DNA from: Acidimicrobiales bacterium
GTDB taxonomy: Bacteria; Actinomycetota; Acidimicrobiia; Acidimicrobiales; Aldehydirespiratoraceae
NCBI GenBank assembly: GCA_022425325.1
Contig: JAKMFW010000026.1
Location: 1 to 64,000 of the forward strand
Length of the DNA: 64,000 nt
Reading direction: 5' to 3'
Shown here: positions 1 to 64,000 of the stretch, piece by piece
Layout of the letters: each line of letters opens with the position of its first letter
Numbering within the stretch: position 1 is the stretch's first letter
Position numbers and translations under genes: made by a program
The notes under the pieces: generated by a model
Seen by the model: only the letters and a program-made list of their open reading frames with translations
What the model was told of the DNA's origin: nothing
Database searches by the model: none

Positions 1-116
1 GCGACCTGACCGCCGTAGACCTGCCCCCACGGGTACTCGGCGCTGATGGCCCGGAAGGTGTCGTCGCCGGCCGGTTCGAGGGTGAAGAGTTCGTCGAAGG
101 TGACCGGCGCCGCCAT
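1..116 (-). CDS. acyl-CoA thioesterase II (TesB-like), N-terminal fragment
   Basis: Only the first 38 codons lie in the window; the gene runs off the left edge. Translation from the ATG at 116 starts MAAPVTFDELFTLEPAG and reaches YPWGQVYGGQVA, the characteristic N-terminal hot-dog segment of TesB-type thioesterases, which hydrolyse acyl-CoA to free acid and CoA. It is divergent from the glyoxalase-fold gene starting at 181. The call rests on this short motif alone. Confidence 0.6.
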   Translation of the reverse strand, partial: MAAPVTFDELFTLEPAGDDTFRAISAEYPWGQVYGGQV

Positions 117-180
117 GGCGGCTGACCCTAGCCAGCACGCTGGTTCGGACCACCAACGATCGGCGTGCGACACTCCGGCC

Positions 181-807
181 ATGGACCGAGACCGACACCA
201 GTTGACCACCGTGCTCGTCGGCGACGAACCCGACGGATGGGCCACTGCCGGTTTCACCGTGCACGACGACTGCGTCCGGATCGGCTCGACAACGATCGTG
301 TGTGATCCGAGCGTCGGGCAAGGAATCGCCGCCGTCGGCATCGATGGCCTGATCGACACTGTCGACGGCCTGCCCATCGGCCTCGTCGACGCGCCGATCA
401 CCCCGGCGGCCGAGCACCACAACCGGGTCACCGGCTTCGATCACCTGGTCGCCATGTCACCATCGATCGACCGCACCGCCGACGCCCTGATCGACGCCGG
501 ACTTCAACGACGACGCACCCGCCGCTTCGAGATAGGCGGCGAGACCCGACGACAGGACTTCTTCTGGCTCGGTGATGTCATCCTCGAACTCATCGGGGTC
601 GAGGGTGTCGAGGGGGCAGGCGACGCAGCGCTTTGGGGCTTGGCTCTTGAGTGCGACGACCTCGACCTCGCCGCCCGCCGACTCGGCGAGGGGCTGGGCA
701 CGGTCAAGGATGCGGTGCAGCCCGGCCGGCGTATTGCGACGGTGCGAACCAGGGAACTCGGCGTCTCGGTGCCGATCGCTCTGATGTCACCGCACCATCA
801 TCGATGA
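181..807 (+). CDS. glyoxalase-like (VOC fold) protein
   Basis: A 208-residue protein starting at the ATG at 181; the reading frame is open further upstream, but that part overlaps the divergent thioesterase gene and reads as noise. The segments NRVTGFDHLVAMSP, DFFWLGDVILELIG and LWGLALECDDLD are spaced as in vicinal-oxygen-chelate proteins, where beta-alpha-beta-beta-beta modules form a metal pocket. Substrate unknown. VOC proteins of this kind include isomerases, dioxygenases and resistance proteins, and nothing here separates them. Confidence 0.6.
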   Translation: MDRDRHQLTTVLVGDEPDGWATAGFTVHDDCVRIGSTTIVCDPSVGQGIAAVGIDGLIDTVDGLPIGLVDAPITPAAEHHNRVTGFDHLVAMSPSIDRTADALIDAGLQRRRTRRFEIGGETRRQDFFWLGDVILELIGVEGVEGAGDAALWGLALECDDLDLAARRLGEGLGTVKDAVQPGRRIATVRTRELGVSVPIALMSPHHHR

Positions 808-833
808 AATCCGTCCGTCCTCAGAACCGCAGT

Positions 834-1199
834 TCAATCGCCTGAAGCACATCCCATCGAGTCGTGCGACTCAGGCTGGGGAGCCGGGCGGTGGCGCACC
901 GCAGCAGCAGCACGAACCGTCACCGTGCCGTCAGCCGCAACGCCGAGCACGTCCGCATCGACGATGAGGCTCATCGTCTCGGTGTGCGTGGCCGGCCAGA
1001 GCACACAGAGGTGAGGGTTGTCCTTGAGCAGGGCACACGATGTGCGGCCCAGGCCGAAGGTCAGCGTCTCCCCGCTGAACGTCGGCATGACATGCGTGAC
1101 TCGGGGCGGCCCCGCTGGGTCGGACACGACGGCGTAGGCGCTCTGGCCGTACCCGCGCACGACCTCGGGGAGGAGCTCCACGGGGACCTGCATGCTCAT
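834..1199 (-). CDS. pyridoxamine 5'-phosphate oxidase-family (FMN split-barrel) protein
   Basis: A 121-residue protein; the start is the ATG at 1199 (MSMQVPVELL), with a second ATG two codons on. The segments VVSDPAGPPRVTHVMPTFSG and LTFGLGRTSCALLKDNPHL match the small FMN/F420 split-barrel proteins of actinobacteria, which bind flavin or deazaflavin and often act as quinone or F420-dependent reductases or general stress proteins. No catalytic assignment is possible. It stands alone on the minus strand, 52 bp downstream of the decarboxylase operon. Confidence 0.6.
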   Translation of the reverse strand: MSMQVPVELLPEVVRGYGQSAYAVVSDPAGPPRVTHVMPTFSGETLTFGLGRTSCALLKDNPHLCVLWPATHTETMSLIVDADVLGVAADGTVTVRAAAAVRHRPAPQPESHDSMGCASGD

Positions 1200-1251
1200 G
1201 AGCCGATGGTAACGGGTCGCATCGATCGGGCCCGAAGACAAATGCCGCGAG

Positions 1252-2658
1252 CTAGCGCACCGCGTCGGCAAAGGCGGCGGCGATCTCGGCGACATCGTCG
1301 AGATCAGTGCGCCAGTTCGAGACCGACAACCGGATCCCCGGTCGGCCCTGCCACACCGTGCCGCTCGGATAGCAACGTCCATCGGCCACCACGGCAGCCA
1401 GAACGGCGCTGGTGCGCGCGGGGTCGGACTCACCGGCAGCACCCACCGCCTCGACCACAACCTGGTTGATGCCCTGACCTCTCACCCGGAGGCCGTCGAT
1501 CGACTCGATCGCAGCAGCGAGCGCTTCAGCCGCATCACACGCACCATCGACGAGTCGTTCCACCCCCGAGCGGCCGAGCGACCGCAGCGCCGCCCAGACC
1601 GGCACCCCTCGAGCGCGGCGCGAAAACTCCAGAACTCGATCGGTGGGATCATCGACCTCGCCCACCGGCGGCAGATAGGCGGCCCGCACGCCGACGGCGG
1701 CGGCGAGCACGGTGCGATCGGCAACGATCGAGATGCCGCAGTCGTAGGGCGTGTTGAGCCACTTGTGCGCATCGCACGCCCACGAATCCGCTCGCTCTGC
1801 GCCCGCAGCGAGTGCGGCACGACGACTCGACGCCCGCACCCAGAGCCCGAAGGCGCCATCAACATGAAGCCAGATGTCATCGCGTTTCGATCGGCGCTCA
1901 GCGACGGCATCGGCGATGGCATCGATCGGATCGAAGGCACCGGCGTTCACGTTGCCGGCCTGCGCGTTGACAATGAGCGGCCCGGCGTGGCCCAGGATCG
2001 CAGCACGAGCTGCATCGGGATCCATCGCTCCCGACGAATCACTCGGCACTGGGACGATCGCATCGGAGCCGAGCCCGATCACGCGCGCCGATCGGGCGAC
2101 CGAGGAGTGCTGTTCGGCGCTTCCGATCAGGGCGACGGGTGGGGCCCCGCCGAGCCCGGTTCGTTCGACATCGATGCCGTGCGCAGCCAGAACATGATGG
2201 CGGGCTGCGAGCAGCCCAATCGTGTTCGCCGCCTGGGCACCCGTCGGGAACCCCACGGCGGCGTCTCGGGGAAGATCCAACACGTCGAGGATCCAGCGAC
2301 CGGCAACCTGTTCGGCGGCGACCGGCGCCGGGCCGTGCTCGGCAAACGCCGCATGTTGATCCCACGCCGAGACGAGCCAGTCGGCACCGAGCCCGGCCGG
2401 GAGGGTGCCGCCGTTGACCAGGGCGAGGTACCGCCCCGATCCGAGTGCCGACAATCCGGGCTCCAGCCATGTGGCCAACTCCTCGACGGCGACGTCGGGG
2501 GCGACGCCCTCGTCGGGGAGGTCGGTAACCGGCGCGCGGGCGAGCAGGGTGGCGGCATCGACGGGAGGCCCGACGGGGCGATCGTCGAGCGATTCGAGCC
2601 AGTCGAAGGCAAGCGCAGCCGCCCGATCGAGGGACGGACGGTGATCGACAGGCTTCAC
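1252..2658 (-). CDS. PLP-dependent (group II type) decarboxylase
   Basis: A 468-residue protein. The start is taken as the GTG at 2658 because it overlaps the upstream stop codon as GTGA, indicating coupled translation. LHVDGAFGLW carries the PLP-binding Asp, and WACDAHKWLNTPYDCG carries the Schiff-base Lys of the glutamate/aromatic-amino-acid decarboxylase family. The family removes the alpha-carboxyl group of amino acids to give amines; the actual substrate cannot be read here. It is the last gene of a three-gene operon behind a HAD phosphatase and a YcaQ-like protein. Confidence 0.8.
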   Translation of the reverse strand: MKPVDHRPSLDRAAALAFDWLESLDDRPVGPPVDAATLLARAPVTDLPDEGVAPDVAVEELATWLEPGLSALGSGRYLALVNGGTLPAGLGADWLVSAWDQHAAFAEHGPAPVAAEQVAGRWILDVLDLPRDAAVGFPTGAQAANTIGLLAARHHVLAAHGIDVERTGLGGAPPVALIGSAEQHSSVARSARVIGLGSDAIVPVPSDSSGAMDPDAARAAILGHAGPLIVNAQAGNVNAGAFDPIDAIADAVAERRSKRDDIWLHVDGAFGLWVRASSRRAALAAGAERADSWACDAHKWLNTPYDCGISIVADRTVLAAAVGVRAAYLPPVGEVDDPTDRVLEFSRRARGVPVWAALRSLGRSGVERLVDGACDAAEALAAAIESIDGLRVRGQGINQVVVEAVGAAGESDPARTSAVLAAVVADGRCYPSGTVWQGRPGIRLSVSNWRTDLDDVAEIAAAFADAVR

Positions 2659-3863
2659 CGGCGAGCTCCTTCGCGACGTCGAAGCTGCTCGATCAGTTCG
2701 CCCCTGTTCCCCTCGACGCGCCAGCCGTCCACGCCCACGAAGGTAGCGAGGTCGTCGAGCGCGCAAGCCATTCCCTCGGCGGTGAGGTTTTGGTCGGCAC
2801 CCGGCTCGGCAAACGCGCCGAACACGCAAAAGCGCCGCGCACGGCGATCGGTCTTGCCGTCGAGTCGCCCGGCGATGCGGTCGCCCATCAGGAACGGCAG
2901 CACGTAGTAGCCGAACTTCCGCTTGGCGGCCGGGGTGTAGATCTCGAGCTTGTACGCGAAATCGAAGAGGCGCTCGCCGCGCTCGCGAAACCACACGACC
3001 GGGTCGAATGGCGATAACAACGTGCAGGCCTCGATCGCTCGAGGAAGCGTGGCCTCCGGGTGAAGCACGGCAGGGAGATTCCACCCTTCGACGGAGACCG
3101 CTTCGAGTTCACCGGCCTCGACCAACTCGGCGAGCCGCTCCCGGGCGGGCCGCTTCGGAAGTCGGTGGTAGTCGACGATGTCGGCGGCGGCGGCCACACC
3201 GAGGCTTCGGGCCGCCCGACGCAGAAGCTCGCGATGGGCCTCCTCCTCCGATGGGGTCGGAATAGCCCGGATCTCATCGGGCACGATCCGTTCCATCAGG
3301 TCGAACTCCTTCACGAACCCAGAACGACGACGGATCCCGACCTCACCGACCCGAAACAGCCAGTCGAGTGCGAGCGCACCCTCGGAGCGGTCGCCCCACC
3401 ACGCACCGTCTCTCGGACGAGGGTCGACGAGCTCAGCCGGCGCAAGCGGACGTTGCCGAACCTGGTCGAGTACCTCGTCGAGGTACCCCGGGTTGGCGGC
3501 GGCGAACTCGACCAGCCCTTTCCACGTCTGTCCGGCAGCCGCTCGCTGCTTCTGCCACCGCATGAGCGGTTCGTCCTCGACGGGCATCAGCGAGGCCTCG
3601 TGACACCAGGTCTCGAACCATTCGTCGTCTCGATACGCAACCCGGTCGAGCAGGGTGGGGTCATAGGGGCCGAGCCGGGCGAAGAGGGGCAGGTACTGCG
3701 TGCGCATGACGACCGGCACCGAGTCGAGTTGCAGCAGGCCGAGGCGACCCATCACCCGCCGCAGATGACGCCGGTCGACGTTGCCGGCGGGGCGAGGGTC
3801 TCGAAACCCCTGCGCCGCCAGCGCGATCCGTCGCGCCTGCGAGGCCGAGAGCGTCCGGGTCAC
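2655..3863 (-). CDS. winged-helix DNA-binding protein, YcaQ/DUF1006-like
   Basis: A 402-residue protein beginning at the GTG at 3863 (VTRTLSASQARRIALAAQGF), which overlaps the HAD gene stop as GTGA. The N-terminal RRVMGRLGLLQLDSVPVVMR, the central WFETWCHEASLMP and the C-terminal FDPVVWFRERGERLFDF are hallmarks of the YcaQ family, whose studied members are DNA glycosylases that unhook interstrand crosslinks. A repair role is inferred from family only. It is translationally coupled to both neighbours. Confidence 0.75.
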   Translation of the reverse strand: MTRTLSASQARRIALAAQGFRDPRPAGNVDRRHLRRVMGRLGLLQLDSVPVVMRTQYLPLFARLGPYDPTLLDRVAYRDDEWFETWCHEASLMPVEDEPLMRWQKQRAAAGQTWKGLVEFAAANPGYLDEVLDQVRQRPLAPAELVDPRPRDGAWWGDRSEGALALDWLFRVGEVGIRRRSGFVKEFDLMERIVPDEIRAIPTPSEEEAHRELLRRAARSLGVAAAADIVDYHRLPKRPARERLAELVEAGELEAVSVEGWNLPAVLHPEATLPRAIEACTLLSPFDPVVWFRERGERLFDFAYKLEIYTPAAKRKFGYYVLPFLMGDRIAGRLDGKTDRRARRFCVFGAFAEPGADQNLTAEGMACALDDLATFVGVDGWRVEGNRGELIEQLRRREGARR

Positions 3864-4597
3864 GCCCCGAGGTGCCGGGCGAGCGCGTCGAGGTCGGGCA
3901 ATCGCCAGTGGTCGTGATCGATATGGAGATCGAGCGGGTCGAGCTGCACCACCGGCAGGCCGGCCCGTCCGGCCCCGAGGACATCGGCGTGCACGGTGTC
4001 GCCCACATAGAGGGTGCGATCCCGTGCGGTGCCGAGCGCCTCGAGTGCGGGGTCGAAGATGGCGGGATCGGGCTTCGCGATGCCGATCGTCGTCGAGTCG
4101 ACGATCGCCGGAACGTGCGGCAGGGGGCCGCCCGGCTCGAGTTGGCAGATACCGAGGTTTCGGCACTGGTCGACCGCCGTGCCGTCGTTGTTCGACACGA
4201 TCGCGACCGGCCGGACCGTGCTGATCCGGTGGAAGGCGGCGATGTTGGCCTCGAGCGGATACCGCCACACCTTGTGCAGACCGCTGCCGTCCCGGCGGGC
4301 CGCAGCCCGCACCTCGATCGCCCGATCGAGATCGGTGCCACCGATGCCGACACAACCGAATGCCTCGCGGTCGTAGTGCGCCCAGATGTCGAGATCGTTC
4401 TCCGCAACCGTCTGCGACGCGAGCAACTCGGTGATGCCGCGGACGCCGGCGTAGTGAGCGTCGGCGGCGAGTTCGGTGGGGATCTCGAAGTCGAGCCCGC
4501 CTCGGCGAAGGATCTCCGAAAGCACCGTCGGGTCGGGGACGATGAAGACACCGCCCATGTCGAACACGACGGCATCGATGTGCTCAGGCAAGACCAT
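3860..4597 (-). CDS. HAD-superfamily hydrolase
   Basis: A 245-residue protein. Motif I is present near the N-terminus as VVFDMGGVF; motif II is probably IVSNND, motif III lies around the Lys of IGIAKPDP, and motif IV is LYVGDTVHADVLGA. This is the layout of haloacid-dehalogenase-like phosphatases. In motif I the second Asp of DxD is replaced (DMGG), as in many HAD members annotated as hydrolases, so phosphatase activity is uncertain. First gene of the operon with the YcaQ-like protein and decarboxylase; divergent from the MFS carrier. Confidence 0.75.
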   Translation of the reverse strand: MVLPEHIDAVVFDMGGVFIVPDPTVLSEILRRGGLDFEIPTELAADAHYAGVRGITELLASQTVAENDLDIWAHYDREAFGCVGIGGTDLDRAIEVRAAARRDGSGLHKVWRYPLEANIAAFHRISTVRPVAIVSNNDGTAVDQCRNLGICQLEPGGPLPHVPAIVDSTTIGIAKPDPAIFDPALEALGTARDRTLYVGDTVHADVLGAGRAGLPVVQLDPLDLHIDHDHWRLPDLDALARHLGA

Positions 4598-4649
4598 GGA
4601 CCGGAGTAGAGCACACCCACCGCCGCCGCGCCCTCCCTAGACTCCAGCG

Positions 4650-5891
4650 ATGACCGGTGCCGCCGAACCCATCGTTCGCGACACCACGCGCTTTTCGGGT
4701 TGGCGCATCATGGCGCTCGCCACGATCACCCTCGGACTCACCGGGCCGGGGCAGACGATCGGCGTCAGTGTCTTCATCGACCACTTCGCCGACACCCTCG
4801 ACCTGTCGAAGAACGCGATCTCGGCCGGCTACGCGATCGGCACGCTCTGCGGGTCGCTCACCTTGCCGACGGTCGGACGACTGGTCGATCGCTACGGCGT
4901 GCGCCGGGCGATGACCACCATCGGGGTGCTCTTTGCCCTCGGGCTCACCTACATGAGTGGGGTGCAGGGCCTCGTAACCCTCACCATCGGCTTCTTCTTC
5001 ATCCGGATGCTGGGTCAGGGATCACTCTCGCTCGCATCGACGGTGGCGATCTCTCGCTGGTTCGACCGACGTCGAGGGCTTGCGCTCGGGATTGCGATGA
5101 CCATCTCCTCGGCACTGATGGCGCTCGTGCCGGTTGCGTTGTCGTTCGTGATCGACGAGGTCGGCTGGCGCCAGGCGTGGCTCGTCGCCGCCGGAACCAT
5201 TGCGCTGGTCGTCGTGCCCGTGTCCTGGTTCGGGATCATCGACCGCCCGTCGGCGGTCGGTCAGTTCCCCGACGGAGAACCACCCACCGACCACACCGAC
5301 GACGTTGAGGAGTGGGGTGTCGAACGTAGCGAAGCGGTCCGCACGAGGGCGTTCTGGATTCTGGCGCTCGCGACGGCGCTCGCCTCGATGCTCGTCACCG
5401 CGCTCAATTTCCACCAGATCGCGCTGTTGGGCGAGAGCGGCTTCACGGAGACCGAGGCGGCAATCATGTTCCTGCCGCAGGTGCTCGGCTCATCGGTCGG
5501 ATCCCCCGGCATGGGCCTTGCGCTTGACCGGATGGGCACTCGGTACGCACCGGCCGTCACGCTGGTGATGCTCTCCGGCTCGCTGCTGCTCGCCGGCTGG
5601 GTCGCATCGACGGTCGGTGTGGTCCTCTACGCCGTCTGGTTGGGGTTGCAGTCGGGCATGGTCCGGACACTTGGCGCCGCGCTGCTCCCCACCTGGTTCG
5701 GCACCCGCCACCTCGGTTCCATCCAGGGCACGATGAGCTTCATCGGGGTGCTCGCCTCGGCGGCCGGGCCGATCGCCTTCTCGCTCACCGAGTCTGCGAC
5801 GGATTCGTTCCGCAGCACTGCCACGTTGTGGGCGGTCGCCCCGTTGCTCGCCATGGTGTTCGCCCTGTCGAAGCGGCCGATCACGACCTGA
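4650..5891 (+). CDS. MFS transporter, 12 TM
   Basis: A 413-residue integral membrane protein with about twelve hydrophobic segments, a typical loop 2-3 motif (GRLVDRYGVRRAM) and a hydrophilic central loop near residues 195-220. It resembles OFA/monocarboxylate-type MFS carriers. Substrate unknown. Transcribed divergently from the HAD operon across about 52 bp, and followed by a bidirectional terminator. Confidence 0.75.
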   Translation: MTGAAEPIVRDTTRFSGWRIMALATITLGLTGPGQTIGVSVFIDHFADTLDLSKNAISAGYAIGTLCGSLTLPTVGRLVDRYGVRRAMTTIGVLFALGLTYMSGVQGLVTLTIGFFFIRMLGQGSLSLASTVAISRWFDRRRGLALGIAMTISSALMALVPVALSFVIDEVGWRQAWLVAAGTIALVVVPVSWFGIIDRPSAVGQFPDGEPPTDHTDDVEEWGVERSEAVRTRAFWILALATALASMLVTALNFHQIALLGESGFTETEAAIMFLPQVLGSSVGSPGMGLALDRMGTRYAPAVTLVMLSGSLLLAGWVASTVGVVLYAVWLGLQSGMVRTLGAALLPTWFGTRHLGSIQGTMSFIGVLASAAGPIAFSLTESATDSFRSTATLWAVAPLLAMVFALSKRPITT

Positions 5892-5915
5892 GCCGCACTC
5901 GAGCCCCAAAACGAC

Positions 5916-5951
5916 GACGACCCGCCGGCGCTGAACGCCTAACGGGTCGTC
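5916..5951. terminator. bidirectional hairpin terminator between MFS carrier and enoyl-CoA hydratase
   Basis: Perfect 9-bp arms GACGACCCG (5916-5924) and CGGGTCGTC (5943-5951) enclose a second small stem GGCG/CGCC (5927-5930 with 5936-5939). It lies between convergent genes, so it could stop both transcripts. There is no long T tract, as is usual in this GC range. Confidence 0.6.
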
Positions 5952-5971
5952 GAATACTCGGAACGGAATGA

Positions 5972-6733
5972 TCAGGTGCCGGTCCAGTTGGGTTCGCGCT
6001 TCTCCGCGAACGCCTTCGGACCCTCCTTGGCATCGTTGCTGCCGAACACCTTGCCCATGAGTTCGCCCTGCATCTTCCAGAGCTCCGCCTCGTCGTACCC
6101 CTGTGCCGCGGCCTTCACCAGCTTCTTGCTGGCAGCCACTGCGAGCGGGGCATTCTTGGCAATGCGCTCGGCGAGGGCGACCGCTGCGTCGAGTGCTGCG
6201 CCGTCCTCGGTGGTCTGCGAGAGCAGGCCGAACTCGAGCGCCTCGGGAGCGGTGATGTTGTCGCCGGTGACGGCCATCTCCATCGCCTTGGCGTAGCCCA
6301 CCCGCGCCGGGAGGCGCATGACGCCGCCGCCAGCGGCGAACAGGCCGACCTTCACCTCACGGATACCGAACTTGGCGCTCTCGCCAGCGACCATGAGGTC
6401 GCACGACAGCGCCAACTCGAGACCACCAGCGATGGCGAAACCCTCGACAGCTGCGATCAGCGGCTTCTCGGCACCGGCCTGGATGAACTCCTGCATCGGG
6501 CCGATGTCCTCGCCGGCCGCAAAGGCCTTGAGGTCCATGCCCGAGCTGAAGCCCTTCCCGGCACCCGTCAACACACCGGCGGTGAGGCCGGGGTCGTCGT
6601 TGAGTTCCTGCACGGCGTTCCACAGCCCGTGGGACAGGTCGCCGTTGATGGCGTTCATCGCCTCGGGCCGGTTGAGGGTGATGATCATCACCCGGTCGCG
6701 ACGCTCGACGATGACGGCGTTGTTCTCGCTCAT
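5972..6733 (-). CDS. enoyl-CoA hydratase/isomerase family protein
   Basis: A 253-residue crotonase-fold protein starting at the ATG at 6733 behind GGGGAG. VMIITLNRPEAMNAIN, the first oxyanion-hole segment GKGFSSGMDLKAFA and the second, GFAIAGGLELALSCD, with the catalytic acidic residue, fit a 2-enoyl-CoA hydratase. Last gene of the MarR-thiolase-SDR-hydratase operon, where it would supply the hydration step of beta-oxidation of an acyl-CoA. Confidence 0.85.
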   Translation of the reverse strand: MSENNAVIVERRDRVMIITLNRPEAMNAINGDLSHGLWNAVQELNDDPGLTAGVLTGAGKGFSSGMDLKAFAAGEDIGPMQEFIQAGAEKPLIAAVEGFAIAGGLELALSCDLMVAGESAKFGIREVKVGLFAAGGGVMRLPARVGYAKAMEMAVTGDNITAPEALEFGLLSQTTEDGAALDAAVALAERIAKNAPLAVAASKKLVKAAAQGYDEAELWKMQGELMGKVFGSNDAKEGPKAFAEKREPNWTGT

Positions 6734-6743
6734 GTGCACTCCC

Positions 6744-7523
6744 CTACTTCGGTGGCATCCGGATGCCACCGTCGAGCCGGATGGTCTCGGCGTTGAGATA
6801 CGGATTGGTGATGCACTCCATCACGGTGAAGGCGAGCTCCTCGCCGGAGCCGAGACGCTTCGGGAACAGCACCGACTGGCCGAGGTGCGCCTTGAACGCT
6901 TCGCTCTGCTCGCCCTCGCCGTAGATCGGGGTGTCGATCAGGCCCGGGGCGATCGTGTTGACGCGAATGCCGACGGCCGAAAGGTCACGGGCGATCGGCA
7001 GGGTCATGCCGACGACGCCGCCCTTCGAGGCCGAGTAGGCGCACTGTCCGATCTGGCCGTCGAACGCGGCGGCGGACGCCATGTTGACGATGGCGCCGCG
7101 GCTGCCGTCGTCGTCGACCGGGTCGGTCTGGGCCATCGCGGCAGCCGAGCGGGTCAGCATGTTGAACGAGCCGATCAGGTTGACCCTGATCACGAACTCG
7201 AACGCGTTCAGGTCGAACGGCTGGTTGTTGCGGTCGATCGTGCGACCGGCGTAGCCGATGCCGGCGGAGTTGACGAGAGCACGAAGCGGACCCATCTCCG
7301 AGGCGGCGGCGACCGCAGCATCGGCGTCGTCGGTGGACGACACATCACACTTGACGAAGAGGCCACCGAGCTCAGAGGCGACGGCCTGACCCTTCGCTTC
7401 GTTGAGGTCGGCGATGACGACGCGGGAGCCGGCGGCGGCCAGCTGGCGGGCCGAGGCCTCGCCGATGCCGGAGGCACCTCCGGTGATGATCGAGGAGGAA
7501 CCCTCGAGGTTCATACGGGGCAT
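6744..7523 (-). CDS. 3-hydroxyacyl-CoA dehydrogenase, SDR (HSD10-like)
   Basis: A 259-residue short-chain dehydrogenase. The Rossmann motif TGGASGIGE, the catalytic Tyr/Lys in YSASKGG and the C-terminal ETIRLDGGIRMPPK resemble type-2 3-hydroxyacyl-CoA dehydrogenases (HSD17B10 family), which oxidise 3-hydroxyacyl-CoA with NAD+. Its ATG shares one base with the thiolase stop (TGATG), so the two are probably translationally coupled. With thiolase and hydratase it completes a beta-oxidation spiral. Confidence 0.85.
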   Translation of the reverse strand: MPRMNLEGSSSIITGGASGIGEASARQLAAAGSRVVIADLNEAKGQAVASELGGLFVKCDVSSTDDADAAVAAASEMGPLRALVNSAGIGYAGRTIDRNNQPFDLNAFEFVIRVNLIGSFNMLTRSAAAMAQTDPVDDDGSRGAIVNMASAAAFDGQIGQCAYSASKGGVVGMTLPIARDLSAVGIRVNTIAPGLIDTPIYGEGEQSEAFKAHLGQSVLFPKRLGSGEELAFTVMECITNPYLNAETIRLDGGIRMPPK

Positions 7524-8695
7524 CAGGAATCGATCCTTTCGATGATCGTTGCGTTGGCGAGACCGCCACCTTCACACATGGCCTGGAAGCCGTAACGGCC
7601 ACCCGAGCGCTCGAGCTCGTTCACGAGCGTGGTCATGAGCTTGGCGCCCGAGCAGCCCAGCGGGTGGCCGAGGGCGATGGCGCCACCGTTGACGTTGACC
7701 TTGTCGAGGGAGACACCCGTCTCCTTCTGCCACGCCAACACGACCGAGGCGAAGGCCTCGTTGATCTCGAAGAGATCGATGTCGTCGAGGATGATCTCGG
7801 CCTTGTCCATGATCTTCTCGGTGACCGGAATCGGGCCCTTGAGCATGGTGACCGGATCCGTGCCGGCCACCGCAAAATTGGTGAAACGGGCACGAGGCTT
7901 CAAGCCGAGTTCCGCAGCCTTCTCTGCGCTCATGATCAGCACGGCGGCTGCGCCGTCCGAGATCTGCGACGAGTTGCCGGCCGTGATCTTGCCGTCTTCG
8001 GAGAACGCCGGTTTGAGGTTGGCCAGGGTCTCGGCTGTGGTGTCGGGACGGATGCCTTCGTCCTGCGTGAACATCTCGATCTCACCATCGATGTCGACGG
8101 GAACCGGGACGATCTCTCGGTCGAAACGACCCTCGGCGGCGGCCTGGGCAGCCCGCTGCTGGCTCTGGGCCGAGAAGGCGTCGAGGTCCTCGCGGGTGAG
8201 GCCGTATTCGTCGGCAATCATGTCGGCACCGATGCCCTGCGGTGGCAGACCGGTGTCCTCGTACCGCTTGAACACCTCGGGACCGAAGGGCATGCCGAGT
8301 TCGCCGCCAGCGGCCGACGCCCCCATCGGGGTCCGTGTCATCGACTCGACGCCGAGGGCGACGACGACGTCGTAGGCGCCGGCCATGACGCCCTGGGCGG
8401 CGAAGTGAATCGCCTGCTGGCTCGAACCGCATTGACGGTCGACCGTGGTGGCGGGGACGGACTCGGGCCAGCCGGCGGCGAGGACGGCGCTACGGCCGAT
8501 GTTGAACGCCTGTTCACCCACCTGGGACACACAGCCGGTGACGACGTCGTCGACGATCGACGGATCGAGGTCGTTGCGCTCCTGCAGCGCCTTGAGGACA
8601 TGGGCACCGAGATCGGTCGGATGCCAGTCCTTGAGCTTGCCGTTGCGGCGCCCGGCAGGGGTCCGCACGACGTCGACGATGACAGCCTCGTGCAT
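7523..8695 (-). CDS. acetyl-CoA acyltransferase (thiolase)
   Basis: A 390-residue thiolase. The nucleophilic Cys lies in VDRQCGSSQQAIH and the C-terminal catalytic elements in NVNGGAIALGHPLGCSGAK and CEGGGLANA. The start is placed at 8695 (MHEAVIVDVVRTPAG) because that N-terminus matches the family and AAAGAGAG sits just upstream. An ATG at 8713 overlapping the MarR stop as ATGA is the alternative and would add six residues. It cleaves 3-ketoacyl-CoA, or condenses acetyl-CoA in reverse. Confidence 0.9.
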   Translation of the reverse strand: MHEAVIVDVVRTPAGRRNGKLKDWHPTDLGAHVLKALQERNDLDPSIVDDVVTGCVSQVGEQAFNIGRSAVLAAGWPESVPATTVDRQCGSSQQAIHFAAQGVMAGAYDVVVALGVESMTRTPMGASAAGGELGMPFGPEVFKRYEDTGLPPQGIGADMIADEYGLTREDLDAFSAQSQQRAAQAAAEGRFDREIVPVPVDIDGEIEMFTQDEGIRPDTTAETLANLKPAFSEDGKITAGNSSQISDGAAAVLIMSAEKAAELGLKPRARFTNFAVAGTDPVTMLKGPIPVTEKIMDKAEIILDDIDLFEINEAFASVVLAWQKETGVSLDKVNVNGGAIALGHPLGCSGAKLMTTLVNELERSGGRYGFQAMCEGGGLANATIIERIDS

Positions 8696-8709
8696 GAGGT
8701 CGCTCTCTT

Positions 8710-9213
8710 TCATTCGCTTCGGTCCGAGACCGAAGACTTTTTCTGAGGGTTGGGGGTCTGGAGGATGGCGTCGACATTGGTGCCGAGCCGTTCGAGGAGG
8801 GTCGCCAACTGTTGGCGTTCCTCCCGACTGATGCCGTGGCGAATCTCCTGACGGAAGCATTCGTCCACGGCGTAGAAGCGTTGGACAAGGGCGGAACCCT
8901 CGTCGGTGATCCCGACCAGCCAGACACGGCGGTCGTGGGGGTCGGGGTTGCGGGTGACGAGTCCACGGGCCTCGAGTTGGTCGATCATCGCGCCGCACGA
9001 CGCCCGACCGACCCCGACGAGTTCGGCGAGCTCGGTCTGGTTCGTGCCGCCGAAGTCGTTGACGAACGCGAGCAGCGACGCCTGGTTGAGGTTGAGGTCG
9101 AGTTCGGCGAGGCGGTGGTCGAAGGCATTCCGCAGGCGCCTGGCCGTGTCGATCAGCGCAATCTCGACGCGACGCCACGACGGCGCGCTGCGGGAGTGAT
9201 CGACAGACGTCAT
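8710..9213 (-). CDS. MarR-family transcriptional regulator
   Basis: A 167-residue protein from the ATG at 9213 (MTSVDHSRS). The winged-helix core includes FGGTNQTELAELVGVGRASCGAMIDQLEARGLVTR and the wing DPHDRRVWLVGITDEG typical of MarR. It heads the beta-oxidation operon, so a ligand such as an acyl-CoA would plausibly relieve its repression; the ligand is inference. A perfect palindrome directly upstream of its start suggests autoregulation. Confidence 0.85.
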   Translation of the reverse strand: MTSVDHSRSAPSWRRVEIALIDTARRLRNAFDHRLAELDLNLNQASLLAFVNDFGGTNQTELAELVGVGRASCGAMIDQLEARGLVTRNPDPHDRRVWLVGITDEGSALVQRFYAVDECFRQEIRHGISREERQQLATLLERLGTNVDAILQTPNPQKKSSVSDRSE

Positions 9214-9220
9214 GCGGTCC

Positions 9221-9234
9221 GTATGGTTCCATAC
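9221..9234. promoter_or_regulatory. candidate MarR operator palindrome
   Basis: GTATGG-TT-CCATAC is a perfect 14-bp inverted repeat 8 bp upstream of the MarR start codon, where promoter or early leader DNA must lie. MarR dimers usually bind palindromes of this size overlapping their own promoters. Confidence 0.5.
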
Positions 9235-9380
9235 AGTCCGACACATGACAATTCGGGAGCGGACAGTCGGTCGTCGTCTCGGGAGGCGTGACTCAGCCCG
9301 AGTGGCCGCGCTCGTACGGTGTGACTTTCGACCACGTCACCCGCATGCGCACAAACCGTCAATCTGCGCCTAGCATTCTG

Positions 9381-9404
9381 TGTCGGGTCGACAACGGCCC
9401 GACA
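9381..9404 (+). promoter_or_regulatory. 5' leader hairpin of the cold-shock gene with possible -10 box
   Basis: TGTCGGG (9381-9387) pairs perfectly with CCCGACA (9398-9404) just upstream of the AAAGGAA ribosome-binding site of the cold-shock gene. TAGCAT at 9371-9376 is a possible -10 element; no convincing -35 was found. Structured leaders are common in cold-shock mRNAs, but the function here is inferred. Confidence 0.35.
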
Positions 9405-9425
9405 TGATTAAAGGAATCCCCCGCC

Positions 9426-9626
9426 ATGGCACAGGGCACCGTGAAGTTCTTCAACAACGAGAAGGGCTTCGGCTTCATCAGCCGAGACGACGGCGACGAC
9501 GTCTTTGTTCACTTCTCCAATATCGCTGGCGACGGTTTCAAGTCGCTGGAGGACGGCCAGCAGGTCGAGTTCGAGGTCGGCCCCGGACGCAAAGGCGACG
9601 AAGCCCTCAACGTTCGCGTCATCTGA
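9426..9626 (+). CDS. cold-shock protein (CspA family)
   Basis: A 66-residue single cold-shock domain. RNP1 (KGFGFI) and RNP2 (VFVHF) are both intact, and the N-terminus [18 protein letters not shown] is canonical. It binds single-stranded nucleic acid and melts RNA secondary structure. Full family length; preceded by AAAGGAA and followed by a hairpin terminator shared with leuS. Confidence 0.95.
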
Positions 9627-9666
9627 CCCCTCCGCCGGGCGTGACGCCTGGCGACGTACTCACGGT

Positions 9667-9697
9667 CATCCGTCCGGGCGATGCGTCCGGGCGGATG
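9667..9697. terminator. hairpin terminator between csp and leuS
   Basis: CATCCGTCCGG (9667-9677) pairs with CCGGGCGGATG (9687-9697), 11 bp with one G-T wobble and a 9-nt loop. It lies between the convergent cold-shock and leuS genes, with no T tract. Confidence 0.55.
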
Positions 9698-9704
9698 GCT
9701 CGGG

Positions 9705-12569
<2,865 letters not shown>

Positions 12570-12663
12570 GGCCCACGAGGCTACCGGCGCCCCCTGCAGG
12601 CTCGGCGGGATCGGTGGGGACAGCGCTCGCCAAAAAGCCCACCACATCCCTTCCGTTCTTTGC

Positions 12664-12786
12664 CTGTTCCGTGATACGGTACGATTCCACGATGCGGAAC
12701 AGTCTGACGGTCTGAGAAGGCACGGCGGTTCCGCATCTGTCATGTTCCACGGGCCGCCAGAACACGGCCCTTGAGTCCGGGGGAAC
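12664..12786 (+). promoter_or_regulatory. leader/operator region of the corrinoid operon with mutually exclusive inverted repeats
   Basis: CTGTTCCG (12664-12671) is complementary to CGGAACAG (12695-12702). The overlapping GATGCGGAAC (12691-12700) is complementary to GTTCCGCATC (12728-12737). The middle segment can pair with either side but not both. A further GTTCC (12744-12748) is complementary to GGAAC (12782-12786) inside the ribosome-binding site, and GGGCCG/CGGCCC (12751-12756, 12765-12770) forms a small stem between them. Either an array of operator half-sites or a switching RNA leader would explain this. No B12-box sequence was recognised and the transcription start is unknown. Confidence 0.45.
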
Positions 12787-12790
12787 CCAC

Positions 12791-13480
12791 ATGTCGGACG
12801 ACGACGAGATCGATCTCAACGCGCTGAGCGACGAAGACCTGACCGCACAGATGCACGACGATCTGTACGACGGCCTCGGCGAGGAAATCGAAGAAGGCAC
12901 CAACATCCTGCTCAGCCGAGGCTGGGACCCGAACCGCGTCCTCAATGACGCGCTCGTCGAGGGCATGCGCATCGTGGGCATCGACTTCCGAGACGGCATC
13001 CTCTTCGTGCCCGAGGTGCTCCTTGCCGCCAACGCAATGAAGGCCGGCATGGCCATCTTGCGACCGCTGCTCGCCGAGACCGGCGCAGAGCCGATCGGCA
13101 AGATCGTCATCGGCACCGTCAAGGGCGATATCCACGACATTGGGAAGAACCTGGTGGGCATGATGCTCGAGGGCGCCGGCTTCGAAGTCATCGATCTCGG
13201 CATCAACACCGACGTCGACGGATACCTTGCCGCCCTCGAAGAGCACAAGCCCGACATCCTCGGCATGTCCGCGCTTCTCACCACCACCATGCCCTACATG
13301 AAGGTGGTCATCGACACGATGGTCGAGCGAGGCCTGCGCGACGAGTACATCATCCTCGTCGGCGGTGCCCCGCTGAACGAGGAGTTCGGCGATGCGATCG
13401 GTGCTGATGCGTACTGCCGCGATGCGGCCGTCGCCGCCGAGACGGCGTCGGCCAAGGTCGCCGAAAAGCGCGCCGCCTGA
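12791..13480 (+). CDS. corrinoid (B12-binding) methyl-carrier protein, MttC/MtbC family
   Basis: A 229-residue protein. The N-terminal helical cap domain (residues 10-95) is followed by a B12-binding Rossmann domain with [13 protein letters not shown]; His115 is the expected lower axial cobalt ligand. [10 protein letters not shown] and [10 protein letters not shown] match the cobalamin pocket of MtbC/MttC proteins. It shuttles methyl groups from MttB-type methyltransferases to tetrahydrofolate. The first 37 residues are strongly acidic. It is the only corrinoid carrier in the window and opens the operon, with GGGGGAA before the start. Confidence 0.95.
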
Positions 13481-13492
13481 TCGTCGCTGCTC

Positions 13493-14122
13493 ATGGAGAC
13501 CGTCCACACGCCGCAGGTGCTGATCCTGGCCTGCGGCGCGTTGGCCACCGAGATCCGTGACATCACCCGACTCCACCGACTGGGCAACGTCACGCTCGAA
13601 TGCCTGCCGGGCATCTTGCACAACCGGCCGTCGGAAATCCCCGATGCCGTGCGGGCCCGTCTCGACCGAGCCCGCAGCAACTACGACCGCATCCTGCTCG
13701 GCTACGGCGACTGCGGCACGGGCGGTGAACTCGCCGACATCGCCGCCCAGGAAGGCATCGAGATGCTTCCCGGGGCGCACTGCTACCAGTTCTTCGCCGG
13801 GCAGCAGGTGTTCGACGCCATGCACGACGAGGACCCGACCGCCTTTTACCTCACCGACTACCTCGTGAAGCACTTCGATCGCATCATCCTGGACGGCCTC
13901 GGTATCGACGCCCACCCGGAGCTGCGCAACCTGTACTTCGGGAACTACACGAAGATGATCTACCTCGCGCAGACCGACGACCCGGACCTCGACAACCGGG
14001 CTCGCGCGTGCGCCGACAAACTCGGCCTTGCGTTCGAACGGGTTGCCACCACCTACGGTGACCTCGAACCGGCGATCGTCACGATCAGCACCCGGCCCGC
14101 CGCCGAAAAGGAGCACGTCTGA
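13493..14122 (+). CDS. DUF1638 protein
   Basis: A 209-residue protein of a family (DUF1638) regularly found beside MttB-type methyltransferases; no biochemical role is established that I know of. Candidate ligand residues are Cys14 (LILACGALATEI), Cys37, His43, Cys74 (GYGDCGTGG) and His96-Cys97 (PGAHCYQFFAG), set in motifs that look functional rather than structural. There is no signal peptide, so it is cytosolic. Placed directly after the corrinoid protein and overlapping the next gene as TGATG, it probably serves corrinoid handling or methyl transfer. Confidence 0.8.
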   Translation: METVHTPQVLILACGALATEIRDITRLHRLGNVTLECLPGILHNRPSEIPDAVRARLDRARSNYDRILLGYGDCGTGGELADIAAQEGIEMLPGAHCYQFFAGQQVFDAMHDEDPTAFYLTDYLVKHFDRIILDGLGIDAHPELRNLYFGNYTKMIYLAQTDDPDLDNRARACADKLGLAFERVATTYGDLEPAIVTISTRPAAEKEHV

Positions 14123-14487
14123 TGCCTCGACGCGGACGTGGCGGGCCCGGGCTCACCACCATCTACTGGCGCGACATCCCGGCCCAGGTCACCGCCACGA
14201 CCGAGGACGGCGGCAAGGAGCAGGTGCTCATGCATGATCGCTTCCAGGTTGCGATCGACCGGGCCGCCGCCGTGGCTGGACTCACCAAAACCGACGACTA
14301 CGTGAACGAGTGGCGCCGAGTGGCCACGAGCGTCGAGGGCGATGCGATCGCCGCCGCCCACGCCGCAGCCCAACGACTCGACAATGACCATCCCCGAGAC
14401 GTGCTCGAGGCCCTCGTGGCCAACGGCGGTCTCGATCCCGAGTCCGGCGTGTCCGGAATCGACACCGAACAAGAAAGCCCGTCATGA
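14122..14487 (+). CDS. 'virulence factor' (PF13769-type) small protein
   Basis: A 121-residue protein with the family core TIYWRDIPAQVTA, VLMHDRFQVAIDRAA and DDYVNEWRR. The family name is historical; members recur in MttB/corrinoid operons, where their role is unknown. The N-terminus MPRRGRGGPG is Arg/Gly-rich, like the tails of other proteins in this operon. It overlaps both neighbours (TGATG in front, ATGA behind), so it is likely made in step with them. Confidence 0.75.
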   Translation: MPRRGRGGPGLTTIYWRDIPAQVTATTEDGGKEQVLMHDRFQVAIDRAAAVAGLTKTDDYVNEWRRVATSVEGDAIAAAHAAAQRLDNDHPRDVLEALVANGGLDPESGVSGIDTEQESPS

Positions 14488-15398
14488 CCGACACCATCAT
14501 CTCCAGCGCCACGAAGGAGGTGGCGATCGGATTCGGTCGTCCCTTCGTCATGATCGGCGAACGCATCAACCCGACCGGCCGCAAACTGCTCGCCGAAGAG
14601 ATGAAGAACGGCGACTTCAGCCGGGTCGTCTCCGACGCCATCGCCCAGGTCGAAGCGGGTGCCCAGATGCTCGACGTCAACGCCGGCATCCCGCTGGCCG
14701 ACGAACCCGCCCTCCTTGTGCGGGCCATCCAGGAAGTCCAGGCGGTCACCGACGTGCCGATCGCTATCGACTCCTCGATCGTCGAGGCCCTCGAGGCCGC
14801 CATCGAGATCTATGAGGGCAAGCCGCTCATCAACTCGGTCACCGGTGAGGAAGAGGTCCTCGAGCGGGTCCTTCCGTTCGTCGCCAAGCACGGTGCCGCC
14901 GTCGTCGCCATCTCCAACGACGAGACCGGGATCTCCGAGGACCCCAATGTGCGCTTCGAGGTCGCCAAGAAGATCGTGAACCGGGCCGCCGACTACGGCA
15001 TCCCGGCCGCCGACGTTGTCGTCGACCCGCTCGTCATGCCGATCGGGGCCATGGGCACCGCCGGCCGGCAGGTTTTCGAACTCGTCGGCCGCCTGCGAGA
15101 CGAACTCAAGGTCAACACCACCTGTGGCGCCTCGAACGTGTCGTTCGGCCTGCCCAACCGTCACAACATCACCGGCACCTTCCTGGCGATGTCGATCGGA
15201 GCCGGCATGACCTCCGCCATCATGAACCCGCTCCATGGCGAGGTGAAGACGGCCATCATGGCGGCCGACGTCCTCAATGGACAGGACGAGAACTGTGCGG
15301 CCTGGATCGCCGCCAACCGCGACCCCGGCGAGGCCGGCGAGGGTGCCCGTGGTGGCCGTCGTGGTGGCCGCCGTCGTGCCGCTGCCGCCGGCAGCTGA
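14484..15398 (+). CDS. methyltetrahydrofolate:corrinoid methyltransferase
   Basis: A 304-residue protein with the pterin-binding TIM-barrel fold: MIGERINPTGRK, GAQMLDVNAG, DVPIAIDSS and LINSVTGEEE are the conserved folate-binding segments of the MeTr/dihydropteroate synthase-like family. It moves the methyl group between the corrinoid protein and tetrahydrofolate. The catalytic core ends near residue 280; the last 20 residues form an Arg/Gly/Ala tail (ARGGRRGGRRRAAAAG) absent from classical MeTr. The start overlaps the upstream stop as ATGA. Confidence 0.9.
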   Translation: MTDTIISSATKEVAIGFGRPFVMIGERINPTGRKLLAEEMKNGDFSRVVSDAIAQVEAGAQMLDVNAGIPLADEPALLVRAIQEVQAVTDVPIAIDSSIVEALEAAIEIYEGKPLINSVTGEEEVLERVLPFVAKHGAAVVAISNDETGISEDPNVRFEVAKKIVNRAADYGIPAADVVVDPLVMPIGAMGTAGRQVFELVGRLRDELKVNTTCGASNVSFGLPNRHNITGTFLAMSIGAGMTSAIMNPLHGEVKTAIMAADVLNGQDENCAAWIAANRDPGEAGEGARGGRRGGRRRAAAAGS

Positions 15399-15416
15399 CC
15401 CGGGGCAACGACGACG

Positions 15417-17507
15417 ATGACCAGCCGGCCGGGCGACGGGAACGTCACCGTGGTGTTCACCCCCTCCGGGGTGCACGCCGACGTCGCGCCCGGCACCTCG
15501 CTGCTCGATGCAGCGCGGGCGGTCAAGGTCGACCTCGACTCGACCTGCGGTGGTCGTGGCCTGTGCGGGCGCTGCCAGGTGACGCCCTCGGTGGGCGAGT
15601 TCGCCAAGTGGGGCATCACCTCTGACGAGTCGTCGTTGTCACCGTGGACCTCCTCGGAGACCGACTACAAGGGTCGGCGCACGATCGAACCGGGCGGACG
15701 CCTCGGCTGCATGGCCGCCGCACTGGCCGACGTCGTCGTCGACGTGCCACCCGCCAGCCAGGTGCACCGCCCGGTCGTTCGCAAGAAGATCGATCTGCCC
15801 GGGCTGACCCTCGATCCGCTGATCACCGCTCGCTATGTCGAGCTTCCGGAACTCGAGCTGGGCGACGAGCGTTCCGACGTCGAGATCCTGCGGGAGGCGC
15901 TTGCGGCCGACTGGGGCATCGACGGCGTCGACGTCGATGCCGGCGTGCTCCCGGAACTTCACCCGGCGATCATCGACGGCAAACGGGCGATCACCGCCAT
16001 CGTGCACCGCGACGGGTCGGTCATGGCCGTGCGCCCCGGCTTCGATGAGGCCGTCTACGGCGTCGCCGTCGATGTCGGCTCCACCACCATTGCCGGCTAC
16101 CTGGTCGATCTCGCCACCGGCGATGTCGTCGCCAACGCCGGGGCGATGAACCCTCAGATCCGTTTCGGTGAGGATCTGATGAGCCGAGTCAGCTACGTGA
16201 TGATGAATCCAGGCGGCGATGACGAACTCACGTCAGCCGTCCGCGACGCGCTCGACACCCTCATCGAGGACCTCTGCAACGACCTCGACACCGACCTTCT
16301 GCCCGACGACGTCCGGACGCACATCCACGACATCGTGCTCGTCGGCAACCCCGTCATGCATCACCTGCTGTTGGGCATCGACCCGACGCCGCTGGGTGCC
16401 GCACCGTTCACGCTCACCGTCGGCGAACCGGTCGACATGCGAGCCGCTGATCTTGATCTCGGCCTGCCCTACGCCCGCTGCCATGTCGGCCCGTGCATCG
16501 CCGGCCATGTCGGCGCCGACGCTGCGTCGGCCACACTCAACGAACGCACACACGCCACCGTCGAGCCACAGCTGATGGTCGATATCGGCACCAACGCCGA
16601 GATCGTGCTCGGCACGGCCGAGCGCACCTACGCCGCATCCTCGCCGACCGGCCCGGCGCTCGAGGGAGCGCAGATCTCGTCGGGCATGCGCGCGACCGCC
16701 GGAGCGATCGAGCGCATCCGGATTGACCACGACACGTACGAGCCCCGCTTCAAGGTGATCGGTGCCGACGCATGGAGCGACGAGCCCGAATTCGCCGAGC
16801 AGACCGCAACACTCGACATCGCCGGCCTGTGCGGCTCGGCGATCATCGAGGTCATCGGCGAACTGTTCCTGTCCGGTCTGTGTGACCACAACGGCGTGAT
16901 CCAGGACCTGTCTGCGACGACCGACCGGATCGTCCCCGACGAGCGCACGTTCACCTACGTGCTTCGCGCCGAGTACGCCGATGCCGACGGCACCGTGCAC
17001 CCACAGCTGGCGATCACCCAGAACGACGTTCGCCAGATCCAGCTCGCCAGTTCGGCTCTTCGTGCCGGCATCGACCTCTTGATGGAGCACGCCGGGATCA
17101 CCGAGTGTCACGACGTGCGGCTCGCCGGTGCCTTCGGTGCCCACATCGACCCGGTCTATGCCCTGATCCTCGGCCTTGTGCCCGACTGCCCCGTGGACAG
17201 CGTCCGGGCGGTCGGCAACGCCGCCGGCGCAGGCACGGTCCGAATGCTGGTGAGCGCCGAACAGCGCGACGAGGTCGCCGCCGCAGTTCGCGACATCGAG
17301 AAGATCGAAACGGCCACCGAACCCCGATTCCAGGAGTTGTTCGTGTCGGCCATGGCGTTCCCCCACGCCACTGCACCGAGCCCCCACCTTGCCGAGGTCG
17401 TGACGCTGCCACAGCGGTTTGCGTCCGAGGCGGGTGGACGGCGCCGTCGTCGACGGGACACCAACGGAGGCGAGGCCTCCACGCAGAGCGAAAGGCAACA
17501 AGCATGA
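15417..17507 (+). CDS. RACE: reductive activator of corrinoid protein (2Fe-2S, ASKHA/DUF4445)
   Basis: A 696-residue protein. An N-terminal plant-type ferredoxin domain holds Cys44, Cys50 and Cys53 (CGGRGLCGRC) plus Cys98. An ASKHA ATPase-like body follows, with VDVGSTTIAGYLVDL, LMVDIGTNAEIVLG and ASSPTGPALEGAQISSG. Proteins of this type reduce inactive Co(II)-corrinoid to Co(I), driven by ATP. The C-terminus ends in an Arg-rich stretch (GGRRRRRRD). Its stop overlaps the MttB start (ATGA). One activator presumably serves the single corrinoid protein. Confidence 0.93.
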   Translation: MTSRPGDGNVTVVFTPSGVHADVAPGTSLLDAARAVKVDLDSTCGGRGLCGRCQVTPSVGEFAKWGITSDESSLSPWTSSETDYKGRRTIEPGGRLGCMAAALADVVVDVPPASQVHRPVVRKKIDLPGLTLDPLITARYVELPELELGDERSDVEILREALAADWGIDGVDVDAGVLPELHPAIIDGKRAITAIVHRDGSVMAVRPGFDEAVYGVAVDVGSTTIAGYLVDLATGDVVANAGAMNPQIRFGEDLMSRVSYVMMNPGGDDELTSAVRDALDTLIEDLCNDLDTDLLPDDVRTHIHDIVLVGNPVMHHLLLGIDPTPLGAAPFTLTVGEPVDMRAADLDLGLPYARCHVGPCIAGHVGADAASATLNERTHATVEPQLMVDIGTNAEIVLGTAERTYAASSPTGPALEGAQISSGMRATAGAIERIRIDHDTYEPRFKVIGADAWSDEPEFAEQTATLDIAGLCGSAIIEVIGELFLSGLCDHNGVIQDLSATTDRIVPDERTFTYVLRAEYADADGTVHPQLAITQNDVRQIQLASSALRAGIDLLMEHAGITECHDVRLAGAFGAHIDPVYALILGLVPDCPVDSVRAVGNAAGAGTVRMLVSAEQRDEVAAAVRDIEKIETATEPRFQELFVSAMAFPHATAPSPHLAEVVTLPQRFASEAGGRRRRRRDTNGGEASTQSERQQA

Positions 17508-19060
17508 GCGACGTCACCGAGGAAACCGGAGGCCGCCGAGGCGGCCGTCGCGGTGGTGGCCGTGCTGGCCGGCAGGCGGCCCGTACAGCCAGTGTGGCAA
17601 CAAAGCCGTACCTGGAGCGCACGATGCCGCCGGTCGAGATGCTCTCCGAAGATGGTCTCGCCGCCATCGAGGAGAACGCCGAGGAAATCCTCGCCACCGT
17701 CGGTGTGGCCTTCCAGGAGTTCCCGGAGGCGCTCGACCTGTGGCGTCAGGCCGGCGCACGGGTCGAAGGCGAGATGGTCTACTTCCCGAAGGGGATGTGT
17801 CGGGAGATCGTCGAGAAGAACGCGCCGACGTCCTATATCCAGCACGCTCGGAATCCCGAACGTTCCGTGAAGATCGGCGAGAACACGACCGTCTTCGCCC
17901 CGAACTACGGCTCACCGTTCGTGTTCGACCTCGACAACGGTCGCCGCTACGGCACCATCGAGGACTTCGAGAATGCCGTGAAGCTGGTCTACGACCTGCC
18001 CCACCTGCACCACAGTGGCGGTACGGTGTGCGAACCGGTTGACGTGCCGGTCAACAAGCGGCACCTCGACATGGTGTACGCCCACATCAAGTACAGCGAC
18101 AAGCCCTACATGGGCTCGGTGACCGCCGCCGAGCGGGCCGCCGACTCGATCGAGCTGAGCCGAATCGCCTTCGGTGGCGATCTTCAGGATCGCACCGTGA
18201 TGACCTCGCTCATCAATGCCTCGTCGCCGCTGCGCTGGGACGCCACGATGCTCGGCGCCGCCACGGAATACGCCCGCGCCAACCAGGCCTGCATCATGTC
18301 GCCGTTCATCCTTGCCGGCGCCATGTCGCCGGTGACCGTTGCCGGCCTTGCAGCCCAGTCGCTCGCCGAGGCCCTGTCGGGTATGGCGTACACCCAGCTC
18401 GTCCGTCCGGGCGCCCCGGTGATCTTCGGCACCTTCGCCTCGTCGATGTCGATGGCCACCGGTGCCCCCACCTTCGGCACTCCCGAGGGTGGTCAGGCCA
18501 TCTCGGTCATGGCAGCCCTTGCCCGTCGGGTCGGCACACCGTTCCGTTCGGGCGGCCAGTTCACCGCCTCCAAGTATCCCGATGCCCAGGCGGCCTACGA
18601 GTCGTCGTCGACGATTATCCCGACCGTGCTGTCCGGGGTGAACTTCGTGCTGCACGCCGCCGGGTGGCAGGAGGGTGGCCTCGCCCTCGGCTTCGAGAAG
18701 CTCATCCTCGACGCCGACCAGCTCGGCTTCATGGACGTGTATGCCCGCGGGATCGACATCAGCGAGAACGGTCAAGCCATGGAGGCCTTCCGCACGAACC
18801 CGCACGGCGAGCACTTCCTCGGCAACGGCCACACGCTGCAGAACTTCGAGACGGCGTTTGCTCGCTCGACCGAGGCCGACAACAACAGCTTCGAGCAGTG
18901 GAGCGAAGAGGGGTCACTCACCTCGGCGCAGCGGGCCAACACGACCTGGAAGCGCATGCTCGCCGAGTACACCGGCCCGGGCCTCGACGAGGCGATCGAC
19001 GCGGAACTCCAGGACTTCATCGGCCGACGCAAGGCGTCGATGCCCGACGCCAACTACTAG
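17504..19060 (+). CDS. MttB-family (non-pyrrolysine) quaternary/tertiary amine methyltransferase, paralogue 1
   Basis: A 518-residue TIM-barrel methyltransferase of the trimethylamine methyltransferase superfamily, starting at the ATG overlapping the RACE stop. Family signatures include MLGAATEYARANQACIMSPF, VTVAGLAAQSLAEALSG and the C-terminal GEHFLGNGHTLQNFETAF. There is no in-frame amber codon, so like bacterial MtgB-type enzymes it lacks pyrrolysine; those demethylate glycine betaine or related betaines onto a corrinoid protein. Residues 6-27 form an Arg/Gly-rich tail (GGRRGGRRGGGRAGR). The substrate cannot be read from sequence. Confidence 0.9.
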   Translation: MSDVTEETGGRRGGRRGGGRAGRQAARTASVATKPYLERTMPPVEMLSEDGLAAIEENAEEILATVGVAFQEFPEALDLWRQAGARVEGEMVYFPKGMCREIVEKNAPTSYIQHARNPERSVKIGENTTVFAPNYGSPFVFDLDNGRRYGTIEDFENAVKLVYDLPHLHHSGGTVCEPVDVPVNKRHLDMVYAHIKYSDKPYMGSVTAAERAADSIELSRIAFGGDLQDRTVMTSLINASSPLRWDATMLGAATEYARANQACIMSPFILAGAMSPVTVAGLAAQSLAEALSGMAYTQLVRPGAPVIFGTFASSMSMATGAPTFGTPEGGQAISVMAALARRVGTPFRSGGQFTASKYPDAQAAYESSSTIIPTVLSGVNFVLHAAGWQEGGLALGFEKLILDADQLGFMDVYARGIDISENGQAMEAFRTNPHGEHFLGNGHTLQNFETAFARSTEADNNSFEQWSEEGSLTSAQRANTTWKRMLAEYTGPGLDEAIDAELQDFIGRRKASMPDANY

Positions 19061-19068
19061 GAGCGGCC

Positions 19069-20004
19069 ATGACGGAAACGCGAGCCTCGGAAACCATCGG
19101 TTTCATCGGCCTCGGCAACATGGGTCTGCCCATGTGCCTCAACCTGGTCGATGCCGGTTACGACGTCGTCGCCCTTGATCTCCGGCCCGAGCCGGTGGCC
19201 GAGGTCGTCGCCGCCGGTGGCCGCACCGCCGCCGACGTCGCAGCCGTCGCTGCGGCGGCCGACATCCTGCTGACCTCGCTCCCCCGCCCCGACCACGTCG
19301 ATGGCGTCATGCGGGCAGGTGGGGCGCTCACCGCGCTGCGTCCCGGCTCGGTGTGGGCCGATCTCACGACGAACCGTCGCGAATTCGTGCAAGAACTCGC
19401 GGACGAGGCGCCCGCAGGGGTCACGGTCATGGACTCCCCCGTGACCGGCGCCGTCGATGGTGCCCGCAACAAGCGTCTCACCCTGTTCGCCGGTGGGGCC
19501 GAAGCCGATCTCGATCGGGTCGTTCCGGTCCTGGAGAACCTTGGCCGCGTGATCCGCTGCGGACCGCTCGGCACCGGCAACGTCGTCAAGCTCGTCACCA
19601 ACCAGCTGTGGTTCATCCATGCGGCCTCGATCGGTGAGGGCTTCGCGCTCGGGATGGCCAACGGGGTGGAGCTCCCCGTGCTCTACGACGCCATTTGCGA
19701 CTCGGTCGGCGACTCGTTCGTCGCTCGCCACGACGGCCCGTCGATTTTCGCCGGTCACTACGACCCGAGCTTCACCCTCGACCTCTGTCTGAAGGATCTC
19801 GGCCTCGTTCGTGAACTCGAGTCGAGCCTCGAGGAGCCGCTCGTGATGACGGCCGCCGCCCACGGCGTGTTCGAGGACGCAGCCGAGCGCTATGGCCGCA
19901 ACGTCGGCGAACTCCACGTCGCCAAGCGCCTCGAGGACGACAACCAACTCTCGTTCCGCATGGACGGCGACTGGGTCGCCCCCTGGGACGTCACCGACGA
20001 CTAA
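19069..20004 (+). CDS. NAD(P)-dependent 3-hydroxyisobutyrate-dehydrogenase-like oxidoreductase
   Basis: A 311-residue beta-hydroxyacid dehydrogenase: Rossmann motif GFIGLGNMGLPM, substrate motif DSPVTGAVDGARNKRL and the catalytic Lys in GNVVKLVTNQLWF. It begins 8 bp after MttB and is the last gene of the corrinoid operon. A plausible but unproven role is oxidation of a hydroxyacid released from the demethylated substrate. Family substrates include 3-hydroxyisobutyrate, tartronate semialdehyde and sulfolactaldehyde-type compounds. Confidence 0.8.
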   Translation: MTETRASETIGFIGLGNMGLPMCLNLVDAGYDVVALDLRPEPVAEVVAAGGRTAADVAAVAAAADILLTSLPRPDHVDGVMRAGGALTALRPGSVWADLTTNRREFVQELADEAPAGVTVMDSPVTGAVDGARNKRLTLFAGGAEADLDRVVPVLENLGRVIRCGPLGTGNVVKLVTNQLWFIHAASIGEGFALGMANGVELPVLYDAICDSVGDSFVARHDGPSIFAGHYDPSFTLDLCLKDLGLVRELESSLEEPLVMTAAAHGVFEDAAERYGRNVGELHVAKRLEDDNQLSFRMDGDWVAPWDVTDD

Positions 20005-20029
20005 TCGACGATCGAGGCGCGGCCTGCGA

Positions 20030-21325
20030 TCAGTTCTCGTCGTCGATTCGAGTGCGCTGGCCGCGCATGAGCGCAATCGCCCCGGCGGATGCCCGAGCCG
20101 GGAAGGCGACGAACGTCCGGGGATGTTCGGGAGCGTCGGCGACGACGATCCGCCAGACGAGGTATGCAGCGATGATCAGATTGATCGCCGCCATGCTCCA
20201 GAAGTAGGCGATTGGCGAGGTCAAGCCGATGACGACGGTGGCGACGAGTGGACCGACGAGTGCACCGACACCGTTCACCCGAACGAGCACCGCCGAGCCA
20301 GATGTGAGCTTGGCCGTCGGTAGCCAGTCGGCGGTGAGGGCGATCGTCAGCGAGTAGATCGAGAACGACACCGCCCCGAGCACCGCCATCAGGCCGACGG
20401 CAATCCAGCTGCCTTCCGTCACGCCGGCCAGCGCGACACAGGTGGCCACGGCGATGCCTGCCACGGCGAGGATCACGCCTCGACGCGACGCCCGATCGGA
20501 GATCCAACCGATCGGCCACTGCAGCAGCATCGAGCCGAACAGCGGCGCGGCGAGGAAGGCGGCGAGCCGGGAGTCGGGAACGTCGACCGCGACGGCGTAC
20601 ACGGCGCCGAGCCCGATGAGGATCCCGGCTGACGCGCCGCTGAAGAATGTGGTGAAGATGCCGGTCGGGACGATCCTGGCCAGTTCGCGCAGCGACATGC
20701 GCTCGGGGACGACGAGCGGCGGGTTGCTCGAAGCCGAGAGCACGACCGGGATCAGTGAGGCCGAGACGAGAACCGACGCAAGAAGAAAGAGCTTCACGCC
20801 GTCGGGGTCGGCGACATCGAGCAGGAACTGCCCGATCGTCATGCCGCCCATCGTGACGATCATGTATCTCGACAGAAGCCGTCCACGGGTTGCGTTCGTC
20901 GCGAGGTCGTTGAGCCATGACTCCTCGGTCACGTAGAGGCCGGCCATGCACAGGCCGGTCACGAACCGCATCAGACCCCAGGTGATCGGATCGATGAACA
21001 GTGCGTGGATCAGCACCGCCGTCGACGCCATTGAGGCGAGCCCGGCGAAGACTCGAATGTGACCGACGTTCGCAATCAGTGATTCGGCGATACGGCTACC
21101 GAACAGGAAACCGGCGAAGTACGCAGCCATGACGAACCCCGCCACGGTGACCGAGAAGCCCTCGGTCTCGGATCGCACACCGATGAGCGAGCCCTGCAGG
21201 CCGTTGCCGGCCATCAGGAGAAGGATGCCGAGGAACAACGCCCGCGCTGCGGTAGCGGGGCTGTCCTCGATGAGCGGGCCACCCTCGATGATCTCCTCAT
21301 CCGGGTGGAGCGTCGGATCGGCCAA
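20030..21325 (-). CDS. MFS transporter, YfkF/YcaD-like
   Basis: A roughly 431-residue integral membrane protein with about twelve TM segments and the loop motif FLFGSRIAESLIANVG. VTEESWLNDLATNATRGRLLSRYM resembles the YcaD/YfkF branch of MFS permeases. The start is taken as the TTG at 21325 because GGGAG precedes it; a GTG at 21373 would add 16 atypical residues. Substrate unknown. Convergent with the corrinoid operon, with only 25 bp between stop codons. Confidence 0.75.
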   Translation of the reverse strand: MADPTLHPDEEIIEGGPLIEDSPATAARALFLGILLLMAGNGLQGSLIGVRSETEGFSVTVAGFVMAAYFAGFLFGSRIAESLIANVGHIRVFAGLASMASTAVLIHALFIDPITWGLMRFVTGLCMAGLYVTEESWLNDLATNATRGRLLSRYMIVTMGGMTIGQFLLDVADPDGVKLFLLASVLVSASLIPVVLSASSNPPLVVPERMSLRELARIVPTGIFTTFFSGASAGILIGLGAVYAVAVDVPDSRLAAFLAAPLFGSMLLQWPIGWISDRASRRGVILAVAGIAVATCVALAGVTEGSWIAVGLMAVLGAVSFSIYSLTIALTADWLPTAKLTSGSAVLVRVNGVGALVGPLVATVVIGLTSPIAYFWSMAAINLIIAAYLVWRIVVADAPEHPRTFVAFPARASAGAIALMRGQRTRIDDEN

Positions 21326-21417
21326 GGCTCTTCTACTCCCGCCGGAGGCATCGCCTCCGACCGAACACCGCACCCCATGGCGGCACCGAGGCGAACGCTA
21401 CCGGGCATACTGCCTGG

Positions 21418-23187
21418 ATGTCACTGGAACGGGCGGTCCTCCGTCACCCCGTTGACGGGGTGCGGGAATGGCTGGCCTTCGCCGATCCGGTCGACTCGTG
21501 GGAAGCCGACGAGCTCTCCGACGTGAAAGACGTCCTCGACGCCGCGGAAGCAGCGAACCGGCGGGGCCTCTGGGTCGTCGGGATGGTCAGCTACGACGCC
21601 GGACCTGCCTTTGACGCGGCCCTGCGGTCGCTGCGTGCCGAGGACGTCCCGTTGGCGTCGTTCGCTGCGTTCGAGACACCCGCCACGACAACATTGCCGT
21701 CGGGCGGTGACTTCGCGATCGGGCGCTGGGAGGCCACCCGCGTGCGGCGGGAGTATGAGGCCGACATCCGGCGGGTGAAGGATCTCATCGCCCGTGGCGA
21801 GACGTATCAGGTCAACTACACGATGCGGCTCGAGGCGGATTTCGACGGCGATCCCCTCGGCTTCTTCGCAGCGATGGCCCGTGCCCAGCGCAGTGCCGAT
21901 CACCTCGCCTACCTCGATTTCGGGGACCGGGCCGCGTGCTCGGCGTCACCGGAGCTCTTCATCCGTCGCTGCGGCCGCACCCTCGAAAGCCGGCCGATGA
22001 AGGGCACTCGACCTCGCCACCCCGATCCGGGCAACGACGCCGACATCGTCCGCGAGCTTCTCGAGAGCGAGAAGGACCGAGCCGAGAACACGATGATCGT
22101 CGACATGGTGCGCAACGACCTCGGCCGGATCGGCGACACCGGCTCGCTGATGACCACGGCGCTGCACACGGTCGAGAGCTTCTCGACGGTCCACCAACTC
22201 ACCTCCACCGTCGAAGTGCAAACCGACGCCGGCCTCTTCGATGTGTTCGCCGCTACCTTTCCCGGCGCGTCGATCACCGGAGCGCCCAAGGTCAACACCG
22301 CCGGCTTCATCGCCGACCTCGAGCGGACACCTCGTGGCCTCTACACCGGCACGATCGGCGCCATCCCACCCGGCGGCGATTTCGAGTTCAACATCGCCAT
22401 TCGCACCGCCTGGGTGAACACCAACCTCGGTCGGGCGACCTACGGCGTCGGCGGGGGTGTCGTATGGGACTCCGACCCGACCGCCGAGTGGAACGAGGCA
22501 CACGACAAGGCCCGCGTGCTGTACCGGGCGGACCGACCGTTCCGACTGCTCGAGTCGATCGCCTGGACTCCGGGGTGCGGATCGGTGCTGCTCGAACGGC
22601 ACCTCGACCGGCTTTCACTCGCAGCCACCCACTTCGGGTTCGATGTCGACCTCGACGAGGTCCGGCGCACGATCGATTCGTTCAACGCCGATGAGCCTCA
22701 GGTGATCCGGGTCCTGGTTGGACTCGGCGGCGCCGTCGAGCTTGAACCACGAGCGATGCCGATGGCCGACCCGAACCCGGTCGTGGTGTTCGATACCCGG
22801 CCGATCGATCGCGGCGACGAGTTTCTCCGCCACAAGACGACCCGCCGGGATCGCTACGACGAGGCCCGTGAGCGGTTCCCGGAGGCCTACGACGTCCTGC
22901 TCTGGAATCGGCTCGGTCAGCTGTGCGAATCGACGATCGCCAATCTCGTGGTTGAGATCGACAACGAGTACCGCACCCCACCGCTCGAGGCCGGCTTGTT
23001 GCCCGGCACGATGCGGGCGGAGCTCCTCGATCGTGGCGACATCGTCGAGGCGATGGTCACCTACGACGATCTTCGCGAGGCCGATCGCGTCTGGCTGATC
23101 AACTCCGTGCGGGGGTGGGTCGAGATCGAGATCGACCACACCTCGGCGCCAGGGCGGCTTGCGGCGGCCAGCGCCTACCGAAGCTGA
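21418..23187 (+). CDS. pabBC: aminodeoxychorismate synthase component I fused to class IV aminotransferase/lyase
   Basis: A 589-residue fusion. The N-terminal chorismate-binding domain (to about residue 370) has Lys195 in RPMKGTRPR, the PIKGT-type Lys that marks aminodeoxychorismate rather than anthranilate synthases, plus FPGASITGAPKV. The C-terminal domain (about 380-585) is PabC-like, with RHKTTRRDRYDEA carrying the PLP Lys and LLPGTMRAELL. Together they turn chorismate into p-aminobenzoate for folate, the acceptor of the methyl groups handled elsewhere in this window. The glutaminase subunit is not here. Confidence 0.88.
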   Translation: MSLERAVLRHPVDGVREWLAFADPVDSWEADELSDVKDVLDAAEAANRRGLWVVGMVSYDAGPAFDAALRSLRAEDVPLASFAAFETPATTTLPSGGDFAIGRWEATRVRREYEADIRRVKDLIARGETYQVNYTMRLEADFDGDPLGFFAAMARAQRSADHLAYLDFGDRAACSASPELFIRRCGRTLESRPMKGTRPRHPDPGNDADIVRELLESEKDRAENTMIVDMVRNDLGRIGDTGSLMTTALHTVESFSTVHQLTSTVEVQTDAGLFDVFAATFPGASITGAPKVNTAGFIADLERTPRGLYTGTIGAIPPGGDFEFNIAIRTAWVNTNLGRATYGVGGGVVWDSDPTAEWNEAHDKARVLYRADRPFRLLESIAWTPGCGSVLLERHLDRLSLAATHFGFDVDLDEVRRTIDSFNADEPQVIRVLVGLGGAVELEPRAMPMADPNPVVVFDTRPIDRGDEFLRHKTTRRDRYDEARERFPEAYDVLLWNRLGQLCESTIANLVVEIDNEYRTPPLEAGLLPGTMRAELLDRGDIVEAMVTYDDLREADRVWLINSVRGWVEIEIDHTSAPGRLAAASAYRS

Positions 23188-23226
23188 GCCGTCAACCGGT
23201 GGGGCCGGACGGGACCCGGCGACAAC

Positions 23227-24030
23227 TCAGGCCCTGACCGACTCGAGGGCATCGACCATCGCCCGACGGGTGGCATCGGGGGCCTCGCTCATCATCATGT
23301 GGCCGACGCCGGGGAGTGTCACGACCGTGGCGCCCGCAGTGGCCGCAATCAGATCGGCGGCCCGCTTGGGCGGGGTCATCTTGTCCATCGCCCCGAGGAT
23401 GTAGGTCACGGGGCAGGAGACGGCAGCAGCCGCGTCAAGCGAGGTGGCGTAGGCATTGCATGCCGCCATGTCGATCCCGAGCGAATCCGTACGGCTCGTG
23501 TCGAGCAGGGCACGAGTCCCCCCGATGTTCCACATCCCGGGCGTGGCATGACGGCCGATGTGAGCCGGAGCACCGAAGCTCCAGGACGACATCAGATTCG
23601 ACGCGTGCGGGACGTCGTTGGCCGCAGCATCGAGGAGTTCGGGGTGAACCGGCATCGCCGCTGCCGTTCCGATGAGGACGAGTGACGCCACCGTCTCGGG
23701 GCGCTGTGCTGCAGCCTCGATGCCAATGAAGGTGCCCATCGAGTGGCCGATCACATGGGCGGGGCCCATGTCGAGTGCCACGATCACGTCGGCGAGCCAT
23801 GCTCCCATCTCGGGCACCGTCTCGATCGCCGGGCCCTCCGACCCACCGTGACCGGGAAGGTCGATTGCGGCGACCCGATAGCCGTGGTGGGCGAGGTACC
23901 GGGTCTGCAACTGGAAGACGGTGCGGTTCATGCCGGCACCGTGCACGAGCACCACACCGGGCAGGGCCGGGTCGTGCTCGCAGCCGCCGTTGGCGTAGCG
24001 GATTTTCTTGGTGTCGAGGGTGATGTCCAT
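23227..24030 (-). CDS. alpha/beta hydrolase
   Basis: A 267-residue alpha/beta-hydrolase-fold protein. The oxyanion segment VLVHGAGMNRTVF, nucleophile elbow GHSMG, acid region LGAMDKMTPP and catalytic His in GVGHMMM complete the triad. Substrate unknown. It lies 15 bp downstream of metY on the same strand, so it may be cotranscribed and hydrolyse an ester or thioester linked to homoserine metabolism; that link is inference. Confidence 0.8.
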   Translation of the reverse strand: MDITLDTKKIRYANGGCEHDPALPGVVLVHGAGMNRTVFQLQTRYLAHHGYRVAAIDLPGHGGSEGPAIETVPEMGAWLADVIVALDMGPAHVIGHSMGTFIGIEAAAQRPETVASLVLIGTAAAMPVHPELLDAAANDVPHASNLMSSWSFGAPAHIGRHATPGMWNIGGTRALLDTSRTDSLGIDMAACNAYATSLDAAAAVSCPVTYILGAMDKMTPPKRAADLIAATAGATVVTLPGVGHMMMSEAPDATRRAMVDALESVRA

Positions 24031-24045
24031 CGCTCGCTTCCGGGC

Positions 24046-25338
24046 TTATCGCTGGCTGATCTTCAGTGCGGTGCTGAGGTCGTCGATGATGTCGCGTACG
24101 TCCTCGATACCGACCGACACGCGGATCAGATCTTCACCGATCCCGGCGGCCTCGAGATCCTCGGTCGAGAGTTGCTGGTGGGTGGTGCTGGCCGGATGCA
24201 GAACGAGTGTCTTGGCGTCGCCGACATTGGCAAGATGACTCGCGAGCTTGACGCTCTCGATGAACGTCTTGCCGGCGGCGCGGCCGCCCTTCACGCCGAA
24301 GCTGAGAATGGCACCCGTGCCGTTCGGGTACAGCTCGGCGGCGAGCGCACGGTCGGGGTGGTCCGATGCGGTCGGGTACTTCACCCAGGCCACGGCATCG
24401 TTCGCCTCGAGCATTTCGGTGACGGCTCGGGCATTCTCGACGTGTCGCGCCATGCGCAACGGAAGTGTCTCGACGCCCTGCAGGAGCTGGAAGGCGTTGG
24501 CCGGGCTCATCGCCGCACCGAAGTCGCGCAGGCCTTCGGCCCGGGCCCGCGTGATGAAGGCGGCGGGACCGAACTCGTCGGCGAAGGAGATGCCGTGGTA
24601 CCCGACATAGGGCTCGGTCATCGTGTCGAAACGGCCCGACGCTTCCCAGTCGAAGCGGCCGCCGTCGACCAATGCGCCACCCAGTGCAACGCCGTGCCCA
24701 CCGAGGAATTTCGTGACGGAGTGCATCACGATGTCGGCCCCGTGCTCGATCGGACGGATGCAGTAGGGCGTCGAGAAGGTCGAGTCGACCATCAGCGGGA
24801 GCCCGTGACGGTGCGCCACCTCGGCGACGGCCGGGATGTCGAGGACCTCGACACCGGGGTTGCCGAGGGTTTCGGCGAACACGAGGCGGGTCTCGTCGGT
24901 GATGGCGTCCGCGAATGCCTGCGGGTCTCGCGGATCGACGAAGGTGGTGGTGATTCCGAGTCGGGGAAGGGTCACATTCAGCATCTGGTGGGTGCCGCCA
25001 TAGATGTTGCGGCTGGCGACGATGTGACCGCCCTGACCCATCAGGGTGACGACCCCGAGAAAGAAGGCCGCCTGACCGCTCGCCGTGCAGACCGCCCCGA
25101 CCCCGCCTTCGAGCGCGGCGAGACGCTCCTCGAGCACGGCGACCGTCGGGTTGGTGAGACGCGAGTAGAGATGCCCGGGCATCTCCAGGTTGAACAGCCC
25201 AGCCGCGTGGTCGGAGTCGTCGAACACATAGGAGGTGGTGAAATACAGGGGCACTGCCCGGGCCCCGGTGGTGGGGTCAGGCTGTTGGCCCGCATGCAGG
25301 CTCAGCGTGTCGAAACGCAGGAAATCGGGTTCGATCAT
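24046..25338 (-). CDS. metY: O-acetylhomoserine sulfhydrylase (MetY-like)
   Basis: A 430-residue Cys/Met-metabolism PLP enzyme from the ATG at 25338. Features are [29 protein letters not shown], the PLP Lys in [11 protein letters not shown] and [13 protein letters not shown]. The length and the GARAVP segment favour O-acetylhomoserine sulfhydrylase, which makes homocysteine from O-acetylhomoserine and sulfide. A MetZ-type paralogue lies 5 kb away on the same strand. The upstream DNA can form two hairpins. Confidence 0.85.
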
Positions 25339-25370
25339 GGCGCCGACCCTATCGGTCGTCACCATCGACG

Positions 25371-25408
25371 TCCCGACCCGCGGGACGAGTCTTGGCCATG
25401 AGCCAAGA
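25371..25408 (-). promoter_or_regulatory. paired hairpins upstream of metY
   Basis: TCTTGGC (25390-25396) pairs perfectly with GCCAAGA (25402-25408) across a 5-nt loop. An adjacent CGTCCC/GGGACG stem lies just on the metY side. On the minus strand they precede the metY start by about 35-70 nt. They could be a leader structure or operator; I could not match them to a known SAM riboswitch. Confidence 0.3.
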
Positions 25409-25430
25409 GTTTCCGTTCGCCCAGCTCGAA

Positions 25431-25519
25431 CACTTGCAATGCACCGCCAACTGAACGAAGGTGGAGGGCCGCTTGAGGGAGCGGTGCACTTGCACGCCAC
25501 ACGGGTCTTTGCCCGACCC
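25431..25519 (+). promoter_or_regulatory. structured leader ahead of the quaternary-amine ABC transporter
   Basis: TGCAATGCACCGC (25435-25447) pairs with GCGGTGCA-C-TTGCA (25481-25494): 13 bp interrupted by one bulged C, around a 33-nt loop. The octamer CACTTGCA occurs at 25431-25438 and again at 25487-25494, so alternative pairings are possible. GGGTC/GACCC (25503-25507 with 25515-25519) forms a small stem abutting the AGGGGG ribosome-binding site. It could sense substrate or osmolarity as RNA, or bind a regulator as DNA. Confidence 0.4.
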
Positions 25520-25532
25520 AGGGGGAATTCAC

Positions 25533-26753
25533 ATGGTCGAGATGGGCGAAGAGCTCGTCAGGGTCGAAGACGTGTACAAGATCTTCGGACCCCAGCCGCG
25601 TGGCCGAGCCTTCGAGCTCAGCCAGGGCGGCATGGGGAAAGGAGAGGTGCACGCTCGAACCGGGCACGTCATCGGCCTCCGCGACGTCAACTTCAACGTC
25701 AAGCGGGGCGAGATTTTCGTGATCATGGGCCTGTCGGGCTCCGGTAAGTCCACCGCCATCCGCACGGTCAACAAGCTGCTCGACACCACCAACGGCCAGG
25801 TTATGGTCGACGGGGTTGATGTCCAGACCCTCGACGGAACCGACCTGCAGGAATTCCGTCGTGAGATGACCGGCATGGTGTTCCAGCACTTTGCCCTCTT
25901 CCCGCACCGCACGATCATCGACAACGTCGGTTACGGCCTCAAGATCCAGGGGGTCGAGAAGAGCCGGCGCGACGAAGCCTCACTCAAGGCGCTTTCGCTC
26001 GTCGGCCTCGAGGCGTACGCCGGCTACTCACCGAGCCAGCTCTCGGGCGGCATGCAGCAGCGTGTCGGCCTTGCCCGGGCCCTCGCCGCCGATCCGCCCA
26101 TCTTGCTCATGGACGAGGCCTTCTCGGCACTCGATCCACTGATCCGTCGTCAGATGCAGGACGAGATGATGGACATTCAGGCCGAACTCCACAAGACGAT
26201 CCTCTTCATCACCCACGACCTCAACGAGGCGCTGCGCATCGGTGACCGTGTGTGCATCATGAAGGACGGCGAGGTCGTTCAGATCGGCACTCCGGAGGAG
26301 ATCCTCACCGAGCCTGCCACCGGCTACGTGGCCGAGTTCGTGCAGGACGTCGATCAGGGCCGCGTCATCCAGGTCCACGAGATCATGGTCGACCCCCAGC
26401 CCACTGCCGCCAGCGCAGGACTCGGTGAGGCACTCACCGCCCTCGGCGACCGGGCCGGTTCGTTCGTGCTCGATGCCGACGGCAAGCCCGCCTCGGTGCT
26501 CACCGCTGGTGACGGCATCCGGGTCTCGGGTTCGGGCGGGTCGCTGAGCGACGCCGTTCGAACCGATTTCCACACCTGCACCCCGGAGATGACACTCAAC
26601 GAGGTGTATTCCGCTGCCGGCAAGGGCTTGCCTATCGCGGTGTGCGATGCCGACGGCAGGCTCGTCGGCAACCTCGACCCCCGCCACATCATGGAGGAAA
26701 TGGGTCGAGTCGAAAGTCTGATTGACAACTTCGAGCGAGAGGTCTTCATGTGA
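25533..26753 (+). CDS. proV: quaternary amine ABC transporter ATP-binding protein (ProV/OpuAA-like)
   Basis: A 406-residue ATPase from the ATG at 25533 behind a strong GGGGG ribosome-binding site. Walker A is GLSGSGKST, the signature LSGGMQQR, Walker [14 protein letters not shown], and the switch His is in FITHDLNEA. The C-terminal 120 residues form a CBS-domain pair ([29 protein letters not shown]), which in OpuA senses ionic strength. It energises uptake of betaines. The stop overlaps the permease start as TGATG. Confidence 0.92.
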
Positions 26754-28870
26754 TGCGGTTCTTCCAAGAAAACGCCCCAACGGAGAATGCGTCGTTCTGG
26801 ACCAAGGACTGGACCGATCAGTACAAGGTCAACTTCGGCGAGTGGGCCGACCAGTCCGTCGACTGGATCGACACCAACCTCGAGTGGCTGCTCAAGATCA
26901 TCAAGTGGCCGTTTGACTTCTTGCTGAGCAACGTCGTCGAGGGCTTCCTCGAGCAGCGTGGTTGGTGGCTCATCGTCTTGTTGATGTTCTTCATCGGCTG
27001 GGCCGTCCGCAGCTTCCGAGTCGGCCTCTTCGCCCTCGTCGCGCTCACCTTCTGCGCCATCCTCGGTCCGGGCTACTGGATCGAGACGGCCCGCACGATC
27101 GGCTTCATCGCCGTGGCGGTGTTCTTGTGTGTGGTGATCGGTATTCCCGTCGGTATCGCCTGCGGCCGCATCGATCCGGTGTGGTCCGTCGTGAGACCCG
27201 TGCTCGATGCCATGCAGGTGGTCCACTCGTTCGTATACATGCTGCCGTTCATCTTCTTCTTCGGCATCGGTGAAGAGTCGGCGACGATGGTGACGATGGT
27301 GTTCGCGCTGCCACCGCTCATTCGCCTGACGAACCTGGGCATCCGACAAGTACCCGAGGACGTGGTCGAGGCCTCACGGGCCTATGGCGCACCCGAGTAC
27401 CGTGTGCTCACCGACGTCCAGGTCCCGCTGGCCCGTCCCGCGATCATGACCGGCGTCAACCAGACCCTGCTGCTCGCGATCTCGATGCTCGGCATCGCCG
27501 CCATCATGGGTGCGGGTGGCCTCGGCCGTCTCATGTTCCAGGCGCTCTCCGGTCAGGACGTCGCCCGAGGCGCCTCCGCCGGCCTCGCCTTCTTTCTCGT
27601 GGCCGTCAGCCTCGACCGCATCTCCCAGCCCGACGAGGGATCGTCGCAGAGTCTCTTCACCCGTCTTCGCGGCGCATGGGTCCATCGCCGTGACCCCGAG
27701 GCGCTCCTCGATGCCGAAGCCGAGGCGGCGAAGGAAGCCGAAGAGCAGAACTTCGCCGGGCGGCCCGCCCCACTCGCTGCGAGCGAGGGGCGCGGCCTCA
27801 AGGTCGCCATGATCGGAGCTGTGATCGGCATCGCTGGCGTGCTGCTGCCGTGGGCGAACGATGCTGGTTTCGCCACCAGCCACTCGCGCCGCGGCGACGA
27901 CTCACTCGTCGGCGAAACCTTCAATGGCCTGTCGGCCAACGGCGGTTCCTTCTGGGGCTTCTTCGTCCTCGTCGGCTCGCTGTTCGTGCTGCTCGCCGGC
28001 ATCTCTCGCATGACCCGTCCCGACCCGGGCCGCTTCATGTCGGCCGACGGTGCCGTCATTGCGGCCTTCGCTGCCTTCGGCGCCTCCCTGGCCTACTTGA
28101 TGGGGTCGGCAGCCGCCACCGCCGTCGACTTCAGCAAAGGCATCGGCCCGTGGGTTGCCCTCTCCGCCTCGGCCATCATGGTCGTCGGCGGACTCATCGC
28201 CCTGCGCGACGCCCCCTACGCACCGCACCGCCCCGTGGCCTCCACACCCGAGTGGCACCGGGTCGTTGGTGGCGTTATCGCGCTGCTGTTGGCCATCGCC
28301 GGTACCTTCTCGGGCTGGTCCTTCGACGAGCGCAACGACTCGGTCCTCAGTGCCGAAGACGAAGCACTCATCGAGGAACTCCGTGCCGTTGCCGACGCCG
28401 ACCCGACCCAGGTCAACCGGATCAACATCGAGGTGCAGGCGATCTACAACAGCGCCCGCCAGTCCGAGAAGATCATCAGCGACTCGTGGACCGACATCGG
28501 CGCAGGCATGGGCTGGCCGTCGTTGATCCTCGCGGTCCTCAGCCTCGGCGCTGTGCTCGCGGCCTCCGGCATGATCGGCAGCAGCGAACAGCACCGCAAG
28601 TGGCGCTGGAGCGCGATCTCGATGGGTCTGGGCGCCGCCACCTCGGTGGTCGGTCTCGCCTGGATCGCCTCCGTCACTCGAGCGACCGACCCGAGCTATA
28701 TCGTCGGTGTCGGCTCGTTCCTGGTGATGATCGCCGGCATCTTCTTCATCTCGTCCGGACGAGCCCTCGTGCGCGAGTTCTTCCGGACCGAGGTGTTCGA
28801 CGACGACCCCATGGTCGACGTCACCGAATCGTCCAGCCAGACCGAGGACGCTGTTCCCGAGCCTGTCTGA
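26753..28870 (+). CDS. proW: quaternary amine ABC transporter permease (ProW-like) with extra C-terminal membrane domain
   Basis: A 705-residue permease, about twice the usual size. Residues 1-300 are a normal ProW: an N-terminal amphipathic stretch, TM segments, and the EAA coupling loop in VEASRAYGAPEYRVLTDVQ followed by LLLAISMLGIAAIMGAGGLG. After a charged Ala/Glu linker (residues 315-345) comes a second hydrophobic region with about eight TM segments (for example VIGIAGVLLPW and FLVMIAGIFFISSG) that I do not recognise. The C-terminal tail is acidic. Coupled to proV by TGATG. Confidence 0.88.
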   Translation: MRFFQENAPTENASFWTKDWTDQYKVNFGEWADQSVDWIDTNLEWLLKIIKWPFDFLLSNVVEGFLEQRGWWLIVLLMFFIGWAVRSFRVGLFALVALTFCAILGPGYWIETARTIGFIAVAVFLCVVIGIPVGIACGRIDPVWSVVRPVLDAMQVVHSFVYMLPFIFFFGIGEESATMVTMVFALPPLIRLTNLGIRQVPEDVVEASRAYGAPEYRVLTDVQVPLARPAIMTGVNQTLLLAISMLGIAAIMGAGGLGRLMFQALSGQDVARGASAGLAFFLVAVSLDRISQPDEGSSQSLFTRLRGAWVHRRDPEALLDAEAEAAKEAEEQNFAGRPAPLAASEGRGLKVAMIGAVIGIAGVLLPWANDAGFATSHSRRGDDSLVGETFNGLSANGGSFWGFFVLVGSLFVLLAGISRMTRPDPGRFMSADGAVIAAFAAFGASLAYLMGSAAATAVDFSKGIGPWVALSASAIMVVGGLIALRDAPYAPHRPVASTPEWHRVVGGVIALLLAIAGTFSGWSFDERNDSVLSAEDEALIEELRAVADADPTQVNRINIEVQAIYNSARQSEKIISDSWTDIGAGMGWPSLILAVLSLGAVLAASGMIGSSEQHRKWRWSAISMGLGAATSVVGLAWIASVTRATDPSYIVGVGSFLVMIAGIFFISSGRALVREFFRTEVFDDDPMVDVTESSSQTEDAVPEPV

Positions 28871-28949
28871 CGAGCAATACCAGTCCGCCTGGTGGCTTTT
28901 TAGCCCCCGCGTCCGGCCAGGACCGTCGAGTGGACTATCCTTGCATCCG

Positions 28950-28971
28950 CTGTGTGACGCCTGTCGCACAG
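28950..28971 (+). promoter_or_regulatory. intercistronic hairpin between permease and binding-protein genes
   Basis: CTGTGTGAC (28950-28958) pairs with GTCGCACAG (28963-28971), with one T-G wobble and a 4-nt loop, 26 nt before the binding-protein start. TATCCT at 28936-28941 might be a -10 box of a separate promoter. Either arrangement would let the binding protein be made in excess of the membrane subunits. Confidence 0.4.
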
Positions 28972-28997
28972 CAAAACATTCCCGGGAGGGGAAACAC

Positions 28998-30227
28998 ATG
29001 AACAAGAGCATGAAGCTGCTCATCGCCCTGCTTGCGGTGTTCGGTCTCGTCGCTGCCGCGTGCGGCGACGACGACAGCACCACCGACGCCGGTACCGACG
29101 ACGCCGCCGCTGACGACGCTGCCGACGACGCTGCCGACGACGCTGCCGCTGACGACGCTGCCGACGACGCTGCCGACGACGCTGTCGACGACGCCGCCGA
29201 CGACACCTCGATGGACATTTCCTCGATCGGTGCCGGTGTCGACGTGACCATGGGTCGCGCCAACTGGGCCTCGGGCTACGTCCAGGCCGAGATCTACAAG
29301 CAGACCCTCGAGCAGGCCGGTTACACCGTGGCCAGCCCGTCGCTCCTGGAGCTTGACCCGTCGGCCGGCTACCTCGCCATGGCCGAGGGTTCGATGGACT
29401 TCTGGACCAACAGCTGGTACCCGGGCCACCTTTCGTGGCACGCCGCTGAGCTGACCGACGGTTCGCTCGTCGCCGATCACGTCTCCATCGTCGATGGTCT
29501 CTTCGCCGGCGCTGGCGTTCAGGGCTTCCTGATCACCAAGTCGGTTGTCGAGGAGAACGGCATCACCTCGATGCAGCAGATCAACGACGACCCGGCGATC
29601 CGCGAACTCTTCGACAGCGACGGCAACGGCAAGGCCAACATCTTCGGCTGCCCCGAGAGCTGGACCTGCGACAACATCATCAGCAACCAGATCACCTACT
29701 ACGGCTGGGACAACATCGAGCAGACCATCGCCGGTTACGACGCGATGTTCGCCCAGGCCACCGACCTTGCCAACGCCGGCGAGCCGATGGCGATCTACAC
29801 CTGGACCCCCTCGGCGTACGTGACCACCCTCATTCCGGGTGACAACGTGATGTGGCTGACCATGAACGCTGACGACATCCTCGACGACTCGAACCCGAAC
29901 GGCGACGAAGGCGGCGAGTTCCACGACCAGCGTCCGGGCTTCGACGGCTTCGGTGCGGACTTCTGCACCCAGCCCTGCCAGCTCGGCTGGAAGCCGGCTG
30001 ACATCCAGGTCACTGCAAGCAACGACTTCCTGGCTGCCAACCCCTTCCTCGAGGCACTGTTCCCGCTGATGCGTCCGTCGGTCATCGACATCTCGATCCT
30101 TCAGGTCGAGCAGGCCAACGGCGACGGCTCTGAGGCCGAGGTCGAGTCCATCGCCGCTGGCTGGATTGCCGACAACCAGGACCTCGTGAGCTCGTGGCTC
30201 GAAGAGGCTGCTGCCGCTGTCAGCTGA
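28998..30227 (+). CDS. proX: quaternary amine ABC transporter substrate-binding lipoprotein (ProX/OpuAC-like)
   Basis: A 409-residue lipoprotein. The signal peptide ends in the lipobox LVAAAC, so it is anchored outside the membrane. Residues 24-70 are an Asp/Ala repeat linker, followed by an OpuAC-type domain. MDFWTNSWYPGH, YGWDNIEQT, YTWTPSAYV and MWLTM hold the Trp/Tyr residues typical of the aromatic cage that binds trimethylammonium or dimethylsulfonium groups. GGGAGGGG precedes the start at 28998. The ligand (glycine betaine, proline betaine, carnitine, DMSP) is not resolvable from sequence. Confidence 0.9.
   Translation: MNKSMKLLIALLAVFGLVAAACGDDDSTTDAGTDDAAADDAADDAADDAAADDAADDAADDAVDDAADDTSMDISSIGAGVDVTMGRANWASGYVQAEIYKQTLEQAGYTVASPSLLELDPSAGYLAMAEGSMDFWTNSWYPGHLSWHAAELTDGSLVADHVSIVDGLFAGAGVQGFLITKSVVEENGITSMQQINDDPAIRELFDSDGNGKANIFGCPESWTCDNIISNQITYYGWDNIEQTIAGYDAMFAQATDLANAGEPMAIYTWTPSAYVTTLIPGDNVMWLTMNADDILDDSNPNGDEGGEFHDQRPGFDGFGADFCTQPCQLGWKPADIQVTASNDFLAANPFLEALFPLMRPSVIDISILQVEQANGDGSEAEVESIAAGWIADNQDLVSSWLEEAAAAVS
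29096..29205 (+). repeat. in-frame 12-bp tandem repeat encoding an Asp/Ala linker
   Basis: Imperfect copies of GACGACGCTGCC follow one another inside the binding-protein gene and encode DDAADDAADDAA-type sequence between the lipid anchor and the folded domain. Such a repeat can change copy number by slippage, altering linker length in 12-bp in-frame steps. Confidence 0.8.
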
Positions 30228-30244
30228 TCCTCGTGATCATCTGA

Positions 30245-30304
30245 CGTCCCGCACGGGACGGTAGAAACTTCCTGAGAAGGGGTGGGGCTTCGGCTCCACC
30301 CCTT
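30245..30304 (+). terminator. tandem hairpin terminator after the ABC transporter operon
   Basis: CGTCCC/GGGACG (30245-30250 with 30255-30260) is followed by a 12-bp stem, AAGGGGTGGGGC (30277-30288) with GCTCCACCCCTT (30293-30304), with one wobble pair and a stable TTCG tetraloop. It begins 18 nt after the binding-protein stop. The strong second stem is the likely terminator. Confidence 0.75.
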
Positions 30305-30397
30305 CGTCGTTCTTGGAGTGCTTCGCGAGACCACCCGCCGCCAACGGGGCGCGAGAGCGGAGCCCGTCCACGCCGGTGAAGGAAGGCACCGGTCGGG

Positions 30398-30577
30398 TCA
30401 GGTGTCGGGAAGCACCACGGCCTGGGCGGCGATCACACCGTCGGGGGTATGGGTGATCGATGGCGAGCCGTAGAGGACGTACCCCTCATCGAGCGCCGCG
30501 CTGATGCGCTCGCAGAACGAGCGGTCGTCCGGCCCGGTCAAGAGGCGGTAGCGAAGGCGATCGTCGGCGGTGGTCAT
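30398..30577 (-). CDS. DUF1737 small protein
   Basis: A 59-residue protein from the ATG at 30577. YRLLTGPDDRSFCERISAAL and GYVLYGSPSIT match the DUF1737 domain (a short, roughly 50-residue domain of unknown function). It follows metZ by 16 bp on the same strand and may be cotranscribed. Confidence 0.65.
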   Translation of the reverse strand: MTTADDRLRYRLLTGPDDRSFCERISAALDEGYVLYGSPSITHTPDGVIAAQAVVLPDT

Positions 30578-30593
30578 CGCCACAGGGTACGCC

Positions 30594-31772
30594 TCAGACA
30601 CCGAGCGCCCTGCCGAGATCAGCAAGGAGATCGTCGACATCCTCCAGGCCGATCGACAGCCGGATCATCGACTCGGTGATGCCCATTTCGGTCCGCAGCT
30701 CCGGTGCGACCCGACGGTGCGTCGTGGTGGCCGGGTGGGTTACGAGGCTTTTGGCATCACCGAGGTTGTTCGAGATGTCGAAGATCTCGAGCGCATTCAC
30801 GACCTCGAAAGTCCGCGCCTGGTCGGCCTCAAGTTCGAGACAAACGACCGTGCCACCGGCCTTCATCTGGCGGCGGGCGAGATCATGATCGGGGTGCGAC
30901 TCGAGGAACGGATACCGCACGGCGCGGACCCGAGGGTGCGACTGGAGCTCACGGGCGATGTGCTTGGCCGAGCGGGCCATGGCATCGACGCGGAGGCGGA
31001 GCGTCTCGAGTCCTTTGAGCAGGGTCCACGCATTGAACGGGCTGAGGCTCGGGCCGGTGTGGCGCAGGAAGTCCTGAAGGTGTTCTCGATCGAACTGCTC
31101 GGAGCACAGCACCGCACCGCCGAGCGTGCGCCCCTGACCGTCGATGTGCTTGGTCGCCGAATACACCACGATGTCGGCGCCAAACTCAAGAGGATGCTGC
31201 AGCACGGGCGTGGCGAAGATGTTGTCGACGATCATGAGCGCACCGGCGGCGTGGGCCAGCTCGGCGACGGCGACGAGATCGATGATCTCGAGGCCCGGAT
31301 TGGAGGGCGTCTCGAGAAAGACCGCCTGAGCACCGCCGGTGAGGGCAGCTTCCCACTGGGCGAGATCACGCCCATCGACAAGGACGGTCTCGACGCCAAA
31401 GCGGGGCAGGATGTCGGTGATGATCACCGAGCAACTGCCGAACAGGGCACGGGCGGCCACGACCTTGTCGCCGGCCTTCAGGAACGACGCCATGGCGGCG
31501 AACACTGCTGCCATGCCACTTGCCGTCGCGCGGCAGACGTCGGCACCTTCGATCAGGCGAAGGCGCTCCTCGAACATCGAGACGGTGGGGTTGCCGTAGC
31601 GGCCGTAGATATAGCGGTCGATGTCGCCGGCGAAGGCCGCTTCCGCCTCCTCCGCCGACGAGTACACGAAACCGGAGGTCGCGTAGATGGCCTCGGCCGT
31701 CTCGTCGAAACCGCTTCGCTGAATACCTCCACGGACAAGACGGGTTGCTTCGGACCAGTCGTCGACCGACAT
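30594..31772 (-). CDS. metZ: O-succinylhomoserine sulfhydrylase (MetZ-like)
   Basis: A 392-residue Cys/Met-metabolism PLP enzyme from the ATG at 31772, which follows the rhodanese stop by one base. Features are TRLVRGGIQRSGFDETAEAI, YGRYGNPTVSMFEERL, the PLP Lys in YSATKHIDGQGR and LVTHPATTTHRRV. The N-terminus and GRTLGGAVL favour the MetZ branch (O-succinylhomoserine plus sulfide to homocysteine). Pairing with a sulfurtransferase suggests sulfide or persulfide supply; that is inference. Confidence 0.85.
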   Translation of the reverse strand: MSVDDWSEATRLVRGGIQRSGFDETAEAIYATSGFVYSSAEEAEAAFAGDIDRYIYGRYGNPTVSMFEERLRLIEGADVCRATASGMAAVFAAMASFLKAGDKVVAARALFGSCSVIITDILPRFGVETVLVDGRDLAQWEAALTGGAQAVFLETPSNPGLEIIDLVAVAELAHAAGALMIVDNIFATPVLQHPLEFGADIVVYSATKHIDGQGRTLGGAVLCSEQFDREHLQDFLRHTGPSLSPFNAWTLLKGLETLRLRVDAMARSAKHIARELQSHPRVRAVRYPFLESHPDHDLARRQMKAGGTVVCLELEADQARTFEVVNALEIFDISNNLGDAKSLVTHPATTTHRRVAPELRTEMGITESMIRLSIGLEDVDDLLADLGRALGV

Positions 31773-31773
31773 G

Positions 31774-32163
31774 TCAGCCTTGCGTCCAGGGAAGGCCCGC
31801 ATGTTTCCAGCCGGCTGCGCCGGGGCCACCCTCAAAACCGTGCGTCACGTTGTAGGTGGTGCCGAAGCCGGCCGCCTCGGCGACCGTCGCTGCCCCTTGG
31901 GAACGGGCACCGCTGCGGCACAGAAAGAGCAGGGGGGTCTCGGCATCGAGCCCCTCGGTCGCCTCGGCCAGGAAGTTCGGGTTTCGCTCACCGGTGCCGA
32001 ACCAGGTCCAGGTCGCGAAGCGCACGCGCTTGCCGATGGCTTCGAGGGTCGGGACACCGATCTGCGCCCACTCTTCGGGCGTGCGGACGTCGATCAGCAC
32101 CGCCGACGGATCGTCGGCGAGAAGCTGGTAGGCGTCGGTAACACTGATCTCGGTGAAGGGCAT
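31774..32163 (-). CDS. rhodanese-like sulfurtransferase
   Basis: A 129-residue single rhodanese domain from the ATG at 32163. VLIDVRTPEEWAQIGVP is the conserved N-terminal motif, and the active-site loop FLCRSGARSQG contains the persulfide-forming Cys. NVTHGFEGG is the usual C-terminal segment. It leads directly into metZ, implying a sulfur-transfer role in homocysteine synthesis. Confidence 0.85.
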   Translation of the reverse strand: MPFTEISVTDAYQLLADDPSAVLIDVRTPEEWAQIGVPTLEAIGKRVRFATWTWFGTGERNPNFLAEATEGLDAETPLLFLCRSGARSQGAATVAEAAGFGTTYNVTHGFEGGPGAAGWKHAGLPWTQG

Positions 32164-32253
32164 AGAGGGCACTCCTCGGGTCGCGGCCCTCAATCTAGAA
32201 GTCCGGTGCGTTTTTCGGCCCGGAAAATGAAGGGCCTCGTCAGATCATCACTG

Positions 32254-32284
32254 CGGCCCGGGTTTCGACAACCCGACCGGGCCG
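32254..32284 (-). terminator. hairpin downstream of the LysR gene
   Basis: CGGCCCGG (32254-32261) pairs with CCGGGCCG (32277-32284), and an inner GGTT/AACC extends it. It lies about 50 bp beyond the LysR stop and before the rhodanese-metZ operon on the same strand, so it probably separates the two transcripts. Confidence 0.5.
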
Positions 32285-32333
32285 ATCCGGAACCAATGCC
32301 CCGCATCACCATCGCCGGAACGACCGACTGCAG

Positions 32334-33236
32334 TCAGCCGGGAGCGTTGGCGAGAATCCACGTCCGCAGCGTCTCCGCCGCCGGCGACAGCGGTCGACCG
32401 TGCCGGCTCAGGAGCGGAAAGTGGATGCCGGTCTCCACCACCGGCCCCACGGCGGCGAGCCGTCCCTGGTCGAGCAATTCCCGAACGATGTGTTCCCACC
32501 CGAGCGCCACACCGGCCCCGGCGAGTGCAGCATGGAGCACCAGCGAGTAGTCGTTGGATCGATCTCCGGGGAGGTCGCCGTCGACCGCCACCCCATGATG
32601 CCGAAACCACCGGGGCCAGTCGAAGCGAGGTACATAGCGCTCTTCAAGGTGCAAGAGGGGCGAATCGAGCAAGGCGGCCGGATCGGCAATGTCAATTGCT
32701 GCGGCGAGTTCTGGCGCCGCCACAGGAATCAGCCGCTCGGCGCAGAACGGCACCGAGTCGAGCACAGGGTCGTCGACCGGGCCGAGTGGGATCCAGAGGT
32801 CGGCGCCGTCGCGCCCTACGCCGGTGTCAGTGTCCGTGGTCAGCACGCGCAGTTCGACGTCGGGATGAGCCTGCTTGAACTCGGGCAGACGGGGCGTAAG
32901 CCAGTGGGCGGCGAGCGAGGTGGAAACCGAGATGGTCACCGCTCCCCCGCCCAGAGGCTGGGCGGCCGCCGCTACCGCCGCATCGAGCTCTCGCAACGCC
33001 GGCGCAGCCCGTGCGGCCAGGGCCGCTCCAACGGTGGTCGGCTCGACACCATCACGCTTCCGAATGAAGAGGGCGACGCCCAAGGCTTGTTCGAGGCGAG
33101 CGACCGCATGGCTCACTGCAGATTGGCCGATCCCGAGCGTAAGGGCGGCACCGGTGAAGCTGCCCGCTTCGACAACGGCGACAACGGCACGCACCGAACG
33201 GTCGGTCACCCCCGAGGAGACATCAGTTTCTGTCAT
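32334..33236 (-). CDS. LysR-family transcriptional regulator
   Basis: A 300-residue LTTR: the N-terminal HTH contains AGSFTGAALTLGIGQSAVSHAVARLEQ-type sequence ending VALFIRKRDG, followed by a substrate-binding domain with LAGAGVALGWEHIV near the C-terminus as in GcvA-like members. It is divergent from the two oxygenase genes and shares a 30-60 bp control region holding a dyad. No ribosome-binding site is visible before the ATG at 33236, so a leaderless mRNA is possible. Confidence 0.85.
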   Translation of the reverse strand: MTETDVSSGVTDRSVRAVVAVVEAGSFTGAALTLGIGQSAVSHAVARLEQALGVALFIRKRDGVEPTTVGAALAARAAPALRELDAAVAAAAQPLGGGAVTISVSTSLAAHWLTPRLPEFKQAHPDVELRVLTTDTDTGVGRDGADLWIPLGPVDDPVLDSVPFCAERLIPVAAPELAAAIDIADPAALLDSPLLHLEERYVPRFDWPRWFRHHGVAVDGDLPGDRSNDYSLVLHAALAGAGVALGWEHIVRELLDQGRLAAVGPVVETGIHFPLLSRHGRPLSPAAETLRTWILANAPG

Positions 33237-33239
33237 GAC

Positions 33240-33262
33240 GAAATGACAAAATATCGCATTTC
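33240..33262. promoter_or_regulatory. LysR-type dyad between regulator and oxygenase genes
   Basis: GAAATG (33240-33245), an 11-nt AT-rich spacer and CATTTC (33257-33262) form a perfect interrupted palindrome in the narrow divergent intergenic region, the position and size expected of a LysR-type binding site. It starts 4 bp from the regulator start codon. Confidence 0.5.
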
Positions 33263-33293
33263 ATCCATGACCGACATCGTTCACACTGTTGCC

Positions 33294-34151
33294 ATGCACG
33301 AGCTTGCCCAGATCGTCGATCTTGATCGTTATCCGTTGCACGAGCCGGAGTCCGCCGCCTACGCCACGGCGGTTGCTGCCGCCCGCGAGGGGCTCCGCTC
33401 GGTCGGCTGCGCTGTCGTGAAAGATCTCGTCCGTCCTGAAGCGGTGACCCTGCTGAACAACGAGATCGTCGAACGCAAGCACACCACACATTTCTCGACG
33501 CAGGTGATGAACCCGTACTTCCACACCGAAGTCAACGACGAGTTCTCGAGCGACCACCCGGTCAATACCTTCCTTGAGCGCTCGAGCGGCTTCATTCCCG
33601 GCGACTCGTGGGAGCCGGGCTGTGCCACCGACGTGATGTTCCGGGCTCCCGAACTCGCACGCTTCCTCGCCGACTGCCTCGAGATCCCGGAGCTGCACTG
33701 CTACGCCGATCCGCTCGCAGGCCTCACCGCCAACATCCTTGACCCGGGCCAACTCTTCACCTGGCACTTCGACACCAACGACTTTGCCGTGACGGTGCTC
33801 GTGCAAGAAGCGGACGAAGGCGGACTTTTCGAGTACTCCCCCGCGATCCGTAACGCCGACGATGAGGGCTTCGATCGAATCGCTGCCGTGCTCGCCGGCG
33901 AGCGGGAGGGTGTGCACACGCTCGATCTGCAGCCCGGTGATCTGCAGATCTTCCGGGGGCGCCACAGCCTTCACCAGGTCTCGCGGGTGCCGGCGAACAG
34001 CCGGCCACGCCACGCTGCGATCTTCGCCTACACCGAGGAAGCCGGTGTGATCGGCCGGCTTGCTCGTACCCAGCAGCTGTTCGGTCGAGTGGTCCAGGCC
34101 CACGTGAATGCAGAAGAGCAGCGCATCCGCTCGGATGCGCTGATCGATTGA
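33294..34151 (+). CDS. Fe(II)/2-oxoglutarate oxygenase, ArpA-like
   Basis: A 285-residue protein from the ATG at 33294 (MHELAQIVDLDRYPL); an in-frame ATG at 33267 would add nine residues. WHFDTNDFAVTVLVQ supplies His-x-Asp, and the distal His is in GRHSLHQVSRV followed by Arg, giving a complete facial triad. The family looks like ArpA-type hydroxylases, related to the BesD/HalD amino-acid halogenases, but the Asp rather than Gly at the triad predicts hydroxylation. Under divergent LysR control; substrate unknown. Confidence 0.7.
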   Translation: MHELAQIVDLDRYPLHEPESAAYATAVAAAREGLRSVGCAVVKDLVRPEAVTLLNNEIVERKHTTHFSTQVMNPYFHTEVNDEFSSDHPVNTFLERSSGFIPGDSWEPGCATDVMFRAPELARFLADCLEIPELHCYADPLAGLTANILDPGQLFTWHFDTNDFAVTVLVQEADEGGLFEYSPAIRNADDEGFDRIAAVLAGEREGVHTLDLQPGDLQIFRGRHSLHQVSRVPANSRPRHAAIFAYTEEAGVIGRLARTQQLFGRVVQAHVNAEEQRIRSDALID

Positions 34152-34166
34152 TCTAGCGTTCGCTCC

Positions 34167-35075
34167 ATGGGCCTTCCACGACCGACCACCGACCTCGATC
34201 AGCTCAAGGCCGATCTCGACGAGCATGGCTACTGCATCGTCGCCGATGCGCTCTCACCCGACGAGGTCACCGCGCTGCGAACTCGCATCACCGAACAGGC
34301 CGCAGCAGAGCGAGCCCGAGCGCTCGACTACCACTATCAAGCCGAAGCCGAGGGCGACGACGTCAACCAGTGGGTGTACCAACTGATCAACAAGGGGGAA
34401 GAGTTCCAGAACCTCGCCCTGCACCCGACAGCCCGGGCGCTTGCGACCCACATCCTCGGCGCCGATCACATTCTCAGTTCGCTCGACGCCCACATCACCC
34501 ACCCGGGCAACAAGCCGATGCCGCTCCATGCCGATCAGTGGTGGATGCCGCAGCCGGTCGCTCCGGGAACCCCGCACGGCCGTCAGGGGGACATGACCCG
34601 CGAGACCGGCCCGTTCGGTGAGCCCGCTCGGGCAACCGTGCCGATCAACCCGCCGCTCGTCGCCAACATGATGTGGATGGCGAACGACTTCACGGTCGCG
34701 AACGGGGCCACCCGCATCGTGCCGGGCAGCCATCTCAGCGGATGCCTGCCCGATCCGGAGCGGACGGATTATGGCGAAATTCCGATCGAGGCACCGGCCG
34801 GCTCGGTGCTGGTCTGGGAGGGCCGTACGTGGCATGCCGCCGGCCTCAACACTGCCGATCATCCCCGCTATGGCGTGGTCACCTACTTCTGCGGACCGAT
34901 CATCCGCTCACTCGGCAACCTCACCTACGGCATGCGCACCGAGGTGCGCGAGTCGATGAGTCAGGAACTTGCGACGCTGTGTGGTTTCACCCCATGGTCG
35001 AGTTACGGCATGACCGACCACCCGTCGGCCATGGTCGCATCGCCGGGCGACGAAACCGCAGGGCGGCTGTCCTAG
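34167..35075 (+). CDS. phytanoyl-CoA dioxygenase (PhyH) family protein
   Basis: A 302-residue Fe(II)/2-oxoglutarate oxygenase. MPLHADQWWMPQP gives the His-x-Asp pair, GRTWHAAGLN the distal His and the following HPRYGVVTY the Arg for 2-oxoglutarate. ANGATRIVPGSHLSG is a typical PhyH segment. It starts 15 bp after the ArpA-like gene, so the two oxygenases form an operon and may act on the same small molecule in sequence. Confidence 0.8.
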   Translation: MGLPRPTTDLDQLKADLDEHGYCIVADALSPDEVTALRTRITEQAAAERARALDYHYQAEAEGDDVNQWVYQLINKGEEFQNLALHPTARALATHILGADHILSSLDAHITHPGNKPMPLHADQWWMPQPVAPGTPHGRQGDMTRETGPFGEPARATVPINPPLVANMMWMANDFTVANGATRIVPGSHLSGCLPDPERTDYGEIPIEAPAGSVLVWEGRTWHAAGLNTADHPRYGVVTYFCGPIIRSLGNLTYGMRTEVRESMSQELATLCGFTPWSSYGMTDHPSAMVASPGDETAGRLS

Positions 35076-35088
35076 CCCTGTTGCACGC

Positions 35089-35106
35089 CCACCGCGAGGG
35101 CGGTGG
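35089..35106. terminator. bidirectional hairpin between PhyH and NTF2-like genes
   Basis: CCACCGC (35089-35095) pairs with GCGGTGG (35100-35106) around a GAGG loop, between two convergent genes. Confidence 0.5.
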
Positions 35107-35132
35107 TGCCGGCAAGTCTCATCGGAATCTCC

Positions 35133-35504
35133 TCACGCGAAGAGCGGCGCAAGCGGCGCCGGGTCGAGCCATTCGTCGATGCGGGAAATGAGGCCGTCGT
35201 CGTTCACCATCACGATTGCGACCGCCTCGGTCGAGAGTTCCCGGCCGTCGGGCAGCACGAGTTCGAGCGTGTGCTGTTGCAGGTAGCCACCTTCGATCGG
35301 CTCCAGTCGTCGGATCACATAGCGTCGATCCGCAATCCGCTTTGTCATCGCGTTCATCAGGGCGATGTTGTCGTCGACGGTCTGGGTGATGTCGTCGAAG
35401 TTGTGCCAGATGTCTGCATCCGGCGCGTAACACGATCGGGCAGCACCGGCATCGCCGATGGTGATGGCGTCGATGAAGCGTTGGGCGACGACGGGAAGGC
35501 TCAT
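35133..35504 (-). CDS. NTF2-like (SnoaL/DUF4440-type) protein
   Basis: A 123-residue alpha/beta cone-fold protein from the ATG at 35504. AQRFIDAITIGDAGAARSCYAPDADIWHNFD and ISRIDEWLDPAPLAPL-type ends are typical of NTF2-like proteins, which bind small hydrophobic ligands or act as isomerases or dehydratases. It follows the flavin monooxygenase by about 50 bp in transcription order and may be cotranscribed. Confidence 0.65.
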   Translation of the reverse strand: MSLPVVAQRFIDAITIGDAGAARSCYAPDADIWHNFDDITQTVDDNIALMNAMTKRIADRRYVIRRLEPIEGGYLQQHTLELVLPDGRELSTEAVAIVMVNDDGLISRIDEWLDPAPLAPLFA

Positions 35505-35557
35505 CGGGCCAACGTAGCCGCCGAGCCGAAAGGTTCTTCGTGCCGACGCGCCGAGGA

Positions 35558-37165
35558 TCAGCGAAGGTCGAAACCCGGGTACCCCGCCTCGGCGATCGCC
35601 GCCACCCGGGTGCGGTAGCGGGGTGCGCCGCCGAAGTAGGCCTGGTAGCGGGGCTTGCCCTCCCGCCCGGCGAGGTTCGCGTTGTACCCGGTGAACCAGC
35701 CCTTGCTGTTGCGGATGAGGAGGCGGTCCTGCATCCGGGCGACCTCCGTCGCCCACTCCTCCTCGGCTGCTTGCTCGGCCTCGATCCGTGTGATCCCCTC
35801 GGCCCTTGCGTACTCGATCAGATCACTGACCCACTCGACGCCGTCCTCGATCGCCCGGGGAAAGTTCGTCGAGCCCGACACGCTCTGCGGCCCTGCGAGC
35901 ATCAAGAGGTTGGGGAAGCCGTTCGTCATCATGCCGACCGCTGTGCGAGGACCGTCTGCCCACTCGTCAGCGAGCATCATCCCGTCGACCCCCCGGATGT
36001 CGACCCTGTCGAACGCGCCGGTGATCGCGTCGAAGCCGGTGGCGTACACGATGACGTCGAGGTCGTGGTGGCCGGCGGTCGTCTCGATGCCGTCTGCGGT
36101 GACCCGAACGATCGGCGTGTCCTGCAGCGACACGAGTTCGACATTGTCACGGTTGTACGCCTCGAAATAGTTGGTCTCGAGCGGCAGGCGTTGGAGCGCG
36201 AAACCGTGGTCGGTCGGGATCAGCTTCTCGGCGACCTCGGGATCGTCGACCCGACCTCGGATGCGGTCGGCGATGTAGTTCGAGAGTTCCTGGTTGGCGG
36301 CCTCGTCGAAGTAGATCTCCGCATAGTTGGCGCCGATGATCGCGAAGCCAGGCCGGGTGTAGAGCTCATCCCAGAGCGCTCGACGTTCCTCGGGCGTGGC
36401 CTCCCAGAACCCCCATCGCGGAACGTGCTCGAAGCCACCGACGGTGGTCGAACAGTTCTCGAAGATTTGCGGGTAGCGGCGGCGGATCTCCTCCATTTCC
36501 TCATCGGTGATCGATCGGTTGTTGAGCGGGCTGCTCCAGTTGGGTCGACGTTGGAAAACCGTGAGGTGTTCGACGATCGGCGCGATCGACGGGACGATCT
36601 GGATACCGGTGGCGCCGGTGCCGATCTGGCCGACCCGCTTGCCGGTGAGATCGAGATCGTCGGGCCAGCGGAAGGTGTGGAACGACTCGCCTGCGAACTC
36701 GTCCATGCCCTCGAAGGCCGGAAGCGTCGGCGACGACAACGGGCCGAGGGCCGTGATCACGAACCGGGCGCGGAAGGTCTCGCCGTTCGTGGCGGTGAGC
36801 GTCCACGAGCACGCTGCTTCGTCCCACACCATCGAGGCGATGCGGACCCCGAAGCGCATGTGTTCACGGAGACCGAAGAGGTCGGCGACATGGTTGAGAT
36901 AGCGGAGATTCTCCGGTTGCGAGGAGAACAGTTCCTTCCAGTGCCACGTATCGAGGATCTCTTGACTGAACGAGTAGCCGTAGGTGTAGCTCTCCGAATC
37001 GAACCGGCAACCCGGGTAGCGGTTGCGGAACCAGGTTCCGCCGAGGTCGTCCTCGGCTTCGAGCACGACCGCGTCGGCGCCAAGATCAACGAGACGCTTG
37101 ATCTGGTAGATCCCGGCGACGCCTGCGCCGATGACGATTGCCTCGTGTTCGTGTACGCCACTCAC
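35558..37165 (-). CDS. flavin-dependent Baeyer-Villiger-type monooxygenase
   Basis: A 535-residue flavoprotein. Two Rossmann motifs (IGAGVAGIYQIKRL for FAD, IGTGATGIQIVPS for NADPH) flank the Baeyer-Villiger fingerprint, here FHTFRWPDD. RNRYPGCRFDSESY and VYATGFDAITGAFDRV are also family hallmarks. It inserts oxygen next to a ketone using NADPH and O2; the substrate is unknown. Length is normal for the class B cyclohexanone/phenylacetone group. Confidence 0.85.
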   Translation of the reverse strand: MSGVHEHEAIVIGAGVAGIYQIKRLVDLGADAVVLEAEDDLGGTWFRNRYPGCRFDSESYTYGYSFSQEILDTWHWKELFSSQPENLRYLNHVADLFGLREHMRFGVRIASMVWDEAACSWTLTATNGETFRARFVITALGPLSSPTLPAFEGMDEFAGESFHTFRWPDDLDLTGKRVGQIGTGATGIQIVPSIAPIVEHLTVFQRRPNWSSPLNNRSITDEEMEEIRRRYPQIFENCSTTVGGFEHVPRWGFWEATPEERRALWDELYTRPGFAIIGANYAEIYFDEAANQELSNYIADRIRGRVDDPEVAEKLIPTDHGFALQRLPLETNYFEAYNRDNVELVSLQDTPIVRVTADGIETTAGHHDLDVIVYATGFDAITGAFDRVDIRGVDGMMLADEWADGPRTAVGMMTNGFPNLLMLAGPQSVSGSTNFPRAIEDGVEWVSDLIEYARAEGITRIEAEQAAEEEWATEVARMQDRLLIRNSKGWFTGYNANLAGREGKPRYQAYFGGAPRYRTRVAAIAEAGYPGFDLR

Positions 37166-37205
37166 TGCGCCGATTCTGCTGGAGCGCCCGAGTGGGCGCC
37201 AACCG

Positions 37206-38516
37206 TCAGAGGGTCAGGCTGACCGGGAAGTCGGTGAGGAGTTCTGGCCCCGCCTCCGTGACGAGGTACTGATCCTCGAGCTTCACGCCTTCGCCACCGT
37301 CGCGGGAGCCGATGTAGCTCTCGCTTGTGAGCACCATGCCGACTTCGAGTTCGTCGTCGAAGCCCCACTCGTCCCACGCCCACGGGTGGTAGATGTCGGG
37401 GTACTCGTCGCATTGGCCGACGCCGTGGAACTTCACCGAGTAGTGCCGGTACTGCTCCCGGGGCGGCATCACCGAGTCGAACGTGAGTTCACGGAACGAG
37501 CGGCCCGGCGTGAGCAGTTCGGCGTTGGTCTTCACCATCTCGTCGGCCATGTCGAACAGTTGCCGTTGATGAGCGGTCGGCGCTTTGTCGCCGCACACCC
37601 AGGTGCGAGAGATGTCGATCATCATCCCGTAGGCGCCGACGAGGTCGGTGTCGTAGGCGACGATGTCGCCGTTATCGACAACCCGGCTCGACGCCTCCTG
37701 GAACCAGGGGTTCGTTCGGGGCCCCGAAGCGAGGATCTGGGTCTCGATCCACTCCCCCGCTCGCGCGATGTTGCCTGCGTGGAGCATCGCCCAGATCTGC
37801 CGTTCGGTCATCCCCGGCTGCATCTGCTGCTGCATGTCGTACATGGCGGCCTGACAGGCGTGAGCCGAGCAGCGCATCGCCTTGATCTCGTCGGGCCCCT
37901 TGATTTTGCGGGCCTGCTCCATGAGTTCGGTGCCGTTCTCAATAGTCCAGCCGGCCCGCTCGAACTCCTTGTAGCCGACATAGTGGCACTGGTCGACAGC
38001 GATCCGGGCGTTGGGTCCACAGTGCTCGGCGACGACGTCGACCATCTCGGCCGCCATACGTCGGGCCTGTTCCTCGTGGCGTGAACCGGCGAGGAAGTAG
38101 GTGGCGCCGATCGCCGGGCGGACCTCGTTCACCACATGGCTGTGACCGGAGAGGAACTCACACCCTTCGTAGTCCCAGACAATGACGTAGCCCTCGGCGC
38201 TCACGAACGCGTAGCGGGCACCGTTGTGCATGACCCACAACTGCATGTTGGTGGTGTCGGACACGTACCGGATGTTCATCGGATCCATGACCAGGACGCC
38301 GTCGTAGCCGAATGCCTTCAGCGTCTCCGCCGTGCGATCGACGCGGTACTGCCGCATCGCCGGAAGGTCCGGCAGGTCGAGTCCCGCAGCGATCCACTCG
38401 GCCTCGAGCGCGGCGCCCGGGCCGATGGCGAGGTGATGGAGGTCACCCGCCGCACGCGCCATTTCCGGCGTGCCGTCGAGTGCCTCCTGTACCGACCGTC
38501 GGATTCGTCCACCCAT
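37206..38516 (-). CDS. dddP: DddP-like DMSP lyase (M24 metallopeptidase fold)
   Basis: A 436-residue creatinase/aminopeptidase-P-fold protein from the ATG at 38516 behind AGAGGAGA. NIRYVSDTTNMQLW and GEWIETQILASGPRTNPWF are, from recall, near-identical to roseobacter DddP rather than to peptidases. Putative metal ligands are Asp289, Asp291, Asp301, His364, Glu399 and Glu414, with Asp370 as the probable catalytic acid/base. Their spacing equals that I recall for the Ruegeria enzyme (295/297/307/371/406/421 and 377). The reaction would be DMSP to dimethyl sulfide and acrylate. Last gene of the IclR-MttB2 operon; a non-DMSP relative remains possible. Confidence 0.75.
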   Translation of the reverse strand: MGGRIRRSVQEALDGTPEMARAAGDLHHLAIGPGAALEAEWIAAGLDLPDLPAMRQYRVDRTAETLKAFGYDGVLVMDPMNIRYVSDTTNMQLWVMHNGARYAFVSAEGYVIVWDYEGCEFLSGHSHVVNEVRPAIGATYFLAGSRHEEQARRMAAEMVDVVAEHCGPNARIAVDQCHYVGYKEFERAGWTIENGTELMEQARKIKGPDEIKAMRCSAHACQAAMYDMQQQMQPGMTERQIWAMLHAGNIARAGEWIETQILASGPRTNPWFQEASSRVVDNGDIVAYDTDLVGAYGMMIDISRTWVCGDKAPTAHQRQLFDMADEMVKTNAELLTPGRSFRELTFDSVMPPREQYRHYSVKFHGVGQCDEYPDIYHPWAWDEWGFDDELEVGMVLTSESYIGSRDGGEGVKLEDQYLVTEAGPELLTDFPVSLTL

Positions 38517-38533
38517 GATCTGTCTCCTCTCGC

Positions 38534-41071
38534 CTATGCCCGCATCCGCTCGGCATCGGCATCCCAGATACAGCCGTCGACACGGGTCGCCGTCTTCATG
38601 TCGCCGATAATCTCGATCTGCCATGGACCATCGGATTCGGCCAGCGCTGCGGGCACGTACCCCATGGCGACCGACGTCTCACTGTGGTGGGCGTAGCCGC
38701 CCGACGTGACCCAACCGACGACCTCACCGTCGTGCCAGATCGGTTCGTCGCCGATCACGTCGACACCGTCACGACCGGCGTCAGACTCGACGGTGAAGGT
38801 CACGAGGGCAAGCGAGGCACCCGGACCGTCTTCGGCGTACTTCGCAGCGAGGGCGTCCCGGCCGATGAAGTCCTTGTCCATCTGGATGAAGCGACCGAGG
38901 TTGGCCTCGAACGGGTCGTAGATCGGGCGGTACTCACGAGCCCACGATCCGAAGCCCTTCTCGAGTCGGAGCGAGTTGAGCGCGTGCAGCCCGAACATCC
39001 GGATGCCGAACTCCTCGCCGGCCTCGAGCAACTGTTCGTAGACGTAGCGCTGGTAGCGGGCCGGCATCCAGAACTCGTAGCCGAGATCACCGGTGAAGGT
39101 CACCCGACCGCACCACACCGGGGCGAGCCCGATGTTGATCTCCGTGAACGCCATAAAGCGCATGCCGTTCTGGCTGACGTCGGCGTCGGTGAGCTTCTCG
39201 AGCACCGCTCGTGCGTTCGGGCCGGCGATCGACAGGCCGGCCATCTCGAAGCCGAGTGTTTCGTAGCGGACCGAACCGTCGGCGGGCAGATGCTGGTCGA
39301 ACCATCGCTCGTAGTACCGCTCGGCGATGCCCGAACCGAAGAGCACGAATTCCTCACCGTCGCGGGTGTTGCCGGTGGCGCCGCCCGTGATGGTCGATGC
39401 CGGACCTTCGGCGGCCCCGGTCGCTGCGCCGAGCGTGGCGACGGTGAGGTCGCCGATCAGGTTGCCCGCCGGGTTGGTCATCGGCGTGAGTGACATGCGA
39501 CCGGCGTTCGGGATGCGACCGGCCAGGATGCGATCGAGGTACGCGCGAGCGCCGGGACCGCTGAACGTGAACTTCGAGAAGCCGGTGGTCTCCCACAGCC
39601 CGACACTCGAGCGGACGGCGAGGGTCTCCTCGCGAACCTGGTCCCAGGCGTTGGAGCGGCCGAACGTGACGTCCTCGACGGCCTCCTCACCGTCCTGCTG
39701 GAACCAGAGTGCGGCTTCCAGACCGAAACCGTCGCCGAACACCGCGTTCTTCGCCGCGAGTCGGTCGTAGATCGGCGAGGTCTGCACGCCACGCCCAGCC
39801 GGGAGGAACTCGTTCGGGAACGTGATGCGGAAACGACGGGAGTAGTTCTCGCGCACCTTCTCGTTGGTGTACGCCATCGTCGAGTAGTCGCCGTACCGGC
39901 TGATGTCCATGCCCCAGATGTCGAAGCCTGGATCGCCGTCGACGATCCAGTTGGCGAGGGAGAGTCCGACGCCGCCGCCCTGCGACAGGCCGGCCATGAC
40001 CGCGCAGGCCGACCAGTAGCCGGGTAGGCCCCGAACCGGGCCGAGCAGCGGGTTGCCGTCGGGGGCGAAGGTGAACGGGCCGTTGATGACCTGCTTGATG
40101 CCGGCCTCGGCGAACACCGGGAAGTGCTTGAAGCCGGTCTCCAGCGACTCGGCGATGCGCTCAAGGTCGGGCGTGAGAAGGCGGGCGCCGAAGTCCCACG
40201 GGGTCTGGGAGGTCGACCACGGCTTGCCGCGACGCTCGTAGGTGCCCATCAGCAGGCCGTTGCCCTCCTGCCGCATATAGATCTCGCCACCGAAGTCGAC
40301 GGCGTGGATGATCTCCTTGCCGGTCTTCTCGTTGTATTCGATGACGTCGGGGATCTCCTCGGTGAGGAGGTACATGTGCTCCATCGCGAGCAGCGGCGTC
40401 TCGAGCCCGACCATGCGGCCGACCTCACGGGCCCACAGGCCACCGGCGTTGACGACGTGCTCACAGTGCACCGTCGCCTTGTCCTCGTCAGTGCGGGGGT
40501 CGTAGACGGTGAGGTCCCAGCCGCCGTCGGCGGCGCGGGTGATGTCGCGGACCCACGAGTGACGATGTGTCTCGGCACCGCGGTTGCGGGCGCACTCGAG
40601 GTAGGCGTGGGTGATCTGGCTCGGGTCGAGGTGGCCCTCGTGGGCGTCCCACATCGCGCCCACGAAGTACTGCGGATCGAGGATCGGCAGGAGCTCCTGG
40701 GCCTCCTCGGCGGAGATCAGTTCGGTCTCCATGCCGAGGTACCGACCACGGGCATGGCTCATCTTGAGCCAGTCCATGCGCTCGGGCGTGTCGGCGAGCA
40801 TCACACCACCGGTGATGTGCATCGAGGCGTCCATCCCCGATTCCTTCTCGATCTCCTCGTACAGCGTGATCGTGTACTGCTGGAGCTTGGCGACGTTGGG
40901 GTCGCCGTTGAGCGTGTGCATGCCGCCCGCCGAGTGCCAGGTGGAACCGGCGGTGTACTCAGCACGCTCGAGGAGTACGACGTCGGTCCAGCCCAGCTTG
41001 GTGAGGTGGTACAGGACGGAGGCGCCGACGACGCCACCGCCGATGACGACGACCTGGGTGTTTGTTTTCAT
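38534..41071 (-). CDS. dimethylglycine/sarcosine dehydrogenase-like flavoprotein with GcvT domain
   Basis: An 845-residue two-domain protein. The N-terminal FAD-dependent oxidoreductase (VVVIGGGVVGASVLYHL) contains His46 in STWHSAGG, the position that carries covalent FAD in dimethylglycine dehydrogenase. From about residue 430 a GcvT-type folate domain follows, with YEFWMPARYQRYVYEQLL and LRLEKGFGSWAREY. It would oxidise an N-methyl group and capture the formaldehyde unit on tetrahydrofolate. GAAGG precedes the start. Its place beside a Rieske oxygenase and MttB2 fits betaine breakdown. Confidence 0.85.
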   Translation of the reverse strand: MKTNTQVVVIGGGVVGASVLYHLTKLGWTDVVLLERAEYTAGSTWHSAGGMHTLNGDPNVAKLQQYTITLYEEIEKESGMDASMHITGGVMLADTPERMDWLKMSHARGRYLGMETELISAEEAQELLPILDPQYFVGAMWDAHEGHLDPSQITHAYLECARNRGAETHRHSWVRDITRAADGGWDLTVYDPRTDEDKATVHCEHVVNAGGLWAREVGRMVGLETPLLAMEHMYLLTEEIPDVIEYNEKTGKEIIHAVDFGGEIYMRQEGNGLLMGTYERRGKPWSTSQTPWDFGARLLTPDLERIAESLETGFKHFPVFAEAGIKQVINGPFTFAPDGNPLLGPVRGLPGYWSACAVMAGLSQGGGVGLSLANWIVDGDPGFDIWGMDISRYGDYSTMAYTNEKVRENYSRRFRITFPNEFLPAGRGVQTSPIYDRLAAKNAVFGDGFGLEAALWFQQDGEEAVEDVTFGRSNAWDQVREETLAVRSSVGLWETTGFSKFTFSGPGARAYLDRILAGRIPNAGRMSLTPMTNPAGNLIGDLTVATLGAATGAAEGPASTITGGATGNTRDGEEFVLFGSGIAERYYERWFDQHLPADGSVRYETLGFEMAGLSIAGPNARAVLEKLTDADVSQNGMRFMAFTEINIGLAPVWCGRVTFTGDLGYEFWMPARYQRYVYEQLLEAGEEFGIRMFGLHALNSLRLEKGFGSWAREYRPIYDPFEANLGRFIQMDKDFIGRDALAAKYAEDGPGASLALVTFTVESDAGRDGVDVIGDEPIWHDGEVVGWVTSGGYAHHSETSVAMGYVPAALAESDGPWQIEIIGDMKTATRVDGCIWDADAERMRA

Positions 41072-41101
41072 GACGTTGCCTTCACACGGCTTTCTCGAGC
41101 C

Positions 41102-42358
41102 TCATTGCTCGATGGTCGGAGGTGCAGGGTTGGGACCGGTGCCAAGGCGGGCCGCCTCGGAGCCGTCATCGCCAGGGGGGACCGTCAAGCCGGCGAGCGA
41201 TTCGCTGGTCATGCAGTCGGCGAGCATGTTGTGGAACCGATGCAGTGGTTCCTCGAAACGGGGAGCGAGCGGGCCGGGCTGAATCCGGCCTCGGGTGAGG
41301 CCGCGCTGGCTGCGCTGGCAGATGTCGATGTCCTCATTGTTGACGTCGATCCAGAACGTGCGCGTGGCGTCGAGTTCTCCACCGGTGAGCTCGGGGGTCG
41401 ATGGCGGCAAGAGGAACGTGCAGGTCTCGCGGGTGAGGCCGGGGGCGATCGGGTCGAGCCGCATCACGAACACATGGTTGGGCAGCACCGAGAAGATGAC
41501 ATTCGGGTACAGCGCGATGTGGCGACCACTGGTGGCATCGGATTCGTCGAGGCCCTCGGCTGCGGGAAGCACGAGCCAGTCGTCGCGATCGTCGCCGCTG
41601 ACTGGGGTGGTGGTCTGGCCGCAGTACATGCCGGCGCCCTGGTAGCGGTAGTGATCCTTCACCCGGCTGACCTTGGCGAGCTCCGGATGCACCCAGGTCA
41701 GGTGGTAGTACTCCTGAAAGTTCTCGCTGATGAGCTTCCAGTTGGCCTCGATGTCGAGCACCTGGCTCTCCTCGACCCGCCACTGGTCAAAGCCGTACCC
41801 GGCCATGCGTTCCGGCAGGTCACCGAGCCAGACATCGAGTTCGGGGGTCTCGTCGGCGAGGCAGGCGAACAGCAGCGGACCCCACGTACCGACCCGAACG
41901 GGGATCAGGCTGAAGCCGTCGCGGTCGAAGTCGTCGCGGGGCACCTCGTCGAAGAACGGGGTGGCCTTGAGGCTGCCATCGGTGCCGTAGCCCCAGCGGT
42001 GGTACGGGCAACGGATCGTGCCGGCGATGTCGCAGTCGGATTCGGCGAGTTCGGTGCCGCGATGGCGGCACGAGTTGAGGAAGCCGCGAAGCTCCCCATC
42101 GTCGCCGCGGGTGATCACGATCGACTTCTGCCCGACCTGACGCACGAGCATGCGCCCCGGCTCGGCGACCTCGCCGGCGAGACCGACGGTGACCCACGCC
42201 CGTTCGAAGACGAGTTCCTGTTCGAGGGCGAAGAAGCGCTCGTCGACATACGCCGACGGGTTGAGGCCGGTCGACTGCCGCAACGGGGCACGGGTTCCGG
42301 CCCAGGCGGACTCGTCGGTCCAGTCGGTCATGTCGGGGGCGACGGGGATGTTGGTCAT
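41102..42358 (-). CDS. Rieske non-heme iron oxygenase alpha subunit (GbcA-like)
   Basis: A 418-residue protein. The Rieske [2Fe-2S] ligands are Cys97/His99 (CRHRG) and Cys117/His120 (CPYHRWGY). The catalytic iron site is ENFQEYYHLTWVHPEL with the two His. This layout occurs in glycine-betaine and stachydrine demethylases (GbcA, Stc2) as well as ring-hydroxylating enzymes. Next to a dimethylglycine-dehydrogenase-like gene, oxidative N-demethylation of glycine betaine or a related betaine is the best guess. No partner reductase gene is in the window. Confidence 0.8.
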   Translation of the reverse strand: MTNIPVAPDMTDWTDESAWAGTRAPLRQSTGLNPSAYVDERFFALEQELVFERAWVTVGLAGEVAEPGRMLVRQVGQKSIVITRGDDGELRGFLNSCRHRGTELAESDCDIAGTIRCPYHRWGYGTDGSLKATPFFDEVPRDDFDRDGFSLIPVRVGTWGPLLFACLADETPELDVWLGDLPERMAGYGFDQWRVEESQVLDIEANWKLISENFQEYYHLTWVHPELAKVSRVKDHYRYQGAGMYCGQTTTPVSGDDRDDWLVLPAAEGLDESDATSGRHIALYPNVIFSVLPNHVFVMRLDPIAPGLTRETCTFLLPPSTPELTGGELDATRTFWIDVNNEDIDICQRSQRGLTRGRIQPGPLAPRFEEPLHRFHNMLADCMTSESLAGLTVPPGDDGSEAARLGTGPNPAPPTIEQ

Positions 42359-42380
42359 GACGGCGCTCGTTGCAGGCGGA

Positions 42381-43943
42381 TCAGAAGTCGGTCTCCACAC
42401 CGCCCTCGGCGATGCGGCGGTCGACGAAGTCGTCGAGTTCGGCTCGTACGGCATCGTCGAGGGCGGGGGCCTCGTACGTACCGAGCAACTCTTCGGCTCG
42501 CCGTTCGGCGTGGTCGTAGGAGGTCGGTCGACCGGCCTCGTCCCAGGTCTCGAAATTGCGCCAGTCCGAGATCATCGGCTTGTAGAACGCATCGCGGTAC
42601 CGATCCTGGGTGTGCTGGGTGCCGAAGTGATGCCCACCCGGGCCGACCTCGGCGATGGCGTCGACCGCTCGGGTGGCGTCGTCGACGATGAGGGGCTGGA
42701 GGAAGGTCCCGACCATCGAGAGCAGGTCGGCATCGATCACCATCTTCTCGGGGCTGGAGTGCAGGCCACCCTCCATCCATCCGGCGCCGTGGAAGACCAG
42801 GTTGGCGCCGCCCATGATCGCCCCCCACAGGGAGAACACGCTCTCGTATCCGGCCTGCGTGTCGATGGCGTTGGCGGCACAGACGTTGGAGCTGCGGTAC
42901 GGGATGCCGTAGCGGCGGGCGAGCTGGCCGCCGAGCATCGCCGACTGCATGAACTCTGGTGTCCCGAACGCCGGCGAGCCCGACTGCATGTCGACATTGC
43001 TGGTGAAACCGCCGTACATGACCGGTGCGCCTCGGCGCACGAGTTGGGTGAAGGCAATACCGGCGAGCGCCTCGGCGTTCTGCTGCACGACCGCACCGGC
43101 GACGGTGACCGGTGCCATCGCACCCGCCAGCGTGAACGGGGTAAGGATGATCGGCTGATTACGAGACGAGTACTGGATGATGCCTTCCGACATCGGGATG
43201 TCGAGGCGGAGCGGTGAGCTGACGTTGATCACCGAGTGCACGATCGGGTGCGTGTCGATCTCGTCCTCGGAGAGGCCTCGGACGATCCGCACCATCTCGA
43301 GACAGTCGAGGTTGCGCTGGGCGCCGAGCGAGTAGACGTTCACCGCCTTGTTGGTGAGCGTGAGGATGTCGCGGGTGGCCTCCAGGTGACGGATCGACGG
43401 GTGGAGATCGACTGGTTCGACCGGATAGCCGGCGTGGCTGTGAAGGATGTTGAGGCTCTGGGTCAGTTTCAGCAGCGTCCGATAGTCCTCACGGTTACCG
43501 GTACGCCGACCTCCCCGGCGGTCCATGTAGTTCGGGGCGCTTGCAACGGCCGTGAAGGCGACATTGTCACCACCGATCACGAAGTCGTGCGCCGGATCGG
43601 GCGCATGCATCGTGAACTCGCTCGGCACCGACGAGATCAGTTCGGTGATGAGTTCGGGGTCGAAGCGGACCCGTTCGCCGTCGATCGCGGCACCGGCCTC
43701 GGCCCACATCTCCAGGGCCTTGGGATGCAGGAAGTCCATCCCGGTGTCGCGCAGCACCTCCAACGAGGCGAGATGGATCGATTCGAGTTCGTCGTCGCTC
43801 ACCACCCGGGTCGGTTCCATCGGGCGCTTGTACAGACGCCATGGAACCTGCTGCGGCCCGACGGGGCCGGTCGGCCGTTCGCGACGGCCGCCCCGACGAC
43901 GCCGACCACCGGTCTCGGTGGTGTCGGTGGGCGTGTCGGTCAC
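42381..43943 (-). CDS. MttB-family methyltransferase, paralogue 2
   Basis: A 520-residue non-pyrrolysine MttB homologue starting at the GTG at 43943, which overlaps the IclR stop as GTGA. Family segments include ASAPNYMDRRGGRR, IILTPFTLAGAMAPVTVAGAVVQ-type sequence and VGPGGHHFGTQHTQDRY. Residues 11-21 are an Arg/Gly tail (TGGRRRRGGRRE). It has no corrinoid gene of its own, so it presumably uses the carrier encoded at 12.8 kb. Operon partners suggest a methylated betaine or DMSP as substrate. Confidence 0.88.
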   Translation of the reverse strand: MTDTPTDTTETGGRRRRGGRRERPTGPVGPQQVPWRLYKRPMEPTRVVSDDELESIHLASLEVLRDTGMDFLHPKALEMWAEAGAAIDGERVRFDPELITELISSVPSEFTMHAPDPAHDFVIGGDNVAFTAVASAPNYMDRRGGRRTGNREDYRTLLKLTQSLNILHSHAGYPVEPVDLHPSIRHLEATRDILTLTNKAVNVYSLGAQRNLDCLEMVRIVRGLSEDEIDTHPIVHSVINVSSPLRLDIPMSEGIIQYSSRNQPIILTPFTLAGAMAPVTVAGAVVQQNAEALAGIAFTQLVRRGAPVMYGGFTSNVDMQSGSPAFGTPEFMQSAMLGGQLARRYGIPYRSSNVCAANAIDTQAGYESVFSLWGAIMGGANLVFHGAGWMEGGLHSSPEKMVIDADLLSMVGTFLQPLIVDDATRAVDAIAEVGPGGHHFGTQHTQDRYRDAFYKPMISDWRNFETWDEAGRPTSYDHAERRAEELLGTYEAPALDDAVRAELDDFVDRRIAEGGVETDF

Positions 43944-44722
43944 GATGCCTCGCTCATGGGGTCGGGGTAGGACGTTTGGCTCCATCCGAGTTCGGCAGAG
44001 ATTCGTTCGGCCCGATCGAGCACGACGGCGGCGATGCGGTCGGCATCACCCTCGGCCGGGAAACGAAAGGACGGGCCGTAGACGTAGAGCACACCGAGCG
44101 CGCGGCCCGAGCCACCGATGACCGGTGAGGAACACGACGAGAGGCCGTCGACATACTCGCCGTGGCTCCATAGGACCCGCCTCACGCGGGCTTGCCGGAT
44201 GCGGGAGCGCAGCTTGCCGGGATCCGTGATGGTGTTGTCGTTGAAGGTGGCGAGGTTGCCGGCGAGATACCGATCGATTTCGCGATCGTCCCAGGTGGCC
44301 ATCACGACAATGCCCGCCGATCCGGCGTGCATCGGGACGCGTGTGCCGGTCCAGTTCTCGGCCTGGATCGGTTTCGGGGCGTCGACCTGATCGACGGTGA
44401 TCGTGTCGTCACCGGAGACGATCGAAAAGCAGGCTGCTTCGTCGAGTTCCTCGCTCAGATCGATGAGGTGGGGGTGGGCAATGGCCTCGAGGCTTGCGGT
44501 CGAGTCGGTGGTCGACACCATGCCGTGGACGAGTGGACCGATGTGGTAGCTGCCATCGTCGCCCCGAACGACCGCCCCGGCGTGTTCGAGGGTCGCGAGG
44601 AGTCGGCCGGTGGTGCTGGTGGCCAGCCGAACGCGCGTCGACAGGTCGACGAGCCCTCCGGGCTCTCGACCGATCTCCGACAGCAACAACAGTGCGCGAT
44701 CAACGCTCTGCACGGTCCCCAT
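43940..44722 (-). CDS. IclR-family transcriptional regulator
   Basis: A 260-residue protein from the ATG at 44722 (MGTVQSVDRALLLL). An N-terminal winged helix (LATSTTGRLLATLEHAGAVVR) is followed by the IclR effector domain with HAGSAGIVVMA and SCSSPVIGGSGRALGVLYV. It is the first gene of the MttB2-Rieske-dehydrogenase-DddP operon and is coupled to MttB2, so it probably regulates this operon in response to a pathway compound. TAATTT about 15-20 nt upstream of the start may be a -10 box. Confidence 0.85.
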   Translation of the reverse strand: MGTVQSVDRALLLLSEIGREPGGLVDLSTRVRLATSTTGRLLATLEHAGAVVRGDDGSYHIGPLVHGMVSTTDSTASLEAIAHPHLIDLSEELDEAACFSIVSGDDTITVDQVDAPKPIQAENWTGTRVPMHAGSAGIVVMATWDDREIDRYLAGNLATFNDNTITDPGKLRSRIRQARVRRVLWSHGEYVDGLSSCSSPVIGGSGRALGVLYVYGPSFRFPAEGDADRIAAVVLDRAERISAELGWSQTSYPDPMSEAS

Positions 44723-44783
44723 ACCGAGTGCGGAAATTACCACTGAGCGGGAAGCGGCGCACGCGATTCCCGTAGGGTGGGAA

Positions 44784-45371
44784 TTATCCGTCGTACTGGA
44801 GGATCCAGACCGTCAAGCCGATGATGTTGTGCAGTTCGGCGGTGACCTGCCAGCCCGACCGTTCGTACATGGCGACATTGCCGGGATTGGTCGTTTCGAG
44901 CACCGCCGGCACACCGGCAGCAGCCGCTGCGTCGAGCCCGGCCTGGGCAACGAGTCGGGCGAGCCCCTCGCCCCGACGCCGAGGGTGCGATGCCAGCACG
45001 CCCAGGTACCAGTGCGGCTCCGCAGTGATCGCTGCGTGCACCGCAGCGTCGTAGACATCCAGTCGTGCGAGAGCGTCCCTGGGGACCTCGAGCGCGGGAG
45101 CCGGAGTCTCCACGGTGCCGGCGGGCGGATCCCACATGGCGAGGGCGTCGCCGTCGCTGGTCATCCACACCGAGTCGGTAGCGATACGGCGCCGCAGCAG
45201 GTCGGCGGCAAACGCCACGGCGAGCGGGCGGAACTCAGGATCGGCGCCGAAGAACGCTCGGAACGCCGGGTCCTGATCGAACGCCGTCACGACCGTCGCC
45301 GCGAGGGTGTCGAGATCGGCGGGGGTGGCGAGGCGGATGTCGGTCACGGCGGAAGTCTGGCCTGAGACCAT
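44784..45371 (-). CDS. GNAT-family acetyltransferase
   Basis: A protein of 187 or 195 residues; the ATG at 45371 is used, but a GTG at 45347 (VTDIRLATPADLD) fits the family N-terminus equally well. HWYLGVLASHPRRRGEGLARLV holds the acetyl-CoA-binding Q/RxxGxG/A motif (here RRGEGLA), and ETTNPGNVAMYERSGWQ is motif B. Substrate unknown. It lies between the IclR promoter and an acyl-CoA ligase on the same strand. Confidence 0.75.
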   Translation of the reverse strand: MVSGQTSAVTDIRLATPADLDTLAATVVTAFDQDPAFRAFFGADPEFRPLAVAFAADLLRRRIATDSVWMTSDGDALAMWDPPAGTVETPAPALEVPRDALARLDVYDAAVHAAITAEPHWYLGVLASHPRRRGEGLARLVAQAGLDAAAAAGVPAVLETTNPGNVAMYERSGWQVTAELHNIIGLTVWILQYDG

Positions 45372-45429
45372 CCACCTCGCCAGCACGCCGTCCGCGTCGC
45401 AAGAACAGGTGCGCTCGACGCGCAGGCGT

Positions 45430-47070
45430 CTACTCCTCGTTGAGCCCCAACGCGTCCAGCGCAGTGCGGGTGGCCCACTTGTAGTCCGACTTCCCGTTCG
45501 GGCTCCGGAAGAGCGAGTCGACCCGAACGATGTTCTTCGGGAGCTTGTAACCCGACAGCGAAGCACGAAGCCCGTCGACCAGGTCGGCGTCGGTGGGGTC
45601 GGCACCGTCGGCCAGTTCGACCACGGCGGTGACGGCGGCGCCCCACTGTGGATCGGGCACGCCGACGACGTTGCAGTCGACGACCTCGGGCAGCGCCTTC
45701 AGCGCCTCCTCGACCTCTTCCGGGTACACCTTCTCGCCGCCGGTATTGATCGACACCGAGCCACGGCCGAGCAGGGTCACCATGCCGTCGGCACCGATCG
45801 TCGCCCAGTCGCCGGGTACCGACCAGCGGATGCCCTCGAACTCACGGAACGTCTCCGCCGTCTTCACCGGATCGCCGTAGTACCCGAGTGGGATCGGCCC
45901 GGTTACTGCCAACAGACCCGTCTCCCCCGACCCTGCTTCGACCCGCCGGCCGTCCTCGGTGAACACCGCTGCATTGGGTCCGAGCGTGAACGTCGCCGTC
46001 TCGGTATCGCCGTCACCGGTCGACTCCTTGCCGGCGAAGCCGACACCCTCGCTGGCCCCCAGGCTGTCGTTGGTGACGAGCGGTGACTCCTGCGCTCGGG
46101 CGTGGACAAGGAGTCGGTCCTTGATCGCCTGGCTCCACATCACCCCCGACGACGTGACCGAACGGACTGCGCGGAGGTCGTAGGGCGTGCCGGCCTCGAC
46201 CGCCTCGTCGAGCGCCTCGACCATCGGTCGACAGAAAACGTCGCCGACGATCGAGATCAACGAACATTCGGTGCGCTGCACCGTCTCCCAGAGCTCATGA
46301 GGGTCGAACGACCGACCGGTAAGGGTGACGGTCGCCCCACCGGTGAACAGGGTGAAGATTGCACCGATGCCGCTCGTGCCGTGCATCAGGGGCGCAGCCG
46401 CAAGCTGGCGCGGTATCGCTCCGAACGAATCGAGGAGCGAGAGAATCGTCGCCACTTCCTGCGGGGTCGACGGAATCTCGACACCGAGCGGCGCAAGGGT
46501 TCGGGCGGTGAGCCCGACCAGGCTCGCATGCGGCCACATCACGCCCTTCGGATGGCCGGTCGTGCCGCCGGTGTAGAGGATCCAGAGATCGTCGGCGGAA
46601 CGTTCGCGGCGTGCCGCCGGCATCGATGCTGCGATGATGTCCTCGTGCCGGTCGGCCCAATCCGGGCACTCGCCGTCACCGACATGGACCCACCGGCGGA
46701 CCTTGGCGAGGTGAGGGCGGACGGCGTCGAACCGCTCGGTGAGCGTGTCGTCGAAGAACACCGCCTTCGCGTCGCTGTTGTCGATCAGGTAAGCGAGCTC
46801 GTTCTCCACATAGCGGTAGTTGACATTGCACGGCGCGGCTCGGAGCTTGAACGCGGCGAACTCCGCCTCGAGGTACTCGTTGCCGTTGTAGAGCGCGCAC
46901 GCGACGTTGTCGCCTGTGCCGACACCGTCGGCCTCGAGTGCGGCGGCGAGCCGAGCGGCTCGATCGTCGAACTCCGTCCATGTGCGTGCGACGTCGCCAT
47001 GCTGGGCCGCGAGCCGATCACCATGGTTGTCGGCGACGACTTCCCAGGCGGTAGCCAGATTGATCCCCAT
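45430..47070 (-). CDS. acyl-CoA synthetase (AMP-forming)
   Basis: A 546-residue ANL-superfamily ligase from the ATG at 47070. The P-loop is YTGGTTGHPKGVMW, the hinge/motif region GDWATIGADGMVTLLGRGS, and the C-terminal catalytic Lys lies in NGKSDYKWA. It activates a carboxylic acid with ATP and CoA; the resemblance is to fatty-acid or steroid-side-chain FadD-like ligases. Possibly cotranscribed with the acetyltransferase. Divergent from the DUF2889 gene. Confidence 0.85.
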   Translation of the reverse strand: MGINLATAWEVVADNHGDRLAAQHGDVARTWTEFDDRAARLAAALEADGVGTGDNVACALYNGNEYLEAEFAAFKLRAAPCNVNYRYVENELAYLIDNSDAKAVFFDDTLTERFDAVRPHLAKVRRWVHVGDGECPDWADRHEDIIAASMPAARRERSADDLWILYTGGTTGHPKGVMWPHASLVGLTARTLAPLGVEIPSTPQEVATILSLLDSFGAIPRQLAAAPLMHGTSGIGAIFTLFTGGATVTLTGRSFDPHELWETVQRTECSLISIVGDVFCRPMVEALDEAVEAGTPYDLRAVRSVTSSGVMWSQAIKDRLLVHARAQESPLVTNDSLGASEGVGFAGKESTGDGDTETATFTLGPNAAVFTEDGRRVEAGSGETGLLAVTGPIPLGYYGDPVKTAETFREFEGIRWSVPGDWATIGADGMVTLLGRGSVSINTGGEKVYPEEVEEALKALPEVVDCNVVGVPDPQWGAAVTAVVELADGADPTDADLVDGLRASLSGYKLPKNIVRVDSLFRSPNGKSDYKWATRTALDALGLNEE

Positions 47071-47151
47071 CGGGGGATCTTCGCACAACGGCGCAGCTCG
47101 TCGGACCTGATCGCCTGGGAGCCGTTTCGGGCCCACCGCTAGGGTTCGACG

Positions 47152-47811
47152 ATGACCGACACCGACCGGACCCCATGGCGCACCGAATCGATCCTCCCGT
47201 CGCCTCCCGCCGGCGCCGTCCCCGTGCTGCACGACCGCGAGTACCGGGTCGAGTCATTCCTTCTCGACAACGGCAATCTCCTGATCCAGGGCGCCGTGCG
47301 CGACCAGAAGCCGCCGGGGGTCTACATCCCAGACGACCCCGAACCGCTGACGATGCACCACATGCAGGTCACGCTCGAGGTCGAGTTCCCGAGCCGGATC
47401 ATCGTGAGCGTCGAAGCCCACCTCCTCGCCTACCCCCACGACCTGTGTCCGTCGATCGAGCAGCACTACGACAAGCTCGTCGGACTGTCGATCGCCCGGG
47501 GGTTCACCAACACGGTCCGAGAACTCTTCGGCGGACCGAGGGGATGCAGCCACACCACCGCCCTCCTCCAGGCGATGGCACCGATCGCGATGCAGAGCAC
47601 CAAGAGCATCGAGTGCATCGAAGCCGAACGAGCGGGTGAGCCGAATCCGATCATCGTGCGACCGCCCAGTGAGAGCTGGAAGACCCTCACCAACACCTGT
47701 CACGTCTGGGCCGACGACGGACCCCGCAAGGCCGAGGTCGAGCGAGGCGGGGTGCAGACCATCCCTGTCGACATCCGACTTCAGCAACTCGGGCGCCGCC
47801 CACGCACTTGA
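47152..47811 (+). CDS. DUF2889 protein
   Basis: A 219-residue protein of the DUF2889 family. YRVESFLLDNGNLLIQGAVRD, MQVTLEVEFPSRIIVSVEA and FGGPRGCSHTTALLQAMAP (with a conserved Cys and His) are the family core. Its function is unknown; family members often sit near acyl-CoA metabolism genes, and here the divergent neighbour is an acyl-CoA ligase. Confidence 0.75.
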   Translation: MTDTDRTPWRTESILPSPPAGAVPVLHDREYRVESFLLDNGNLLIQGAVRDQKPPGVYIPDDPEPLTMHHMQVTLEVEFPSRIIVSVEAHLLAYPHDLCPSIEQHYDKLVGLSIARGFTNTVRELFGGPRGCSHTTALLQAMAPIAMQSTKSIECIEAERAGEPNPIIVRPPSESWKTLTNTCHVWADDGPRKAEVERGGVQTIPVDIRLQQLGRRPRT

Positions 47812-47884
47812 ACGCCGCGTCCCCTCCGTAGAGGGTGATCCCCGGAGCTTTCGGCGGGACCCGAGAACGGGCCAAGATGGGGAG

Positions 47885-48718
47885 ATGCAGATCACCCCGG
47901 TCTCCAATGCCCTCGGCGCCAACGTGTCCGACGTCGCCCTCGACGAGCTGACCGACGACCAGGCGGCGCAACTCGTCGACGCGTGGTCCGAGTACGGCGT
48001 GCTGTTCTTCCGAGATCAGCACCTCACACCAGACCAGCACAAGGCGTTCGCCCGTCGCTTCGGCGACATCGACATCAACCGTTTCTTCAACGCCGTCGAC
48101 GGACATCCCGAGATCGCCGAAGTGCTCAAAGAAGCCGACCAGACCGCCAACATCGGCGGCGGCTGGCACACCGATCACTCCTATGACCCCGCACCGGCCC
48201 GCGGCTCGATCCTGTATGCCCATGAGATCCCGCCGATCGGAGGCGACACCTGCTTCATCGGGGTGGGAGCGGCCTACGACGCACTCAGTCCGCCGTTGCA
48301 GGACATGTTGGGATCACTGACCGCCACCCACTCCGGAGCGCACGTCTTCGGTCGCCAATCCCCCCACCGAGAACGCACGGCCGACCGCATCGGCAACCCC
48401 GATGCCGTTCGCGACGACGTCAGCCACCCCGTCGTCATCGCCCACCCCGACACAGGCCGGCCGATGCTCTACGTGAACCCGGGCTTCACCACGAAGATCG
48501 AGGGGCTCACGATCCAGGAGTCCCGAGCCCTGCTCGGCTTCCTCTTCGAGCACTGCCAACGCCCCGAGTTCCAGATCCGTTTCGAATGGGCCCCAGGATC
48601 TCTCGCCATGTGGGACAACCGCTCGACCTGGCATTTCGCCGTGAACGATTACCACGGCCATCGGCGGTATCTCCATCGCATCACGGTGGCCGGGTCGGAG
48701 TTGGCTGCGGCCTTCTGA
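47885..48718 (+). CDS. TauD/TfdA-family 2-oxoglutarate dioxygenase
   Basis: A 277-residue Fe(II)/2-oxoglutarate enzyme from the ATG at 47885 behind GGGGAG. GGGWHTDHSYDPAPA gives His-x-Asp, and WDNRSTWHFAVNDYHGHRRYLHR the distal His and the Arg for 2-oxoglutarate. The family hydroxylates taurine, herbicides or carnitine precursors, often releasing sulfite or an aldehyde. The substrate is unassigned. The stop overlaps the luciferase-like gene (TGATG), so the two oxygenases are coupled. Confidence 0.82.
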   Translation: MQITPVSNALGANVSDVALDELTDDQAAQLVDAWSEYGVLFFRDQHLTPDQHKAFARRFGDIDINRFFNAVDGHPEIAEVLKEADQTANIGGGWHTDHSYDPAPARGSILYAHEIPPIGGDTCFIGVGAAYDALSPPLQDMLGSLTATHSGAHVFGRQSPHRERTADRIGNPDAVRDDVSHPVVIAHPDTGRPMLYVNPGFTTKIEGLTIQESRALLGFLFEHCQRPEFQIRFEWAPGSLAMWDNRSTWHFAVNDYHGHRRYLHRITVAGSELAAAF

Positions 48719-49761
48719 TGCTGAAGATCGGCATCGTCACCGGCAACGCCACCGCCGAATCGCTGAACCTGGTCACCGACGCCGAACGCCTCGGCGTCGA
48801 CTCGGCCTGGATTCCCGAGGCCTGGATGTTCGACGGCCTCACCCCAGCCGCCTACCTCGCCGGCCGAACCGAGACGATGCGGCTCGGCACGGCGTGCGTG
48901 CAACTCGGCTCGCGTTCCCCTGCGCTGCTCGCCATGTCGGCGCTCTCGTTGCAGGCGATGTCGAACGGTCGATTCATTCTCGGAATGGGCACGAGCGGCC
49001 CGCAGGTCATGGAGGGCTGGCACGGCGTGCGCTTCGACAAGCCGGTCACCCGCACGCGCGAGACGATCGAGATCATCAACCGGATCACCTCGGGCGAGCG
49101 GGTGTCCTACGAGGGGACGACCTACGAACTGCCGCTGCCCGAAAGCCAGGGAAAATCGATGCGATCCCCCGTCGCCATGTGGCCGATCCCGATGTACGTC
49201 GCCTCAATGGGGCCCGCCAACCTGCGCCTCACCGGGGAGATGAGCCAGGGCTGGATCGGCACGGCGTTCCTCGCCGAACATGCCGATGTGTATCTCGACC
49301 CGATCCGCGAGGGGGCCGAAATTGCAGGACGGTCGCTCGACGACATTGAGATCACCGTCGCTGCCGGGCTGGAATTCACCGACGACACCGAGGCCGCCGG
49401 TCGCCGCCACGCCGCCGGCTACGCCTTCACCATCGGAGCCATGGGGTCGTCGAAGACGAACTTCTACAACCAGGCGTACGCCCGTATGGGATTCGGAGAG
49501 GCGGTCGACGAGGTCCAGCGACTCTGGGCTGCCGGTGATCGCGAGGCAGCCGGCGCTGCCGTCCCGATCGAGATCGGGTTGCACACCAACCTCGTCGGCG
49601 GCGACGACGACATCACCGACCGATTACGGGCGTACCGCGACGCCGGCGTCGACACGATCCGGGTAGGGGTCGATCTCAACCCGCGGACACTCGATGACCT
49701 GGCGCGCCTGATGGATCTCGTCAACGCGGTCAACGCGGAATCGCCAGCACCATCAACCTGA
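48718..49761 (+). CDS. luciferase-like (LLM class) F420- or flavin-dependent oxidoreductase
   Basis: A 347-residue TIM-barrel protein of the bacterial luciferase-like family: AERLGVDSAWIPEAWMFDGL, MRLGTACVQLGSRSPALLAM and FILGMGTSGPQVMEGWHG. Actinobacterial members usually use coenzyme F420, but FMN-dependent ones exist and the sequence does not settle it. Coupled by TGATG to the TauD-like gene, suggesting linked steps of one degradation route. Confidence 0.8.
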   Translation: MLKIGIVTGNATAESLNLVTDAERLGVDSAWIPEAWMFDGLTPAAYLAGRTETMRLGTACVQLGSRSPALLAMSALSLQAMSNGRFILGMGTSGPQVMEGWHGVRFDKPVTRTRETIEIINRITSGERVSYEGTTYELPLPESQGKSMRSPVAMWPIPMYVASMGPANLRLTGEMSQGWIGTAFLAEHADVYLDPIREGAEIAGRSLDDIEITVAAGLEFTDDTEAAGRRHAAGYAFTIGAMGSSKTNFYNQAYARMGFGEAVDEVQRLWAAGDREAAGAAVPIEIGLHTNLVGGDDDITDRLRAYRDAGVDTIRVGVDLNPRTLDDLARLMDLVNAVNAESPAPST

Positions 49762-49795
49762 ACGAAGGCGACGGTGACTGGGTGGCATGACGACG

Positions 49796-49816
49796 CCGAC
49801 GCTCAGTCAGCGTCGG
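49796..49816. terminator. hairpin terminator overlapping the SDR stop codon
   Basis: CCGACGCT (49796-49803) pairs perfectly with AGCGTCGG (49809-49816), loop CAGTC, between convergent genes. The stem includes the last codons and stop of the SDR gene at 49803-50567. Confidence 0.55.
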
Positions 49817-50567
49817 GGGCCAGGCTCGGCGGAAGGCTGAGCTTGCTCATGCGGGCGCCGTCGACCACGACAACCTGACCGGAGACGAACCGAGCGTCGT
49901 CGCTCGCGAGAAAGGCAACGGCTGCGCCGACATCGGTCGGATCACCGATGTAGCCGACGGGGTGCAGCTGCGCGAGTTCGGCGACGGCTTGATCCCGGTT
50001 GGGTAGCCGGTCGACATAGCCCCGGTTGAGCGCGGTATCGATCCAGCCGGGCGCCACGGCGTTGCAACGAACCCCCATCGGACCGAGGTCGACCGCCATC
50101 GCCGCAGTCAACCCGTGCACGCCGCCTTTCGACGCGGCGTAGGCGGTGTGCAGCGGGTTGGTCGCAATGCCCTCGATCGAACCGATGTTGACCACGGCTC
50201 CCCCACCGTCGGCAACGAGCAGGTCGAGCAGTGCCTTGGTCATCAGCCATGGGCCCCGCAGGTTCACTGCCATCGCCATGTCCCACTGTTCGACGGTCTG
50301 CTCGGCGATCGACGCCTCGAACATGATTCCGGCGTTGTTGATCAGCGCCGCAACGGAGTCGCCGCATTCGGTTGCAAAGCTCGTCGCCGATTCCTCCGAT
50401 GTGACATCAAGATGCACCCACCGCTGGTTCGCGCCGAGATCGCCCGGATCTCGGAGATCCCCGACGACGACGAACGCACCATCGGCGGCGAAACGATCGG
50501 CGATCGCCCGGCCGATGCCCTGGGCGGCGCCCGTGACGACGATGGTCTTGCCTGCGTAACTGCTCAT
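49803..50567 (-). CDS. short-chain dehydrogenase/reductase A
   Basis: A 254-residue SDR from the ATG at 50567. The NAD(P) motif TGAAQGIGRAIA, NNAGIMF, catalytic YAASKGG and the C-terminal ASDDARFVSGQVVVVDGA are classical. Substrate unknown. Last gene of the LysR-MttB3 operon, 13 bp after a second SDR; the pair may oxidise successive hydroxyl intermediates. Confidence 0.8.
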   Translation of the reverse strand: MSSYAGKTIVVTGAAQGIGRAIADRFAADGAFVVVGDLRDPGDLGANQRWVHLDVTSEESATSFATECGDSVAALINNAGIMFEASIAEQTVEQWDMAMAVNLRGPWLMTKALLDLLVADGGGAVVNIGSIEGIATNPLHTAYAASKGGVHGLTAAMAVDLGPMGVRCNAVAPGWIDTALNRGYVDRLPNRDQAVAELAQLHPVGYIGDPTDVGAAVAFLASDDARFVSGQVVVVDGARMSKLSLPPSLAPDAD

Positions 50568-50580
50568 CGCTGCTCCGTGC

Positions 50581-51357
50581 TCACTGGGCCGTGTATCCGC
50601 CGTCGAGGCTGAGGTTGGCGCCGTGGATGTGACGGCTGGCATCGGAACACAGGAACAGTGTGAGATCGGCGACTTCGCTCGGCTCCGGGATCCGACCCTC
50701 GGGAATCGAGGCCAGGTTGCGTTCGAACACTTCGTCGGCGCTGGTGCCCGCAGGATGTTCAGAGACAAGCATGGGCGTGTCGACCGAACCAGGGCAGATC
50801 GCGTTGATACGAATGCCCTCCGATGCGTGATCGAGCGCCATCGCCCGGGTGAGGTTCGTGACCGCCCCCTTCGACGCGCAGTAGGCGACGAGGGCAGACG
50901 AACCGACGAGACCACAGGTTGACGAGATGTTGACGATCACGCCACCGCCGCGCTGCCGCATGACCGGCACCGCGGCTCGGGAGAGGAAGAACGTCCCGTC
51001 GACATTGATCGACATCACCCGATGCCAGTCAGCATCGGTGGTGCCCTCGGCATCGGCCCGGTGGATCACACCCGCAGCGTTGACGACGATGTCGAGCCCG
51101 CCGAACTCGGCGAGGGCCGTGGCGACGAGATGTTCGGCCTGGGTCGAGTCGGCGACGTCACCGATCGCCGTTGCCGCCGACCCCCCAGTCGATCGGATGG
51201 ACTCGACGACCGCAGCCGTTCGCTCGGCATGGCGGCCGCCGACGACGACCGACGCACCCGATGCTGCGAGCACGGTGCAGATGGCGGTGCCCATCCCCGA
51301 GGAGCCTCCGGAGACGAGCGCCACCTTTCCTTCGAGATCGACGGCCAGACCGCCCAT
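50581..51357 (-). CDS. short-chain dehydrogenase/reductase B
   Basis: A 258-residue SDR: SGGSSGMGTAIC, NAAGVIH, catalytic YCASKGA and CSDASRHIHGANLSLDGG. Only about 10 bp separate it from the FAD oxidase upstream and 13 bp from SDR A downstream, so it is clearly part of the same operon. Substrate unknown. Confidence 0.8.
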   Translation of the reverse strand: MGGLAVDLEGKVALVSGGSSGMGTAICTVLAASGASVVVGGRHAERTAAVVESIRSTGGSAATAIGDVADSTQAEHLVATALAEFGGLDIVVNAAGVIHRADAEGTTDADWHRVMSINVDGTFFLSRAAVPVMRQRGGGVIVNISSTCGLVGSSALVAYCASKGAVTNLTRAMALDHASEGIRINAICPGSVDTPMLVSEHPAGTSADEVFERNLASIPEGRIPEPSEVADLTLFLCSDASRHIHGANLSLDGGYTAQ

Positions 51358-51366
51358 GTCAGTTCC

Positions 51367-52683
51367 TCACTCTTCGATACCGGCCTGCCAGCGGCGCCAG
51401 CGGGCGTTGATGGCGACACCCCATCGGTTGAACGGGTCGGGGAAGTTCCGGCTCGGCTTCGGTCCACCGAGCACGAGATCCATCAGTGGATCGACCTCAC
51501 CCATCATGTGTTCGGCGAGGAACTTGCCCGAGATCGTGCCCTTGGCCATGCCGACGCCCTGATAGGCCATCGTGCTCCACAGGCCGTCGCCGATCTTGCC
51601 GCAGACCCCGGCACCATTGCGGCTCAGGCTGAGCGCACCGCCCCACGAGTACTCGAACTCGAGGTCGGGCAGCATCGGGTAGCGGTTGCGAAAGCTCTTT
51701 TCATGCACCTTCACGATCTTGGCCATACCGGCGCGGGCGTCACTCGTGCGGCTGAAGGTGTACTGGTTGCGAATGAGGATCCGGTTGTCGGGACGACGAC
51801 GCACGGTCGTGCCCGCCGGGTGCGCCGGGATGATGCCGTAGTCGTCCTCGCCACCGAGCGCCTCGACCTCGTCGGCGGTCATCGGACGGGTCATCGATCC
51901 CCATGTGATGAGTGGCAGGAGGCGGTTCTTGAACAGGCCGAATCCCTCACCGAAGCCGTTGGCGGCGATCACGAGCGACGGGGTGGTGAGGGTGCCGCGC
52001 TCGGTGCGCAGCATGTGGGGTGGGCCGAGTTCGAAGTCGGTGACCGCGGAGTTTTCGAACACCCGAACGTTCTCGGGAAGGCTCTCCGCCAGGCCGATCG
52101 CCAGCTGGGCCGGCTGCGCGATCACACTGTGCGGACAGTGAATGCCGTACTGGTAGAAGCCGGTGCCGAACTTCGCCTTCAGCTGTTCGGCGTCGAGCGT
52201 CTCATACTCCTCGTCGATTGCATCGAGTGACTCGGCGAAGCCTTGCAGGACCCGTGCACCCTTCTCGCCCCCGGCCGCGTGGGTCTTGCCGACTCGCTGC
52301 CAGTCGCAGTCGATGCCGTTTGCGGTGACGATCTCCTCGAGCCAATCGATGCCCGCCCGGTTGAGCGCAATCTGTCGCTTGGCGTTCTCGGTGTCCTCTT
52401 TGAAGCCCTTCGAACGGATGTTGTGAGCGTGGTCGATGATGAAGCCGGAGCAGCGGCCGGCGGCGTTGTTGCCGATGCGGTCGGCCTCGACCAACACAAT
52501 CTCGGCTGCGGGGTCGAGCTCTGCGAGTCGCCGGGCGACCGCGAGGCCGCCGTAGCCGGCACCGATGACGACATGGTCGACGACGAGGTCACCAGTGAGC
52601 ACGGTCGGCTCGGGTTGGGGCCCGAGGATCTCCAGCCAGCCGTTTTGCTGGTCGTAGCGGGGAAGCAGGGAAACAGGGGGCAT
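51367..52683 (-). CDS. FAD-dependent amine oxidase (DAO family, PuuB-like)
   Basis: A 438-residue flavoprotein. The dinucleotide motif VIGAGYGGLAVARRL is followed by NNAAGRCSGFIIDHAHN and, near the C-terminus, GGALSLSRNGAGVCGKIGDGL and YQGVGMAKGT. The layout is that of gamma-glutamylputrescine oxidase and sarcosine-oxidase-like enzymes, which oxidise a C-N bond to an aldehyde and amine. Placed next to an aldehyde dehydrogenase, it recalls PuuB-PuuC, but with MttB3 alongside, a demethylated amine is the likelier substrate (inference). Confidence 0.78.
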   Translation of the reverse strand: MPPVSLLPRYDQQNGWLEILGPQPEPTVLTGDLVVDHVVIGAGYGGLAVARRLAELDPAAEIVLVEADRIGNNAAGRCSGFIIDHAHNIRSKGFKEDTENAKRQIALNRAGIDWLEEIVTANGIDCDWQRVGKTHAAGGEKGARVLQGFAESLDAIDEEYETLDAEQLKAKFGTGFYQYGIHCPHSVIAQPAQLAIGLAESLPENVRVFENSAVTDFELGPPHMLRTERGTLTTPSLVIAANGFGEGFGLFKNRLLPLITWGSMTRPMTADEVEALGGEDDYGIIPAHPAGTTVRRRPDNRILIRNQYTFSRTSDARAGMAKIVKVHEKSFRNRYPMLPDLEFEYSWGGALSLSRNGAGVCGKIGDGLWSTMAYQGVGMAKGTISGKFLAEHMMGEVDPLMDLVLGGPKPSRNFPDPFNRWGVAINARWRRWQAGIEE

Positions 52684-52714
52684 CGGCCTCAGGAGATGTC
52701 GGAGCGGTCGGTGT

Positions 52715-54208
52715 TCAGCTCAGATCGAGCCAGATCGTCTTGGTCTCGGTGTACTGCTCGTGGGCATGGACACCATTGTCGCGGCCGCCGAATCCCGACA
52801 GGCCATAGCCGCCGAACGGGGTGGTCATGTCGCCCTCGGAGTAGCAGTTGACGGACACTGTGCCGGCCCGCAGCATGCGACTCGCAAGATGCGCGCTTCG
52901 CACGTTCGAGGTGAACACCGAGGCGTGGAGGCCGTAGTCGGTGTCGTTGGCCATGGCGATGCCCTCGTCAGCGTGGGTGAAGGTCGACACCGACAACACC
53001 GGACCGAAGACCTCGTCACGAGCGACGGTCATGTCGGGAGTGACGTCGGTGAAGATCGTCGGCTCGACGAACCAGCCGCCGGACTCGGTACGGGTCTGGT
53101 TCCCGCCGCAACGCACCGTGGCTCCCTCGTCCTTGGCCTTCTCGATGTTCGAGAGGATCTTCTCCATATGGGAGGGCTCGATGATGGCCCCCATGCGGGT
53201 CTCGGGATCGAGCGGATCACCGAGCACCCACTCGTGCATGGCCTCGTCGATCCGGTCGAGCGTCTCGTCCGCAATCGACTCGTGCAACAGCAGGCGCGAG
53301 TTCGACGAGCAGTTCTGGCCGGCGTTCCAGAAGATTGATTCGCAGGCGTTCGCAGCGACCTTGTCGAGATCTTCGGCATCACCCATGACCACCATGGGCG
53401 ACTTGCCACCGCACTCGAGCAGCACCCGTTTGAGGTTCGAATCGGCCGAGTAGCGCAGGAACATCCGGCCGACCTCGGTCGAACCGGTGAAGCCGACGCA
53501 GTCGACCTGCGGGTGAAGGCCGAGGGCCGCTCCGGCGGTCTCGCCGAACCCGGGGACGACATTGAGCACACCATCGGGCAGTCCGGCCTCGGTGGCGAGC
53601 TCGGCGATGCGGATGGTCGACATTGAGGTCTGTTCCGCCGGCTTCAGCACCATGGTGTTGCCGGCGGCGAGGGCCGGACCGATCTTCCAGGCAGCCATCA
53701 TCAGGGGGTAGTTCCACGGCAGCACGGCACCGACCACACCGATCGGCTCGCGCACCACCGTGGACACGACACCGGGTCCCGATGGCGTGGCCAGGTCATA
53801 GACCTTGTCGGCGAGTTCGGCATGCCACATCAGACACGCGACGGTTTCGGGCAGGTCGATGGTGGACGAGTCGAAGATCGGTTTGCCGGCTTCGAGCGTC
53901 TCCATCACTGCGAGTTCATCGGCATGAGCCTCGATCAACAGAGCGAACCGCTTGAGCAGGTTGCGCCGATCAGCCGGCGCCATCCGACCCCATGGGCCAT
54001 TGTCGAAGGCGTCGCGTGCCGCCGCGACTGCACGATCGATGTCCTCCTGTGCCCCCTCGGCGACCTGGGCGAGTTCCTCGCCCGTCGCCGGGTTCAACGT
54101 CGCGAACGTGGCACCACTGGCGGACTCGACAGAACGGCCACCGATCATCATTCGGGTCGGCGGCGTGACGGATGCGGCAAGCGCCGCCGGGTCGAACTGG
54201 AGGGTCAT
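52715..54208 (-). CDS. aldehyde dehydrogenase (betaine-/gamma-glutamylaminobutanal-type)
   Basis: A 497-residue NAD(P)+-dependent aldehyde dehydrogenase from the ATG at 54208. The cofactor motif is GFTGSTEVGRMF, the general base Glu is in LLECGGKSP, and the nucleophile Cys in NAGQNCSSNSR. The C-terminal GGYGLSGFGGRDNG is typical of the ALDH9/PuuC/betaine-aldehyde group that handles amino-aldehydes. It would oxidise the aldehyde produced by the adjacent FAD amine oxidase. Confidence 0.87.
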   Translation of the reverse strand: MTLQFDPAALAASVTPPTRMMIGGRSVESASGATFATLNPATGEELAQVAEGAQEDIDRAVAAARDAFDNGPWGRMAPADRRNLLKRFALLIEAHADELAVMETLEAGKPIFDSSTIDLPETVACLMWHAELADKVYDLATPSGPGVVSTVVREPIGVVGAVLPWNYPLMMAAWKIGPALAAGNTMVLKPAEQTSMSTIRIAELATEAGLPDGVLNVVPGFGETAGAALGLHPQVDCVGFTGSTEVGRMFLRYSADSNLKRVLLECGGKSPMVVMGDAEDLDKVAANACESIFWNAGQNCSSNSRLLLHESIADETLDRIDEAMHEWVLGDPLDPETRMGAIIEPSHMEKILSNIEKAKDEGATVRCGGNQTRTESGGWFVEPTIFTDVTPDMTVARDEVFGPVLSVSTFTHADEGIAMANDTDYGLHASVFTSNVRSAHLASRMLRAGTVSVNCYSEGDMTTPFGGYGLSGFGGRDNGVHAHEQYTETKTIWLDLS

Positions 54209-54218
54209 CTCACGCCTT

Positions 54219-55232
54219 TCACTTGCCTCCGGCACGGCCGGAGTTCGTCGCTCGGCTCACGCCGGAATTGTGTGTCATCTGGACCAGCCAGTCCTTTTCG
54301 TCATCCCACTCACGGAACACGAGCGTGTCCCGATTGGTGCCGTTGATCGGCAGGGTCGACAGAGCGGTCTGCAACGCGACCCGACCCTGCCGGGTCATCG
54401 GCATGACCGGGCGACGACACGGGCCGACGGCCCGGCCGACCATGTTCGTGGCCGTCTTGACTGCGGAGTTGTACTCGGCGTCGACATTGTTTTCCCAGAA
54501 GAACATGTTCGCCGGGAGCATCTGCTCCCAGAGCCTGAGAGCACCGGCGTGATCACCGGACTGCACCAGGTTCCAGAGCTGCACGCACTCGTGCGGCATG
54601 ACGTTGGCCGCACCCCAGATCCAGCCCGCTGCGCCCGACATGGCGGCGTATGGCGCCAACGGGTCGGCGCCGGCGAGCACATGGCCGCCGATGCCGATCA
54701 GCTTCTGGAGGCGGATCAGATCGCCGGTGGAGTCCTTGATGTAGTCGATGTTCTCCATCGCCATGAGCTGTCGGTACAGGTCCGGATGGATGTCGAAGCC
54801 GCTGTTGACCGGGATGTTGTAGAGCACGATCGGGATGTCGATCGCTTTAGCGAGCTTCTCGTAGTGGAAGAGCACCCCGCGTTCAAACGGCCCCTCGAAG
54901 TACGGCGGCAGCACCATTGCGGCCGCCGCCCCGTGATCAGCGGCCCGGCGCGTGCGTTCGATCGCGTCGGTGGTGGTGATCGCCGAGGTCTGCGCAACCA
55001 CCGGGATGCGACCGTCGACGATCTCGCATCCGAGCGAGATGATGCGATCCTTTTCGTCGTCGGAAAGGAAGGCGAACTCGCCCGTTCCGGCACACAGCAC
55101 GAGGCCGTGTACGCCGGCATCGATCAGACTCTCGATGTGGTCGCGCAGGCGACCCTCGTCGAGATGTTCACCGGTGTCGTCGAACGGCGAGGTCATCGCC
55201 GCACACACACCGTGCAGCAGAGGCGTGGTCAT
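54219..55232 (-). CDS. dihydrodipicolinate synthase-family aldolase/lyase
   Basis: A 337-residue DapA-fold protein. GLVLCAGTGEFAFLSDDEK is the substrate-loop region, VLYNIPVNSG carries the catalytic Tyr, and YIKDSTGD the Schiff-base Lys. The ATG at 55232 is preceded by GGAG, 5 nt away; a GTG at 55238 overlapping the MttB3 stop is the alternative. Non-lysine operon context suggests a catabolic aldolase forming or cleaving a 2-oxoacid. The tail of about 40 residues is longer than in DapA. Confidence 0.8.
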   Translation of the reverse strand: MTTPLLHGVCAAMTSPFDDTGEHLDEGRLRDHIESLIDAGVHGLVLCAGTGEFAFLSDDEKDRIISLGCEIVDGRIPVVAQTSAITTTDAIERTRRAADHGAAAAMVLPPYFEGPFERGVLFHYEKLAKAIDIPIVLYNIPVNSGFDIHPDLYRQLMAMENIDYIKDSTGDLIRLQKLIGIGGHVLAGADPLAPYAAMSGAAGWIWGAANVMPHECVQLWNLVQSGDHAGALRLWEQMLPANMFFWENNVDAEYNSAVKTATNMVGRAVGPCRRPVMPMTRQGRVALQTALSTLPINGTNRDTLVFREWDDEKDWLVQMTHNSGVSRATNSGRAGGK

Positions 55233-55234
55233 GG

Positions 55235-56788
55235 TCACTCCAGGGTCTCCGGAATCTCACGGATCCGACGTTCGATGAAGTCGCGCAGCGCTTCGTCGAC
55301 ATCGTCGGGCAGTTCGGGTTCGACATAGTCGGCGAGCATCTGCCTCGCCTTCTTCGTGCCGCGTGCCTCGGTGTCCTCGGCCCCGGCGGCGAGCCACTGC
55401 TCGTAGCCGTCACTGTCCATCAACTCGGGCATGGCAAACGCGGACTCGAAATTGGCAAGTGTGTGGGCGGTGCCGAGGAAGTGCCCGCCGGGCTCGACCT
55501 CGCCCATCGCCGCGAGCGCACCGTCGAGCTCGTCGAAATCGATGCCCTCGACGAAGCGGCGGAACATCTCGGCCTGCTCACCGTCGACCACCGCCTTGGC
55601 GTAGCTCTGACACAGCGCCGACTCCATGTACCCCGTGGTCGAGAGCACGAAGTTCGCGCCGGCGAGCGCCACGCCGAACATGTTGCGGGCGGCCTCGTAC
55701 CCGGCTTGGGCGTCGAAGGCCTTCGACGCCGTGCACATGCCCGAGCAGCGCCACGGCAGCTGGTAGCGACGGGCGAGTTGGCCGACCAGCAGGTTCATGT
55801 GGTCGATATCGGGGGTGCCGGCCATCGGGGCGCCCGACTTCATCGACACCGTGGCGAGCCACTGGCCATAGACCGCTGGCGCGCCGGGCCGAACGATCTG
55901 GCTGAACGCAACACCGGCGAGCGCCTCGGCGTTGATCTGCACGACCGAGCCGATCGTCGACGCCGGTGTCGACGCCCCGCCGAGCACGAACGGCGAGAAC
56001 AACATCGCCTGGTTGGCGCCGCTGTAGACCTTGACAGCGTCGAGCATGGTCGAGTCCCAGACGAGCGGCGAGTTGCCGTTGGCCAGGCACGTCATCACCG
56101 TGTTCTGGTCGACGAACTCCTCACCGAACAGCATCTGCGCCATCGTCAGGGAGTCTTCGGCCCGCTCCCGACTGGTGACCGCACCCATGAAGGGCTTCGT
56201 CGAGTGCTTCATCAACGAGTAGGTCATGTGGAGATGCCGATGCGGTACGGCGATGTCCATCGGCTCGCAGAGCACACCCCCTGCCATCTGCATCGCCGGG
56301 GTCATCTGAGCGATTTTGGCGAAGTTGTGGAAGTCGTCGAGCGTGGCGTTGCGACGGGTGCCATCGAGGTCGCGAACGAATGGTGCGCCGTACGCAGGGG
56401 TGAAGATGCTCTTGCGGCCACCGAGGGTCACACTGCGCGCAGGGTCGCGGCCGACCATCGTGTAGTCGCTCGGCGCCATGGCGACGAGTTCCATGAGGAA
56501 CTCGCGATCGATGCGCAGGCGATAGCCGTCGATCGACACACCCCCACCCGAGCTGGCCTGGCGCCACATCTCGATCGATTCATCGTCGCGGAACTCGATG
56601 CCGGTGCTTTCAAGCAAGCGCATCGTGCGGTCGTGCACGATGTCGACCTGCTCGGGCAGCAGTGCATCCATGTACGGAATGCCCCGCTCCATTTCCGGGA
56701 GATAGCGCTGGGTGTAGGCGGTGCGGGCATCGCGGCGGGCGCCGCGACCGCGACGCCCAGCGCGAGCTGGTGCGGTGGTATCGGTCAT
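55235..56788 (-). CDS. MttB-family methyltransferase, paralogue 3
   Basis: A 517-residue non-pyrrolysine MttB homologue from the ATG at 56788, overlapping the LysR stop as ATGA and preceded by GGGGGA. Family segments are FTPAYGAPFVRDLDG, DAVKVYSGANQAMLFSPF, VVQINAEALAGVAFSQ and GGHFLGTAHTLANFESAF, closest in feel to paralogue 1. Residues 7-22 are an Arg/Gly-rich tail (RAGRRGRGARRDAR). It lacks its own corrinoid partner. The operon partners (aldolase, amine oxidase, aldehyde dehydrogenase) point to an N-methylated amino compound. Confidence 0.88.
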   Translation of the reverse strand: MTDTTAPARAGRRGRGARRDARTAYTQRYLPEMERGIPYMDALLPEQVDIVHDRTMRLLESTGIEFRDDESIEMWRQASSGGGVSIDGYRLRIDREFLMELVAMAPSDYTMVGRDPARSVTLGGRKSIFTPAYGAPFVRDLDGTRRNATLDDFHNFAKIAQMTPAMQMAGGVLCEPMDIAVPHRHLHMTYSLMKHSTKPFMGAVTSRERAEDSLTMAQMLFGEEFVDQNTVMTCLANGNSPLVWDSTMLDAVKVYSGANQAMLFSPFVLGGASTPASTIGSVVQINAEALAGVAFSQIVRPGAPAVYGQWLATVSMKSGAPMAGTPDIDHMNLLVGQLARRYQLPWRCSGMCTASKAFDAQAGYEAARNMFGVALAGANFVLSTTGYMESALCQSYAKAVVDGEQAEMFRRFVEGIDFDELDGALAAMGEVEPGGHFLGTAHTLANFESAFAMPELMDSDGYEQWLAAGAEDTEARGTKKARQMLADYVEPELPDDVDEALRDFIERRIREIPETLE

Positions 56789-57696
56789 GACGGGTCCCCC
56801 GTTTCGAGGGTGGTCGAGAGATGGGAACGAAGGGCGTCGACGGCGTCGTCGGTGCCCGGAGCGACGACCGAACGAAGCACGAAGGCGACAGGAGGCAGCG
56901 CCAGCCCACCGAGACCGGCCCACGGCCGCATGCCGTCACTGATGTGCGGCGTGTTGAGCACCGCGACACCGAGGCCAGCGGTGACGGCCGCTTGAACACC
57001 CTGGATCGACGGGCATTCCATGACCGTTCGGTACGAGCGGCCGGCATCGGCCATCGCCGAGGCGAACCATGGTTCGTACAGACACTGCGGCCCGAACGAG
57101 ATGAGCGGAACCTCGTCGACATGGTCGAAATCGGCATCGGCTGCCTGCACGACCGTGAGTTCATCGCGCCGCCACACGTCGTCGGCCGGGCGAACAACAT
57201 CGCCAGTGTCGAGTACCTGGAGCAGCGCCACGTCGATCTCGCCGGCATCGAGCCAACCGGCAACGACGGCGGAATCGCGGACGCGAACCTCGAGTGCGAT
57301 CTCCGGATGGGTCCGACCGAATCGGCTCGCCACCTCGGCGAGTTGGGTGGCGGCGACTTCTTCGTTGCAGCCAAGACGGACGGTGCCGCTCACGCTCGAG
57401 CGCTGAAGGGCATCGACGGCCCGATCATGGGCCTCGACGATCGCCTCGGCGTGCGCCAACAGGTCTCGCCCGTCGGGGGTGAGCACGAAGCTCTGCCCGT
57501 CGCGCCGCAGGAGATCTCGTCCGATGCGCTCCTCGAGTCGACGGATCTTGTGACTCACTGCTGACTGGGTGACGCCGAGACGCTCGGCCGCCGCAGTGAA
57601 GCCCCCGGCGACGACCAGTTGCCGAAAAACGCGCAGCGACTCGACGTCCAGCCGAACACTGCTGTCAGTCGTCGATGCCCCCACGGTGGGGATCAT
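56785..57696 (-). CDS. LysR-family transcriptional regulator of the MttB3 operon
   Basis: A 303-residue LTTR: the HTH contains LVVAGGFTAAAERLGVTQSAVSHKIRRLEE-type sequence ending GRDLLRRDGQSF, followed by a periplasmic-binding-fold effector domain with VQAAVTAGLGVAVLNTPHI. It is first in the MttB3 operon and coupled to it by ATGA. No ribosome-binding site is visible; a perfect palindrome overlaps its start codon, suggesting a leaderless, autorepressed transcript. Confidence 0.87.
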   Translation of the reverse strand: MIPTVGASTTDSSVRLDVESLRVFRQLVVAGGFTAAAERLGVTQSAVSHKIRRLEERIGRDLLRRDGQSFVLTPDGRDLLAHAEAIVEAHDRAVDALQRSSVSGTVRLGCNEEVAATQLAEVASRFGRTHPEIALEVRVRDSAVVAGWLDAGEIDVALLQVLDTGDVVRPADDVWRRDELTVVQAADADFDHVDEVPLISFGPQCLYEPWFASAMADAGRSYRTVMECPSIQGVQAAVTAGLGVAVLNTPHISDGMRPWAGLGGLALPPVAFVLRSVVAPGTDDAVDALRSHLSTTLETGDPS

Positions 57697-57739
57697 GACA
57701 TGCTGTCATCAGAGCCGCAAGATCCATGACATCAGGTCA
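57695..57739. promoter_or_regulatory. two dyads at the LysR/MttB3 operon start
   Basis: ATGACA-TGC-TGTCAT (57695-57709) is a perfect palindrome overlapping the regulator start codon. TGAC (57727-57730), 5 nt, GTCA (57736-57739) is a second, looser dyad with the same half-site word. Paired sites like these match LysR recognition and activation boxes. Confidence 0.5.
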
Positions 57740-57772
57740 AGCACCACGGGCGATCCGACCGCCTAGCCCGGA

Positions 57773-58528
57773 TCAATCGCAGGCCAGGAAACGGGCCATG
57801 ATCTCGAACGGCGGCTCATCGACACTCTCAAGCGCCACGTAGGTCCAGGCGCCACGCTGCTGCACCGCCGGGTACCCAAAATCGTTGATGACCGCCGGTA
57901 TCCCGACCTCGGCGCCAATCTGGGAAAGGCTCATGTCGACGTCAACACCGTCGTGCAGCGTGATAACCCACTCGTCGGGCTGAGGGTCCACCGGAAGCGA
58001 CCCAGTCGGGATCGCGGAACCTGGGCGCCAACTCCAGTTGATCAGCGTCTCCACACCGCCCCGGCTGCGGAAGTTCAGCAGGAGCCCGCCCCATCGCATT
58101 GCGCGCTCATTGAGTTCCCCTGCCGGGCCGTCGAAAGGACACCCTTCGATCCAACCAGTGTCGCTGTCCGGCGCACCGAAGACTTCGAACATTGCGTACT
58201 CAACCTCGTCGAGAAGCGAATCCAACGGCAGCCCGAGCACGGTCTGCTCAGGCACGTTCGCAACCTCTTGGACCAGCGGCGGCGGCATCGTGGTGGTCGT
58301 GGTGGTCGTCGAGGCTGTGGAGGTGGTCGTCGGTTCCGCTGACGCAGGTGTGACTGCTGTGTCCGCGCTCTCTGCTTCCTGCTCAGAAGGGTTGGTATCG
58401 GCCGAGGTTGCCAAGTCCGACCCCGCATCGGTCGTCTCGTCGTCGGAGAGAGCACCGAGTCCCAGGCCTGCGATGACACCGACCAGCAAGATGATGATGC
58501 CGATCAGAACGAATTCTCGCAGTCGCAT
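57773..58528 (-). CDS. membrane-anchored protein of unknown function
   Basis: A 251-residue protein I do not recognise. Residues 6-28 form one TM helix or uncleaved signal anchor (VLIGIIILLVGVIAGLGLG). An acidic then Thr-rich linker (residues 30-85) follows, and then an extracytoplasmic domain of about 165 residues with two cysteines (EGCPFDG and the C-terminal LACD) that could form a disulfide. The linker style is common in actinobacterial surface proteins. The start is the ATG at 58528; a GTG one codon earlier is possible. It lies just downstream of the molybdenum hydroxylase operon. Confidence 0.6.
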   Translation of the reverse strand: MRLREFVLIGIIILLVGVIAGLGLGALSDDETTDAGSDLATSADTNPSEQEAESADTAVTPASAEPTTTSTASTTTTTTTMPPPLVQEVANVPEQTVLGLPLDSLLDEVEYAMFEVFGAPDSDTGWIEGCPFDGPAGELNERAMRWGGLLLNFRSRGGVETLINWSWRPGSAIPTGSLPVDPQPDEWVITLHDGVDVDMSLSQIGAEVGIPAVINDFGYPAVQQRGAWTYVALESVDEPPFEIMARFLACD

Positions 58529-58556
58529 CACGACTCCTTTGCGCTTCGGGCGCTGC

Positions 58557-59027
58557 TCAGGTGTTCAGCTCGACCGCCGTGGCTTCAACGGCCGCGAGGA
58601 TCTTCGCATAGCCGGTGCATCGGCACAGGTTTCCGCTCAGACCGATGCGGACCGCGTCCAGTTCCGGGTGCTCGTCACGTTCGAGCAGCGCCTTGGCCGA
58701 CATGATCATGCCGGGCGTGCAGAACCCGCACTGCACGCCACCTGCCTCCAATAGGTTGCGCTGGAGGGCGTGCATCTCCGGGCCCTCCATCACCCCCTCG
58801 ATCGTGGTGACCTGCCGGCCCTGCGCCTGCACGGCGAGATAGCTGCACGAGTTCACGGGCTGCCCATCGAGCAACACCATGCAGGCGCCGCACTCGCAGT
58901 CATCGCATCCTTCCTTGGTGCCGGTGAGACCGACATTTTCCCGGATCACCGACAGGAGGTTCTTCCCCTGGTCGGCGGTGACGGGATACGTGACCCCGTT
59001 GACATCGAGTTCATAGCTGGTGGTCAT
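58557..59027 (-). CDS. molybdenum hydroxylase, [2Fe-2S] small subunit (CoxS/XdhC-type)
   Basis: A 156-residue protein with the plant-type cluster motif CDDCECGACMV and the second, all-helical cluster motif CGFCTPGM plus CRCTGY. It carries electrons from the molybdenum centre to FAD. The ATG overlaps the FAD-subunit stop (TGATG), and it is the last gene of the three-subunit operon. No export signal, so the enzyme is cytosolic. Confidence 0.9.
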   Translation of the reverse strand: MTTSYELDVNGVTYPVTADQGKNLLSVIRENVGLTGTKEGCDDCECGACMVLLDGQPVNSCSYLAVQAQGRQVTTIEGVMEGPEMHALQRNLLEAGGVQCGFCTPGMIMSAKALLERDEHPELDAVRIGLSGNLCRCTGYAKILAAVEATAVELNT

Positions 59028-59923
59028 CAGGCTGCTCCGATACCGAGGGAACGGTTGACAGGGACGGCGATCGATTCGCCGTCGGCTCGGCGGGCGGCAG
59101 CATCGACGGCACGCTTGGCCATCACGCCGATGCAATGCCGTCGATAGCGATCACTCGCCCGAAGGTCGCTAATCGGCGCCGCCTGTTCGGAAGCGAGCGC
59201 TGCAACCACCGGGCCCGCGTCAGCGGGAGTGCAACCGACCAACGCCTGGTCGACGCCATCGACCGAGAGAATCGTCGGGGCTACTGCGGCGAGCGCGACC
59301 GCCGCCGAGGCGATGGTGCCGTCGGCAGCGAGTGTCACCGCAGCCGCCGCACCGACGACCGCAATCTCCATCGCCCGCCGGTATTCGAGGCGGACATAGG
59401 CACTGCCGCATCGGTCCTGCGCCGGTGGAAGGTGCAGCGCGACCAAGAGTTCACCGAGATCGGCCGTTGTGCGGCCCGGACCGGCCCAGAGTTCGTCGAG
59501 CGACACTGTGCGGCTCCCGGTCACCGACCGCAGTTCGGCGGTCGCCCCCAGCACCGTCAGCGGAGCGCCGGTGTCCATCGCCGGCGAACCGTTCATCACA
59601 TTGCCGCCGAGCGTGCCGACATGGCGGGTCGACGGCGAGCCGACAAGCGCCGACGCATCGGCGATCGCGGTGTACGACCCAACGATGACCGGATCGGTCA
59701 TCAACTCGGCGTGCGACATCAACGCGCCGACCCGCACCCCGGCGCTGTCGAGTTCGACCCCACCCAATTCGTCGATGCGATCAATGGCGACGAGATCGCC
59801 AGGGAGTGCCGCCTTGCCGTGCCGTGCTCCGACGACCAGATCCGTGCCCCCGGCGATCGGGCGAGCCCCCGCACCGAGGGCGACGAGTGCCTCATCGACG
59901 GTGGTGGCGATGGTAAAGCTCAC
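59027..59923 (-). CDS. molybdenum hydroxylase, FAD-binding medium subunit (CoxM-type)
   Basis: A 298-residue protein. The FAD motifs ARPIAGGTDLVV and STRHVGTLGGNVMNGSPAMD (a TIGGN-type loop) match the CoxM/XdhB family. It passes electrons from the iron-sulfur subunit to the final acceptor. Overlaps both neighbours (ATGA with the large subunit, TGATG with the small subunit). Confidence 0.9.
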   Translation of the reverse strand: MSFTIATTVDEALVALGAGARPIAGGTDLVVGARHGKAALPGDLVAIDRIDELGGVELDSAGVRVGALMSHAELMTDPVIVGSYTAIADASALVGSPSTRHVGTLGGNVMNGSPAMDTGAPLTVLGATAELRSVTGSRTVSLDELWAGPGRTTADLGELLVALHLPPAQDRCGSAYVRLEYRRAMEIAVVGAAAAVTLAADGTIASAAVALAAVAPTILSVDGVDQALVGCTPADAGPVVAALASEQAAPISDLRASDRYRRHCIGVMAKRAVDAAARRADGESIAVPVNRSLGIGAA

Positions 59924-62196
59924 GACGACATCCCTTCGCTCGTCATCCAGACCCGTTCGGCGGTCATCGGCAGCTGGCGCACGGGCGTGCCCACCAGCTT
60001 CGCAACACCGTTGGCGATCGCTGCGGCGGTCGGGACGTTCGGGGCCTCGGCCAGACCCTTTGCCCCGTACGGTCCTGCGTTCGGATCCGGGATCTCGATG
60101 AACTCGGTGCGGATCGTTGGCGCGTCGGCCGCAGTCTGCAGCTTGTACTCGAGCAGGCCGGTGTTGCGCTGCTTCGCGTCGTCGCCGTACTGCGTACCCT
60201 CGGTGAGCGCCTGCCCGACACCCATCATGATCCCACCCTCGACCTGGCCGTGCGCCGCAACGGGATTGATGATGGTTCCGGAGTCGTGGGCAGCCGAGAC
60301 ATCAAGGACCCGAACCACGCCGGTCTCGCGATCGAGGCGGACGTGAACGGCATGGCAGGCGAACTGGGGCCCCGCCCAGCCAGCGAGACCTTGGTCGCCG
60401 ACACACATCGCCGACACGGATGGATATTCCGGCGGTGTACCGGAACCTTTCCCGATCAGCATCTCGCCTTCGGCAGCGATACCGGCCAGCTCGACGATCG
60501 AGACGGCCTTGTCGGGCGAACCGGAGACATGTGCCTTCCCCGAGGCGAGCACGATGTCGTCAGGGGCCGCTTCGAGTTGGTCAGCGGCAAGATCGCGCAG
60601 CTGCGCCGCAACCTCACGAGCACCCTCGACGACGGCGCGGCCGTTGTTGAGCAGGGTCTGCGAACCGGTCGCGCCGGTGTCGTACGGGGCCGCCGACGTG
60701 TCCTGATAGACGAGCTGGAAATCCTCGGGCTCCATCCCCAACTCCTTCGCCGCCAGCATCCGGAGGGTCATGACCGAACCGGTACCGCACTCTTGGGCGC
60801 CAGTGATGATCATCCCGGAGCCGTCGCTGTCGATCTTGATGTACGCACCGGACGGACCGGGGAAGCTCGGCCACCACGAGATCGCGACGCCGACGGCCTC
60901 GTCGTCAGGCAGGTCGTCGCCGTAGGCCGAGGCCCCAACGGCAGCATCGAGACAGCGGCGGAGTCCGATCTCGCCGTACACCTGACCGGCAGCACCCTCG
61001 ACCCCCTCGTCGACGATGTTGGCTCGACGGAACTCGACCGGATCCATGCCAACCACGGCGGCAAGTTCGTCGGTGTGCGACTCGAGCGCCCAACAGGCCT
61101 GAGGCGCGGTCGGTGCCCGCACCGAGCCCGACGGCTGATGGTTGGTGTAGACGAGCGATGCCTCGACCTTCACCGCCTCCATTGCATATGGGCCGGCGAC
61201 GTGCATCGCGGCCAACTGCGGGAAGAAGGCCGCATCGGCGGTGTACGCACCGTTGTCGATGGCGATCCATCCGGTGCGGGCCACGAGCGTGCCGTCGGCC
61301 TTCACCCCGGAGGTGATGTCGACGATCATCCCTTCGCGGCGACGATCCGGCGCAACCATCTCCTCCTGACGAGAAAAGACGAGCTTCACGGGGCGACGGG
61401 CCGCCTTGGCGAGCGCAGCGACGTGGGCCTCGAAGTGGAACCCGCACTTGCCTCCGAAACCCCCGCCAAGGTGAGGCACGATCACTCGAACCTTGCTTGC
61501 CGGCATCTGCAGCGTCTCGCAGACCCCCGCCCGAGCGTCGAAGGGCACCTGCGTCGAGGTCCAGATCGTGACCTTCTCACCCTCCCACTGGGCGACAACG
61601 GCCCGGGGTTCGATCGGCAGAGCGTGGCAGCCGTCGGCGACATACCGGCTCGTGACGACATGGTCGGCGCTGGCCATTGCGGTGTCGACATCACCCTTTT
61701 CGATCGAGGAGAACGACGCAACGTTGGGCCGCTGCACGGTGTCGCCGGTGACGGCGTAGGACTCCCAGTCCTGGTGCACAAGAGGAGATCCGTCGGCCAT
61801 CGCCGCCTCGAGATCATCGACGATCGGAAGATCCTCGTACTCGACGACGATCGCGTCGACTGCGGCCTGTGCCGTGGCGGCGTCGACCGCGGCGACGGCC
61901 GCCACCAGTTCGCCCTCGAAACGGACGACGTCCTTTGCGAACAGCCGCCGGTCGGGCACGACCGGGCTGTAGATCACGTCGGGTACATCGGCGGCGGTCA
62001 ACACGGCGAAGACACCCGGCATCGCCGATGCCGCACTGGTGTCGAGCTTCGTGATGCGGGCGTGCGAGACGCCCGCGTAGCGGAACTTGGCCACCAACTG
62101 GCCGGTCAGATTGATGTCGGCGGCGTAGCGGCCGCTCCCGGTCACCTTGTCGGGACCGTCGGCACGAACGAAACGCGGTACCTCGGCAATGGCCAT
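59920..62196 (-). CDS. molybdenum hydroxylase, molybdopterin-binding large subunit (xanthine dehydrogenase family)
   Basis: A 758-residue large subunit from the ATG at 62196 behind GGGAGGG. VPHLGGGFGGKCGFH and VRAPTAPQACWALE are molybdopterin-binding segments, and the catalytic Glu is in YGAKGLAEAP. The form I CO-dehydrogenase loop (AYxCSFR) is absent, so it is not a CO dehydrogenase; it would hydroxylate an N-heterocycle or aldehyde. First gene of a large-medium-small operon. No MoCo-insertion gene lies nearby. Confidence 0.9.
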   Translation of the reverse strand: MAIAEVPRFVRADGPDKVTGSGRYAADINLTGQLVAKFRYAGVSHARITKLDTSAASAMPGVFAVLTAADVPDVIYSPVVPDRRLFAKDVVRFEGELVAAVAAVDAATAQAAVDAIVVEYEDLPIVDDLEAAMADGSPLVHQDWESYAVTGDTVQRPNVASFSSIEKGDVDTAMASADHVVTSRYVADGCHALPIEPRAVVAQWEGEKVTIWTSTQVPFDARAGVCETLQMPASKVRVIVPHLGGGFGGKCGFHFEAHVAALAKAARRPVKLVFSRQEEMVAPDRRREGMIVDITSGVKADGTLVARTGWIAIDNGAYTADAAFFPQLAAMHVAGPYAMEAVKVEASLVYTNHQPSGSVRAPTAPQACWALESHTDELAAVVGMDPVEFRRANIVDEGVEGAAGQVYGEIGLRRCLDAAVGASAYGDDLPDDEAVGVAISWWPSFPGPSGAYIKIDSDGSGMIITGAQECGTGSVMTLRMLAAKELGMEPEDFQLVYQDTSAAPYDTGATGSQTLLNNGRAVVEGAREVAAQLRDLAADQLEAAPDDIVLASGKAHVSGSPDKAVSIVELAGIAAEGEMLIGKGSGTPPEYPSVSAMCVGDQGLAGWAGPQFACHAVHVRLDRETGVVRVLDVSAAHDSGTIINPVAAHGQVEGGIMMGVGQALTEGTQYGDDAKQRNTGLLEYKLQTAADAPTIRTEFIEIPDPNAGPYGAKGLAEAPNVPTAAAIANGVAKLVGTPVRQLPMTAERVWMTSEGMSS

Positions 62197-62273
62197 CTAC
62201 CCTCCCAAAGACGGACGAAGTCCGGTCACTATCGCACGCGACACGCCGGTTCGTCTGCACTCGGCGGGCGTGG

Positions 62274-63149
62274 TCAGCCCGCGCGCAGCTCCGCCTCGCG
62301 GCGCAGCACGAACGCGAGTCCACTGATCACGATCACGACGCCGAGTACCTGCACGGCGTTGACGTCCTCATCGAGGAACAGGAAGGCACCGGCGGTCGAG
62401 AGCGCCGGCACAGAGAGGTTCAGCATCGAGGCGATCACGAGCCGCACGTGGGCGTGCGCCCAATTCATCAGCATGTGTCCCGTACCGGGCACGGCGAGCA
62501 GCGCCGCGAGCCAGAGCCATTGGGTGACATCGGGAACATCGAGGCCGCCGGCGTCAACGATCGCCACCGGCAACAAGGTGATCGACCCGACGATCCAGAG
62601 GCACGCTTGAAACTCGAGGATCGGCACCGTCGCCCGTCCCTTCTTGGCGAAGGCGAAGTACGCGGCAAAGAAGAACATCGAGACGAAGGCGAGGGCATCG
62701 CCCCATGGCTGCCACGTGGTGTGTTGCGACGAGCCGAAGAGCACAAGCGCCACACCGATCGTGGCGACGCCGGTGATGGCGACAAGCAGACCGGTGACCT
62801 TCTCGTGAAACGCTCGGGACGCGACACCGAGCAGGACCAGCGGGGTGAGATTCGAGATGACCGCTGCGTTCGCCACCGTGGTGCTGCGCAACGCCACGAA
62901 GAAGATGGCGATCTCGATGCTGATCACCACGCCGGCGGGGGCGACGGCTCGGAGCATGGCGGCCGTGATCCGACGACCGGAAACGTAGACGATCGCCGAG
63001 AAGACGGCGGCGCCGAGCGCGATGCGCCAAAACGCGATCTGGAGCCCCGACATCGGCGCCTCCACCACCATCACGTTGCCAGCGGACCAGCACACGACCG
63101 CCACGATCGCAGCGGCGATGCCCGCAGGCGTCGACCGCGATTCGGTCAC
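62274..63149 (-). CDS. EamA/DMT-family transporter
   Basis: A 291-residue protein with ten hydrophobic segments in two EamA repeats (roughly 8-135 and 150-285), including GVVISIEIAIFFVALRSTTVANAAVI and LVIASMLNLSVPALSTAGA-type segments. The GTG start at 63149 overlaps the SET-protein stop (GTGA). It likely exports or exchanges a metabolite; the substrate is unknown. Confidence 0.8.
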   Translation of the reverse strand: MTESRSTPAGIAAAIVAVVCWSAGNVMVVEAPMSGLQIAFWRIALGAAVFSAIVYVSGRRITAAMLRAVAPAGVVISIEIAIFFVALRSTTVANAAVISNLTPLVLLGVASRAFHEKVTGLLVAITGVATIGVALVLFGSSQHTTWQPWGDALAFVSMFFFAAYFAFAKKGRATVPILEFQACLWIVGSITLLPVAIVDAGGLDVPDVTQWLWLAALLAVPGTGHMLMNWAHAHVRLVIASMLNLSVPALSTAGAFLFLDEDVNAVQVLGVVIVISGLAFVLRREAELRAG

Positions 63150-63652
63150 CCGGCGTCGATCCGGGCCTGGACGTGCGGCATCACATAGCCGGCGTAGCGA
63201 GCCTGCACATCGGAGCGCTGCCAGTCGGTCTCGGTGACCACCCCACGGCAGACATCGGCGCCGCACAGACAGTCGAGGCGGTACGGCTCGACGCGGGCCA
63301 TCGCATAGTCGTGGCAGAGCTCTTCCCCGGCCTCGATGTCGCGCACGGCCACATAGGTGACATTGCCCCGGAAACCGACGTTGGCATCACATGAGTGGTT
63401 GATGTGCACCACCATGTCGTCGTATTCGTCGGCGTGACGGGGGCTCAAGAAGAGCCCTTCCGCGATCTGCAGACTGAAATCGCCGATCTCCGCAGTGAGT
63501 CGTTGGACTTCGTCGAAGCCGACGACATGGCCGACCTTGACCGCCACGGGCTCGTCCTTCGCAATCGGCGCGTTCGCGAACACAGCGAGACCACCGAGAT
63601 GACTCGCTCGCACGTCGACCTTCGGTGAACGCCACACCCGTACCGGCTCCAT
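63146..63652 (-). CDS. SET-domain protein
   Basis: A 168-residue protein with a compact SET domain: GGLAVFANAPIAKDEPV, the cofactor knot HINHSCDANVGF and GEELCHDYAM, then a Cys-rich post-SET piece (CLCGADVCRG). SET domains methylate protein lysines from S-adenosylmethionine; bacterial targets are mostly unknown. It is coupled to the DMT transporter. The motifs look intact, so activity is plausible. Confidence 0.8.
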   Translation of the reverse strand: MEPVRVWRSPKVDVRASHLGGLAVFANAPIAKDEPVAVKVGHVVGFDEVQRLTAEIGDFSLQIAEGLFLSPRHADEYDDMVVHINHSCDANVGFRGNVTYVAVRDIEAGEELCHDYAMARVEPYRLDCLCGADVCRGVVTETDWQRSDVQARYAGYVMPHVQARIDAG

Positions 63653-63679
63653 GACGGGAGTATGGCAGGCTCCCTGCTG

Positions 63680-64000
63680 ATGACCGATCCGATCGCCGAG
63701 CTTCCCGAGATCCGCCGACGGACGCGCCGGGCGCTGATCAGCTCGGTGTTGCCCGCCGGCATGGGCACGTCAGCGAGTTTCGCGGCGACCAGCCTCGTCG
63801 CCGAGGACATCACCGGAAGCGACACACTCGCGACCTTCGCGGCGTCGATGATCTCGATCGGTGGGGCGATCACGGCGGTGCCGCTCGGTCGCTACATGGC
63901 GGAACACGGACGTCGCCCGGGCCTTCTCCGGGCGTGGGTCATCGGCGCACTCGGCGCCTTCTTCGCCTTCCTCGCAGTGGTCACCGAGGTCTATCCCCTC
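63680..64000 (+). CDS. MFS transporter, N-terminal fragment
   Basis: The gene runs off the right edge. About 107 residues are visible, with three to four hydrophobic segments. GMGTSASFAATSLVAEDITG and VPLGRYMAEHGRRPGLLRAW hold an MFS loop 2-3 motif. The start is taken at 63680; an in-frame ATG at 63662 is possible. Divergent from the SET gene. Confidence 0.65.
   Translation, partial: MTDPIAELPEIRRRTRRALISSVLPAGMGTSASFAATSLVAEDITGSDTLATFAASMISIGGAITAVPLGRYMAEHGRRPGLLRAWVIGALGAFFAFLAVVTEVYPL

Follow-up and report, generated by a model that had tools for sequence, protein, structure and literature searches.

The locus and its genes

Within the window, that is, the whole stretch of 64,000 nucleotides analysed here, genes for a corrinoid carrier, a DUF1638 protein, a small PF13769 protein, a pterin-binding methyltransferase (MtgD), a reductive activator (RACE) and an MttB-family methyltransferase follow each other on the forward strand (Table 1). 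Each of these proteins, like the two further MttBs of the window, exceeds its Pfam cut-off, which bears out the original prediction of a complete corrinoid operon (carrier, MeTr, RACE, MttB1) accompanied by full-length MttB homologues at 42.4 and 55.2 kb; internal stops were looked for in the frames of MttB1 to MttB3 and none is present. On the pyrrolysine-type MttB model TIGR02369 the three reach 245-312 bits, below the cut-off of 525. To judge from its gene content, the operon is an aerobic Mtg system, the roles of MttB, MtgD, MtgE and RACE being assigned by homology to the systems of Ruegeria pomeroyi and Phaeobacter inhibens. In the MttB tree, MttB1 falls into a clade of 22 MttBs, 21 of which adjoin mtgC (SH-aLRT 97), MttB2 belongs to a clade of 10 (SH-aLRT 99), and MttB3 forms a long single branch. 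MttB2 shares its cluster with an IclR regulator, a GbcA-like Rieske oxygenase and a dimethylglycine-dehydrogenase-like enzyme; the operon partners of MttB3 are LysR, DHDPS-family, ALDH, DAO and two SDR genes.

Table 1. Features of the window, with coordinates, strand and supporting evidence.
Feature	Coordinates	Strand	Evidence or remark
mtgC-type corrinoid carrier, 229 aa	12791..13480	+	B12-binding + B12-binding_2 (PF02310 + PF02607)
Acidic N-terminal segment of carrier (residues 1-36), proposed docking face	12791..12898	+	
DUF1638 protein, untagged	13493..14122	+	PF07796
PF13769 'Virulence_fact' small protein	14122..14487	+	
MtgD/MeTr, pterin-binding methyl-corrinoid:THF methyltransferase	14484..15398	+	PF00809
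MtgD C-terminal Arg/Gly tail (residues 285-304)	15336..15395	+	
RACE/RamA-like reductive activator	15417..17507	+	PF14574, PF17651, PF17650
RACE C-terminal Arg tail	17421..17504	+	
MttB1 (mtgB), operon methyltransferase	17504..19060	+	PF06253, 710 bits
MttB1 N-terminal Arg/Gly tag	17528..17587	+	sequence
OpuA-type quaternary-amine ABC transporter (ATPase, permease, binding protein)	25533..30227	+	PF00005, PF00528, PF04069
MttB2	42381..43943	-	PF06253, 642 bits; alternative upstream ATG at 43985 possible
MttB2 N-terminal Arg/Gly tag	43872..43910	-	sequence; net 6 in 10 aa
MttB3	55235..56788	-	PF06253, 628 bits
MttB3 N-terminal Arg/Gly tag	56720..56764	-	sequence; net 5 in 10 aa

The carrier is 77-87% identical to 21 relatives from several phyla. 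It matches a cobalamin-binding protein of Sinorhizobium meliloti pSymB, which adjoins MttB, DUF1638, MtgD, RACE and bmt genes, at 81.6% identity over 88% of the length, and stays below the curated cut-offs of the NCBIfam MtgC models (204/370 bits for NF047996, 170/310 bits for NF047995). Its N-terminus is acidic. Across the 80 best of at least 586 confirmed relatives, residues 1-36 carry a net charge of -9 to -16 (mean -13.2, with starts aligned to the query start; unaligned starts, distorted by wrong start calls, gave a mean of -9.7 over 55 rows with a maximum of +5). Four annotated carriers show -11 to -14 and two carriers of another system -5 and -6; corrinoid caps are often somewhat acidic. 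A helix spans residues 14-26. The motif QMHDDLY is found in 59 of the 80 loci, a count that is partly given by construction, since the motif lies in the acidic segment and was one of the two search patterns.

Gene counts in the genome and the class

The assembly (2.62 Mb, 102 contigs, 95.26% complete) holds PF06253 in five places, three in the window and two elsewhere (C61:18039 and C97:21430), so that the three MttB paralogues originally described hold for the window and become five in the genome. One match each was obtained for PF02607 and PF14574, namely the carrier and the RACE of the operon; the proposed restriction to one carrier and one activator thus extends to the assembly, of which about 5% may be missing. 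A protein search with the carrier gave a second, weaker place in the same genome beyond the matches listed, which is not a PF02607 match. Separate carriers for MttB2 and MttB3, sought throughout the 95.26% complete assembly, were not found, and the reading that each MttB has a carrier of its own is rejected because no second PF02607 is present in the assembly. The simplest reading is the predicted hub on one shared carrier, an interpretation which is partly supported overall.

At least two MttBs occur in 15 of the 148 genomes of the class that were searched, our own included, and 14 of these 15 have one mtgC-type carrier (that of G144 in two pieces at contig ends). In the remaining genome, G051, with four MttBs with basic N-termini, neither mtgC nor RACE was found in the assembly. 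Ten of the 15 have no second stand-alone corrinoid protein at 40% identity or more among the matches listed; G042, G082, G129 and G144 do have one. These four genomes, together with G051 and the fragmented, 95% complete state of our assembly, speak for the alternative that assembly gaps hide other carriers, used by MttB2 to MttB5, or that these MttBs act on no corrinoid protein at all. Both the ten genomes with no second carrier and the fact that MttBs encoded away from mtgC bear the same kind of N-terminal tag as MttB1 speak against it, and we regard it as highly improbable.

A stand-alone MtgE lies in the only PF02574 place of the genome (C1:14801-15631, open frame of 367 aa), and a fused MetH was not found there (no second PF02607, no fused PF02574 frame). 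In the class, 16 of the 24 mtgC genomes show no fused MetH and 8 possess it. Out of 36 PF02574 places, 30 had a locus and could be classified: 8 as fused MetH, 18 as complete stand-alone MtgE (16 tagged) and 2 as MmuM-like (untagged), the remaining ones being a partial frame with its tail present (L159) and frames that run off their locus (L150, and one of those in L154). The original prediction of a methyl network feeding tetrahydrofolate overlooked that the operon forms the core of a split methionine synthase, through which methionine, too, can receive methyl groups.

Arginine/glycine tails on the presumed partners of the carrier

Arg/Gly-rich tails are located at the N-terminus of MttB and at the C-terminus of MtgD, RACE and MtgE. 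For C-termini we scored a net charge (R+K-D-E) of at least 5 in 10 of the last 40 amino acids, and we counted ORFs which have homologues in at least three other loci, do not run off the end and have no better overlapping ORF. In the same 80 loci, which as the best of at least 586 are close relatives of the carrier but span at least three phyla and 42-72% GC, tails were present in 37/46 MtgD, 48/53 RACE and 5/7 MtgE (other filters gave 65 MtgD and 60 RACE rows), as compared with 5/302 other conserved ORFs (Fisher p, ignoring kinship, of 7e-36, 1e-47 and 2e-7, respectively), 0/55 DUF1638 proteins, 0/79 carriers and 0/41 MttB C-termini. The C-terminal tails are nearly restricted to MtgC-linked enzymes: in the class, RACE is tailed (net charge of at least 4) in 24/24 mtgC-linked and 0/6 unlinked cases (seven unlinked RACEs, six with a locus, of which L039, L064 and L065 only are confirmed to serve another corrinoid system), and MtgD in 18/19 cases as against 0/3 MeTr homologues of other corrinoid systems. 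In annotated records (67 CDS, a hand-listed subset from four records) all 7 clients have a C-terminal net charge of 4-6, while 2 of 57 other CDS reach 5. The MtgE of our genome, which is encoded on another contig and was inspected after the tails had been seen on the operon proteins, ends in GRRRRGGRRRS.

The tails could be functionless compositional noise of high-GC termini, given that Arg and Gly codons are GC-rich, that unstructured termini drift freely and that some unrelated proteins attain the same charge. A GC artefact was rejected since tails are retained in loci of 42-46% GC and few background C-termini are tailed: among 284 genes sampled from our genome 9 reach 5, and three of these are MtgE, MtgD and RACE (the sample comprises the window, one C61 stretch and 20 contig stretches, C1 among them having been chosen for MtgE). 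Together with the low count among other conserved ORFs and the untailed unlinked RACEs, this makes noise barely credible as an explanation.

The N-terminal tag of MttB has a modest specificity, below that of the C-terminal tails. Among 53 MttBs (51 from the class, 2 from annotated plasmids), 48 reach a net charge of 5 and 51 one of 4 in 20 amino acids, including distant MttB5-type proteins encoded away from mtgC. In the 284-gene sample, from whose tagged genes MttB1 is missing because its start was called too far in, 9 N-termini reach 5 and 21 reach 4. The annotated records show net 5 in 7/57 other CDS and 6 in all three MttBs, and by a 10-residue measure a charge of 4 is reached by 25/171 other ORFs, 35/39 MttB1 and 5/5 MttB2. 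MttB starts were chosen by rule, and in the two misses among the 53 (L129 and L292) a basic stretch immediately precedes the start so assigned.

Exceptions exist, and they speak against the docking proposed below. In the 80 loci 9/46 MtgD, 5/53 RACE and 2/7 MtgE fall below the threshold, tails are weak in some Chloroflexi, the MttB5 of our own genome has a weak tag (net 4), and among MtgEs L151 (G129) is untagged and L149 reaches 3. Two further candidates for tagged proteins were rejected: the PF13769 protein, whose N-terminus is basic here and in several Acidimicrobiia, lacks the basic leading run in two annotated proteobacterial copies (S. meliloti included), and MTHFR has no tail in three resolved class C-termini and three annotated ones (net 0, 0, 3).

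The original prediction did not mention the tails. In the open-licence literature we found no earlier report of Arg tails on corrinoid partners; the words 'arginine' and 'tail' do not occur in the main text of PMC12478193, nor 'arginine' in that of PMC12366255.

A proposed common docking tag for one carrier

With a probability of about 0.6, we interpret the locus as an aerobic Mtg methyl-transfer hub in which the Arg/Gly tails of the clients would dock on the acidic N-terminus of MtgC. Five substrate-specific MttBs would each demethylate a quaternary amine and methylate the cobalt of the one MtgC; MtgD would exchange the methyl group reversibly between MtgC and tetrahydrofolate, MtgE would transfer it onward from the carrier to homocysteine, and MtgC, when oxidised, would be reduced by RACE. 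Each client may use the flexible tail at one of its termini as a common tag for the conserved acidic segment, through which unrelated enzymes would compete for one carrier and which new MttBs could gain in order to join the hub. Both the binding of tails to the carrier and the substrates of MttB1 to MttB3 are inferred.

Disordered tails rich in Arg and Gly are general binders of polyanions, and in an ordinary Mtg hub they might instead bring the modules together on nucleic acid, polyphosphate, membrane or condensate, where the carrier would meet them by co-localisation. The predicted disorder of the MtgD tail (AF2 pLDDT below 50 for residues 285-304) and the variation of the tail sequence with its charge being kept agree with this. 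However, the carrier bears no C-terminal tail of its own and would therefore not be gathered with the others unless it binds their tails, and RACE tails follow mtgC linkage within one class; we consider co-localisation unlikely. The receptor of the tails could also be DUF1638 (or the PF13769 protein), acting as a scaffold or chaperone which brings the clients to the carrier. DUF1638 is part of the operon and, in the accessible text of PMC5764234, is required for methionine synthesis in P. inhibens with no role proposed. Its mean net charge, however, is -7.6 as compared with -22.5 for the carrier, and it has 5 conserved acidic columns versus 27 (and 3 basic ones versus 11), a comparison confounded by the far higher overall conservation of the carrier. 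Such a receptor appears distinctly improbable.

Docking of the tails on MtgC would have a wider consequence, which we put forward tentatively: aerobic bacteria might possess an 'address-tag' hub, an acidic B12 carrier recognised via exchangeable Arg/Gly tails, present on at least four protein families, into which any enzyme gaining a tail plugs. The tail, a possible plug letting unrelated enzymes use one acidic carrier, could then help to identify clients not yet known and to connect new methyl donors or acceptors to the carrier. With such a rule, MttBs could be assigned to a shared carrier by a sequence signal, and it would bear on how bacteria allocate methyl groups to betaine breakdown or to methionine.

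Comparison with known systems

The hub idea itself is already known. The original premise that an MttB usually has its own cognate corrinoid protein is wrong in part, because MtqC of Eubacterium limosum, which serves the MttB-family enzymes MtpB, MtcB and MtyB (PMC8604678), and the aerobic MtgC of R. pomeroyi, which connects betaine demethylation with a split methionine synthase (PMC12478193), are each shared. The R. pomeroyi MtgBCDE system (Mausz et al. 2025, PMC12478193), whose genes reportedly show high expression in the ocean, resembles ours in its PF06253 protein, MtgC, pterin-binding MtgD, RamA, DUF1638 and stand-alone MtgE as well as in that a fused MetH was not found; two MttBs are named there, whereas here one operon in a probable actinobacterium is accompanied by five MttBs in the genome. 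The split methionine synthase of P. inhibens (Price et al. 2018, PMC5764234) likewise has separate homocysteine, pterin and corrinoid modules with a RamA-like protein and DUF1638, but the accessible part of that report describes no MttB hub; the in vitro activity of its homocysteine module Bmt without the carrier (PMC12366255) speaks against the docking proposal. The E. limosum hub (PMC8604678) combines several MttB-family enzymes with one carrier, one activator and one THF methyltransferase, and the gene counts here agree with a putative hub of this type; E. limosum differs in being an acetogen and has 42 MttB members and, besides MtqC, a further corrinoid protein.

Structurally, MtgB (PDB 2qne, 9yce) and the MttB of the Methanosarcina barkeri MttB-MttC complex (7xcl-7xcn) belong to the same family as MttB1 to MttB3. 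It speaks against tail docking that contact in that complex runs mainly through the cap domain and a dimerisation loop, and that MttB residues 10-19 form strands aiding oligomerisation; a precedent in its favour is the extra N-terminal domain of MtaC, which occupies a groove between MtaB subunits (PMC9842639). The 9yce chain has two residues before the aligned core and therefore no room for an N-terminal tag, unlike MttB1 to MttB3, while the annotated S. meliloti MttB, with the same N-terminus as PDB 4yyc, bears a similar tag. What we propose as new is the shared Arg/Gly tail as a docking tag on MttB, MtgD, RACE and MtgE.

One carrier beside several methyltransferases

In gene content, the system found here corresponds to the aerobic Mtg system. 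According to the original prediction, one corrinoid carrier (MtgC) and one RamA-like activator (RACE) serve three MttB paralogues; that a single carrier and activator stand beside several MttBs was borne out, and even strengthened, by a domain search of all contigs (2.62 Mb, 102 contigs, 95.26% complete), which returned five PF06253 genes (MttB4 and MttB5 on other contigs), one B12-binding_2 domain and one RACE, with no second copy of either. The only PF02574 protein is the stand-alone homocysteine module MtgE. A fused MetH was not found in this assembly and was not seen in 16 of the 24 mtgC genomes of the class; the sole MTHFR match, which bears on the fate of methyl-THF, is weak (20.4 bits vs. 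a cut-off of 24).

Features of the window and their coordinates
Feature	Position	Strand	Content
MttB1 operon	12.8-20.0 kb		carrier, DUF1638, PF13769, MtgD (pterin-binding MeTr), RACE, MttB1, 3-hydroxyisobutyrate-dehydrogenase-like
PLP enzyme	24049-25365		Cys/Met metabolism, near the methionine-synthase hub
PLP enzyme	30597-31772		as above
Adjacent gene pair	33267-35075		HalD (halogenase D) match, 33 bits, and PhyH; beside the quaternary amine transporter
MttB2	42.4 kb	-	PF06253
MttB3	55.2 kb	-	PF06253
MttB3 operon	49806-57696	-	LysR, MttB3, DHDPS family, ALDH, DAO, two SDR

Around MttB2 lie genes for an IclR regulator, a Rieske oxygenase resembling GbcA (174 bits vs. a cut-off of 670), an M24 protein and a DAO-GcvT enzyme similar to dimethylglycine dehydrogenase, a gene context suggesting betaine demethylation. 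The MttB3 operon, in which the start of MttB3 overlaps the LysR stop, seems to resemble a catabolic cluster for betaines of the hydroxyproline or pipecolate type, and the OpuA-type quaternary amine transporter follows downstream of the MttB1 genes.

Searching 148 class genomes for PF06253, RACE and the carrier, we found MttB in 24 and at least two MttBs in 15, 14 of which contain one mtgC-type carrier (at least 77% identity) with a linked RACE, the carrier of G144, split into two fragments at the ends of contigs, being counted as one. The remaining genome (G051, 97% complete assembly; loci L115, L128, L284) has four MttBs with basic N-termini, while mtgC and RACE are both absent; this may reflect an assembly gap or a different carrier. 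Another stand-alone corrinoid protein (43-51% identity) occurs in four of the 15 (G042, G082, G129, G144), the last three also containing a second RACE. In the MttB tree (51 rows of the class and two from annotated plasmids; quick search without bootstrap), three clades stand out: that of the MttB1s (SH-aLRT 97; 22 rows, 21 adjoining mtgC), that of the MttB2s (SH-aLRT 99; 10 rows) and that of the MttB5 type (SH-aLRT 100; 11 rows). The MttB3 and MttB4 of the present genome each sit alone on a long branch of unsure placement. Given these clades and the one-carrier counts, most paralogues are old subfamilies that have been retained alongside one carrier.

Variants of the locus were also observed. 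Five operons of class genomes (L103, L104, L111, L117, L121) read carrier, DUF1638, PF13769, RACE and MttB1, without an MtgD match. The one-contig genome G027 (4.8 Mb; L109) contains mtgC, DUF1638 and tailed MtgD and RACE, with neither a PF06253 match nor a fused MetH found, and is apparently a pure split methionine synthase.

Arg/Gly tails on unrelated partners

Arg/Gly-rich runs open MttB1, MttB2 and MttB3 and close MtgD and RACE. If these are tags for docking on the carrier, one would be expected on MtgE as well, and its C-terminus, encoded on another contig, indeed reads GRRRRGGRRRS. Within the class, C-terminal tails (net charge, R+K-D-E, of at least 4 in 10 of the last 40 residues) were found in 24/24 mtgC-linked RACEs, 18/19 MtgDs and 16/18 complete stand-alone MtgEs, and 51 of the 53 MttBs carry the N-terminal tag (at least 4 in 20 residues), the distant MttB5 type, which lies apart from mtgC, among them. 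No tail was present in the six mtgC-unlinked RACEs examined, three MeTr homologues of other corrinoid systems and two MmuM-like PF02574 proteins. L133 and L134 (G144, G082) encode a second corrinoid system with a carrier about 50% identical, its own RACE and a distant MeTr, without Arg tails. Another corrinoid cluster (L294, G105) encodes a carrier, RACE and MtgD homologue (210 bits), again without tails, in a genome with no PF06253 match among those listed for the class. The stand-alone MtgE of G129 (L151) has no tail; this genome contains mtgC and gave no fused MetH match.

A scan of genome contigs based on the carrier alignment gave at least 592 pattern matches and at least 586 relatives, the best 80 loci of which belong, by their titles, to Acidimicrobiia, other actinobacteria, Chloroflexi and Alpha-, Beta- and Gammaproteobacteria. 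Among conserved, non-overlapping ORFs of these 80, C-terminal tails (net at least 5) occur in MtgD (37/46), RACE (48/53) and MtgE (5/7), compared with DUF1638 (0/55), carrier (0/79), MttB (0/41), PF13769 (0/20) and all other ORFs (5/302). Locus GC ranges from 42 to 72%, and tails are kept at 42-46% GC, partly as Lys; some Chloroflexi (L197, L201) have weak ones. In four annotated plasmid records inspected afterwards (S. meliloti, P. aminovorans, Azoarcus, A. aminovorans), the tails fall inside annotated proteins: MtgE, MtgD and RACE reach a C-terminal net of 4-6 in 7/7 (at least 5 in five), other CDS 5 in 2/57, and MttB N-termini have net 6 in 20 residues (3/3), with 7/57 other CDS also reaching 5. 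In 364 kb of this genome (284 called genes), nine C-termini reach net 5, three being MtgE, MtgD and RACE, and six N-termini, two being MttB2 and MttB3. Judged by these background rates, the C-terminal tails are a sharp signal and the N-terminal tag a softer one. It should also be noted that the Pfam MTTB model, whose match to MttB1 begins at residue 16, covers the tag of the MttBs.

The acidic carrier and a docking proposal

MtgC (22 aligned sequences, 77-87% identical to the first) is strongly acidic: in the best 80 loci, residues 1-36 have a net charge of -9 to -16 (mean -13.2), where two carriers from a different system have -5 and -6, and the mean over the full length is -22.5. One of the two scan patterns falls within this segment and is present in 59/80 carriers, the other in 79/80; the 21 carriers without the former were therefore found by the latter, and are also acidic. 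Conserved columns of the carrier comprise 27 acidic and 11 basic, those of DUF1638, less conserved overall, five and three. AlphaFold2 models the carrier at a mean pLDDT of 86.6, with a helix at residues 14-26, and MtgD at a mean of 88.0, with its tail residues 285-304 falling below 50.

We propose an Mtg hub whose clients would dock on acidic MtgC through Arg/Gly tails, with a probability of roughly 0.6, slightly lowered because the MttB tag falls short of the C-terminal tails in specificity and a scan pattern overlaps the acidic segment. Electrostatic attraction of the flexible tail to the acidic N-terminal cap would keep clients near the carrier, catalytic faces could exchange while the tail holds the client, and the five MttBs, MtgD, MtgE and RACE would take turns. 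That any enzyme gaining a tail could plug into an acidic B12 carrier, the tails being interchangeable, is a more tentative idea, lowered slightly for the same two reasons to just under an even chance. The shared tail makes the hub testable.

Comparison with known systems

In R. pomeroyi, where MtgE is the homocysteine module, both the demethylation of betaine and the synthesis of methionine require MtgC and MtgD (Mausz et al. 2025, PMC12478193), and in P. inhibens RamA-like and DUF1638 proteins accompany a split methionine synthase (Price et al. 2018, PMC5764234); the present genome has one stand-alone PF02574 protein and no detected fused MetH. P. inhibens Bmt can act without carrier in vitro (PMC12366255). 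Docking via the carrier N-terminus has a precedent in MtaC, whose extra N-terminal domain fits the groove between MtaB subunits, a mode from which the M. barkeri MttB-MttC contacts differ (PMC9842639). Since carrier sharing is already known from the Mtg system and from E. limosum, where several MttBs have a common carrier, the hub as such is not new, and the predicted hub was right in outline while being of a known kind; the novelty, as far as the papers listed in the literature searches go, is the tail common to unrelated partners.

Follow-up and report, generated by a model that had tools for sequence, protein, structure and literature searches.

A DddP-like M24-fold protein encoded beside glycine betaine demethylation genes in a marine acidimicrobial genome

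The locus and its neighbouring genes

The window, i.e., the whole stretch of 64,000 nucleotides that was analysed, comes from a marine Acidimicrobiaceae genome (2.6 Mb, 95% complete) and carries at 37206-38516 a gene for an M24-fold protein of 436 residues. The reading frame reported in the preliminary description is real; its strand, which was absent there, is minus. The gene starts at ATG 38516, located 17 bases after the upstream gene and preceded by a ribosome-site-like motif (gagaggagac); a longer version starting at ATG 38624 was rejected, since it would overlap the upstream gene. Pfam detected an M24 domain (106 bits) and, more weakly, a creatinase N-terminal domain. An actinobacterial host had been suspected, and the protein is indeed 97-99% identical to proteins of three named Acidimicrobiaceae MAGs, which are the nearest named ones; near-identical proteins also recur in the majority of the genomes of this genus that were searched. 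Given these near-identical proteins and this recurrence, the gene is not on a stray contig. A promoter and terminator scan of this GC-rich stretch returned nothing usable. The genes relevant to this work are the following:

43940..44743, minus strand: IclR-family regulator (BhcR-like), first gene of the operon, from sequence matches
42381..43985, minus strand: MttB1, an MttB-superfamily, MtgB-like non-pyrrolysine methyltransferase (PF06253, 641 bits)
41102..42454, minus strand: Rieske oxygenase similar to GbcA (glycine betaine monooxygenase) and stachydrine demethylase, from sequence matches
38534..41071, minus strand: dimethylglycine dehydrogenase of 845 aa, DAO-FAO_M-GCV_T-GCV_T_C architecture (Pfam)
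37206..38516, minus strand: DddP-like M24-fold protein of clade B2 (defined below), putative dinuclear-metal lyase, from sequence, fold and tree
35558..37165, minus strand: Baeyer-Villiger-type flavin monooxygenase, downstream of the M24 gene, from a domain match
34167..35075, plus strand: PhyH-family 2-oxoglutarate oxygenase
32400..34151, plus strand: large protein with a HalD-like 2-oxoglutarate oxygenase domain
25461..30227, plus strand: glycine betaine-type (OpuABC-type) ABC importer of three genes, i.e., ATPase (25461-26753), permease (26750-28870) and OpuAC binding protein (28941-30227)
12791..19060, plus strand: MtgC-like corrinoid protein, DUF1638 protein, MtgD-like pterin methyltransferase, RamA-like activator and a third MttB

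The identities of the neighbouring genes confirm the earlier proposal of an operon for betaine-like substrates. The nearest structures to MttB1 are 4yyc and the glycine betaine methyltransferase 9yce, and the solved structures nearest to the dimethylglycine dehydrogenase are those of mitochondrial dimethylglycine dehydrogenases (500-503 bits). The first ATG of the Rieske gene overlaps the preceding gene, and its true start may be GTG 42400 or ATG 42358. It had also been stated that the M24 gene closes the operon; this is incorrect in this genus, since the Baeyer-Villiger-type gene, on that strand too, begins 40 bases further downstream, an arrangement found only in the window and in its near kin (L041-L043).

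The composition of an MtgB-type demethylation system (MttB, B12 protein, pterin methyltransferase and activator) is complete in the window. The same MtgC-DUF1638-MtgD-RamA-type set is known from Ruegeria pomeroyi, where it has been described in connection with the demethylation of glycine betaine (PMC12478193), and the segment 12791-19060 represents a full MtgBCD-like set in an actinobacterium. The gene content points to an operon that would dismantle glycine betaine, for which a role as methyl donor is predicted. The importer set found at 25461-30227 adjoins the M24 gene in L057, L058, L215, L216 and L219-L224. Likewise, several relatives (among L219-L228) retain the HalD-like and PhyH-family genes (32400-35075) next to the M24 gene. 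Elsewhere in the window, a single run on the minus strand (51367-57696) includes genes for a LysR regulator, a second MttB, a DHDPS-family protein, an aldehyde dehydrogenase and a DAO-type oxidoreductase, and resembles a cluster for hydroxyproline-betaine or proline-betaine breakdown.

Likeness to DddP and position in the family

The match to roseobacter-type DddP proposed earlier lies far beyond chance: the window protein aligns with RlDddP at 365 bits (3.6e-108, 43% identity) and with RdDddP at 359 bits (3.6e-106), while the best peptidase match among solved relatives scores 49 bits. The AlphaFold model (pLDDT 86.6, pTM 0.87) shows the M24 pita-bread fold with its N-terminal domain, and four DddP entries are its best structural matches (Z 46, reached with 4b28; 1.8-2.0 A, 43% identity), followed by prolidases at Z 34 or less and by ectoine hydrolase and creatinase at Z 31-32.

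The seven active-site residues named earlier are all present, i.e., Asp289, Asp291, Asp301, His364, Asp370, Glu399 and Glu414 align with Asp295, Asp297, Asp307, His371, Asp377, Glu406 and Glu421 of RlDddP; their spacing, however, is not exact as had been claimed, given that 63 residues separate Asp301 from His364 versus 64 in RlDddP, the result of a one-residue deletion. In DddP, the sulfur-binding site is formed by a conserved Trp and Tyr, and the alpha proton is abstracted by an Asp (PMC5395565; PMC4108388). The substrate-tunnel residues Tyr366 and Asp377 correspond to Tyr359 and Asp370 of the window protein, and Trp95 of RlDddP, presumably the Trp meant in PMC5395565, corresponds to Trp94; the window protein, clades A and B (defined below) and the DddP2-like type all keep a Trp at this position.

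The match of the seven residues was rejected as a proof of DMSP lyase identity, since almost all relatives, including paralogues that are not DddP, have it, and several of these residues are also found in ordinary M24 peptidases. The six metal ligands of DddP (three Asp, one His and two Glu), all kept in the window protein, are also kept in paralogues and are not decisive for DddP membership. Almost the whole wider family conserves the metal ligands together with Tyr359 and Asp370, which therefore do not single out DMSP lyases; Asp291, Tyr359 and Asp370, all kept in the window protein, do separate it from the ordinary M24 outgroups, which lack them.

The core acidimicrobial members differ from DddP at several positions beside the catalytic residues (Gln368 for Leu375, Met299 for Cys305 and Thr397 for Cys404), and these substitutions, which count against a DddP-like reaction, cluster near the active site (p 0.04). 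They were discarded as a mark of operon function, given that most of these positions are unchanged from DddP in L028 and L030, although the operon is also found in the genomes of these two (L216, L217).

The genome has two other DddP-like paralogues, and loose dddP searches would catch both of them. In one, just outside the window (G000:C42:66623-67780; L004/L229), Asp370 is replaced by Gly and Trp94 by Phe; the other (G000:C97:5187-6314; L006) has Phe in place of Trp94.

The position of the protein in the family was determined from two trees that agree with each other, one obtained with FastTree (133 rows) and the other with IQ-TREE under a mixture model (66 rows). In the latter, clade A, which includes the solved DddP enzymes and those that pass the curated equivalog cut-off (NCBIfam NF043017, 600 bits), has 100% support; clade B1, formed by Mesorhizobium and its kin, has 95%; and clade B2, formed by Acidimicrobiia and Chloroflexota and including the window protein, has 97%. 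The grouping of A, B1 and B2 is supported at 98%. The term clade B is used here as a convenience name for B1 and B2 together, as a single clade of the two received a FastTree support of 0.20 and was not settled by IQ-TREE either. Constraining the window protein to fall within clade A carries a cost of 157 log units and is rejected (p-AU 2.3e-5); its score against NF043017 is 464.5 bits, under the cut-off that relatives from Roseobacter, Oceanimonas and Pseudomonas exceed. Therefore, of the placement within DddP proposed earlier, the part that stands is membership of the wider A and B group; the protein lies outside the verified DddP clade (p-AU 2e-5; 464.5 versus 600 bits). On sequence grounds it is a DddP-like protein, sister to verified DddP and not a true member.

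A further lyase lineage may lie outside this group. The DddP of the scallop symbiont HWgs001, verified by expression, is 55% identical to Oceanimonas doudoroffii DddP2, and its catalytic residues are D263, D265, D275, H339 and E390 (PMC10989825). The corresponding residues of L147 are found at 266, 268, 278, 342 and 393, exactly three above those of the symbiont enzyme, and on the basis of this numbering we take L147 to be a DddP2-type protein. In the tree L147 is placed outside A and B (the alternative placement is not rejected, p-AU 0.25), so that the verified lyase lineage of O. doudoroffii DddP2 type probably, though not firmly, branches outside them; verified lyases would therefore flank clade B on both sides. 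As a proof of clade B function, this bracketing is not firm, given the p-AU of 0.25.

Gene linkage across relatives

To assess linkage, flanks of mostly around 9 kb per side were searched for genes with at least 50% identity to MttB1 and to dimethylglycine dehydrogenase, in loci that were collected by homology to the query and are not a random sample. Both partners are present in none of the 40 clade A loci, in 35 of the 37 rhizobial-type (B1) loci, in 16/33 acidimicrobial-type B2 loci, some of which are cut by contig ends, and in none of the six Chloroflexota-type loci; OpuABC-type genes adjoin several further B2 loci. Among 61 relatives, the clade B gene was found in 24 genomes, all of them with MttB1 (at least 60% identity); MttB1 occurs alone in five, both genes are missing from 32 and the clade B M24 gene never occurs alone (Fisher 2e-12, a value that ignores kinship).

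One contig of a Granulosicoccaceae MAG (L045) carries an IclR regulator (80%), MttB1 (87%) and the M24 gene (67%) with a serine ammonia-lyase alongside, and represents either a recent transfer or misbinning. In Oceanimonas (L109) and Pseudomonas (L091), even DddP genes that pass the cut-off have betaine-type transporters (BCCT or OpuABC) and genes of the Rieske and DAO types in their vicinity, which sets them apart from the 20 Roseobacter-family loci that were checked.

Possible reaction, competing explanations and known systems

The explanation that we favour, at somewhat better than even confidence, is that the window protein is a DddP-like eliminating lyase with the M24 fold and two metals, belonging to a separate clade B tied to glycine betaine use, and acting on DMSP or on a nitrogen analogue. 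It would be a homodimeric "pita-bread" enzyme with a centre of two metals and a DddP-like mode of action. A small onium zwitterion would be gripped at its carboxylate by the metals and caged at its positive group by Trp94 and Tyr359, and Asp370 would remove the alpha-carbon proton, after which the onium group would leave. DddP-like elimination appears as the most likely reaction because the Trp/Tyr sulfur-binding pair and the Asp base of DddP are in place. This branch would have become tied to glycine betaine use, and its neighbours would strip the methyls of glycine betaine by means of the MtgB-like MttB1 with MtgC, MtgD and RamA, the Rieske oxygenase, and then the dimethylglycine dehydrogenase.

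The substrate would probably be an osmolyte brought in by the same OpuABC-type importer. DMSP, the most likely one, would give dimethyl sulfide and acrylate; as a substrate it is plausible but unproven, and the extension of DMSP catabolism to this lineage, suggested in the preliminary description, is possible and equally unproven. DMSP would enter through the same kind of importer as glycine betaine, and thus a combined operon for glycine betaine and DMSP is possible. Alternatively, a nitrogen analogue, for instance beta-alanine betaine, which would yield trimethylamine and acrylate, would fit the cation cage equally well. The partner genes of clade B encode amine-demethylating enzymes, which counts against DMSP, and point to glycine betaine demethylation rather than acrylate use. 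An AcuI-type acrylate reductase, the usual although not strictly defining companion of DddP, was not found in the 95% complete genome (best match 79 bits, cut-off 297), a further point against DMSP. Many clade B hosts are Mesorhizobium, and DMSP is not an obvious substrate for these bacteria. The genome also encodes three DmdA-like (GcvT-like) proteins of 338-379 bits, all under the cut-off of 410 (G000:C78:5124-6203, C79:24067-25152 and C73:2411-3469; L186-L188), which may be DMSP demethylases of other clades. We tentatively consider, at clearly less than even confidence, that clade B, with its range from rhizobia to marine Acidimicrobiia, represents a separate enzyme for the use of osmolytes of the glycine betaine type that acts on a nitrogen betaine and not on DMSP, and that environmental dddP counts that include it overstate bacterial DMSP cleavage.

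A hydrolase similar to creatinase, ectoine hydrolase or prolidase, which would split an amide or amidine C-N bond of a methylated amino acid and feed dimethylglycine or sarcosine to the operon, is rather unlikely. C-N hydrolysis is typical of M24 enzymes (PMC5395565), the model does match ectoine hydrolase and creatinase (Z 31-32), and partners such as MttB1 and dimethylglycine dehydrogenase (35/37 B1 and 16/33 acidimicrobial B2 loci, 0/40 in clade A) would suit such a product; nevertheless, DddP is far closer in fold and sequence (Z 46; 365 bits versus 49 for the best peptidase), Trp94 is kept together with the three residues (Asp291, Tyr359 and Asp370) that the ordinary outgroups lack, and RlDddP, which has the same constellation, is inactive on Val-Pro (PMC5395565). 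An ordinary Roseobacter-type DddP (the reading first proposed), acquired by horizontal transfer and with DMSP cleavage as its sole role, is very improbable: the 43% identity, the presence of all the named residues and the marine host group agree with it, but the protein belongs to a separate, well supported clade shared with other Acidimicrobiia and Chloroflexota, next to a neighbouring branch of rhizobia, its placement in clade A is rejected, its score is below the curated cut-off, and its gene partners are different and conserved. A general Xaa-Pro peptidase present in the operon by chance is barely credible, even though many relatives are automatically annotated as "Xaa-Pro peptidase family protein", given that the linkage is kept from Acidimicrobiia to rhizobia, that matches to peptidases are weak in fold and sequence, and that neither its closest kinship nor its active-site letters place the window protein with Xaa-Pro peptidases or creatinases.

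Homologues of dddP in Acidimicrobiia and other Actinobacteria had been reported by homology (PMC7494906; PMC13280387), and sequences from Mesorhizobium and Pseudomonas have been counted as dddP in sediments (PMC7039863). A 2018 study reported no functional ddd gene in sequenced Actinobacteria, though some isolates released dimethyl sulfide (PMC6309047). In the open-access literature we found no description of the clade B split or of its tie with MttB and the dehydrogenase, and nothing on point about M24 proteins in MttB operons or about beta-alanine betaine breakdown. Dimethyl sulfide is a climate gas, and surveys that count clade B genes as its producers may arrive at overestimates. Environmental dddP counts will have to be corrected if clade B enzymes do not cleave DMSP; if they do, clade B would provide a gene that accounts for the release of dimethyl sulfide in one actinobacterial lineage.

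Compared with known systems, the window protein shares with DddP (RlDddP, 4RZY; RdDddP, 4B28; NF043017) the M24 fold, 43% identity, the metal ligands and the equivalents of Tyr366, Asp377 and Trp95; it differs in belonging to a sister clade, in its score (464 versus more than 600 bits), in the one-residue deletion before the catalytic His, and in the linkage of its gene type to MttB and dimethylglycine dehydrogenase, which DddP genes lack. DddP2 of O. doudoroffii and the HWgs001 enzyme (PMC10989825) have the same catalytic constellation and belong to the wider family with demonstrated lyase activity, but the DddP2 type has a shorter N-terminus, and L147, its putative representative, is 40% identical and falls outside A and B. 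Creatinase, the ectoine hydrolase DoeA and prolidases share the M24 fold (Z 31-34), with less than 26% identity, and the M24 outgroups tested lack the Tyr and Asp positions of the DddP type. With the MtgBCD system of R. pomeroyi (PMC12478193), the window shares an MtgB-like MttB, the B12 protein, DUF1638, the pterin enzyme, RamA and dimethylglycine dehydrogenase; the operon of the window adds to these the DddP-like M24 enzyme, of which we found no mention in the text of PMC12478193.
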